From an uncultured Oscillospiraceae bacterium (GTDB taxonomy: Bacteria; Bacillota; Clostridia; Oscillospirales; Oscillospiraceae): DNA of 32,675 nt. Under the pieces are notes generated by a model, which saw nothing but the letters and a program-made list of their open reading frames with translations, was not told where the DNA came from and made no database searches. The stretch lies in contig CANRLF010000023.1 of the NCBI GenBank assembly GCA_947631395.1, positions 1-32,675 on the forward strand. The letters are read 5' to 3'. A program made the translations under genes and the position numbers. Positions 1 through 32,675 of this stretch are shown here, piece by piece. The number at the start of each line of letters is the position of its first letter. Position 1 is the stretch's first letter.

Positions 1-158
1 ATGGGGAGCTGTCCGGGCAAAGCCCGGACTGAGGGGTCTACCTCTTTGGCTCCCCATTTTAATGGGGAGCTGTCCGGGCAAAGCCCGGACTGAGGGGTCT
101 ACCTCTTTGGCTCCCCATTTTAATGGGGAGCTGTCCGGACGAAGTCCGGACTGAGGGG
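1..158. repeat. 61-bp tandem palindromic repeat, about 2.6 copies
   Basis: Units begin ATGGGGAGC at 1, 62 and 123, so the period is 61 bp. Each full unit can fold like a cloverleaf: outer arms ATGGGGAGC and GCTCCCCAT, a first inner hairpin GTCCGGGC-aaa-GCCCGGAC and a second GAGG-ggtcta-CCTC. The third copy changes its first hairpin to GTCCGGAC-gaa-GTCCGGAC on both arms, so pairing is kept, and it is cut off at the infC stop codon. The core GGGGAGCTGTC...GACTGAGGGG is the same one found in the dispersed repeats elsewhere in the window. No spacers separate the units. The array continues to the window edge and may be longer. Confidence 0.9.
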
Positions 159-677
159 TCACTTATTTGGCCTCGGTGACAGGAAAATGCTCATGTTCCG
201 GCCCTCGAGCTTAGGCGCCTTGTCGAGAGTAGCCACCTCGGCACAGCTCTCGGCGTAGCGGTTCAAAAGGTCCTCGCCGATGGAGGTGTGGGCCATCTCC
301 CGTCCCCGGAAGCGCACGGACACCTTCAGCCTGTCGCCGTCCTTTAAAAACTTCGTGCCGTTTTTCAGCTTCACGTTGAAGTCATTATCGGCGATGCCGG
401 GGGACATACGTATCTCCTTGATCTCGATGATGTGCTGGTTGCGGCGGGCCTCCTTCTCGCGCTTTGTCTGCTCGAAGCGGTACTTGCCGTAGTCCATGAT
501 CCGGCAGACAGGCGGCGTGGCGTTGGGGGAGATCTTGACAAGGTCCATCCCCTTGCCCTCAGCGACCTTGAGTGCCTCGGATGCCGGCATGATACCAAGC
601 TGGGCTCCGTCCTCGCCTATAAGGCGCACCTCGGCGTCGGTAATTTCCTCATTGATCTGATGAGTCATGTTAGCGAT
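159..677 (-). CDS. infC: Translation initiation factor IF-3, probable AUC start
   Basis: IF-3 binds the 30S subunit, checks start-codon and initiator tRNA pairing and keeps subunits apart. The protein has the usual family length (about 170 residues): N-terminal domain beginning near INEEI, the basic linker with KREKEARRNQ, and the C-terminal domain with KEIRMSPGI and VRFRGREM. The reading frame is open to 722, but the ribosome site GGAGG lies 9 nt before an ATC codon at 677-675 and 18 nt before the first in-frame ATG at 668. A rare start (AUU, AUC) is a known hallmark of infC, where it permits autoregulation by IF-3. I therefore choose AUC at 677. rpmI and rplT, the usual downstream partners, would lie beyond position 1 and cannot be seen; tandem repeats lie directly downstream. 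Confidence 0.95.
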   Translation of the reverse strand: MANMTHQINEEITDAEVRLIGEDGAQLGIMPASEALKVAEGKGMDLVKISPNATPPVCRIMDYGKYRFEQTKREKEARRNQHIIEIKEIRMSPGIADNDFNVKLKNGTKFLKDGDRLKVSVRFRGREMAHTSIGEDLLNRYAESCAEVATLDKAPKLEGRNMSIFLSPRPNK

Positions 678-816
678 GGTAAAACACCTCCGAAATTGAA
701 AAACGGGCGCCGAAAACGGCACCCGCGCAAGGACCCCATGGCCCCATCATCACGCTGTTGACCGGCTTCGGCGTCCGAGCCGGTGAGAAACGATGCCGTT
801 TCCGCTTTGTTTTTGC
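678..816 (-). promoter_or_regulatory. infC 5' leader with L20/IF-3-type attenuator architecture
   Basis: About 140 nt separate the predicted transcription start (near 816) from the infC start codon. On the minus strand the leader holds a hairpin ACCGGCT...AGCCGGT (759-782) and then a terminator-like hairpin just before the ribosome site. Long leaders controlling infC-rpmI-rplT by L20-dependent attenuation are known in Bacillus and other Firmicutes. That this leader binds L20 is inference from position and layout; I did not match it to a covariance model. Confidence 0.6.
698..726 (-). terminator. Intrinsic terminator/attenuator in the infC leader
   Basis: Read on the minus strand, CGGGTGCCG-tttt-CGGCGCCCG forms a 9-bp stem with one G-U pair, followed at once by a run of T, and ends about 20 nt before the start codon. 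Its place between promoter and gene marks it as an attenuator rather than the end of an upstream gene. Confidence 0.75.
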
Positions 817-822
817 CCGTAA

Positions 823-851
823 AGTATACCAAACGCTCCTTAACTTGTCAA
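823..851 (-). promoter_or_regulatory. Sigma-A promoter for infC
   Basis: On the minus strand TTGACA (851-846) and TATACT (828-823) are separated by exactly 17 nt. Both boxes are close to consensus. Transcription should begin near 816. Confidence 0.88.
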
Positions 852-878
852 GAGGTAATTTTCAATAATTTTATGTAT

Positions 879-896
879 CCCCGGCGTCCGCCGGGG
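879..896 (-). terminator. Hairpin after the 901-1341 gene, possible terminator
   Basis: CCCCGGC-gtcc-GCCGGGG lies 4 nt beyond the stop codon of the minus-strand gene. The tract after it on that strand is AT-rich (ATACATAAAATTATT) rather than a clean T run, so termination strength is uncertain. Confidence 0.5.
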
Positions 897-900
897 AATG

Positions 901-1341
901 TTATTTGAGATACGCCTTGAGCCTTGTTATATTGTCGTGCTCGCAGGTGATGAGCTTCTGGGCCAGGCCCAGGGTCTCGGCGCTGGCGTCCCGGTGGCCG
1001 TTTATGACCTTTGTCATCTGGACAATGCCCATGTTGGAGCCCTTTATCATAAGCTCCGCCAGGTGCCCCGTCTCGTCATTGACCATGGTGTTCATCGCCA
1101 CACCCATCTTCATGCCCATCTTCTTCATCTCGCCCACGCTCTCCGGTGTGCCGCCGAGGCCCACGATGCGGCTGGCCGCCTCCCCGCCGATGGAGTCGTA
1201 CTCGCGCTTTTGGGTCTCCAGGTCGGAGATAAAGGACGAGTCGTCGGCCTTGGGCAGAAGGTCGTCTATTGCCTGGGCCCCGGTCCGGGCGTTGCGGTAT
1301 ACCGAGTTCAAAACGGCTATATCAACATTATTTTCTTCCAT
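901..1341 (-). CDS. Small helical protein, possibly ferritin-like (DUF2383 type)
   Basis: A 146-residue soluble, nearly all-helical protein. I do not recognise a specific function. The sequence has the rhythm of a four-helix bundle, with segments starting near LNSVYRNARTGAQAIDDLL, FISDLETQKREYDSI, MKKMGMKMGVAMNTMVN and GNMGIVQ-like IVQMTKVINGH, and resembles ferritin-like families such as DUF2383; that link is a guess from pattern. No signal peptide or membrane segment is seen. The start is placed at 1341 because AAAGGAGC precedes that ATG by about 7 nt; the open frame to 1455 runs into the promoter and coding region of prmA. It is transcribed divergently from prmA. Confidence 0.75.
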   Translation of the reverse strand: MEENNVDIAVLNSVYRNARTGAQAIDDLLPKADDSSFISDLETQKREYDSIGGEAASRIVGLGGTPESVGEMKKMGMKMGVAMNTMVNDETGHLAELMIKGSNMGIVQMTKVINGHRDASAETLGLAQKLITCEHDNITRLKAYLK

Positions 1342-1357
1342 TTTGCCGCTCCTTTCG

Positions 1358-1386
1358 TTGTAATCGTGATTAGTTTGTGATATGAT
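1358..1386 (+). promoter_or_regulatory. Promoter for prmA operon
   Basis: TTGTAA (1358-1363) and TATGAT (1381-1386) with a 17-nt spacer, in the short divergent region between the minus-strand gene starting at 1341 and prmA. Confidence 0.65.
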
Positions 1387-1419
1387 AGCCTCGATTAAAC
1401 CGACAGTAAAGAGGTAATT

Positions 1420-2361
1420 ATGAACTGGCTTGAGATAACGGTAAACACCTCCCACGAAAACTTAGAGCCCCTGACGGACCGCCTGACGGCGCTTGGCGTT
1501 GAGGGCCTCATCACCGAGGACGAGGCGGATGTCCGGGATTTTCTGGAAAATAACAAAAAATACTGGGATTACGTGGACGAGGACTTCATGGCGAGCATGT
1601 CCGGCGTATGCCGGGTGAAGTTCTACCTTGAGGACTCCCGATCCGGCAGGAGCGAGCTTACGCGCCTGTCCGGCGAGCTTCCCGGGTACGAGCTCATAGA
1701 GCGCCCCGTCCGTGACGAGGACTGGGAGAACAACTGGCGTGAGTACTATAAGCCCATCGAGGTGGGTAAGAGGCTCGTCATTGTCCCCCAGTGGCTCCCG
1801 TCGCCGGACACGGACCGGGTGGCCCTGAGGCTGGACCCGGGGCTCATATTCGGCACCGGTGCCCACGCCACCACACAGCTGTGCCTTGTGGCGACGGAGA
1901 AATACGCCTCCGGCCGCACGGCCCTGGACCTGGGGTGCGGGAGCGGTATCCTTGCCATCGCCGCCCTCCTCTTGGGGGCGGAGCGTGCCGTGGGCGTGGA
2001 CATCGACGACAAGGCCCCTGACGTGGTCATGGAGAACGCCGGCTTCAACGGCATCGGCCCCGACAGGCTGTCGGTATTCGCCGGTGACGTCCTCTCCGAC
2101 CGGGCCCTTTCAAACAAGCTCTCCGGTGAGAAATTCGGCCTTGTGCTTATGAACATCGTCTCTGACGTTATAATCGCCCTGTCGCCCAAGGTCCCGGAAT
2201 TTCTCCGCCCCGACGGGATCTTCATATGCTCCGGCGTGATCGAGGGCCGGCAAAACGAGGTGGAGGCCGCCCTCCGCGCCGCCGGACTTCATATACTCCG
2301 GCGTGAGACGAAGGACGGCTGGTATGCCTTTATATGTGATAAGGAGGAAGAGATATGCTGA
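1420..2361 (+). CDS. prmA: Ribosomal protein L11 methyltransferase
   Basis: Trimethylates ribosomal protein L11 using S-adenosylmethionine. At 313 residues it has the usual length. The N-terminal L11-binding domain opens with WLEITVNTSHENLEPLTDRL; the Rossmann-type methyltransferase domain shows GTGAHATT (about 145-152), LDLGCGSG (169-176), the acidic VGVDID after strand 2 (about 191-196), and the family signature NIVSDVI near 245. The ATG at 1420 follows GAGG by about 6 nt. The next gene overlaps its last 7 bases, so the two are co-transcribed and probably translationally coupled. Confidence 0.96.
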   Translation: MNWLEITVNTSHENLEPLTDRLTALGVEGLITEDEADVRDFLENNKKYWDYVDEDFMASMSGVCRVKFYLEDSRSGRSELTRLSGELPGYELIERPVRDEDWENNWREYYKPIEVGKRLVIVPQWLPSPDTDRVALRLDPGLIFGTGAHATTQLCLVATEKYASGRTALDLGCGSGILAIAALLLGAERAVGVDIDDKAPDVVMENAGFNGIGPDRLSVFAGDVLSDRALSNKLSGEKFGLVLMNIVSDVIIALSPKVPEFLRPDGIFICSGVIEGRQNEVEAALRAAGLHILRRETKDGWYAFICDKEEEIC

Positions 2362-3086
2362 AAACCATCGTCTTAGCCGCTGGTAAGGGCACGAGGATCG
2401 CCCAGGAGGGCATAGACCTCCCCAAGGCCATGCGCACGGTCCTGGGAAAGCCCCTTCTTGGCTACGTCCTTGACGCCCTGCCCACGGGCCCGGAGGACAC
2501 GGTCATCGTGGTGGGTTATAAAAAGGAGTACATAACCGCCGCGTTCCCCAGCTACGCCTTCGCCGAGCAGACAGAGCAGCTTGGCACGGGCCACGCCGTC
2601 ATGTGCGCCCTCCCGGCGCTGGAGGACTATGACGGCGACGTGATGATCTGCTGCGGGGACATGCCGCTGGTGAAAAAAGAGACCTACGCCGCCCTGGCGG
2701 AGGCCCACCGCCTGTCCGGCGCGGCCTGCACCGTCCTCTCCGGCCGCACTGACGAGCCCCTGCCCTTCGGGCGTGTCCTTCGGGACGAAAACGGCGACTT
2801 TGACAGGATCGTCGAGGACCGGGACTGCACCCCGGAGCAAAAAAATATCCGCGAGCTCAACGCCGGTATATACGTTGTCGACTTCAAAAAGCTGTCCTCC
2901 TCCCTCCACGAGCTCCGCACCGACAACGCCCAGGGCGAGTACTACCTCACCGACCTGCCCCTCATCCTCAAAACCCGCGGCGAAAAAGTCTGCGTGTACG
3001 CGCGTGACATGGGCAACGAACTCATCGGCGTCAACACCCCCGCCCAACTAAATCAGGTGGAGGAAATACTAAAGCAACCTCACTAA
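2355..3086 (+). CDS. GlmU-like sugar-phosphate nucleotidyltransferase, N-terminal domain only
   Basis: A 243-residue nucleotidyltransferase of the UDP-N-acetylglucosamine pyrophosphorylase type. Visible motifs are LAAGKGTRI (7-15), the following LPKAM and VLGKPLL, EQLGTGHAV for nucleobase and uridine binding, CGDMPLV for the metal-binding aspartate, and ELNAGIYVVD. Bifunctional GlmU is about 450 residues with a left-handed beta-helix acetyltransferase domain; here that domain is absent and the frame stops after INTPAQLNQVEEIL-type sequence. It may make UDP-GlcNAc from GlcNAc-1-P supplied by another enzyme, or use another sugar phosphate. It overlaps prmA by 7 bases (ATGCTGA) and its ribosome site AAGGAGG lies inside prmA. 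Confidence 0.85.
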   Translation: MLKTIVLAAGKGTRIAQEGIDLPKAMRTVLGKPLLGYVLDALPTGPEDTVIVVGYKKEYITAAFPSYAFAEQTEQLGTGHAVMCALPALEDYDGDVMICCGDMPLVKKETYAALAEAHRLSGAACTVLSGRTDEPLPFGRVLRDENGDFDRIVEDRDCTPEQKNIRELNAGIYVVDFKKLSSSLHELRTDNAQGEYYLTDLPLILKTRGEKVCVYARDMGNELIGVNTPAQLNQVEEILKQPH

Positions 3087-3168
3087 CCCCACCCCTCCCC
3101 CCGGTATTGCCACCCCCCGCCCGCAGGCGCCAAGGCTCCCCTCTCTGAGGGGAGCTTAATTTTTAAAA

Positions 3169-3214
3169 GGTTTGCGGCTTCGCCGCACATTTGATCGCGC
3201 CGCAAGGCGCAACC
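3169..3214 (+). repeat. Double-hairpin repeat, type B
   Basis: Begins GGTTTGCGGC and ends GCGCAACC. It folds as outer GGTT/AACC arms around GCGGC-ttc-GCCGC and GCGCC-gcaa-GGCGC. One of five copies in the window. Confidence 0.85.
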
Positions 3215-3410
3215 TTTAACCCCTTAACCTCCCCTTCGTAAGGGGAGGTGGCCCCGCAGGGCCGGTAGGGTCGAGGCCGAAGTCTTTGCCCTCGCCCCCC
3301 ACCTCCCCCGCGTGGCCGCCTTCCCCGCCCGGGCGTGGGGAGGGGCAGGGGTGAGGTGTGAGACTCGCAACTCCGTAAGCACCCAAACAACCGCACCCGC
3401 CCCCAAAAAA

Positions 3411-3456
3411 GGTTTGCGGCTTCGCCGCACATTTGATCGCGCCGCAAGGCGCAACC
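3411..3456 (+). repeat. Double-hairpin repeat, type B
   Basis: Identical in its 46 bases to the copy at 3169-3214, preceded by a run of six A and by the GCGTGGGGAGGGGCAGGGG block. Confidence 0.85.
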
Positions 3457-3549
3457 TCTAACCCCTTAACCTCCCCGACGTTCGGGGAGGTGGCCCCGCA
3501 GGGCCGGTAGGGTCGAGGCCGAAGTCTTTGCGCACGCCTACACCCTCGA

Positions 3550-3581
3550 CCCCTCAGTCTCGCTACGCTCGACAGCTCCCC
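3550..3581 (-). repeat. Type A palindromic repeat, minus orientation
   Basis: Read on the minus strand: GGGGAGCTGTC, inner stem GTC-GA-GC-gta-GC-GA-GAC with tandem G·A oppositions, then TGAGGGG. Flanked by the hairpin CTCCCCTTacgAAGGGGAG. Confidence 0.85.
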
Positions 3582-3735
3582 TTACGAAGGGGAGCTTAAT
3601 TAAAAGCGGTTTGCGGCCCTCCGGGCCGCTCCTTTTTCGCCTTCCCCGCCCGGGCGGGGAAGGGCAGGGATGAGGTGGGATCCGCGGCGCCAGCCGCAAC
3701 CACATTCCCCCGCACCTTCTCCCCCGCCCCCGAAT

Positions 3736-3770
3736 AGAATGTCTTGGCATCAACCGAGAAAGGACATTCT
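3736..3770. promoter_or_regulatory. Inverted repeat over the feoA translation start region
   Basis: Perfect 8-bp arms AGAATGTC (3736-3743) and GACATTCT (3763-3770) enclose the AAAGGA ribosome site of feoA. It does not look like a canonical Fur box. It could be an operator or an RNA hairpin affecting feoA translation; function is inferred from position only. Confidence 0.45.
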
Positions 3771-3773
3771 TGT

Positions 3774-4001
3774 ATGGCATCAAATTTAGCGGGCCTTGGG
3801 GTGAGCTCCGGGGCGATCGTTGGGGATATAACGGCATTCGGTGAGCTCCGGCGCAGGCTGATGGATCTGGGCTTCACGCCCGGGGCGGCGGTGAGGTGTC
3901 TCTTCGCCGCGCCCTCGGGGGACCCCCGGGCATATATGATCCGCGACTCGGTCATCGCCCTTCGCGGAAGCGACGCGTCCCTCGTGACGCTGGCCGGATA
4001 G
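3774..4001 (+). CDS. feoA: Ferrous iron transport protein A
   Basis: FeoA is a small SH3-like cytosolic protein needed for activity of the FeoB iron channel. The 75-residue product shows the family pattern: early GEIVGDI-like segment (GAIVGDITA), LRRRLMDLGFTPGAAVRCL in the middle and the closing YMIRDSVIALRGSDASLVTL. The frame is open from a TTG at 3744, but the ATG at 3774 is preceded by AAAGGA at a good distance, so I use it. feoB starts 10 bases after the stop, giving the standard feoAB pair; no feoC is visible. Confidence 0.9.
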   Translation: MASNLAGLGVSSGAIVGDITAFGELRRRLMDLGFTPGAAVRCLFAAPSGDPRAYMIRDSVIALRGSDASLVTLAG

Positions 4002-4011
4002 GGGGGCGGAC

Positions 4012-6114
4012 ATGGGACTTACCCTTCGCTCCGTCGGCAGGGGCGCGGCCGCCGATGAAAAGTCCGGCCCCCGGGCCGACCTGTCCGTGGCCCTGGCCGG
4101 GAACCCCAACGTGGGCAAGAGCACGGTTTTCAACGCCCTCACGGGCCTTCGACAGCACACGGGCAACTGGTCCGGCAAGACCGTGGTCACCGCCCGTGGC
4201 TATTATGACTACAACGGCCGGACGGTGGCCGTCACCGATATTCCCGGCGCCTACTCCATGCGGGCCGGCTCGGCCGAGGAGGAGGCCGCCCGGGACTACA
4301 TAGCCTTCGGCGGGGCGGACCTCACGGTGGTGGTCTGCGACGCCGGAGCTCTTGAGAGGAACCTCAACCTGGCCCTTCAGATATTGGAGCTCACCCCAAA
4401 CGTGATTTTGGCGGTGAACCTTATGGACGAGGCGAAAAAGCGGGGCATATCCGTGGACACCGGCGGCCTTTCCCGGGCCCTGGGCGTGCCGGTCATTCCC
4501 ATGGCCGCCCGGCGGGGCCGGGGGGTGGAGGAGCTCCGGGCCGCCATCGACGGCTTTGAGCCCCGGCCCTTCGCCTACACCGTCAGATACGGCGAGAGCC
4601 TGGAGCACGCCGCGGCGGGTCTGGAGCTCACGCTTGAGAACGTGCTGGACGGCCGCCTCGGCGCCAGATACGCGGCGTTGCGGCTTTTGGAGAACGACCC
4701 CAAGACCCTCGAAAGCGTAAACTCCCACCTGGGCTTTGACCTGGCCGCCCACCCGCGGGTCTCTCCGGCGCTGGACAGGGCCCGGGCGGAGCTGGCCGAC
4801 GCCGGCGTCCGGGACGTGCCGGGGCTTCTGATCTCCGGCCTCTACTCCGCCGCCGCCTCCGTAAGGGCCCGGTGCGTCACCGGCGGCAGCGGCTACGGCG
4901 AGGGCCAGCTGAAGCTCGACAGGTTCCTCACCCGCCGCTCCACCGGCATCCCGGTGATGCTCCTCCTGCTGGCCCTCATATTCTTCATAACCGTCAAGGG
5001 CGCCAACGCCCCCTCCGACTGGCTCTACGCCCTTTTTGAGAGGATCGGCGCCCTGCTGAGCCGCGGCCTTTCGGCCCTGGGCCTGCCCGGCCCCGTCCAC
5101 GACGCCCTGATCTTTGGCGTGTGGCGGGTCCTGAGCTATGTTGTCAGCGTGATGCTTCCGCCCATGGCCATATTTTTCCCCATGTTCACGCTTCTGGAGG
5201 ACCTGGGGTATCTCCCCCGGGTGGCCTTCAACCTGGACTCGGGCTTTCGGAAAGCCGGCGCCTGCGGCAAGCAGTGCCTCACCATGGCAATGGGCTTCGG
5301 CTGTAACGCCGCCGGTGTTGTTGGGTGCAGGATAATCGACTCAAAGCGCGAGCGCCTCATCGCCGTGCTCACAAACTCCCTCGTGCCCTGCAACGGCCGC
5401 TTCCCCATACTCATCGCCCTCATAACCATGTTCCTCGTGACCGGCTCCGGCCTTGGAAGCTCCCTTCTTGCCTCCCTCGCCCTTACGGCCTTTATTCTCC
5501 TTGGCGTGGGGATGACCCTCCTCATCTCCCGGATACTCAGCCGCACCGTGCTGAAGGGCCAGGCATCCTCCCCCACCCTGGAGCTCCCGCCCTTCCGGCG
5601 GCCCAAGATAGGCGAGGTGGTGGTCCGCTCCCTTTTTGACCGCACCCTCTTCGTCCTGGGCCGGGCCGCCGCGGTGGCCGCCCCGGCGGGCCTGCTCATA
5701 TGGCTGGCCGCCAATCTGCGTGTGGGCGACACCACGGCGCTGGCCGCCGTCACCGGTGCCCTGGACCCGGTGGGGAGATTTCTCGGCCTTGACGGGGTGA
5801 TCCTCACGGCCTTCATCCTGGGTCTCCCAGCCAACGAGACGGTGATACCTATAATAATAATGGCCTACGCCGCCTCGGGGAGCTTTCAGGGGTACGAAAA
5901 CCTCGACTCCCTCCGTGCCCTTCTCACTCAAAACGGCTGGACCGCCGTCACCGCCGTGTGTACCGCCGTGTTCACCGTCCTCCACTGGCCCTGCACCACC
6001 ACGCTCCTGACCGTGAAAAAGGAGACCGGGAGCCTTAAATGGACGGCGCTGGCGGCCCTGATACCCACCCTGGCCGGAGCGATACTCTGCGCGCTGATCG
6101 CGCGTATTTTTTGA
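4012..6114 (+). CDS. feoB: Ferrous iron transport protein B
   Basis: FeoB imports Fe(II) across the inner membrane. The 700-residue protein starts with a G domain: GNPNVGKST (30-38, P-loop), the family signature QHTGNWSGKTV (48-58), DIPG (76-79, G3) and NLMD (136-139, G4). A helical guanine-dissociation-inhibitor-like region follows, then from about residue 320 a series of membrane helices containing the two Gate-type repeats, including the segment with CGKQCLTMAMGFGCNAAGVVGC and NSLVPCNGRFP, which carries conserved cysteines. Length and order fit full-length FeoB. It is co-transcribed with feoA; the next gene has its own promoter. Confidence 0.97.
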   Translation: MGLTLRSVGRGAAADEKSGPRADLSVALAGNPNVGKSTVFNALTGLRQHTGNWSGKTVVTARGYYDYNGRTVAVTDIPGAYSMRAGSAEEEAARDYIAFGGADLTVVVCDAGALERNLNLALQILELTPNVILAVNLMDEAKKRGISVDTGGLSRALGVPVIPMAARRGRGVEELRAAIDGFEPRPFAYTVRYGESLEHAAAGLELTLENVLDGRLGARYAALRLLENDPKTLESVNSHLGFDLAAHPRVSPALDRARAELADAGVRDVPGLLISGLYSAAASVRARCVTGGSGYGEGQLKLDRFLTRRSTGIPVMLLLLALIFFITVKGANAPSDWLYALFERIGALLSRGLSALGLPGPVHDALIFGVWRVLSYVVSVMLPPMAIFFPMFTLLEDLGYLPRVAFNLDSGFRKAGACGKQCLTMAMGFGCNAAGVVGCRIIDSKRERLIAVLTNSLVPCNGRFPILIALITMFLVTGSGLGSSLLASLALTAFILLGVGMTLLISRILSRTVLKGQASSPTLELPPFRRPKIGEVVVRSLFDRTLFVLGRAAAVAAPAGLLIWLAANLRVGDTTALAAVTGALDPVGRFLGLDGVILTAFILGLPANETVIPIIIMAYAASGSFQGYENLDSLRALLTQNGWTAVTAVCTAVFTVLHWPCTTTLLTVKKETGSLKWTALAALIPTLAGAILCALIARIF

Positions 6115-6122
6115 AATATTTC

Positions 6123-6151
6123 TTGCGTTTTTTGGAATATGGAATTATAAT
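6123..6151 (+). promoter_or_regulatory. Promoter for the YitT-family gene
   Basis: TTGCGT (6123-6128) and a perfect TATAAT (6146-6151) with a 17-nt spacer, just after the feoB stop. Confidence 0.75.
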
Positions 6152-6190
6152 TGCCTCGCTCACCCGAAAAAACAGGAGAGAGAGGCAATT
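6149..6190 (+). promoter_or_regulatory. Inverted repeat spanning -10 to ribosome site
   Basis: Perfect 9-bp arms AATTGCCTC (6149-6157) and GAGGCAATT (6182-6190). The left arm overlaps the -10 box and start site and the right arm contains the GAGG that lies 8 nt before the ATG. As DNA it could be an operator; as RNA, if the transcript begins upstream enough, it would sequester the ribosome site. Mechanism is inference. Confidence 0.45.
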
Positions 6191-6193
6191 TTT

Positions 6194-7054
6194 ATGGTCA
6201 AAAAAACGCCCAAACAGTGGGCTGTGTGGTTCCTCATATTAAACCTCGGCCTCATCGCCACCGCCGCCGGCATCTCCCTTTTCAAATCCCCCAACCACTT
6301 CGCCATGGGCGGGACCTCGGGCCTTGCTGTCATAATGTCGGCCCTGTGGCCGGGGATGAACGTGTCGGGGGCCATGTTCATAATAAACGCCGCCCTCATC
6401 GCCGTGGGCTTCATCTTCCTGGGCCGGAGCTTCGGCTGGGGGACCATATACGCCTCCGTGGCCCTGTCGGTGTACGTGGCGCTCTTTGAGTGGCTTGTGC
6501 CCCTGGACGGGCCCCTCACCGACGACGCCCTTCTGGAGGTCATCTGGGCCGTCATACTCCCGGCGGTGGGCACGGCCATGGTGTTCAACATCGGCGCCTC
6601 CACCGGCGGCACCGACATCGTCGCCATGATCCTGGCAAAGCACACAAGCCTTGAGGTCGGCAAGGCCCTGCTGGTGCCGGACTTTCTCATCACCGCCTGC
6701 ACCTTCTTCATCTTCGACGTAAAGACCGCCCTGTACAGCCTCACGGGGCTTTTGATGAAGACGTTCCTTGTGGACATCGTCATCGACGGCATAAACTCCC
6801 GCAAATACTGCACCATCATATCCTCCCACCCGGAGGAGGTGAAGGATTTCATCCTGACAAAGCTCCGGCGCGGGGCCACCATCACCGACGCCCAGGGCGC
6901 CTTCACCGGCAAGGCGGAGGTTATGATAACCACCGTCCTCACCCGCCGTCAGGCCGTCTACCTCCGCAACTTCATCCGCTCCATCGACGCCGACGCCTTC
7001 ATCACCATGGTCAACTCCTCCCAAATAATCGGCAAGGGGTTTCGTGAAATATAA
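6194..7054 (+). CDS. YitT family membrane protein with C-terminal DUF2179 domain
   Basis: A 286-residue integral membrane protein. Five or so hydrophobic helices occupy residues 10-175 (for example WAVWFLILNLGLIATAAGISLF and the segment with IWAVILPAVGTAMVFNIGASTGGTDIVAMIL), and the motif GGTSGLAVI and GASTGGTDI are typical of the YitT/DUF161 family. Residues from about 195 form the soluble DUF2179-like domain, with VLTRRQAVYLRNFIRSIDADAFITMVNSSQIIGKGF at its end. Family members are common in Firmicutes and their transported substrate is not established. ATG at 6194 follows GAGAGG. Confidence 0.92.
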   Translation: MVKKTPKQWAVWFLILNLGLIATAAGISLFKSPNHFAMGGTSGLAVIMSALWPGMNVSGAMFIINAALIAVGFIFLGRSFGWGTIYASVALSVYVALFEWLVPLDGPLTDDALLEVIWAVILPAVGTAMVFNIGASTGGTDIVAMILAKHTSLEVGKALLVPDFLITACTFFIFDVKTALYSLTGLLMKTFLVDIVIDGINSRKYCTIISSHPEEVKDFILTKLRRGATITDAQGAFTGKAEVMITTVLTRRQAVYLRNFIRSIDADAFITMVNSSQIIGKGFREI

Positions 7055-7059
7055 AATTC

Positions 7060-7088
7060 AAGCCCGGACGGTTTCCCGCCCGGGCTTT
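7060..7088. terminator. Terminator between convergent yitT-like gene and thiT
   Basis: AAGCCCGG...CCGGGCTT with an inner CGG/CCG extension, followed by TTTT on the plus strand. An A-rich tract on the left side (ATAAAATTCAAG) would give a usable T tract on the minus strand as well. Confidence 0.8.
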
Positions 7089-7105
7089 TACGTGTGTAAA
7101 AAGGT

Positions 7106-7666
7106 TTACTTCAGATCCTCGCGGTTCAGAAGCTTCGCTATGGGCTTTACCTGATATAAGAGTACAAAGACGATGACGGCGAGAACAATGCAGGGGCCAG
7201 CCCAGGTGCCATTGTAGATGAGGGAATATATGTACGGGGAGGTCTGGTGCATACCGAGGAAGGTTTCCGGCATATACTCGCCCCAGACATAGACGCCGAC
7301 GAAATAGTTGGAGGCAAACATGCAAAGTCCGCCCACAACAGAGCCCCAGATGGCGGAAAGCTTCACCTTCTTCATAAGCCCTGCGCCGAAGCCCAGGAGG
7401 GCAAAGGAGATGAAGTAGTCAAAGATGATGCTTGTCCAGTCAATGGCATCGGGGATACCCAGGAAGTAGTCGGCAAGCCCAAACACAAGGCCCACCAGGG
7501 TGCCCCAGCCAACGCCATAGCGCACGGCAAAAAATACGATGGGTACCAGCTTTAAGGAGATGGAGCCGCCGTTGGGCAGGGTGTAGATGATCAGAAGATC
7601 GAGTATGTAGGCCAGCGCCACCGACAGCGCCGCCTCAATCAGCATTTTTACCTTGGGATTTCTCAT
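7106..7666 (-). CDS. thiT: ECF transporter thiamine-binding S component
   Basis: ThiT binds thiamine with very high affinity and works with a shared EcfA-EcfA'-EcfT module encoded elsewhere. The 186-residue protein has six hydrophobic helices and the usual family start (IEAALSVALAYILDLL), then GGSISLKLVPIVFFAVRYG, LVFGLADYFLG and the C-terminal region with WTAG-like YNGTWAGPCIVLAVIVF. ATG at 7666 is preceded by GGAGG on the minus strand at 7 nt. A TPP riboswitch with terminator lies in its leader, which independently supports the thiamine assignment. Confidence 0.95.
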   Translation of the reverse strand: MRNPKVKMLIEAALSVALAYILDLLIIYTLPNGGSISLKLVPIVFFAVRYGVGWGTLVGLVFGLADYFLGIPDAIDWTSIIFDYFISFALLGFGAGLMKKVKLSAIWGSVVGGLCMFASNYFVGVYVWGEYMPETFLGMHQTSPYIYSLIYNGTWAGPCIVLAVIVFVLLYQVKPIAKLLNREDLK

Positions 7667-7678
7667 ATGTATACCTCC

Positions 7679-7710
7679 AAAAAATTATCCGCCCGGACAA
7701 CGCCGGACGG
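7679..7710 (-). terminator. Riboswitch expression platform terminator
   Basis: On the minus strand CCGTCCGG-cgttgt-CCGGGCGG (7710-7689; one U-G pair) is followed by ATAATTTTTT. It sits between the TPP aptamer and the thiT ribosome site, so thiamine pyrophosphate binding would be expected to favour it and stop transcription. Confidence 0.8.
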
Positions 7711-7732
7711 AAGGAAACGGGCACAAAATAAG

Positions 7733-7826
<94 letters not shown>

Positions 7827-7834
7827 GCCATATG

Positions 7835-7862
7835 ATTATACCATGATTTTACCGGTTGTCAA
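7835..7862 (-). promoter_or_regulatory. Sigma-A promoter for thiT
   Basis: TTGACA (7862-7857) and TATAAT (7840-7835) on the minus strand with a 16-nt spacer, directly before the TPP aptamer. Confidence 0.88.
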
Positions 7863-7957
7863 GAGAAAAAAGAGCGGGTTTGCCCAATGTCATTAAGGCA
7901 TTGAGTAGATTTAAGATTTTACGATTATTATTGGATTTCTTCCTAATTATTTCGTAG

Positions 7958-7978
7958 GGGCGGGTTCCAAACCCGCCC
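7958..7978. repeat. GC-rich inverted repeat upstream of glnS
   Basis: Perfect 9-bp arms GGGCGGGTT and AACCCGCCC around a 3-nt loop, in the AT-rich intergenic stretch before the glnS promoter. It resembles short palindromic intergenic repeats; no T run follows, so it is unlikely to be a terminator. Confidence 0.7.
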
Positions 7979-7986
7979 GTGTGCGC

Positions 7987-8014
7987 TTGACTTTCCGGCG
8001 GTCTTTGGTATAAT
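7987..8014 (+). promoter_or_regulatory. Promoter for glnS
   Basis: TTGACT (7987-7992) and TATAAT (8009-8014), 16-nt spacer, about 30 nt before the start codon. The short leader leaves no room for a T-box. Confidence 0.85.
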
Positions 8015-8045
8015 TGTAAGCACTTGTACTGAAAGGACGACAGTT

Positions 8046-9710
8046 ATGGCGGAAACCGAGAGCAGAAATTTTATCGAGGCGTTCGTGGCGGAGGACATCG
8101 GCCCCGGCGGCCGGTTTGAGGGCAAGCAGGTCCACACCCGCTTCCCGCCGGAGCCCAACGGCTACCTGCACATCGGCCACTGCAAGGCCCTGTGCATCGA
8201 CTTCGGCACCGCCGAGAAATTCGGCGGCATATGCAATCTTCGCATGGATGACACCAACCCCGCGAAGGAGGACACGGAGTACGTGGACGCCATCAAGGAG
8301 GACATCCACTGGCTGGGCTTTGACTGGGACGACCGGTTCTTCTACGGCTCTGACTACTTTGAAAAGACATATGAGCTGGCCCTGGGCCTCATCAAAAAGG
8401 GCCTTGCCTACGTCTGCGAGCTCACTCCGGAGCAATTTCGGGAGTACCGTGGCGACGTGAATACCCCCGCCCGCTCCCCCTGGCGTGACAGGCCCGTGGA
8501 GGAAAGCCTCGACCTCTTTGAGCGGATGAAAAACGGCGAGTTCCCCGAGGGGAAGTACACCCTCCGGGCGAAAATAGACCTCGCCTCCGGCAACTTCAAC
8601 ATGCGCGACCCGGTGCTCTACCGCATCCGTTACATCGAGCACCACCGCCAGGGCACCAAGTGGTGCATCTTCCCCATGTACGACTTCGCCCACCCCATCC
8701 AGGACGCCCTTGAGGGCATAACCCACTCCCTGTGCTCCCTGGAATATGAGGACCACCGGCCGCTTTATGACTGGGTCATAAACAACGTGGACGTGCCCTC
8801 CAAGCCCCGGCAGATCGAGTTTGCCCGCCTCGGCATAACGAACACTGTCATGTCAAAGCGCAAGCTCCGCAGGCTCGTGGAGGAGGGCTACGTCTCCGGC
8901 TGGGACGACCCCCGTATGCCCACCCTGTGCGGCCTTCGCCGGCGCGGCTACACGCCCGCCTCCATCCGCGCCTTCACCGACAAGATAGGCGTGGCCAAGG
9001 TGCCCTCCACCGTGGAGTACGCCTTTTTGGAGTCCTGCCTTCGCGAGGACCTGAACGCCCACGCCCCCCGGCGCATGGCTGTCCTGCGCCCCGTGCGCCT
9101 CACCGTCACAAACTACCCCGAGGGCCGGATCGAGGAGGTGGAGGTTGAGAACAACCCCAACGACCCGGATGCCGGCACAAGGAAGGTCAGCTTCTCCCGA
9201 AATCTCTGGGTGGAGCGGGAGGACTTCATGGAGGTGCCGGAGCCCAAATATAAGCGGCTCTACCCCGGCGGCCCCGAGTGCCGCCTGAAGGGCGCGTACC
9301 TCATCACCTGCACCGGCTGTGTGAAGGACGATGAGGGCAACATCACCGAGATACTCTGCACCTACGACCCGGCGTCCCGCGGCGGCGACCCCGCCGACGG
9401 CCGGAAGGTCAAGGGCGCCACCCTCCACTGGGTGGACGCCGACGACTGCGTGGACGCGGAGGCTCGCCTCTACTCAAACCTCTTCTCCGACCCGGAGCCC
9501 GACGCGGCGGAGGACTATATAACCTGCCTGAACCCCGACTCCCTTGAGGTCGTCACCGGCTGTAAGGCGGAGCGATCCCTGGCGGACGCGAAGCCCACGG
9601 AGTCCTTCCAGTTCCTGCGCCTGGGCTATTTCGCCGCGGACAAGGACTCCACCCCCGGACATCCCGTTTTCAACCGGTCCGTCGCCCTAAAGGACAGCTT
9701 CAGGAAATAA
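8046..9710 (+). CDS. glnS: Glutaminyl-tRNA synthetase
   Basis: Charges tRNA-Gln with glutamine in the cytosol. The 554-residue class I synthetase has PPEPNGYLHIGH (34-45, HIGH signature), the DDTNP motif (68-72) that follows it, the substrate-pocket segment FPMYDFAHPIQDALEGITHSLC and the KMSKS equivalent VMSKRK (268-273). The C-terminal half is the beta-barrel anticodon-binding region. DDTNP and the glutamine-type pocket separate it from GluRS. Many Firmicutes lack GlnRS and use GatCAB, but Clostridia with GlnRS are well known. ATG at 8046 has AAAGGACG upstream. Confidence 0.96.
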   Translation: MAETESRNFIEAFVAEDIGPGGRFEGKQVHTRFPPEPNGYLHIGHCKALCIDFGTAEKFGGICNLRMDDTNPAKEDTEYVDAIKEDIHWLGFDWDDRFFYGSDYFEKTYELALGLIKKGLAYVCELTPEQFREYRGDVNTPARSPWRDRPVEESLDLFERMKNGEFPEGKYTLRAKIDLASGNFNMRDPVLYRIRYIEHHRQGTKWCIFPMYDFAHPIQDALEGITHSLCSLEYEDHRPLYDWVINNVDVPSKPRQIEFARLGITNTVMSKRKLRRLVEEGYVSGWDDPRMPTLCGLRRRGYTPASIRAFTDKIGVAKVPSTVEYAFLESCLREDLNAHAPRRMAVLRPVRLTVTNYPEGRIEEVEVENNPNDPDAGTRKVSFSRNLWVEREDFMEVPEPKYKRLYPGGPECRLKGAYLITCTGCVKDDEGNITEILCTYDPASRGGDPADGRKVKGATLHWVDADDCVDAEARLYSNLFSDPEPDAAEDYITCLNPDSLEVVTGCKAERSLADAKPTESFQFLRLGYFAADKDSTPGHPVFNRSVALKDSFRK

Positions 9711-9729
9711 AATAAAAGGAGGAGCCACT

Positions 9730-9918
9730 GTGAAAAAGCTGAAAAAAAGCACCATATACGGGATCCTTACACTTATTTTCGTCCTCCTGACCATCGCCGG
9801 AGCCGTGTATATCTTCACCAGCAAAACTCCGGTGAGCCAGATGTGGGGCTTTGTGCCCTGCGTCATCGCCCTCGTATTCTCCAGCCTCATGGTCAGAGCC
9901 CGCAACGACGGGGAGTAA
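9730..9918 (+). CDS. Small two-helix membrane protein, unknown
   Basis: Not recognised. The 62-residue product has a basic N-terminus (MKKLKKST), a hydrophobic helix (about 9-30), a short loop and a second helix (about 38-54), ending RARNDGE. It starts with GTG at 9730, strongly supported by AAAAGGAGG seven bases before. It begins 19 bases after glnS and probably shares its transcript. Topology would place both ends in the cytoplasm. Confidence 0.8.
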   Translation: MKKLKKSTIYGILTLIFVLLTIAGAVYIFTSKTPVSQMWGFVPCVIALVFSSLMVRARNDGE

Positions 9919-9920
9919 TT

Positions 9921-10085
9921 TAATACTAAAATCCAATTAAAATAAGTCATTCGCGCCGGGCTTTTTCGAGCCATGCTTCGTCAGCCGCCTTGGGAATACA
10001 CAAAGTATTCCCTGCGGCGTCTTTCTTGCCTGACACGAAAAATCCTCGCCGCTCGGTGTCTTATTTCAAATGGATATTAGTATAA
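9921..10085. repeat. 165-bp imperfect palindrome, MITE-like
   Basis: The left arm starts TAATACTAAAATCCAATT and AAATAAGTC; the right arm ends GACTTATTT-like TGTCTTATTTC and ATGGATATTAGTATA. The two arms of about 75-80 nt match each other in inverted orientation with scattered mismatches, meeting at the central palindrome GGGAATACacaaaGTATTCCC (9995-10015 area). The whole unit would fold into one long hairpin. Terminal TAATACTA/TAGTATTA-like ends suggest a miniature mobile element, but no target-site duplication is clear and no coding sequence is present. Confidence 0.8.
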
Positions 10086-10130
10086 ATCGACCGGGGATCG
10101 GCGAGCTTTTCCGACCTCCGGTCGATTTTT
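10085..10130 (+). terminator. Strong intrinsic terminator after glnS operon
   Basis: 17-nt arms AATCGACCGGGGATCGG (10085-10101) and CCGACCTCCGGTCGATT (10111-10127) pair with two imperfect positions and run into TTTTT. It abuts the palindrome at 9921-10085. Confidence 0.85.
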
Positions 10131-10178
10131 ATGGCCCCGCCCCGCTTTCGCCATCCATCGAGTTTATTCGATAAAGCA

Positions 10179-10207
10179 TTGACAAGTGTCCGAAACGGGA
10201 CTATAAT
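10179..10207 (+). promoter_or_regulatory. Sigma-A promoter for the marR-crtO-GT28-PAP2 operon
   Basis: Perfect TTGACA (10179-10184) and perfect TATAAT (10202-10207), 17-nt spacer. Transcription should start near 10214. The sequence AGTGTCCGAAACGGGACTA between and around the boxes contains GTCC...GGAC arms, a possible operator for the adjacent MarR protein. Confidence 0.88.
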
Positions 10208-10250
10208 ACGGGGGACTAATGCGAAAACCGTATGGACCGGGGGCGAGAGA

Positions 10251-10721
10251 GTGAGGAGCGACAGCAAAAAACAGCTGGAGGCCATAAACCAGCAGATAAA
10301 GGACATCGTGGGCCTGTACCGGAACGCCGTGGGGCGGCTTGGCATGTCGGAAAACGAGCTCTGGGTCTGGTATACGCTTATATTCATGGACGGCGGCCAC
10401 TCCCAGCAGGACATATGCGGCATGTGGTCCCTTTCAAAGCAGACGGTGAACACCATAATCTCCAACATGGTGCGAAAGGGCTTCGCCACCTTGGCGATGA
10501 TCCCCGGCACCCGCAACAGGAAGGAGATCGGCCTCACCAAGGCCGGCAGAGACTACGGCGAGAGTATAGTCCGTCCCCTTTTCGAGGTGGAAAAGCGCGC
10601 CATCGAAAAGCTCTCGGCCGAGGAACGCTCGGCCTGCACCGCGGCCTTCGCCAAATACGTGGGCTTTCTCAGAGAGGAGATACGCGTATATGACGGCCTC
10701 GAGAAGGAAGGGGCGGTGTGA
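10251..10721 (+). CDS. MarR family transcriptional regulator
   Basis: A 156-residue winged-helix regulator. The central segment MDGGHSQQDICGMWSLSKQTVNTIISNMVRKGFATL is a helix-turn-helix with the usual MarR spacing, followed by the wing (PGTRNRKEIGLTKAGRDYG) and a long C-terminal dimerisation helix. The frame is open from 10131 but the promoter lies at 10179-10207, so translation must start downstream; GTG at 10251, preceded by a G-rich GGGGGCGAGAG, is the only good choice. Its stop overlaps the next start by one base (TGATG). As first gene of the operon it probably represses it. Confidence 0.9.
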   Translation: MRSDSKKQLEAINQQIKDIVGLYRNAVGRLGMSENELWVWYTLIFMDGGHSQQDICGMWSLSKQTVNTIISNMVRKGFATLAMIPGTRNRKEIGLTKAGRDYGESIVRPLFEVEKRAIEKLSAEERSACTAAFAKYVGFLREEIRVYDGLEKEGAV

Positions 10722-11191
10722 TGGGCCTCGTAAAATGCCTTCTGTACCTGGCGTTTATCGGCGCGTCCTCTTTCATACTCGGAAGGCTCCTCCCCAAAAG
10801 GCTCTTTGACGGCGACCGCTTCCCCTTCAGGCCCTTTCGTTGGGAGCGGGACGGGGCCGTATACAACAAGCTCGGCGTCAGGAAGTGGAAGGACAAGGTC
10901 CCTGACATGAGCGCCATCCTGCCGAAGCTCATGCCCTCAAAGAAACTGCCCGGCGACCTCACCTCCCCGGCGCTGGAGCTTATGATACAGGAGACATGCG
11001 TCGCGGAGTGGATACACGGTCTATTGTGCCTTCTCGGCTTCGGCTGTGTCCTCATCTGGCGCGGTCCCTGGGGCTGGGTGGCCTTCGCGCTTTACGCCCT
11101 GGGCAACCTCCCGGACATAATAATCCAGAGATACAACCGGCCAAAGCTTCGCCGGATCCTTCAAAAAGTGCGAGAGAGAGAAGTTCCATGA
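10721..11191 (+). CDS. CrtO-like glycolipid acyltransferase
   Basis: The 156-residue protein resembles staphylococcal CrtO, glycosyl-4,4'-diaponeurosporenoate acyltransferase, which esterifies a sugar on a membrane glycolipid. Shared landmarks are an N-terminal membrane helix (about 3-21), LPKRLFD, the WERDGAVYNKLGVRKWKDKVPD region (about 42-62), ETCVAEWIHG, a second hydrophobic region and NLPDIIIQRYNRPKL near the C-terminus. No carotenoid genes are in the window, so the acceptor here need not be a carotenoid. It is translationally coupled to marR and overlaps the glycosyltransferase by four bases. CrtO-like family membership is firm; the substrate is inference. Confidence 0.85.
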   Translation: MGLVKCLLYLAFIGASSFILGRLLPKRLFDGDRFPFRPFRWERDGAVYNKLGVRKWKDKVPDMSAILPKLMPSKKLPGDLTSPALELMIQETCVAEWIHGLLCLLGFGCVLIWRGPWGWVAFALYALGNLPDIIIQRYNRPKLRRILQKVREREVP

Positions 11192-12294
11192 AAAATGTGA
11201 TCGTTTTGAGCTGCAATACCGGCCAGGGCCACAACTCCTGCGCCGAGGCCATCAAGGAGTACCTTGAGGGGAAGGGTATCAAATGCGGCATCCGTGACGC
11301 CCTTGATTTTATCTCCACCGGCTTTGACAGGTTCGTGACCTGGGGGCACACCTTCATGTACCTGCACGTCCCCGGCTTTTTCGGATGGGGTTACAGCTTC
11401 AACGAGCGCCACCCCCGGCTGTTGGAGAAGGGCTCCCCCACCTACAAGGTCCTGACCAGCGGCGAGAAGCGCATGTACGATTTCCTGCTGGAGGGCGGCT
11501 ATGACACGGTCATCTGCACCCACGTGTTCCCTGCCATAACCCTGACGGCCCTTATGGAGCGCCACCCCCTGCCCGTGCGCACGGCCCTCGTGGCCACGGA
11601 CTACACCTGCCACCCCGGAACGGAGTCCACGGACCTTGAGAAATACTTCATCCCCTGTGAGCCCCTGGCGGACTCCTTCAGGAGCTGTCTTAAGGCCCCG
11701 GAGCGCGTGGTCCCCTCCGGCATCCCCGTCCGTGAGGAGTTCTGGACCCGGCGTGACAGGGCGGAGGCCAAAAGGTATCTCCACATCGGGGCGGAAAGCC
11801 GCCACCTTCTTATGATGTGCGGCAGTATGGGCTGCGGCCCCATCGTCAGGCTCCTCGGCCGCCTGGCCCGGGAGCTTCCCGACAGCACCGAGGTGACCGT
11901 CATCTGCGGCACCAACCAACGTCTTTACAAAAAGCTGTCCGGGAGGTACAAAAATAACCGCCGCATACACATCGTGGGCTACACCGAGGAGGTGTCCGTC
12001 TATATGGACTCCGCCGACCTCTACCTCACAAAGCCCGGCGGCATAAGCGTCACCGAGGCGGCGGCCAAGGAGCTGCCCATGGTGTTCATAGACGCCGTGT
12101 CCGGCTGTGAGAAATACAACATGGAATTTTTCACGAAAATGGGCGCGGCGGTGACCGACACCTCCGTCCGCCGGCTCGCCGGAAAATGCGTGGCCCTTCT
12201 CGCCTCTGAGGAGGAGCTTTCCCGGATGCGCCTGGCACTGCGGGAGTACGCCCAGCCCAACGGGGCTGAGAGGATATATAACGAGCTCCGGTGA
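11188..12294 (+). CDS. GT28-type diacylglycerol glycosyltransferase (UgtP/MGDG synthase-like)
   Basis: A 368-residue glycosyltransferase of the monogalactosyldiacylglycerol synthase/UgtP family, which transfers hexose from a UDP-sugar to diacylglycerol on the cytosolic membrane face. Visible are the N-terminal VLSCNTGQGHNSCAEAI (acceptor-site glycine/histidine motif, 7-23), the CTHVFPA segment, VATDYTCHPG, the VICGTNQRLYKKL segment and the donor-binding TKPGGISVTEA near residue 275-285. It starts at 11188 inside the stop of the crtO-like gene (ATGA overlap). The frame is open further upstream but that would overlap the previous gene by 190 bases. Confidence 0.92.
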   Translation: MKNVIVLSCNTGQGHNSCAEAIKEYLEGKGIKCGIRDALDFISTGFDRFVTWGHTFMYLHVPGFFGWGYSFNERHPRLLEKGSPTYKVLTSGEKRMYDFLLEGGYDTVICTHVFPAITLTALMERHPLPVRTALVATDYTCHPGTESTDLEKYFIPCEPLADSFRSCLKAPERVVPSGIPVREEFWTRRDRAEAKRYLHIGAESRHLLMMCGSMGCGPIVRLLGRLARELPDSTEVTVICGTNQRLYKKLSGRYKNNRRIHIVGYTEEVSVYMDSADLYLTKPGGISVTEAAAKELPMVFIDAVSGCEKYNMEFFTKMGAAVTDTSVRRLAGKCVALLASEEELSRMRLALREYAQPNGAERIYNELR

Positions 12295-12329
12295 GACGCC
12301 GTCGCGCCCGCCGGTATAGGAGCCTTGCC

Positions 12330-13028
12330 ATGACCATCAAAAAAACAGACCTTATAGATTACCGCAAATTCCGGCTGAGCAAGCTGAGTACCCCGGAATT
12401 TGAGCACGTTAAGCTCCTGGCGTTCTGGCCTGTCTACGGACTCGCCTTTTTGACCGTCGAGAGGCTGTGGATCAGGGACAGCTACACCCCCATAAGCTGT
12501 GCCCTGGACAGCGCCATACCATTTTGCGAGCTGTTCCTCATCCCCTACCTATTCTGGTTCGTGTTCCTCACGGGGACGCTCATCTACACCTTCCTGTGCG
12601 ACGCGGAGAGCTTCACCCGGATGATGAAATTCATCATCATCTCCTACACGGCGGCGATAGCCGTCTACATACTGTTCCCCAACTGTCAGGAGCTCCGTCC
12701 CCCCGAGTTTGCCCGGGACAATATCCTCACCCGGTTCATCGCCCGGTTTTATGAGTTTGACACCAACACCAACGTCTGCCCCTCCATCCACGTCATAGGC
12801 TCCGTGGCGGCGGTCTGCGGCGCCTGGGACAGCAAGCACTTCAGCTCCCCCGGCTGGCGCGCGTCCTTCGCCCTCTCGGCGTTCCTCATCTCCGTTTCCA
12901 CCGTATTCATAAAACAGCACTCCGTCCTGGACCTTCTCGCCGCGGTGCCCCTGTGCCTCATCGCCTGGCCCCTTGCCCGCGCCCGCGGCCGCGCCAATGA
13001 GACAAACCGCCAGCGCGCCGCCTTCTGA
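12330..13028 (+). CDS. PAP2-superfamily lipid phosphatase/phosphotransferase
   Basis: A 232-residue membrane protein with five to six hydrophobic helices. The PAP2 motifs are visible: LFPNCQELRPP (motif 1, arginine-proline), NVCPSIHVIGS (motif 2, PSxH) and STVFIKQHSVLDLLA (motif 3, SxxxxxxHxxxD). The usual lysine of motif 1 is not obvious, as in the PAP2_3/inositol-phosphorylceramide-synthase-like branch. The ATG at 12330 is chosen because AGGAG stands 7 bases before it; a GTG at 12291 overlaps the preceding stop but has no ribosome site. It closes the operon, which ends in a strong terminator. It could recycle phospholipid to diacylglycerol for the glycosyltransferase. Confidence 0.88.
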   Translation: MTIKKTDLIDYRKFRLSKLSTPEFEHVKLLAFWPVYGLAFLTVERLWIRDSYTPISCALDSAIPFCELFLIPYLFWFVFLTGTLIYTFLCDAESFTRMMKFIIISYTAAIAVYILFPNCQELRPPEFARDNILTRFIARFYEFDTNTNVCPSIHVIGSVAAVCGAWDSKHFSSPGWRASFALSAFLISVSTVFIKQHSVLDLLAAVPLCLIAWPLARARGRANETNRQRAAF

Positions 13029-13046
13029 AAAAGCGTAACATGAATG

Positions 13047-13081
13047 ATCCCCTGCCTCCACATCGGAGGCAGGGGATTTTT
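13047..13081 (+). terminator. Intrinsic terminator of the lipid operon
   Basis: Perfect 13-bp arms ATCCCCTGCCTCC and GGAGGCAGGGGAT with a 5-nt loop, followed by TTTTT, 18 nt after the PAP2 stop. Confidence 0.92.
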
Positions 13082-13098
13082 ATATCCACCGGAAATTA

Positions 13099-15354
13099 TC
13101 ACTTTTTCGGTATCTTTATGAGCTCCCGGTTCACCACCTGCAAAAAGCCCTCCGGCAGGCGGCCGCTCAGCTGCTCCGGGGTCATGTCGTGTATCTGCTT
13201 CCAGTTCCCCTCCCCGGGGGTCAGGGAGAAGTTCGTGGCCAGCTTCATGTACTTGTTTATGACGGAAAAGGCGTGTGGGTCGGAGCACAGCGTCTCGTAT
13301 GTGTCCCGGACGGAGTAGCGCCCCTCCGGGAATGTCAGCTCCCGCTTATCCTCATCCAGCTTTTCAAACCAGTTGCCGGTGAATTTCGCCCGCTCATCGG
13401 CGTCGGGGAGCGAGTATATCTCCGGCTCCCGCTCCACCCGCTCGATGGCCGTGGAGTCGGCGGCGCTTGGCGTCCGCAGGACTATCAGGTTTTGTCCCCA
13501 CTCCAGCTCCGCCTCGCGCTCAAATACCCGCCTTCCCTCTTCGGCTATGACGTGCCATATGAGCCGGCCGTTAACATACAGCCACGCCTCGGGCTCGTTT
13601 GTGTAGAATTTGATCGCCGTCGTCTCACCTGCCCGCCGGGCGTAACGCTTGCCGCATATGTGCGCCACGGGCTCCCGGCTCCAGTGGGCCTTATATATGT
13701 AGAAGGCGTCCTTTTTCGTTTTGCGGTCGATGGTCACAAGGCCCTTGTTGTTCCGCCCCCTGACGCCCCCCTCGTCCCGGTTGGCCGCGCCGAAGTCGAA
13801 CATGTTCCACACAAAGGAGCACCACAGCCAGGGCCGGGCGTCGATGACGTCCGCCATGTGCTCGTGGTACAGCGCCTGATACTCCTCGCTGTAATCCTTG
13901 CATTTTGGCTCCGGGCCGTGGTAGCTCACGATCCCCTCGCACCCGTACTCCGAAAGCCCCAGGCACAGGTCCGGCCGGGCCTCGTGGAAAGCGTCCAGCC
14001 AGGGGCCGTTGTCCTCGGTTTTGCCGCCGTACCAGCCCATGTAGTGGTTGTAGCCTATGACGTCCGGTATGCCGTGCAGCTCGCTGTCCCGGGGCACGTT
14101 TGAAAGGTGCGCCACGGTTGTGAGCCTCGTGGGGTCCAGCCTCTTCACCAGAGCGTTCAGCTCCCGCAGGCGCCCGGGTATACCGTCGTTCATGCCCCCG
14201 ATGGTTATCTCGTTCGCCAGCCCCCAGAAGCATACGCAGGGGTGGTTATAGTTCTGTACAATGAGCTCCGTCATCTGCTGAAGGCAGTTTTGGTGGGCCG
14301 CCGGGTCCGGGTCAAAGACGCTTATGAAGGGTATCTCCGCCCACACCACAAGACCGAGCTCGTCACATGCGTCGTAAAAATCCCCGCTGTGCTGATAGTG
14401 TGCCAGCCTCACGGCGTTGGCCCCCAGCTCCTTTATTATCTCCGCGTCCTCCCGGTGGTCCTCCCTCGTCAACGCGTTACCGATATACAACCTATCCTGA
14501 TGTCGGCTCACGCCCCGCAGGGGCGTCTCCGCGCCGTTCAGTATAAATCCCCTTTTGGGGTCGCAGGCGAAGGAGCGGATGCCCGCCCGGACTCTCACCT
14601 CGTCCACCGCCTCGTTCCGGCGCTGGAGCGTTGCCGTCACCGTGTATAGATACGGCTCCTCCGGGCTCCACGGCCGCGCCTCCGGCACGAAAAGCCCTAT
14701 GGCGGCGCTGTCCGCCGGCCGCGCGCCGTAGGCCGCCTCCCGGCCGTCGGCGTCCAGCACGGCGTATAGCACCGTATAATCCGGCCCCGGCTCCCTGACG
14801 AAGCTCTCAAGCTCAAATACAGCTCCGCCCTCCACCGCCCTCGGCGTCACCTTTAGTCCCGGCCCCCCGTAATAGTCAAGGTCGAAGTGCGTGTCCGGCA
14901 CGGAGATGAGCTCCACTCCCCTGTACAGCCCCCCGTAAAAGGTGAAGTCCGCCGTCTGGGGATAGACCCCGTCCTTATACTCGTTGGAGCACCTGACAGC
15001 CAGCAGATTTTCGCCGTCCTGCTCGCACAGGTCCGTTATATCCGCCCGGAAGGCGGAATAGCCGCCCTCGTGGTATACGGCCTTACGGCCGTTCACGTAC
15101 ACCGTAGCCTGCTGTCCCGCGGCCCGGACCTCGATATACACCCGCCCGCCCCCGAGGGGCTGACGGGGCGTCCTGAAGCTCCTTGCGTACCAGCAGCTGC
15201 CGCGGTAATACTCCCCGGCCCCTCCCTGTCCGTCAACGCCGTTCCAGGTGTGGGGAAGGTCCACGTCCTCCCAGTCCTCCGGCAGAGCCCCCGGCAGTCC
15301 CGCGTCGTCCCTTATGAATTTCCAGCCCTTATTCAGGCTTATCACCTTTCGCAT
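13099..15354 (-). CDS. Glycoside hydrolase family 2 beta-galactosidase
   Basis: A 751-residue GH2 enzyme without signal peptide, so cytosolic. Order of domains: sugar-binding jelly roll (about 1-160, with LPHTWNGVDG and YRGSCWYARSF), immunoglobulin-like domain (about 165-265), TIM barrel (about 270-570) with GVSRHQD (282-288), the acid/base pair N381-E382 in GLANEITIGG and the nucleophile E469 in LGLSEYGCEG, then C-terminal beta domains. The pattern fits beta-galactosidases; beta-glucuronidase specificity cannot be excluded from motifs alone. An ATG at 15366 is possible, but GGAGG stands 5 bases before the ATG at 15354, so I start there. It follows lepA by 58 bases on the same strand. Confidence 0.9.
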   Translation of the reverse strand: MRKVISLNKGWKFIRDDAGLPGALPEDWEDVDLPHTWNGVDGQGGAGEYYRGSCWYARSFRTPRQPLGGGRVYIEVRAAGQQATVYVNGRKAVYHEGGYSAFRADITDLCEQDGENLLAVRCSNEYKDGVYPQTADFTFYGGLYRGVELISVPDTHFDLDYYGGPGLKVTPRAVEGGAVFELESFVREPGPDYTVLYAVLDADGREAAYGARPADSAAIGLFVPEARPWSPEEPYLYTVTATLQRRNEAVDEVRVRAGIRSFACDPKRGFILNGAETPLRGVSRHQDRLYIGNALTREDHREDAEIIKELGANAVRLAHYQHSGDFYDACDELGLVVWAEIPFISVFDPDPAAHQNCLQQMTELIVQNYNHPCVCFWGLANEITIGGMNDGIPGRLRELNALVKRLDPTRLTTVAHLSNVPRDSELHGIPDVIGYNHYMGWYGGKTEDNGPWLDAFHEARPDLCLGLSEYGCEGIVSYHGPEPKCKDYSEEYQALYHEHMADVIDARPWLWCSFVWNMFDFGAANRDEGGVRGRNNKGLVTIDRKTKKDAFYIYKAHWSREPVAHICGKRYARRAGETTAIKFYTNEPEAWLYVNGRLIWHVIAEEGRRVFEREAELEWGQNLIVLRTPSAADSTAIERVEREPEIYSLPDADERAKFTGNWFEKLDEDKRELTFPEGRYSVRDTYETLCSDPHAFSVINKYMKLATNFSLTPGEGNWKQIHDMTPEQLSGRLPEGFLQVVNRELIKIPKK

Positions 15355-15412
15355 AGATGCCTCCATAAAGCTTGCGGACGACTCCGTCGAATCGCCCGCT
15401 TCTTTTATTCCT

Positions 15413-17218
<1,806 letters not shown>

Positions 17219-17227
17219 AAGTCACCT

Positions 17228-17518
17228 TTATCGTACTTCTTTTATTAGCCTGTCCGCCTCGGCGGACAGCTCGCTGAGGCGGCTTATCAGATGCCTCAGC
17301 TCGTCGAAGCCCACATAGTCCCGCCCCAGCATGTAGTCGGCGCTGACGTTATAGTAGTCGCAGACCTTCACCACGAAATCCAGCCTCGGCTCCCGAAGGC
17401 CGTTTTCGTAGTGTGACAGGAGCGCCTGGGATATGCCCAGGTCCGCGGCGGCCTTCCTCTGGCTTATGCCGCGCTCGGCCCGGAGCTTCGTGAGGACCGC
17501 GGGAAATTCCTGACTCAA
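17228..17518 (-). CDS. XRE-family helix-turn-helix regulator, TTG start
   Basis: A 96-residue DNA-binding protein. Residues 7-62 form a Cro/CI-type domain: LTKLRAERGISQRKAAADLGISQALLSHYENGLREPRLDFVVKV, followed by NVSADYMLGRD, the common end of this domain. The C-terminal 25 residues are a charged helix (ELRHLISRLSELSAEADRLI), possibly for dimerisation. The start is TTG at 17518 with GGAGGGG about 5 nt before it. It stands 15 bases after comEB and 9 before lepA, an unusual companion for both; its targets are unknown. Confidence 0.9.
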   Translation of the reverse strand: MSQEFPAVLTKLRAERGISQRKAAADLGISQALLSHYENGLREPRLDFVVKVCDYYNVSADYMLGRDYVGFDELRHLISRLSELSAEADRLIKEVR

Positions 17519-17533
17519 AAGGACCCCTCCCGC

Positions 17534-18025
17534 TTATTCCGGGCGCATGTCCACGGAGTCGTCGTTGAATATCCAGTCCCGGACGTCGATGGTCTCGTAC
17601 TTGTCCTCGGCCACCCGGCACACGACCCTGCGTATACCGGCGTTTATGATGAACCTCCGGCACATGGAGCAGGGCGTGGTGTCCGCCAGGATCTTCTTCG
17701 TCCTGGGGTCCCGGCCCGCCAGATACAGCGTCCCGCCCATGGTGTCCCGACGGGCGGCGGAGATTATGGCGTTCTGCTCGGCGTGAACGGCCCTGCACAG
17801 CTCATACCGCTGTCCGCTGGGGATATTCAGCTCGTCTCTGAGGCAGTGTCCCAGATCCGCGCAGTTTTTCCTGCCCCGGGGAGCTCCGTTGTAGCCGGTG
17901 GAGATTATCTCGTCGTCCCTGACGATTATCGCCCCGTAATGCCTGCGCATACACGTGGACCTCTCCGCCACGGTCTCGGCAATATCAAGATAGTAGTTGA
18001 CCTTATCTGTGCGATCCAGAGCCAT
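17534..18025 (-). CDS. comEB: Deoxycytidylate (dCMP) deaminase
   Basis: Converts dCMP to dUMP for thymidylate synthesis. The 163-residue protein has the zinc-dependent deaminase signature: histidine and catalytic glutamate in VHAEQNAI (80-87; HAE 81-83) and the zinc cysteines in TPCSMC (117-122). The long insertion with CADLGHCLRDELNIPSGQRYELC is typical of ComEB-type dCMP deaminases and adds further cysteine/histidine ligands. ATG at 18025 follows GGGAGG. It heads the minus-strand transcript from the promoter at 18067-18095. Confidence 0.94.
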   Translation of the reverse strand: MALDRTDKVNYYLDIAETVAERSTCMRRHYGAIIVRDDEIISTGYNGAPRGRKNCADLGHCLRDELNIPSGQRYELCRAVHAEQNAIISAARRDTMGGTLYLAGRDPRTKKILADTTPCSMCRRFIINAGIRRVVCRVAEDKYETIDVRDWIFNDDSVDMRPE

Positions 18026-18066
18026 AGAAGTTACCTCCCTGTGTTTCTTTTTGTAATACCAAGAAC

Positions 18067-18095
18067 ATTATAACAAATCGTATACACCCGCGCAA
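18067..18095 (-). promoter_or_regulatory. Promoter for comEB-XRE-lepA-GH2
   Basis: On the minus strand TTGCGC (18095-18090) and perfect TATAAT (18072-18067), 17-nt spacer. The -35 box falls inside the first copy of the 50-bp direct repeat. Confidence 0.75.
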
Positions 18096-18233
18096 GGGAG
18101 GAAAACAAAATAATTACCGACAATATCAGTATATTCCAATCCCTTCCAATATTTTTTCCGGCGGCATGTACGTCGGAAAAAATCCCTTTTGTCACGCGAG
18201 TGTGCCGCTTGCGGCGCGCGTGGCGTGACAGCA

Positions 18234-18275
18234 GGAATAAATTTTTGAATTTCGCAAAATTCAAAAATTTATTCC
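18234..18275. repeat. Perfect 19-bp AT-rich palindrome
   Basis: Arms at 18234-18252 (GGAATAAATTTTTGAATTT) and 18257-18275 are exact reverse complements around a 4-nt loop CGCA. No T run follows on either strand, so it is not an ordinary terminator. Confidence 0.9.
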
Positions 18276-18289
18276 GCACGTATCCCCCT

Positions 18290-18318
18290 TGCCGGGAAAG
18301 GCACAGCCTTTCCCGGCA
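18290..18318. repeat. Perfect 13-bp GC-rich palindrome
   Basis: TGCCGGGAAAGGC (18290-18302), loop ACA, GCCTTTCCCGGCA (18306-18318), ending 6 bases before the second direct repeat. Confidence 0.9.
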
Positions 18319-18354
18319 GTTAAACCCGCGCAAGGGAGGAAATTAAAATAATTG

Positions 18355-18384
18355 TTGACAATATCGGTATATTTAATGTAAAAT
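18355..18384 (+). promoter_or_regulatory. Promoter for rpmH
   Basis: Perfect TTGACA (18355-18360) and TAAAAT (18379-18384), 18-nt spacer, with a leader of about 115 nt that contains a GC-rich hairpin GCGGCCGtccGGCCGCGG (about 18403-18421). Confidence 0.7.
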
Positions 18385-18507
18385 AAAAGCCCTGCGGTGT
18401 TCTGCGGCCGTCCGGCCGCGGCGCCCGCGAAAACCTCACTTCGCTACTGCTTCAGGCGAATGCCTGATGTCGAGTATAAAACATCATTATTATGGAGGTG
18501 TAAACGA

Positions 18508-18642
18508 ATGAAGAGGACCTATCAGCCCAAGAAGCTCCACCGCTCCAAGGAGCACGGCTTCCGCAAGAGAATGGCCACCGCCAACGGCCGCAAGGTCTTG
18601 GCCCGCCGCCGCGCCAAGGGTCGCCAGAGACTGACCCACTGA
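18508..18642 (+). CDS. rpmH: Large ribosomal subunit protein bL34
   Basis: The 44-residue, very basic protein has the invariant L34 pattern: [22 protein letters not shown] followed by [16 protein letters not shown] at 18508 is preceded by GGAGG at 9 nt. It heads the classic rpmH-rnpA-yidD-yidC-jag order of Firmicutes. dnaA, often upstream in that group, is not here; comEB is instead. Confidence 0.98.
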
Positions 18643-18735
18643 TGAGGCCGGCAAGCTCATTCGTATAACGGCTTTTTGGGGCGGGGCGACTCGCCCTACG
18701 CTTCGTTACCCGGTTTTTGACGGGAGGGCGGGGAA

Positions 18736-19071
18736 ATGGAATTTTCCACATCTTTAAAAGAAAATTTTGAATTTCGCCGGCTCTACGCCAGGGGCAGGAG
18801 CCTGGTGGGGAAATGCCTTGTCCTCTACGCCAGACGCCGGGATCGGGCCACCAACCGCGTGGGCATAACCGTCAGCGCGAAGCTCGCCCACGCCGTGAAG
18901 CGCAACCGTGTCCGCCGCCGCCTGCGTGAGGCGTACCGGCTCAACGAGTCCGCCTTCATACGGGGCCTCGACATGGTCATCGTCGTCCGCGCCAAGGGCA
19001 TAGACGCCGACTTCCACGCGCTTGAGGCGGAGCTCATGGCCCTCGCCGGGGGATTGGAGCTTCTCAGATGA
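18736..19071 (+). CDS. rnpA: Ribonuclease P protein component
   Basis: The protein subunit that helps RNase P RNA bind pre-tRNA. The 111-residue sequence has [17 protein letters not shown] at the N-terminus and the RNR signature in [16 protein letters not shown] (about 53-68). ATG at 18736 follows GGGAGG. The 93-base gap after rpmH has no gene. It overlaps yidD by four bases (ATGA). Confidence 0.95.
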
Positions 19072-19280
19072 AAAGGATGCTTATCGCCCTTATCCGGTTC
19101 TATCAGAAGAACATCTCACCCCTCCACGAGCCCTGCTGCCGCTACACGCCCACCTGCTCCCAGTACGCCATAGAGGCCCTTCAGAAGTACGGGGCCCTGA
19201 AGGGCGGCTGGCTCGCCGTTAAACGAATACTCCGGTGCAACCCGTTCTCAAAACGAGGACCCTATGACCCCGTACCATAA
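19068..19280 (+). CDS. yidD: Membrane protein insertion efficiency factor YidD
   Basis: A 70-residue protein thought to assist YidC-dependent membrane insertion. Family landmarks are the N-terminal amphipathic helix [14 protein letters not shown], then [38 protein letters not shown] and the GPYDPVP end. The start overlaps the rnpA stop, and yidC begins 23 bases after its stop. Confidence 0.96.
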
Positions 19281-19303
19281 CACACGAGAATTGGAGTAAA
19301 CAC

Positions 19304-20599
19304 ATGCTGGACACGATCGCCAGACCGTTTGGTCTGCTCTTGATGTTTCTCTACAACATCACCCACAACTATCTTTTTTCGATAATCCTGTTCACGGTGC
19401 TGGTCAAGCTCATCCTCATGCCCTTCCAGATGAAGAGCAAAAAGGGCATGATGCGCCAGCAGATGCTCCAGCCCGAGATCCAGGAGCTCCAGAAAAAGCA
19501 TCAGGCCAACCCCCAGAAGCTCAATCAGGAGATGCAAAGGGTATACCGGGAGGCCGGTGTCAGCCCCATGTCCGGGTGCCTGTGGACACTCCTCCCGTTC
19601 CCCATCCTCATCGCCCTTTATCAGGCGGTGCGCAAGCCCCTGACGGTTATGATGGGCGTGGCCAAGGACGCGTTGGCCGAGGGCGGAGTGCTCTACAACA
19701 AGCTCTCCGAGATGAGCTTCAACGTATCCACCCTCAATTCCACCCAGATAACCGCCGCCAAATTCATAACCGATAATTACAGCGCCTTTGAGAACCTTGG
19801 TGTGAAGAACCTCCGACCCGTGGAATTTACCGTCCTGGGCGTGGACCTCTCCCAGACGCCGAGCTTCCAATTCTGGTCCTTCAACTGGAAGAGCTGGTCG
19901 GAGCTCTGGCCCATGCTGGGACTTTTCCTCATACCGATTTTGGCGGCCCTCTTCATGTGGCTGTCCACCAAGATCTCCACCAGCCTTCAAAAGAAGCTCC
20001 CCGGCGCCAACATCGAGCAGATCGAAAAGACCAACAACTCCCTTTTGATGCTCCTTTTGGGCCCGGTGATGAGCCTCTGGTTCGCCTTCATGCTCCCCGC
20101 CGCCATGGGCGTGTACTGGATCTCGAACTCCGTGGTCAGTATCCTTGTGGATGTGTTCCTGACCAAGTATTACGCCAAGACCATGCTTTCGGACTTCGCC
20201 GAGCGCGAGGCCCAGAGGAAGGCCCGTGAGGCGGAGCTTGAGGCCAAGCGCGAGGAGGCCGAGCGCCGCCGGGCGGAGAACTCCGGCGTGGAGGCCGAGA
20301 ACACCTCAAAGCGCAAGCAGCAGCAAAAGAAAAAGCAGGAATCCGCTCAGAAGGCCCTGGAGTGGCAGCGAGCCATGAACCCCCAGGAGCCCAAGTACGA
20401 GCCCTCCCGGGTGGGTACCCGCCGCTATGCCCGTGGCCGCGCCTATGATCCGGACCGGTTCTCCTTCAACGGCGTGGACGGGGCCGTCAACGACTCCTCG
20501 GAGCTTGACGAGGCCCTGGCCGACATAGAGGACGCCCTTCAGGCCGCCGCCCAGGCCGGCCTTGACACCGCCCCGGAGGACCCCGGCGACAAGAACTGA
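19304..20599 (+). CDS. yidC: Membrane protein insertase YidC
   Basis: Inserts and folds inner-membrane proteins. The 431-residue protein has a first helix near the N-terminus, HNYLFSIILFTVLVKLILMPFQ (about 23-44), a cytoplasmic hairpin with KKGMMRQQMLQPEIQELQKKH, the GCLWTLLPFPILIALYQAV helix and further helices around 210-225 and 245-290. In E. coli YidC and B. subtilis SpoIIIJ the helix before MxPL carries a conserved arginine; the aligned residue here is lysine (VLVKLILMP). The C-terminal 130 residues are a highly charged tail (KAREAELEAKREEAERRR) likely to contact ribosomes. There is no lipoprotein signal. Ribosome site GGAG is 7 nt before the ATG. Confidence 0.95.
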   Translation: MLDTIARPFGLLLMFLYNITHNYLFSIILFTVLVKLILMPFQMKSKKGMMRQQMLQPEIQELQKKHQANPQKLNQEMQRVYREAGVSPMSGCLWTLLPFPILIALYQAVRKPLTVMMGVAKDALAEGGVLYNKLSEMSFNVSTLNSTQITAAKFITDNYSAFENLGVKNLRPVEFTVLGVDLSQTPSFQFWSFNWKSWSELWPMLGLFLIPILAALFMWLSTKISTSLQKKLPGANIEQIEKTNNSLLMLLLGPVMSLWFAFMLPAAMGVYWISNSVVSILVDVFLTKYYAKTMLSDFAEREAQRKAREAELEAKREEAERRRAENSGVEAENTSKRKQQQKKKQESAQKALEWQRAMNPQEPKYEPSRVGTRRYARGRAYDPDRFSFNGVDGAVNDSSELDEALADIEDALQAAAQAGLDTAPEDPGDKN

Positions 20600-20615
20600 T
20601 TAGGAGAAGGAAATA

Positions 20616-21572
20616 ATGATAAAATCTATTGAGACAACAGGCCGCAACGAGGACGACGCCATCGCCGCCGCCCTTCGTCAGCTGAACCTGACCCGCGACG
20701 AGGTCTCAGTCGAGGTCCTTGAGCGGGCGAAATCCGGCTTCCTTGGCTTCGGGAGCTCCCCGGCCAAGGTGAAGGTCACCTGGGAGGAGCCCGATCCCGT
20801 TCCCCCTCCCCGCCCCGTGTCCAGGCCCGAGCCCAGACCCGCGCCCCGTCCCAGGGCCGCCGCCCCCCGTGAGCCCAGGCCCGCCGAGGAGCCCCCCGTC
20901 AGGGCCGCCATCCCCACGCAGGCCGAGGTCACCCGGGTGGAGAACTTCCTTGAGGGCCTTTTCGAGCACATGGGCGTTGAGGCCCGCGCCGACGCCGTCA
21001 TCGACGAGGAGAACGCCGCCATCAGCGTGGAGCTCTCCGGCGACCACGTTGGCGCCCTCATCGGCCGCCGTGGCGAGACCCTGGACGCCATCCAGCACCT
21101 GACGAATTACGTCATCAACTCCGGATCCGAGGAGCGCACAAGGGTGAACATCGACGCGGAGAACTACCGCGCCAAGCGGGCCGACGCCCTCACCGGCCTT
21201 GCCCGCAAGACCGCCGCCAAGGTGGTCCGCTACCGCCGCAATCAGACCCTGGAGCCCATGAACGCCTACGAGCGCCACATCATCCACACCGCCCTTCAGG
21301 ACTTCGAGGGCGTCACCACATATTCCACCGGCACCGAGCCCCAGAGGCGCGTGGTCATCGCCTATGACTCCTCCACCGCCCCCCGGGACAGCTACCGTGA
21401 CAGCTACCGTGACGACCGCCGGGACAGCTACCGCGACGACCGTCGTGACGGATACCGTGACGACCGCCGCGGCCGCCAGCGCAGGAGCCCCTCCTACGGC
21501 TCCCGCCCCTCCGGCTACCAGCCCCCCGCCGAAAAGCCCCCTGTGGATAAAACCGTAAAAGAGTGGTCCTGA
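20616..21572 (+). CDS. jag: Jag/KhpB RNA-binding protein (SpoIIIJ-associated)
   Basis: A 318-residue RNA-binding protein of the Jag/KhpB type, linked to sporulation or cell elongation and sRNA binding in other Firmicutes. Order: Jag_N domain (1-55, with AKSGFLGFGSSPAKV), a long proline/arginine-rich linker (about 60-105), a KH domain with the GRRG loop in HVGALIGRRGETLDAIQ, an R3H domain ending YERHIIHTALQDFEGVTTYS, and an unusual C-terminal tail from about 255 with repeated SYRDDRRD units. The tail is low-complexity, Arg/Asp/Tyr-rich and absent from short homologues. It follows yidC by 16 bases. Confidence 0.94.
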   Translation: MIKSIETTGRNEDDAIAAALRQLNLTRDEVSVEVLERAKSGFLGFGSSPAKVKVTWEEPDPVPPPRPVSRPEPRPAPRPRAAAPREPRPAEEPPVRAAIPTQAEVTRVENFLEGLFEHMGVEARADAVIDEENAAISVELSGDHVGALIGRRGETLDAIQHLTNYVINSGSEERTRVNIDAENYRAKRADALTGLARKTAAKVVRYRRNQTLEPMNAYERHIIHTALQDFEGVTTYSTGTEPQRRVVIAYDSSTAPRDSYRDSYRDDRRDSYRDDRRDGYRDDRRGRQRRSPSYGSRPSGYQPPAEKPPVDKTVKEWS

Positions 21573-21599
21573 GCCACTTAAAACGAGGAGGAAACTCAT

Positions 21600-21827
21600 A
21601 TGTTTGAAGACATCCGTGACATAATGGTAGAGACCATCGACGTGGACCCCGAAAAGCTCACCCCCGACACAAACCTTCGCACCGACCTTGACATCGACTC
21701 TTTAGACCTTGTGGAGTTCGTGTCCGAGGTGGAGAACCACTTCGGCGTAATGATCCCCCAGGACTCCCTGGAGGACATCACCACCCTCGGCGACTTCGCC
21801 TCCCTGATAGAAAGCCTCCTGAAGTGA
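21600..21827 (+). CDS. acpP: Acyl carrier protein
   Basis: A 75-residue acidic carrier for fatty acid synthesis. The phosphopantetheine attachment serine is S34 in DIDSLDLVEF. Four-helix architecture and length are standard. ATG at 21600 follows GAGGAGG at 8 nt, 27 bases after jag. No fab genes or ACP synthase are nearby, and mnmE/mnmG, which often follow jag, are missing, so this is a rearranged 3' end of the rpmH cluster. Followed by a strong terminator. Confidence 0.95.
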   Translation: MFEDIRDIMVETIDVDPEKLTPDTNLRTDLDIDSLDLVEFVSEVENHFGVMIPQDSLEDITTLGDFASLIESLLK

Positions 21828-21848
21828 TCCCACCACCCCCCAATAAAC

Positions 21849-21891
21849 AAGCACAAGAGCGCCGCCCCCCGGCCCCGCTCTTGTGCTTTTT
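21849..21891 (+). terminator. Intrinsic terminator of the rpmH-acpP region
   Basis: Perfect 12-bp arms AAGCACAAGAGC and GCTCTTGTGCTT, GC-rich 16-nt loop, then TTTTT. Confidence 0.92.
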
Positions 21892-21901
21892 ATATTCCTC
21901 C

Positions 21902-21930
21902 TTGCCAACCCCTCCCATAACTGTTATAAT
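21902..21930 (+). promoter_or_regulatory. Promoter for the flavin-reductase-like gene
   Basis: TTGCCA (21902-21907) and perfect TATAAT (21925-21930), 17-nt spacer, about 10 nt beyond the preceding terminator. Confidence 0.8.
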
Positions 21931-21978
21931 AAACCCGGCCCGGCCCTGAGACGGCCGCGCCGAAAGGAGCGAAACGAT

Positions 21979-22551
21979 ATGAAAAAAGACCTTGGAATAA
22001 AGCCCTATCTCTTCCCCATGCCGACATATATGATCGGCACCTACAACGAGGACGACACCGTGGACGTTATGATGATGGCCTGGGGCGGTATCTGCGCCGA
22101 GGACATGGTGGCGCTGAATTTAGAGGCCGACCACAAGACCGTTGCCAACATCCGTGCCCGCGGCGCCTTCACCCTGGCCGTCCCCGGCACCGACACCCTT
22201 GCGGAGTCCGACTTCTTCGGCATCGCCTCCTCCAACAAGATGGCGGATAAATTCCAGCGCACCGGCCTCCACGCCGTAAAGAGCACCCGCGTGGACGCGC
22301 CTGTAATACAGGAGTACCCCCTGACGCTGGAGTGCGTGGTGGAGCGCCTCGAGGACGAACCCTACGGCCTTCGCGTCCTTGGCAGGATCGTAAACGTCCT
22401 CGCCGACGACTCCGTCCTGGACGATAAGGGAAAAGTGGACGCCGGCAAGCTCAACGCCTTCATCTTCGACCAGATGCGCAACGGCTACTACTCCGTCGGC
22501 CCCCAAATCTCCAAAGCCTGGTCCGCCGGCGCCCCCCTAATGAAAAAATAA
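21979..22551 (+). CDS. Flavin reductase-like FMN-binding protein
   Basis: A 190-residue protein of the flavin-reductase-like split-barrel group, which uses FMN or FAD in redox reactions. Typical elements are PMPTYMIGTYNEDDTVDVMMMAWGG (N-terminal strand and flavin contact), FTLAVPGTDTLAESDFFGIASS and the later LTLECVVERLE. Clostridial members of this type are often annotated simply as flavin reductase or flavoredoxin-like. The frame is open from 21883 but AAAGGAGC precedes the ATG at 21979. Single-gene transcript followed by repeats; the substrate is unknown. Confidence 0.88.
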   Translation: MKKDLGIKPYLFPMPTYMIGTYNEDDTVDVMMMAWGGICAEDMVALNLEADHKTVANIRARGAFTLAVPGTDTLAESDFFGIASSNKMADKFQRTGLHAVKSTRVDAPVIQEYPLTLECVVERLEDEPYGLRVLGRIVNVLADDSVLDDKGKVDAGKLNAFIFDQMRNGYYSVGPQISKAWSAGAPLMKK

Positions 22552-22599
22552 TCCCCCCATCCTCCCCCTCCCGCAGGCGAAAAAGGCTCCCCTCTCTGA

Positions 22600-22631
22600 G
22601 GGGAGCTGTCGAGCAACGCGAGACTGAGGGG
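22600..22631 (+). repeat. Type A palindromic repeat
   Basis: GGGGAGCTGTC, inner stem GTC-GA-GC-aac-GC-GA-GAC, TGAGGGG; preceded by hairpin CTCCCCTctctgAGGGGAG and followed by AGTCTACCCC. Confidence 0.85.
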
Positions 22632-22773
22632 AGTCTACCCCATTTAAAATGTTGCGGCCCTCCCGGGCCGCTCCTTTTTCGCCCTCCCCACCCAAGCGTG
22701 GGGAGGGGCAGGGGTGAGGTGTGAGACCAGCAACCCCGTAAGCACCCAAATCCCCGCGCCCACTCCCAAAAAA

Positions 22774-22819
22774 GGTTTGCGGCTCCGCCGCACATTTAAT
22801 CGCGCCGCAAGGCGCAACC
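22774..22819 (+). repeat. Double-hairpin repeat, type B
   Basis: GGTTTGCGGC-tcc-GCCGC, spacer ACATTTAATC, GCGCC-gcaa-GGCGC, AACC. Differs from the 3.2-kb copies only in a loop base and the spacer. Confidence 0.85.
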
Positions 22820-22846
22820 TTGCTCCCCTTAGGCTCCCCTTCGTAA

Positions 22847-22876
22847 GGGGAGCTGTCGGCCGTAGCCGACTGAGGG
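22847..22876 (+). repeat. Type A palindromic repeat
   Basis: GGGGAGCTGTC with inner stem GTCGGC-cgta-GCCGAC, then TGAGGGA. Preceded by CTCCCCTTcgtAAGGGGAG. Confidence 0.85.
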
Positions 22877-22907
22877 ATCGAGGGTATAGGCGTGCGCAAA
22901 TGCTTCA

Positions 22908-23150
22908 GACTCCTCCCCCCACCCCCTCCTCAGAGAGGAGGGGCAATCCGCGCGGCGGGGACGAGAGAATATTGTTGCGGCTAACGCCGCGTAATCCCAC
23001 CTCATCCCTACCCTTCCCCGCCCAAGCGGGGAAGGCTCACGCGAAAAATCCGAACCCCCCGCGCTAATTTAATCCTCACACATCCAATCTTCCCCCCGTA
23101 GGGGCCGATGCCCACATCGGCCCGTCCCCCCGTCCCGCCCGCAGGCGCAA
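22908..23150 (+). repeat. Duplicated block, copy 1
   Basis: Starts GACTCCTCCCCCCACCCC, contains CCCTCCTCagAGAGGAGGGG, GCGGCtaacGCCGC, CCTTCCCCGCccaaGCGGGGAAGG and GGGCCGATGcccaCATCGGCCC. Nearly the same sequence recurs at 23503-23747. Confidence 0.88.
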
Positions 23151-23277
23151 TAAAAATCTGCGGCCCTCCAGGCCGCACCCTTTTCGCCCTCCCCACCCAA
23201 GCGTGGGGAGGGGCAGGGGTGAGGTGTGAGACTCACAACTCCGTAAGCACTCAAACAACCGCACCCACCCCAAAAAA

Positions 23278-23324
23278 GGTTAGCGGCTTCGCCGCACAAT
23301 TTAATCGCGCCGCAAGGCGCAACC
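23278..23324 (+). repeat. Double-hairpin repeat, type B
   Basis: GGTTAGCGGC-ttc-GCCGC, spacer ACAATTTAATC, GCGCC-gcaa-GGCGC, AACC; preceded by CCCCAAAAAA as in the other plus-strand copies. Confidence 0.85.
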
Positions 23325-23350
23325 TTGTTCTCTTAAGCTCCCCTTCGTAA

Positions 23351-23381
23351 GGGGAGCTGTCGGCCGTAGCCGACTGAGGGG
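23351..23381 (+). repeat. Type A palindromic repeat
   Basis: GGGGAGCTGTC with inner stem GTCGGC-cgta-GCCGAC, then TGAGGGG; duplicate of the copy at 22847. Confidence 0.85.
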
Positions 23382-23502
23382 TCGAGGGTGTAGGCGTGTG
23401 CAAAGACTTCGGCCTCGACCCTACCGGCCCTGCGGGGCCACCTCCCCTTACGAAGGGGAGGTTAAAGGAAAGCGCATTATCGGAGGCGTGTACAAATCCT
23501 CG

Positions 23503-23747
23503 GACTCCTCCCCCCACCCCCTCCTCAGAGAGGAGGGGCAATCCGCACGGCGGGGACGAGAGAATATTGTTGCGGCTAACGCCGCATAATCCCACCTCAT
23601 CCCTACCCTTCCCCGCCCAAGCGGGGAAGGCTCACGCAGAAAAATCCGCATCCCTCGCGCGCTAATTTAACCCGCACACATCTAATCTACCCCCGTAGGG
23701 GCCGATGCCCACATCGGCCCGTCCCCCCGTCCCGCCCGCAGGCGCAA
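23503..23747 (+). repeat. Duplicated block, copy 2
   Basis: Matches 22908-23150 almost base for base, with isolated substitutions (for example GCGCGG to GCACGG and GCCGCGTAATC to GCCGCATAATC) and one extra base in CACGCAGAAAAATCC. Confidence 0.88.
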
Positions 23748-23762
23748 GGCTCCCCTCTCTGA

Positions 23763-23794
23763 GGGGAGCTGTCGAGCGCAGCGAGACTGAGGGG
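23763..23794 (+). repeat. Type A palindromic repeat
   Basis: GGGGAGCTGTC, inner stem GTC-GA-GC-gca-GC-GA-GAC, TGAGGGG and AGTCTACCCC; preceded by CTCCCCTctctgAGGGGAG. Confidence 0.85.
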
Positions 23795-23836
23795 AGTCTA
23801 CCCCCATTCTCCCCCCAGATGAGAGACACCCCCCCT

Positions 23837-24745
23837 TCACAACTTAAACGACATCTTCCCCCTCGGGTGCTTTTCGGCCAAAAGCTGGGACTGGTGCGGC
23901 GTGGATACATGTGTGTATATCTGAGTGGTGGATATAGAGCTGTGTCCTAAAAGCGACTGTATGTACCGTATATCCATCCCCGCCTCCAAAAGCGAGGTGG
24001 CGAAGGTGTGGCGGAACATGTGGGGCGTGATGTTGCCTGGGGAGCCGACGCGCTGAAGGTGCTTATGTATTATTCGCCGGACGGACTGGGGCGTCAGCGG
24101 TCGTCCCCGGCGGTTTATTAGGATGGCGTTCTGGGCGGCGATCTCGGCTGAATATCTGAGGGTATAGGTCCCCATGAGCGATATTATCTCGGCGGTGGTG
24201 AGCTCTATGACGCGCTCCTTCCGGCCCTTGCCCCTGACCAGCAGGCGCATGGAGCTCTCGGACAGTGAAAACGTATCCGGCGTCAGGGCGCAGAGCTCCG
24301 ATACACGAAGTCCCGTGCTGAACAGAAGCTCCAGCACCGCGATGTCCACCAGCGTCTCACGCCTGTCTGGGTCGTAGCCGTCATAGGCGCTTTGCAGAAG
24401 GCCCCTCACCGTGTCCTCCGGGATAGTCCTGGGCAGCTGCCTGGGGTACTGTATCTTCAGGTGGAGCTTGTCAAAGGGATTGGCATCAATGGTCTCGTTA
24501 AACTCAAGCTCGCTGAAAAACGCCCGGACGCTGGCCAGCTTTCGCTTCACGGACCTGGGCGCGAAACGCCGGTTCAGGTGCATGACGTACCTGCTCAGCG
24601 TATCCCTCTCCGCCCAACTCTCACCGGCGAAGTCCCCGTATTGCCCAAGGTCGATGCGGTACGCCTTCAGCGTATCCGGCGAAAGCTTTTTGCTGTTTTC
24701 ACAGCAGTCCAGGTACTCATTTATCAGTGTGGATATTTCCCGCAT
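23837..24745 (-). CDS. Tyrosine recombinase, XerC/XerD type
   Basis: A 302-residue site-specific recombinase with the length of XerC/XerD. N-terminal SAM-like domain (1-95, LINEYLDCCENSKKLSPDTLKAYRIDL). The catalytic set is complete: R147 in STGLRVSEL, K173 in RGKGRKER, H242 and R245 in HMFRHTFAT, H268 in LLGHSSISTTQ and Y277 in QIYTHV. ATG at 24745 is chosen for GGAGGG 7 nt before it; the frame is open to 24829. It may be the chromosome dimer resolvase or a related element recombinase. Context is suggestive: repeats lie at its 3' side and an AT-rich island at its 5' side. Confidence 0.93.
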   Translation of the reverse strand: MREISTLINEYLDCCENSKKLSPDTLKAYRIDLGQYGDFAGESWAERDTLSRYVMHLNRRFAPRSVKRKLASVRAFFSELEFNETIDANPFDKLHLKIQYPRQLPRTIPEDTVRGLLQSAYDGYDPDRRETLVDIAVLELLFSTGLRVSELCALTPDTFSLSESSMRLLVRGKGRKERVIELTTAEIISLMGTYTLRYSAEIAAQNAILINRRGRPLTPQSVRRIIHKHLQRVGSPGNITPHMFRHTFATSLLEAGMDIRYIQSLLGHSSISTTQIYTHVSTPHQSQLLAEKHPRGKMSFKL

Positions 24746-24934
24746 ATCTTTACCCTCCTTTGGATGAATACCTCCCATTATATCCCCGAATCCCCATCCC
24801 GCAACCGCCCAAACTCCCCGGTCAATCAAATATCAGTATAAAATAAGTCCCAATTCGACTTCGCGTTCACAGTCAAAAGCGTGAATAATCATTAATATTT
24901 CACTGCTGAATGTTTAGTCAGGACAGCAAATAGG

Positions 24935-24973
24935 AACGCTCCGATCGATGCCAAAATCGCCGGAGCGTTTTCT
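24935..24973 (+). terminator. Orphan terminator-like hairpin
   Basis: AACGCTCCG (24935-24943) and CGGAGCGTT (24961-24969) followed by TTCT on the plus strand. No plus-strand gene precedes it; it may end a small RNA or be left from a lost gene. The rest of 24746-25084 is AT-rich and shows no gene. Confidence 0.6.
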
Positions 24974-25026
24974 GTTTGGCATGGGCGGAAATTTTGTAAA
25001 AATTAATTAACCGCCTTAATGGACGG

Positions 25027-25061
25027 TAGATTTCTACACATTTGGGTGGTATAATGATACC
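25027..25061 (+). promoter_or_regulatory. Promoter of the YcxB-like gene with palindromic -10 region
   Basis: TATAAT (25050-25055) has a weak -35 (TAGATT, 25027-25032) at 17 nt. The -10 lies inside GGTAT-aatg-ATACC (25048-25061), a small inverted repeat that could be an operator. Confidence 0.55.
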
Positions 25062-25084
25062 ATAAATTGTGGAGGTGATGTATC

Positions 25085-25720
25085 GTGTTTCTTTTTCAAA
25101 TCAGCAGCTATGACGATCCTGCGCTGGACGATGAAACAGAGGAACTGCTCCGTCAGCGTTTAGAAACCCACAGCCGCCGAACTCTGTCCGGAATATGGAA
25201 AGTGACAGACACGCTAAGTAACTATGCCGGTAAAGGACCGGGGAGGGAGAAACGGCAGGGACGATACCGCATTTACGGCGTTGTTTTGCTCGTTTTGGGC
25301 GTGTTTGTTTTGGTTCCCGGTCTTGCGGAGCCGAGGGAACCTATCCTCATTTTAGCCGGTGTCATGGCAATCTTCGTGGGCTTTTTGAACTTCTTTCTCA
25401 GCGGCAAAAGAAGAACCGCCGGCGTTCCGACTTCCTGCAAAAATGAGGCAAAAAAGCTGCTTGAGGGACGGCGAGCCATAGACTGGCGCAAAGCCATGAC
25501 AAAGATTGATTTTGACGAAACAGACATAACCATTACATCTGGCGAAAGCCGGGAAATTATTCCGTATGCTCAAATAGCGGAGGTGTTTGAATCGGAACAT
25601 CTGTGGCTTCTTATGTATCACGATGAAAGAGCGTTACTCCTGCAAAAAAAGGATTTGGTTTCGGGTGATGCCGCTATGTTCACCTCACATATTCTTCAGA
25701 AAACCGCTTCTAAACTTTAG
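25085..25720 (+). CDS. Membrane protein with YcxB-like C-terminal domain
   Basis: A 211-residue protein. After a soluble N-terminal stretch (1-60) come two adjacent membrane helices (about 64-81 and 86-108: YGVVLLVLGVFVLVPGL and ILILAGVMAIFVGFLNFFL). The C-terminal part, FDETDITITSGESREIIPYAQIAEVFESEHLWLLMYHDERALLLQKKDL, has the pattern of YcxB-like domains, a PH-like fold of unknown role. The start is GTG at 25085, with GGAGGTGATG upstream. Base composition is clearly lower in GC than the housekeeping genes and codons such as GAA, AAA and TTT dominate, consistent with transfer. Confidence 0.8.
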   Translation: MFLFQISSYDDPALDDETEELLRQRLETHSRRTLSGIWKVTDTLSNYAGKGPGREKRQGRYRIYGVVLLVLGVFVLVPGLAEPREPILILAGVMAIFVGFLNFFLSGKRRTAGVPTSCKNEAKKLLEGRRAIDWRKAMTKIDFDETDITITSGESREIIPYAQIAEVFESEHLWLLMYHDERALLLQKKDLVSGDAAMFTSHILQKTASKL

Positions 25721-25752
25721 GAACATTCAATGTGGATTTTGAGAGGTGTAGT

Positions 25753-26179
25753 ATGGGTTGTATCCATGCTGATATGGTAGATTATTCCGTTTCAGCCGAA
25801 TGGTGGAAGAAACTGATCCGACATTTTGCCAATGTGGGCGACGAAATGGAGATTCGCTGCTGGAAAGAGGAAACGGTTGAAATAAGTCGGGCGGCTATGT
25901 ACGGAGCGCCTTCAGAAGATGGGTACGAGGTTTCTGTCAAAGGGACGGTCACCCCCCCAGTTGCTTGCAGAACTGTTAGCCGAGGAACCTGCGGACAAAG
26001 ACATATACAATAAAATGACGAAGTACTTTACGATCAGAGTCTACCGCAAATCACGCATCTTTAGCCGTGAACATTATGGCACGGAAATATATCTAAGCGG
26101 AGCAGATGATGATATTTCCTTTATTTCAAAAGTGTTAGAGCCATACGGTGACTGTTTTAGTGTTGGCATTAGCAAGTAG
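25753..26179 (+). pseudogene. Unknown gene split by a frameshift at a C7 run
   Basis: Two frames join into one protein if one base is removed from the seven-C run at 25952-25958. The first part, from ATG 25753 (GAGAGG 6 nt upstream), runs MGCIHADMVDYSVSAEWWKK to EVSVKGTVTP; the second continues QLLAELLAEEPADKDIYNKMTKYFTIRVYRKSRIF to ECFSVG-like DCFSVGISK, stopping at 26179. The joined product would have about 141 residues, soluble, with no motif I recognise. As written, the first frame ends at 26013 with an unrelated tail. This may be a pseudogene, a phase-variable gene or a sequencing error. Confidence 0.8.
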
Positions 26180-26237
26180 TTTGTCAGGGAGTTGCTAACT
26201 AAGAGATTATATTTCCACACAGGCACAGTGGGCAATT

Positions 26238-26315
26238 ATGCAGGCAGTATCCCTGTTGTCTGTATTCGTTGGGCTGGGTTTTTCAATTTTTGGATTTATT
26301 GAGAGGGAAAAATAA
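26238..26315 (+). CDS. Possible 25-residue membrane peptide or gene remnant
   Basis: From ATG 26238 the frame reads MQAVSLLSVFVGLGFSIFGF then IEREK and stop. It is one hydrophobic helix with a charged end. There is no good ribosome site, so it may be the tail of a decayed gene. Nothing else is visible in 26180-26405. Confidence 0.25.
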   Translation: MQAVSLLSVFVGLGFSIFGFIEREK

Positions 26316-26405
26316 CATCAAGTTTTATGAACTGTGGCAAAATCCTTTAGAAACTAAAAACCGGAATTATAAGAAACAAGCAAATCGGTAGTGGCGGAGG
26401 CATAT

Positions 26406-26582
26406 ATGAAAAATAAACCATTACCATTTATTTTTGGCATTGTCCTGTTGGCTGCTTGTTTGATTATTATGTTTGTAATGATACTCAACAATAAAGAGGT
26501 TCCGGTATTTCTGATTGGATTTACCGGCGCATTGTGCGGAATTTTGATTAATTTGATTAAGGACATTTTTGGTAAACATTAA
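26406..26582 (+). CDS. Small two-helix membrane protein, unknown
   Basis: A 58-residue protein: MKNKPLPF, a first helix (IFGIVLLAACLIIMFVMIL), a short polar turn NNKEVP, a second helix (VFLIGFTGALCGILINLI) and a basic end KDIFGKH. ATG at 26406 follows GGAGG by 5 nt; an earlier in-frame codon at 26391 has no ribosome site. AT-rich like its neighbours and in the same direction. No family recognised. Confidence 0.7.
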   Translation: MKNKPLPFIFGIVLLAACLIIMFVMILNNKEVPVFLIGFTGALCGILINLIKDIFGKH

Positions 26583-26619
26583 AGTTCCAATTCAAGAAAA
26601 TGATATTGGAGGTAAATAA

Positions 26620-26898
26620 ATGGACTGGTGGAACATATCGGTGTTTGGTATAACACCCGTTTTTACTGTTGTTCTAATCTTTGTTGTTAAGCGAAAACTT
26701 CTTTGGACAGCGCCGTTAATATCAACAGTGATTTCCGTGATTATTAGCATAATAGCTGTGCCGGACATTCTAAGCGAAGGCGAATATCTGGCGCATTTTG
26801 GAATTAGTATACTTTTCCATTTTGCAATTGTTGTCCTTTTGACAATTATTGCTTACATTGTTGCACATATTATAAAACGGAAACAGAACAGTCAATAA
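26620..26898 (+). CDS. Small three-helix membrane protein, unknown
   Basis: A 92-residue, strongly hydrophobic protein with helices at about 5-24 (ISVFGITPVFTVVLIFVV), 29-48 (LWTAPLISTVISVIISIIAV) and 59-84 (FGISILFHFAIVVLLTIIAYIVAHI), and a basic C-terminus KRKQNSQ. ATG at 26620 is preceded by GGAGG. It begins 37 bases after the previous small membrane gene and ends before a strong terminator, so the two likely form an operon. Function unknown. Confidence 0.75.
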   Translation: MDWWNISVFGITPVFTVVLIFVVKRKLLWTAPLISTVISVIISIIAVPDILSEGEYLAHFGISILFHFAIVVLLTIIAYIVAHIIKRKQNSQ

Positions 26899-26975
26899 AC
26901 GCCGGAATAATTCAAAGGCTAATTAACCACTAACATTTTGTAAATCCCAATGTTTTGTATTATGATTTATCATTT

Positions 26976-27009
26976 CCCCGTCAGCAATTATGCTGGCGGG
27001 GAATTTTTT
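26976..27009 (+). terminator. Intrinsic terminator at the end of the AT-rich island
   Basis: CCCCGTCAGCA-atta-TGCTGGCGGGG (one G-T pair) followed by AATTTTTT. Confidence 0.85.
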
Positions 27010-27075
27010 ATTCACTCCATTGGATAAATATTCACTCCAGCCGTGACTCAGATACTCCGGGAAGACAAAAGGGAA

Positions 27076-27148
27076 TTGGGAGTAAAATAAAAGGACGGTA
27101 TGGCGATCTCCATACCGTCCTTTTTAAATATGCCGTTTTACTCCCCTT
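27076..27148. terminator. Bidirectional terminator nested in a longer inverted repeat
   Basis: The core AAAAGGACGGTATGG-cgatct-CCATACCGTCCTTTT (27089-27124) is a perfect 15-bp stem with A and T tracts on both sides. Outside it GGGAGTAAAA (about 27078) and TTTTACTCCC (about 27135-27144) pair as well. It terminates hypA on the minus strand and can terminate island transcripts on the plus strand. Confidence 0.88.
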
Positions 27149-27171
27149 CCCGGGCCACCTATCCTCCGCGA

Positions 27172-27516
27172 CTACGTCACGCCGATCTCCTTTATGTTAA
27201 ATTCCCGGCCCTGTATCAGATAGGTGTTGCCGGAGCCGCAGTTGGGGCAGAGCTTGGCGTATCTCACGGTCTCGTAATCCTCGCCGCAGTCCTCGCAGTG
27301 GGTGACGGCGGGGACCTCCTCGATGACAAGCTCCGCCTCGTCCATGATGGGCTCCTTTTTTATCGCCCATTTCCAGCAATCCCGCAAAAGCTCGTGGACC
27401 ACGCCGGTGACCTGGCCGATCTCCAGCGTGACTGACTCTACCCGCCGGGCCCCGTTCTCCTCCGCCACCTTTTTCACGTCGCGGATGACGTAGAACACCA
27501 CACCCAGCTCGTGCAT
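27172..27516 (-). CDS. hypA: Nickel metallochaperone HypA
   Basis: HypA binds nickel and works with HypB in loading nickel enzymes, classically [NiFe]-hydrogenase and in some bacteria urease. The 114-residue protein has the invariant N-terminal MHE nickel motif (H2) and the zinc site C74-x2-C77 and C90-x2-C93 in CEDCGEDYETVRYAKLCPNC. Its ATG overlaps the stop of the upstream flavoprotein gene by one base (TAATG), so the two are translationally coupled. Confidence 0.95.
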   Translation of the reverse strand: MHELGVVFYVIRDVKKVAEENGARRVESVTLEIGQVTGVVHELLRDCWKWAIKKEPIMDEAELVIEEVPAVTHCEDCGEDYETVRYAKLCPNCGSGNTYLIQGREFNIKEIGVT

Positions 27517-30335
27517 TACTTCGTGACCTTCCTGACGGCGATCTTCGCCGCCCGCTTGGCCGCGTATGGCAGGATGTACTTAAACTTCTCCTCGGCCTTC
27601 ACCATGTGTGTGCACTCGGGCCTGTCGCGGTGAAGTGTCACGGCGTCGAAGCCGCACCTGGTGGTGCAAACGCCGCAGCCGATGCACTTGTTGGGGTCCA
27701 CCACCGCCGCGCCGCAGCCCAGGCACCTGGCCGTCTCGATGCGGACCTGCTCCTCAGTCAGGGTGACGGAGGCGTCCCTAAACGGCGTCTTGCTCCTGTC
27801 GGCGCCCTCCCGCTGTCGTGAGGAGTTGTCGTAGCTCTCCACGGTTATATTGTCCTTGTCGAGCTCTATGAACTCCCACCTGTTGCGGCCGATGGTCATG
27901 TTGGCGTTGTGGACATAGCGGTGCAGGGATTCTGAGGCGTAGTGGCCCTGAGCTATGGCGTCGATGGCGAATTTGGGCCCGGTAAGCACGTCGCCGCCCA
28001 CGAAGATGTCGGGCTCGGCGGTCTGGAAGGTCAGGCTGTCCGCCTCGGGGTAGCCACCCCGGCCCAGCTTTACGGCGGTGTCCTTCAGAAGGTCGCCCCA
28101 CTGGACGCACTGGCCTATGGCGAAGATGACCCTGTCGCACTTGACGGTGACCGTCTCGTCCTCGTCGTACTTGGGGGCGAATTTCCCGTTGCCCTCGTAT
28201 ACGTCAACGCACTTTTTGAACACGATGCCCGTGACCCGTCCGTCCTCGGTGAGGATCTCCTTTGGGCCCCATCCGTTGCGGATTGCCACGCCGTCGTCCA
28301 TTGCCTCCTGGGCCTCCTCGTTGGAGCACGGCATCTCCTTTGGCCCCTCCAGGCAGTACATGGCGACGGACTTCGCCCCGGAGCGGGCGCTGACCCTGGC
28401 GGCGTCCACCGCCACGTTCCCGCCGCCCACCACCACGACGGTGCCCTTGAAGGGCTCGTCGCCGCAGTTGGCCTTCCGCAGATAGTCTATTGCCGTGACG
28501 CACCCCTCGGCGCCCTGTCCGGGCACCCCGGGGAGCTTCCCGCCGGAACAGCCGATGGCTATATAGAACGCCTTATAGCCCTGTTCCCGGAGCTCCGGTA
28601 TGGTCACGTCCCGGCCCACCTCCACGCCGGTCTTTATCTCCACGCCGAGCTCACGGATGACGTCGATCTCCGCCTCGACCAGGTCCTTCTCCAGCTTATA
28701 TGAGGGGATGCCGTACCGGAGCATACCGCCGGGGAGGGGATTTTTCTCGAACACCGTGGGCTTATATCCGATAGTCGCCAGATAGTACGCCGCCGACAGT
28801 CCCGCGGGGCCGCCGCCGATTATGGCGATCTTCTCCTCAAAGCGGTCCATGTGGATGCTGGCGGGGATCACCACCTCCGGCACGTACCTCGTCTCGGCCT
28901 TCAGGTCCCGCTCGGCGATAAATCTCTTCACCGCGTCGATGGCCACGGGGTCGTCCACGGTCCCTCGGGTACAGGCGTCCTCGCACCGGCGGTTGCAGAC
29001 GTGCCCGCAGACGGCCGGGAAGGGGTTTTGGCGCTTTATGAGCTCCAGCGCCTCCCGGTACTTGCCCTGGGCGGCTTTTTTCAGGTACCCCTGTACGGCG
29101 ATATGTGCCGGGCAGGCCGTCTTGCAGGGGGCGGTGCCGGTCTGGTGGCAGTTGACCCTGTTGTGGTCCCGGTACTCCGGATCCCACTTGTCCGGACCCC
29201 ACTTCGTCTCGTCAGGGAGCTCCTGGCGGGGATACTCCACCTCTTTCCCCTCCCTGTCGCATAGCTTCTGGCCCAGCTTCAGCGCGCCGGCGGGGCATTT
29301 CTCCACGCACCGCCCGCAGGCGACGCACTTCTCCTTGTCCACGTGGGCCACATACGCGGACCTTGACAGGTTCGGCGTGTTGAAAAGCTGCGAGGTCCGC
29401 AGGGCGTTGCATATCTGTACGTTGCAGTTGCAGATGGCGAAGATCTTGTTCTCGCCGTCTATGTTCGTGACCTGGTGGACAAAGCCGTTGTCCTCGGCCC
29501 GCTTGAGTATCGCCATAGCCTCGTCATATGTGATGTCCCGGCCCTTGCCTGTCTCCCGGCAGTAGTCCGCGAAATCCCCAAGGCCGATGCACCAGCCGTA
29601 CTGGTCGTCGGCACAGCCGTCCCCCAGCACCTTGCGGGATGCCCTGCAGGAGCACTGCCCCACGCCGATGTGCCCCTCGTACTTTTTCAGCCAGTATGAG
29701 ATATGCTCCAGATCCACGGACTCGTTCTCCATGGATATGGCCTTCTCCACCGGTATAACGTGCATACCTATGCCGCCGCCACCGGGTGGCACCATCTGTG
29801 TGATGCCCGCCAGGGGTATGTATGTCATGCGCTCAAAGAAGGACGCCACGTCCGGGTGATCCCGCAGACGCGGGTTGTCGTAGTGCTTCCCGTCGTCGGT
29901 CTTTTCCTCCATGTTCAAAAGCTCCGCTATGCCCGGCACGAATATGGGCAGCATGTACCTCCGGTCCGACTGCGGCGCGGTGCGGCCGTTGTGGTCGTAG
30001 TGGTCGCCGTAGTCGTACTCTAAAAGCCCCACATACGCCATTTCCTCCAGGAGCTTCTCAAATTCCTCCCGCTTCTCCTCCGGGACCTGGCAGAGCTTCA
30101 CGAGCTCCTCCACCGTGTAGTGCTCCCTGAGCTTCATCTTCAGGGCCACGTCGGCCATCTCGTCGGTGATGAGCTCCGCCAGCCCCCAGTATTCCGGGTC
30201 CTCCACCTTCACCCCGCCCAGCTTGTGGGCGGCCACGTCGGTGATCTTTTTCCCGAGCTTTACGATTTTCTCCCGGGCGGGCTTTTCGCCCTTGTGATTT
30301 GCCGGCCAGCTTTCGTATACCTTTGTCATATCCAT
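27516..30335 (-). CDS. Large Fe-S flavoprotein oxidoreductase (GltD/NfnB-like core)
   Basis: A 939-residue cytosolic redox protein. Residues 1-230 are a helical region of unknown role. Then come cysteine clusters C228-x-C-R, C241, C249 and CNCNVQIC (302-309), a 4Fe-4S ferredoxin motif CVACGRCVEKCP (337-348), the GltD-type N-terminal Fe-S domain with CKTACP and CGHVCNRRCEDACTRG (404-458), the FAD motif GGGPAGLSAAY (507-517), the NAD(P) motif GGGNVAVDAAR (637-647), GGDVLTGP (790-797) and a C-terminal 2[4Fe-4S] module (871-895). ATG at 30335 follows GGAGG; the frame is open to 30395. It lies between hypB and hypA, suggesting a link to a nickel redox enzyme. Electron partner unknown. Confidence 0.88.
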   Translation of the reverse strand: MDMTKVYESWPANHKGEKPAREKIVKLGKKITDVAAHKLGGVKVEDPEYWGLAELITDEMADVALKMKLREHYTVEELVKLCQVPEEKREEFEKLLEEMAYVGLLEYDYGDHYDHNGRTAPQSDRRYMLPIFVPGIAELLNMEEKTDDGKHYDNPRLRDHPDVASFFERMTYIPLAGITQMVPPGGGGIGMHVIPVEKAISMENESVDLEHISYWLKKYEGHIGVGQCSCRASRKVLGDGCADDQYGWCIGLGDFADYCRETGKGRDITYDEAMAILKRAEDNGFVHQVTNIDGENKIFAICNCNVQICNALRTSQLFNTPNLSRSAYVAHVDKEKCVACGRCVEKCPAGALKLGQKLCDREGKEVEYPRQELPDETKWGPDKWDPEYRDHNRVNCHQTGTAPCKTACPAHIAVQGYLKKAAQGKYREALELIKRQNPFPAVCGHVCNRRCEDACTRGTVDDPVAIDAVKRFIAERDLKAETRYVPEVVIPASIHMDRFEEKIAIIGGGPAGLSAAYYLATIGYKPTVFEKNPLPGGMLRYGIPSYKLEKDLVEAEIDVIRELGVEIKTGVEVGRDVTIPELREQGYKAFYIAIGCSGGKLPGVPGQGAEGCVTAIDYLRKANCGDEPFKGTVVVVGGGNVAVDAARVSARSGAKSVAMYCLEGPKEMPCSNEEAQEAMDDGVAIRNGWGPKEILTEDGRVTGIVFKKCVDVYEGNGKFAPKYDEDETVTVKCDRVIFAIGQCVQWGDLLKDTAVKLGRGGYPEADSLTFQTAEPDIFVGGDVLTGPKFAIDAIAQGHYASESLHRYVHNANMTIGRNRWEFIELDKDNITVESYDNSSRQREGADRSKTPFRDASVTLTEEQVRIETARCLGCGAAVVDPNKCIGCGVCTTRCGFDAVTLHRDRPECTHMVKAEEKFKYILPYAAKRAAKIAVRKVTK

Positions 30336-30349
30336 GTTCTGTTCCTCCC

Positions 30350-31018
30350 TTATCTCTTCCACATCTCTACCTGCTCCCGGAGCCACCCGACCCACTCGTC
30401 CACGCCCTCTCCGGTCTTGGCGCAGACGGGGATGATCCTCGCCCTTGGATTACGCGCGAGGATGTTCTCCCGGCACCTGTCCATGTCAAAATCGAAATAC
30501 GGCAGTACGTCTGTCTTGTTGATGACCACCGCGTCGCAGGCGGAGAACATCAGCGGGTATTTGAGTGGCTTGTCGTCGCCCTCCGGCACCGAGAGTATCA
30601 TGGCGTTTTTGCTCGCGCCGGTGTCAAACTCCGCGGGACACACCAGGTTCCCCACGTTTTCCAGTATCGCCAGGTCCAGATCGCCCGTGTCCAGCCCCTC
30701 CAGCCCCTGTGCCGTCATGTCCGCGTCCAGATGGCACATGCCGCCGGTGTGGAGCTGTATGGCCCTGGCCCCCGTCCCGGATATGCGCCGGGCGTCCACG
30801 TCGGAGTCGATGTCCGCCTCCATGACGCCAATCTTCATCTCCCCGCCCAGACGCTGTATGGTCCTGGTCAGCAACGTCGTTTTCCCCGCCCCCGGCGAGG
30901 ACATGAGGTTCAGTAAAAAGAGCTTCTTCTCCCGAAGCCTCCGGCGCAGCTCCTCCGCCCGCCGGTCATTGTCGGCAAAAACGCTCCTCTTCACCTCAAT
31001 CACCCGAAATTCCCCCAA
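30350..31018 (-). CDS. hypB: Nickel-incorporation GTPase HypB, TTG start
   Basis: HypB is the GTPase partner of HypA. The 222-residue protein has the P-loop SSPGAGKTT (40-48), the acidic ADIDSDVDA, the metal-site pair C95-H96 in HTGGMCHLDAD, ENVGNLVCPAEFD (120-132) and the NKTD guanine motif in VVINKTDVLPYFDFD. There is no N-terminal histidine-rich nickel-storage stretch. The start is TTG at 31018, six bases after GGAGGG. It heads the hypB-flavoprotein-hypA operon, with 14 bases to the next start. Confidence 0.96.
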   Translation of the reverse strand: MGEFRVIEVKRSVFADNDRRAEELRRRLREKKLFLLNLMSSPGAGKTTLLTRTIQRLGGEMKIGVMEADIDSDVDARRISGTGARAIQLHTGGMCHLDADMTAQGLEGLDTGDLDLAILENVGNLVCPAEFDTGASKNAMILSVPEGDDKPLKYPLMFSACDAVVINKTDVLPYFDFDMDRCRENILARNPRARIIPVCAKTGEGVDEWVGWLREQVEMWKR

Positions 31019-31053
31019 AATTATCCCTCCTCGCGGTATTTATTCGTAATTCA

Positions 31054-31082
31054 AGTATACCCGACCGGCAGAGAAATGTCAA
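31054..31082 (-). promoter_or_regulatory. Sigma-A promoter for hypB operon
   Basis: On the minus strand perfect TTGACA (31082-31077) and TATACT (31059-31054), 17-nt spacer. Confidence 0.87.
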
Positions 31083-31176
31083 ACAATAACATATTTTTTG
31101 CAGGAAAAAATTCAAAAATATTAGTACTCCCCCGTCCACCACCCCCGCCCGCAGGCGAAAAGGCTCCCCTCTCTGA

Positions 31177-31204
31177 GGGGAGCTGTCGCGAAGCGACTGA
31201 GGGG
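31177..31204 (+). repeat. Type A palindromic repeat, short stem
   Basis: GGGGAGCTGTC with inner stem GTCGC-gaa-GCGAC, then TGAGGGG and AGTCTACCCCC. Confidence 0.85.
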
Positions 31205-31221
31205 AGTCTACCCCCAAACAA

Positions 31222-31267
31222 GGTTGCGCCTCCGGCGCAATCAAATTGTGCGGCAAAGCCGCAAACC
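31222..31267 (-). repeat. Double-hairpin repeat, type B, minus orientation
   Basis: On the minus strand GGTTTGCGGC-ttt-GCCGC, spacer ACAATTTGATT, GCGCC-gga-GGCGC, AACC. The second hairpin keeps its stem but changes its loop relative to the other four copies. Confidence 0.85.
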
Positions 31268-31292
31268 TTTTAAATTAGGCTCCCCTTCGTAA

Positions 31293-31320
31293 GGGGAGCT
31301 GTCGCCCGCAGGCGACTGAG
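31293..31320 (+). repeat. Type A palindromic repeat, degenerate 3' end
   Basis: GGGGAGCTGTC with inner stem GTCGCC-cgca-GGCGAC, then TGAGAAG instead of TGAGGGG. Confidence 0.8.
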
Positions 31321-31330
31321 AAGAAAGGGA

Positions 31331-31880
31331 GCGGGATACGATGGGGGGCTGCGGGCCCGGAGGGGGCGACGCACCCCCGGCAAGCAGGGCACCGAAGGCG
31401 GGGCGGCCCGCGGCCCCCCAGCGCGTACCGACGGCGGGCAGGCCGCCCAAGCGAGGGCGGCCGAGTCCCGCCGTGGAGGACGGGCGGGTACCCCGCCCCC
31501 ACGGGGCGGGGCGCGGCGGGGGCGTAAAAACCCCCGTTAGAACTACCCAGCCAAAGTGGGGGCCAGCCGCGCCGCCCGGACGGGGCCGTCGCCCCGGCCA
31601 GCAAAAATATCAAATGGCGGCCCCGCAGGGGACGCAACCACTTGGCCGGGAGTCCAAATAGCGCGGCCATACCACTTAAGTCCCGCGCACAGGGGGCTTG
31701 TCCCCCGCGCACGGGACAACGGTGGCGGGCGACCGGCGCGCAGACCGCGCCCCGCGCGGGCAAGGGACCGGCGAACGCCAGCGCGGAGGGGGGCGCACAG
31801 GCTTACGACCCCGGGACGCTGGCGGGGGGAAACGCCGCGGGCATAGTCCCGCGGTGGTGCCCCCCACGGTAGAGACGGCC
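31331..31880. other. Extremely GC-rich stretch without convincing genes
   Basis: About 550 bases, visibly richer in G and C than any gene in the window, with many hairpins: CCCCGCCCCcacGGGGCGGGG (about 31493-31513), AGGGGGcttgTCCCCC nested in GTCCCGCGCAC/GCGCACGGGAC-like arms (31680-31718), and CCGCGGG-catagt-CCCGCGG (31835-31854). Frames on both strands are open only because stop codons are AT-rich; their products are P/G/R/A-rich with no family pattern and no ribosome sites. It could be a structured RNA, the end of a mobile element or simply biased sequence. Confidence 0.6.
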
Positions 31881-31899
31881 GATGACTGAGCTCGTAGGG

Positions 31900-32204
31900 G
31901 TTAAGATACGCAAAAATACGGAAAAAATCCGGATTTTTAACAGTTTATTAACATGTTTTCAACAGGTTTTCCCCAAGTTTTCCCCAATCAAGGTACCATT
32001 AAGGACCCATTTAGAACAATTTAGGTACCATCGAGAACAATAGCTGGAAATCTCAAAGTCCTTGTGCCCCAAGGGTTTTGGGCGCGGGAGCGAGCCGAAG
32101 CGAGCCGCGGCGGCGTAGCAAGCCGCGGCGGCAAGGCGAAGCGATCGGCGGCGAGCAAAGCGAGCAAGAGGGCGGGCGCGGCCCCCCGGGCGAAGCGAAG
32201 CGAG
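31900..32204. other. AT-rich repeat block then low-complexity GCGAGC tract
   Basis: 31915-32045 is AT-rich: palindrome AAAAATCCGGATTTTT (about 31923-31938), TTTTCCCCAA twice (31967-31987 area) and GGTACCAT followed by AGAACAAT or similar twice (about 31992-32040). 32085-32205 is a degenerate tandem of GCGAGC/GAAGCG/GCGGCGGC units. No gene is supported. The boundary between the two is abrupt. Confidence 0.6.
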
Positions 32205-32227
32205 CAAAAAGGGGGCCGAAGCCCCCC
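32205..32227 (-). terminator. UUCG-loop terminator after the HNH gene
   Basis: On the minus strand GGGGGC-ttcg-GCCCCC followed by TTTTT, one base after the HNH stop codon. A stable UUCG tetraloop. Confidence 0.88.
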
Positions 32228-32551
32228 TCATTTGAATGGGTACCATGCATGGGTGGTGCCGTCCGGGTCGACCTCAGTGTACATGTCCGCCATGTACTCG
32301 ACGCAGGCCTGGATGACATCGGCTTGTGTCGGGTAGCCATCTTCCCCGGTAGCGTATACGTCGATACCGTGGGCTTGGGCGTGGCACTTGGAGCAGAGGG
32401 TGATAAGGTTTTCGGGGAAGTCCGAGCCGCCTTCGCCCCGGGGTATGACGTGGTGTATCTGGAGATACTGGCCAGAGCCACACAGGGCGCAGAGGTAGCC
32501 GTCGCGGCGGTAGACGGCCTTACGGGTGCTGTTGGGGATGTTTGCGTTCAT
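32228..32551 (-). CDS. HNH endonuclease
   Basis: A 107-residue HNH nuclease. Residues 14-62 contain the complete motif: C21-x2-C24, the H33-H34 pair in QIHHVIPRGEGG, N48 in FPENLITLC, and C53-x2-C56-H57 with H61. The two CxxC pairs bind structural zinc; HH and N are the catalytic beta-beta-alpha metal site. ATG at 32551 follows AAAGGA; the frame is open to 32602. Stand-alone small HNH proteins are often encoded beside phage terminase genes, but no terminase is visible before the window ends. The C-terminal 45 residues (GYPTQADVIQACVEYMADMY) are not recognised. Confidence 0.92.
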   Translation of the reverse strand: MNANIPNSTRKAVYRRDGYLCALCGSGQYLQIHHVIPRGEGGSDFPENLITLCSKCHAQAHGIDVYATGEDGYPTQADVIQACVEYMADMYTEVDPDGTTHAWYPFK

Positions 32552-32569
32552 ATCGTATCGTCCTTTCCG

Positions 32570-32617
32570 GGCCCTTGAGCGAGCCCACCCCCACGGGCTC
32601 ACGGGAAGTCAAGGGCC
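32570..32617 (-). promoter_or_regulatory. Nested hairpin in the HNH leader
   Basis: Outer arms GGCCCTTGA (32570-32578) and TCAAGGGCC (32609-32617) enclose GAGCCC...GGGCTC (32581-32599). It ends 19 bases before the HNH start codon and could control its translation or transcription. Upstream, 32618-32675, no clear promoter is seen. Confidence 0.55.
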
Positions 32618-32675
32618 GGGGGCCAACGGCCACCGGGGCGTAGCCTTTACCCTTGACCCCGTGATATAATGGAAA

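Follow-up and report, generated by a model that had tools for sequence, protein, structure and literature searches.

The window, as the whole analysed stretch of 32,675 nucleotides from an uncultured Oscillospiraceae bacterium is called here, carries a dispersed family of palindromic repeats. A search with the pattern GGGGAGCTGTC..GACTGAG gave 10 matches in the window and none in 100 shuffles, confirming the ten copies that had been listed in an earlier note on this DNA. The full 3' sequence GACTGAGGGG was present in eight of the ten, the copy at 22847 terminating in GACTGAGGGATC and that at 31293 in GACTGAGAAG. Six ORFs of at least 90 aa, all mechanical calls, overlapped the copies and none of the six had a Pfam match at E 0.01, in agreement with the intergenic location attributed to the repeats before. 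The copy at 125-158 adjoins the stop codon of the IF-3 gene (ORF 159-722, minus strand). The only Rfam match in the window at the gathering threshold was a TPP riboswitch. In the genome to which the window belongs (2.57 Mb, 62 contigs; hereafter the own genome) 84 exact copies of the repeat were found, and the reversed control pattern gave 0.

Each repeat is part of a larger unit, which on one strand runs from a C-rich arm through a loop, a G-rich arm and a covarying hairpin to a third arm, again G-rich (Table 1). The earlier note had seen the middle of this unit and had missed the hairpin upstream (GCTCCCC..GGGGAGC) and the GAGGGG arm downstream that A units of the window also hold, as well as the inverted partner units of the copies at 3549-3594, 22834-22878 and 23338-23382. 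The second loop of the A units of the window is a hairpin of 16-20 nt, and the two Holder-type units (22912-22943 and 23507-23538) have one of 4 nt.

Table 1. Repeat units in the window, with positions counted from its first nucleotide.
Feature	Positions	Strand	Remarks
A unit 1, 61-nt tandem array	3..36	+	5' C arm lost at contig end
A unit 2, tandem array	49..97	+	GCTCCCC / ATGGGGAGC / inner hairpin / GAGGGG
A unit 3, tandem array	110..158	+	Inner stem altered on both sides (GTCCGGAC/GTCCGGAC); adjoins IF-3 stop
B unit	3228..3270	+	1 rule break
B unit	3470..3512	+	CCTCCCC..GGGGAGG-TGGC hairpin-GGTAGGG; 1 rule break; inverted partner of A unit 3549-3594
A unit	3549..3594	-	GA/AG tandem in inner stem; 0 rule breaks
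A unit, CTCTCTGAG type	22587..22632	+	0 rule breaks
Short-loop triplex-type palindrome	22682..22718	+	CCCTCCCC..GGGGAGGGGCAGGGGTGAG; 1 rule break; kin by rule, not by sequence
A unit, TTCGTAA type	22834..22878	+	Third arm GAGGGAT; 1 rule break
Short-loop triplex unit, Holder type	22912..22943	-	0 rule breaks; inverted partner of 22834-22878
Short-loop triplex-type palindrome	23187..23223	+	Family of 22682-22718
A unit	23338..23382	+	0 rule breaks
B unit	23419..23461	-	1 rule break; inverted partner of 23338-23382
Short-loop triplex unit, Holder type	23507..23538	-	0 rule breaks
A unit	23750..23795	+	GA/AG tandem in inner stem; 0 rule breaks
A unit	31164..31205	+	0 rule breaks
A unit, broken third arm GAGAAG	31279..31320	+	Missed by strict finder

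The inner hairpin was compared between copies. Among the 56 own-genome copies with a recognisable 5' arm, 24 distinct inner sequences were found; inner pair 3 was standard in 52/52 own-genome copies (shuffled mean 26), and pairs 1 and 2 were either standard or formed a G·A/A·G tandem (23/56), with a G·G as the one exception. At 206 loci elsewhere, inner pairs 1-3 were standard in 205/206, 200/205 and 172/177 (shuffled means 122.5, 92.2 and 104.2). These cross-genome tests used one copy per locus, some loci being common to one genome or contig; copies without a recognisable 5' arm (35/404) were left out, and the shuffle tests of both the covariation and the third arm ignore phylogeny. The T·T opposition at the foot of the hairpin is fixed by the search pattern itself, and a few pattern matches (e.g. 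L136 and L140) have no arms and resemble chance. The matched changes in the inner stem that had been noticed in the window, the G·A tandem included, hold on a larger sample. Together with the third-arm rule described below, they support the proposal that selection acts on the fold and not on the sequence.

Read as a mirror image, the third arm corresponds to the G arm according to the rule for purine-motif triplexes (G·G-C, A·A-T, T·A-T). This rule was obeyed in 398 of 412 tests on the 206 loci (shuffle mean 205.9, maximum 238); in the same 412 tests, Watson-Crick pairing of the third arm with the 5' arm accounted for 306 and plain identity for 311. At position 4 the bases in C arm, G arm and third arm were T/A/A at 52 and C/G/G at 46 of 103 genome loci, and C/G/G at 51 and T/A/A at 45 of 103 viral-collection loci; at position 5 the corresponding counts were C/G/G 51 and T/A/T 40 for the genome loci, and C/G/G 53 and T/A/T 45 for the viral collection. 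Mutual information on the mirror diagonal was 0.70-0.97 bit, and only 0.01-0.10 between positions 4 and 5. At positions 1-3 of the 206 loci the third arm had A or T in 5/6 cells with a G-arm A and in 9/612 with a G-arm G; over all 404 copies, 13/22 cells with a G-arm A were matched at these positions. A Caulobacter unit of different sequence keeps the same rule, with G arm GAGAGAGGG and third arm GGGTGAGAG. Rule breaks were seen in at least 11 copies of locus L218 and, among own copies, as A over C-G at position 4 (9/56) and A over G at position 1 (9/62). An alternative-duplex (switch) reading of the arms fits position 4 and fails at position 5, where T lies opposite T. We also rejected a target-site duplication as the origin of the two GAGGGG arms, since the bases that pair with the 5' arm lie inside the element and the third arm is a mirror, not a repeat, of the G arm. 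The pattern suggests that the units fold as triplexes.

Inverted pairs of units flank genes for DUF559 proteins. All 12 of the aligned proteins matched Pfam DUF559, with D51, E62, D64 and H68 invariant, and fold matches were obtained to 3hrl (E 5e-6), to 3r3p (E 2e-5) and, more weakly, to Vsr (1vsr, E 0.04). We take 3r3p, from its PDB title, to be the homing endonuclease I-Bth0305I, whose role is intron homing. By these matches DUF559 is classified as a small Vsr-fold endonuclease of the PD-(D/E)XK type. A set of 91 ORFs was reduced to 71 (domains below 86 aa or duplicates dropped) and then to 64 (7 with short flanks dropped). Units were found on both sides of 31/64 of these genes against 1/213 control windows, an upstream forward unit at 42/64 and a downstream reverse unit at 45/64 (control windows 7/213 and 9/213), and none in 640 shuffled flanks; by the strict definition, 33/64 genes lacked an inward unit on at least one side. 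In the 142 DUF559 flank windows the true rule found units in 94 and an altered rule in 55, the latter still finding them because G·G dominates.

The strict repeat pattern is patchy (2/299 genomes of the phylum, 18/118 of the class). DUF559 (E<1e-10) was present in 14/18 class genomes with the repeat versus 7/100 without it (Fisher p 5e-10); repeat-bearing genomes without a clear DUF559 amounted to 4/18 in the class, one of them with a weak match, and 8/30 elsewhere. In class genomes picked regardless of the repeat, an inward unit lay on at least one side of 26/28 DUF559 genes, and plasmid genes likewise picked had any unit in 10/14 cases and units on both sides in 4/14 (14 examined among 24 matches listed, of 42 records in all). 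The DUF559 gene of the own genome has units upstream and none just downstream, and repeats there stand to DUF559 genes as 92 to 1. The association was seen again in Clostridia, Caulobacter, Bifidobacterium and sphingomonads; E. coli ycjD is a probable further case, with a TM_ECO motif 167 nt past its stop codon. Linkage of the units to DUF559 is thus well supported by sequence comparison. The earlier note had known of similar palindromes in gut Clostridia, a range that proves too narrow, and of no assigned function, having overlooked both the bracketing of DUF559 genes and the behaviour of the units, which is like that of mobile-element ends.

In Caulobacter a complete element measures ~520-530 nt and contains an inward unit, one DUF559 gene and a second inward unit, inverted; five loci share ~530 nt of homology from unit to unit, with flanks otherwise unmatched. 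The same place in related genomes may hold the DUF559 unit, a gene-less pair or neither. Such presence and absence at orthologous positions was observed at the L425 site (genome G004 versus G005 and G001) and at the L445 and L426 sites. At L425, G005 and G001 are without the gene and retain one C/G-arm hairpin. At L426, G001 carries the gene, G004 a gene-less pair, and G005 neither units nor gene, with ~0.7 kb of other sequence in their place. Neither gene-less site is therefore clean, and the comparison fixes neither a target rule nor the direction of the change. In E. coli a fabI-ycjD-sapF query was at least 80% covered in one place in 3362/5426 genomes; sites that had no ycjD did not prove cleanly empty, the one such strain examined having an efflux operon there. 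An empty site in the own genus was sought in 25 genomes (own included), 20 of which match the query somewhere; none was found among the matches listed, because synteny in those matches stops at the repeat-rich stretch. As judged from these comparisons, mobility of the units is well supported.

Intrastrand triplexes had reportedly been the subject of earlier work by Hoyne and by Maher. TM_ECO has been found in 262 proteobacterial genomes and tied to genome instability (Holder 2015, PMC4666352). In the parts of that paper used here, it forms a triplex in vitro by CD and NMR; in vivo DMS footprinting of one of its sites left the central guanines unprotected, and a polymerase stop was seen (PMC4666352). 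It resembles the present units in its C arm, G arm and second G arm with class II purine-motif triples, and in being dispersed and intergenic across many genomes. It differs in its second loop of 3 nt, from a search that allowed loops of 1-6 nt, whereas the A units of the window have a covarying hairpin of 16-20 nt; moreover, those parts report no mobile-element link and no transposase or integrase remnants near TM_ECO, whereas the units described here bracket DUF559 (PMC4666352). REP/REPIN sequences with TnpAREP (RAYT), the REPtrons, share with our units the dispersed palindromes, the inverted pairs, the unit-bracketed gene and the non-autonomous majority, but their gene encodes an HUH Y1 enzyme and not DUF559 (PD-(D/E)XK, Vsr fold), and the triplex third arm is a feature of our units. 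REPs are described as starting with GTAG, GTGG or close variants (Nunvar 2010, in the part consulted); in A units the hairpin is preceded by GGAG, and a head of this type is absent. The ends of IS608 are alike in having a target (C arm), linker, guide, hairpin and 3' foot joined by A·A-T and T·A-T triples, with two triples in the published description and at least five positions here (PMC5934647). Since that similar three-arm geometry goes with a Y1 enzyme, the fold alone cannot name the enzyme. The present elements also differ from IS200/IS605 in that their ends are inverted and DUF559, with no TnpA or TnpB, lies between them. Vsr and Vsr-like proteins (I-Bth0305I, Caulobacter VsrA) are similar in fold and likely active site; VsrA itself carries DUF559, in a study that deals with mismatch repair and, in its available part, makes no mention of transposition (PMC12907096). 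Finally, MITEs are likewise short inverted-repeat elements that are not autonomous and have less frequent autonomous relatives (PMC4666352, introduction, and general knowledge), but the ends here are foldback triplex units and no classical DDE transposase was seen.

From the sequence evidence above, we consider it likely that the repeats derive from a mobile DNA element with DUF559 as its enzyme, and are either its terminal units or descendants that carry no gene. In single-stranded DNA, or after extrusion from supercoiled or lagging-strand DNA, the C arm would pair with the G arm, the inner hairpin would reverse the direction of the chain, and the third arm would lie antiparallel in the major groove, where it would form G·G-C, A·A-T and T·A-T triples of the reverse-Hoogsteen type. 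DUF559 may recognise this folded unit and cleave at or near it, and would thereby move or copy the DNA between two units by a putative cut-and-join chemistry on a single-stranded substrate. For solo units and pairs without a gene, spread would be in trans.

Other explanations were weighed against this one. The palindromes might form a repeat family of their own, with DUF559 as a homing-type endonuclease invading pre-existing inverted pairs without moving the repeats. The resemblance to I-Bth0305I, the gene-less pair of G004 where G001 carries the gene, the single hairpin retained at gene-less sites and the large excess of repeats over DUF559 genes would all suit such an origin; however, G005 has neither units nor gene at the L426 site, though other sequence is there, and the homology between elements spans both end units and the gene jointly, so that we find this unlikely. 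Only slightly less probable still is that the mobile element is real and the third-arm correlation reflects descent from a small set of founder families, with four arm types, instead of selection for triples. Just four common combinations occur at the two positions, the tests carry no phylogenetic correction and the rule is broken in some families, but positions 4 and 5 vary independently, T/A/A and C/G/G types both occur in one genome (G370), changes at positions 1-3 are matched in 5/6 cells (one copy per locus), and the rule persists in the differing Caulobacter sequence.

A structured RNA, bidirectional intrinsic terminator or mRNA stabiliser that spreads by duplication is very improbable. 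The covarying inner stem would fit it, T runs follow some copies on the minus strand, and, of three window copies folded as ssDNA, two beat every shuffle and one beat 193/200. In the 10 nt preceding the 5' arm an AAAA was, however, found at only 13/206 other loci and in 16/56 own copies, A runs too rare for a terminator, which was rejected; the window repeats matched no Rfam family at the gathering threshold, an RNA predicts neither the third-arm rule nor the bracketing of DUF559, and the distribution is patchy. The antiparallel purine-motif triple rule is a DNA motif, a view with which the 2015 work of Holder agrees. Because the third arm follows this rule, the fold that the earlier note had ascribed to 'RNA or extruded DNA' is probably one of DNA, and the RNA half of that statement is disfavoured. 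Least credible is a REP/REPIN-type element moved by a Y1 (HUH) TnpAREP or an IS200/IS605 transposase, even though dispersed palindromes and pairs follow the same logic and the IS608 ends are joined by comparable triples. A Y1/RAYT partner was our first hypothesis, and it was dropped: Y1_Tnp is present in only 7/24 repeat-bearing genomes, and the strict finder located a unit in 0/13 whole Y1 loci. The two Y1 genes of the own genome have no flanking repeat, and both look like IS200/IS605 (L031 matches transpos_IS200 and L032 is its close relative).

Beyond this locus, we lean somewhat towards the view that the units belong to an unrecognised class of bacterial mobile DNA, in which one DUF559 nuclease moves DNA bounded by hairpin-looped purine-triplex units. 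The class would extend at least to Bacillota, Pseudomonadota, Actinomycetota and Bacteroidota, and perhaps to Cyanobacteriota and Deinococcota, and TM_ECO and many unexplained GC-rich intergenic palindromes would be its non-autonomous offspring. A named candidate enzyme makes the open question of TM_ECO mobility directly testable. If the proposal is true, DUF559, a widespread family of unknown function, would gain a role, natural selection for a DNA triplex would be readable from sequence, and a small nuclease with structured DNA ends would join the DDE, HUH and recombinase systems as a further, new type of mobile element.

All ten repeat copies that the earlier note had claimed in the window were present (10 matches, against 0 in 100 dinucleotide-preserving shuffles), eight of them with the complete 3' GGGG. 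The whole genome (2.57 Mb, 62 contigs) contained 84 exact matches to GGGGAGCTGTCN{3,25}GACTGAGGGG, and the reversed form of this pattern, used as control, gave 0 matches across it; extension by the upstream arm yielded 92 copies. Six mechanical ORFs of at least 90 aa overlap copies, none of them with a Pfam hit. In a full copy (A unit), read 5' to 3', the arm GCTCCCC (C arm) is followed after a loop by GGGGAGC (G arm); the hairpin GTC..GAC comes next, and then GAGGGG with its flank as third arm. The unit had been drawn too short in the earlier note, which covered its middle part. When folded as single-stranded DNA, 3/3 window copies tested were predicted to form the first (C/G-arm) hairpin; two beat all shuffles, and for the third 7/200 shuffles were equal or better. 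Covariation of the inner stem was confirmed using single copies from 206 loci of other genomes and viral contigs, where pairs 1–3 were standard in 205/206, 200/205 and 172/177 (shuffled means 122.5, 92.2 and 104.2). A GA/AG tandem opposition within this stem was found in 23/56 own-genome copies.

Inverted partner units that differ in their hairpin lie beyond the third arm of most copies examined in G338, a related genome, and of some in G370. In the window one such partner, the B unit, has CCTCCCC..GGGGAGG arms, a TGGC hairpin and the third arm GGTAGGG. The window pairs indicate that hairpin-looped and short-loop triplex units occur side by side. The palindrome mosaic also listed below is flanked on one side by a flavin-reductase gene and on the other by a phage-integrase-family gene. 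Elsewhere in the genome, the 5' hairpin of an A unit (locus L029, 1501–1531 and beyond) is interrupted at its TTCGTAAG loop by foreign sequence, perhaps another inserted element.

Paired units and other features located in the window
Feature	Position	Strand	Remark
A unit	23338-23382		paired with next
B unit	23419-23461	minus	
A unit	22834-22878		paired with next
Short-loop Holder-type unit	22912-22943	minus	
A unit	3549-3594	minus	paired with next
B unit	3470-3512		
Palindrome mosaic	22500-23840		A/B units, TTGCGCC..GGCGCAA, CCTTCCCCGCCC.., GTAG type
REP-like palindrome	23698-23722		headed GTAG (GTAGGGGCCGATGCCCACATCGGCC)
TPP riboswitch	7726-7833	minus	57.1 bits
HNH endonuclease gene	32231-32602	minus	close to window end

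The two variable arm positions outside the fixed search pattern (4 and 5) change jointly across the C, G and third arms. Position 4 was T/A/A or C/G/G in 98/103 genome loci and 96/103 viral-collection loci, and position 5 was C/G/G, T/A/T or T/A/A in 95/103 and 100/103, respectively. Mutual information on the mirror diagonal reached 0.81 and 0.86, and 0.70 and 0.97 bit, whereas between positions 4 and 5 it was 0.01–0.10, indicating that they vary independently. The rule of G over G-C and A or T over A-T, with the third arm antiparallel to the G arm, was followed in 398/412 tests (shuffle mean 205.9, maximum 238), against 306/412 for Watson-Crick pairing of the third arm with the C arm and 311/412 for plain identity. 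At positions 1–3, where the search pattern biases toward G, the third arm had A or T in 5/6 cells with G-arm A versus 9/612 with G-arm G, taking one copy per locus, and in 13/22 versus 39/1169 over all 404 copies; CTCTCCC/GGGAGAG/GAGAGGG (C/G/third arm) in loci L264, L217 and L233 is an example. The rule was broken in the own genome in 9/56 copies at position 4 and 9/62 at position 1. In the repeat-dense viral-collection contig L218, at least 11 copies with the third arm GAGAGGG break it at one position, the G arm being GGGGGAG in 10 and GAGGGAG in one among the copies listed.

Antiparallel purine-motif DNA triplexes, termed class II by Holder et al. (PMC4666352), follow this same rule. The E. 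coli motif of that study, TM_ECO, CCCTCNCCC N3-6 GGGNGAGGG N3 GGGNGAGGG, has a second loop of 3 nt. Since loops were limited to 1–6 nt in their search, units with a hairpin as second loop fall outside it. Folding of TM_ECO was shown in vitro; in vivo, a DMS footprint at one site gave no protection, and a polymerase stop was observed (PMC4666352). According to passages of PMC5934647, the ends of IS608 have their parts in the same order as the present units, with one A·A-T and one T·A-T triple joining guide, target and hairpin foot.

A scan of genome records found the same core in at least 118 stretches, under record titles naming Clostridia, Caulobacter, Bifidobacterium, Robertkochia, Longimonas, Riflebacteria and Muribaculaceae, and viral contigs contained at least 120. 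By reading of the sequences, the proteins recurring near the repeat across different loci were phage structural proteins and a DUF559-type protein of the small Vsr-fold nuclease family PF04480, which was matched by 12/12 aligned proteins. In 118 evenly drawn genomes of the class Clostridia, DUF559 (E<1e-10) occurred in 14/18 with the repeat versus 7/100 without it (Fisher p 5e-10). The DUF559 and repeat matches were separated by 8–14 nt, with the repeat reversed, in G396 (twice), G370, G347 and G364 (twice), and at many loci inspected the gene has a forward unit directly ahead of its start codon, with its stop codon inside or ahead of a reverse unit. Units were then defined strictly (7-nt exact hairpin arms, at most one rule break in the third arm, within 300 nt) and scored at the 64 of 71 unique DUF559 genes with sufficient flank. 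A forward unit was upstream of 42, a reverse unit downstream of 45 and both were at 31, against 7, 9 and 1 in 213 control windows from the same loci; shuffled flanks gave units in 0/640. Opposite orientations were less common (20/64 and 24/64). Both sides carried units in 9/28 genes of class genomes, 5/8 of DNA-search loci and 17/28 of repeat-bearing genomes elsewhere; in class genomes 26/28 had a unit on at least one side.

Plasmid DUF559 genes, selected independently of the repeat (14 examined of 24 hits listed, 42 records in all), had an upstream forward unit in 8, a downstream reverse unit in 5, both in 4 (Sphingobium, Sphingomonas, Qipengyuania and Pseudanabaena galeata, where DUF559 lies within a far longer gene) and any unit in 10. 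A Novosphingobium plasmid gene, bracketed by eye, escapes the strict definition because its first loop is long. Eight viral-collection contigs (L151, L165, L169, L179, L184, L253, L265 and L268) share a related gene cluster with DUF559 genes, several with units; by reading of its genes the cluster is phage- or gene-transfer-agent-like, which suggests phage-like carriage.

The only long match among five Caulobacter DUF559 loci is a stretch of ~530 nt that extends from one unit to the other. Genomes from two families of the class share 524 nt at 90–91% identity, reaching some 60–70 nt past the upstream unit. At the first of three orthologous sites, L425, G004 has the DUF559 unit, and G005 and G001 have one C/G-arm hairpin instead, between the same flanks (~90–92% identity); this hairpin could be either target or scar. 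The L445 site has the DUF559 unit in G005, a different gene-less inverted pair in G004 and other sequence in G001. At the L426 site, the unit with DUF559 of G001 corresponds in G004 to a gene-less pair, its right unit identical to that of G001 and its left hairpin different on both sides; G005 lacks units and gene and has ~0.7 kb of other sequence. The L425 query gave 61–142 matches in five Caulobacter-type genomes and 3 and 7 in two others, and the majority of the matches listed cover end units only.

The Y1 transposases, the HUH family of REP and IS200/IS605 systems, were also considered. No units were found in 13 Y1 loci, each searched whole, and Y1_Tnp occurred in 7/24 repeat-bearing genomes versus DUF559 in 22/30 (24 genomes common to both sets). 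The GTAG palindrome of the window resembles GTAGGGGCGAACCGCGTTCGCCC, which sits within a RAYT-like Y1 gene of L277, so that there may be a second system in this genome, one of ordinary REPs. In E. coli MG1655, the single DUF559 gene within the 14-kb stretch examined, ycjD, has an apparent degraded unit at its stop and a full TM_ECO 167 nt farther on, a proximity with a chance of ~0.004 given the 23 TM_ECO that PMC4666352 counts in the chromosome. Mobility genes were not found at TM_ECO sites, according to passages of the same report. The fabI-sapF interval around ycjD (L497) is variable: of 5426 E. coli genomes, 3362 match the query at a single place over at least 80% of its length, and in strain SCU-124 a TetR-efflux operon takes the place of ycjD.

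Eleven of the 12 aligned DUF559 proteins, the first one under the family cut-off, matched the MTES_1575 restriction-endonuclease family; D51, E62, D64 and H68 do not vary. An AlphaFold model (mean pLDDT 87.6, pTM 0.80) matched a Neisseria endonuclease-like structure and the homing endonuclease I-Bth0305I, and Vsr more weakly. Caulobacter VsrA is a DUF559 protein that, in passages of PMC12907096, is required for an SOS response when a methyltransferase is mutated; a role as mismatch endonuclease is proposed for it there. By title and abstract, papers combining DUF559 with repeats and transposition had different subjects, and a triplex-ended element around a DUF559 gene was not found described in the open-licence PMC literature. 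The unit anatomy, the third-arm rule, the DUF559 bracketing and the presence or absence at sites are direct observations on sequence. As a mechanism we propose that the displaced or lagging strand would fold into the triplex unit, that DUF559 would recognise and nick it, and that the cut DNA would be joined elsewhere, perhaps at C/G-arm hairpins next to the 3' ends of genes.
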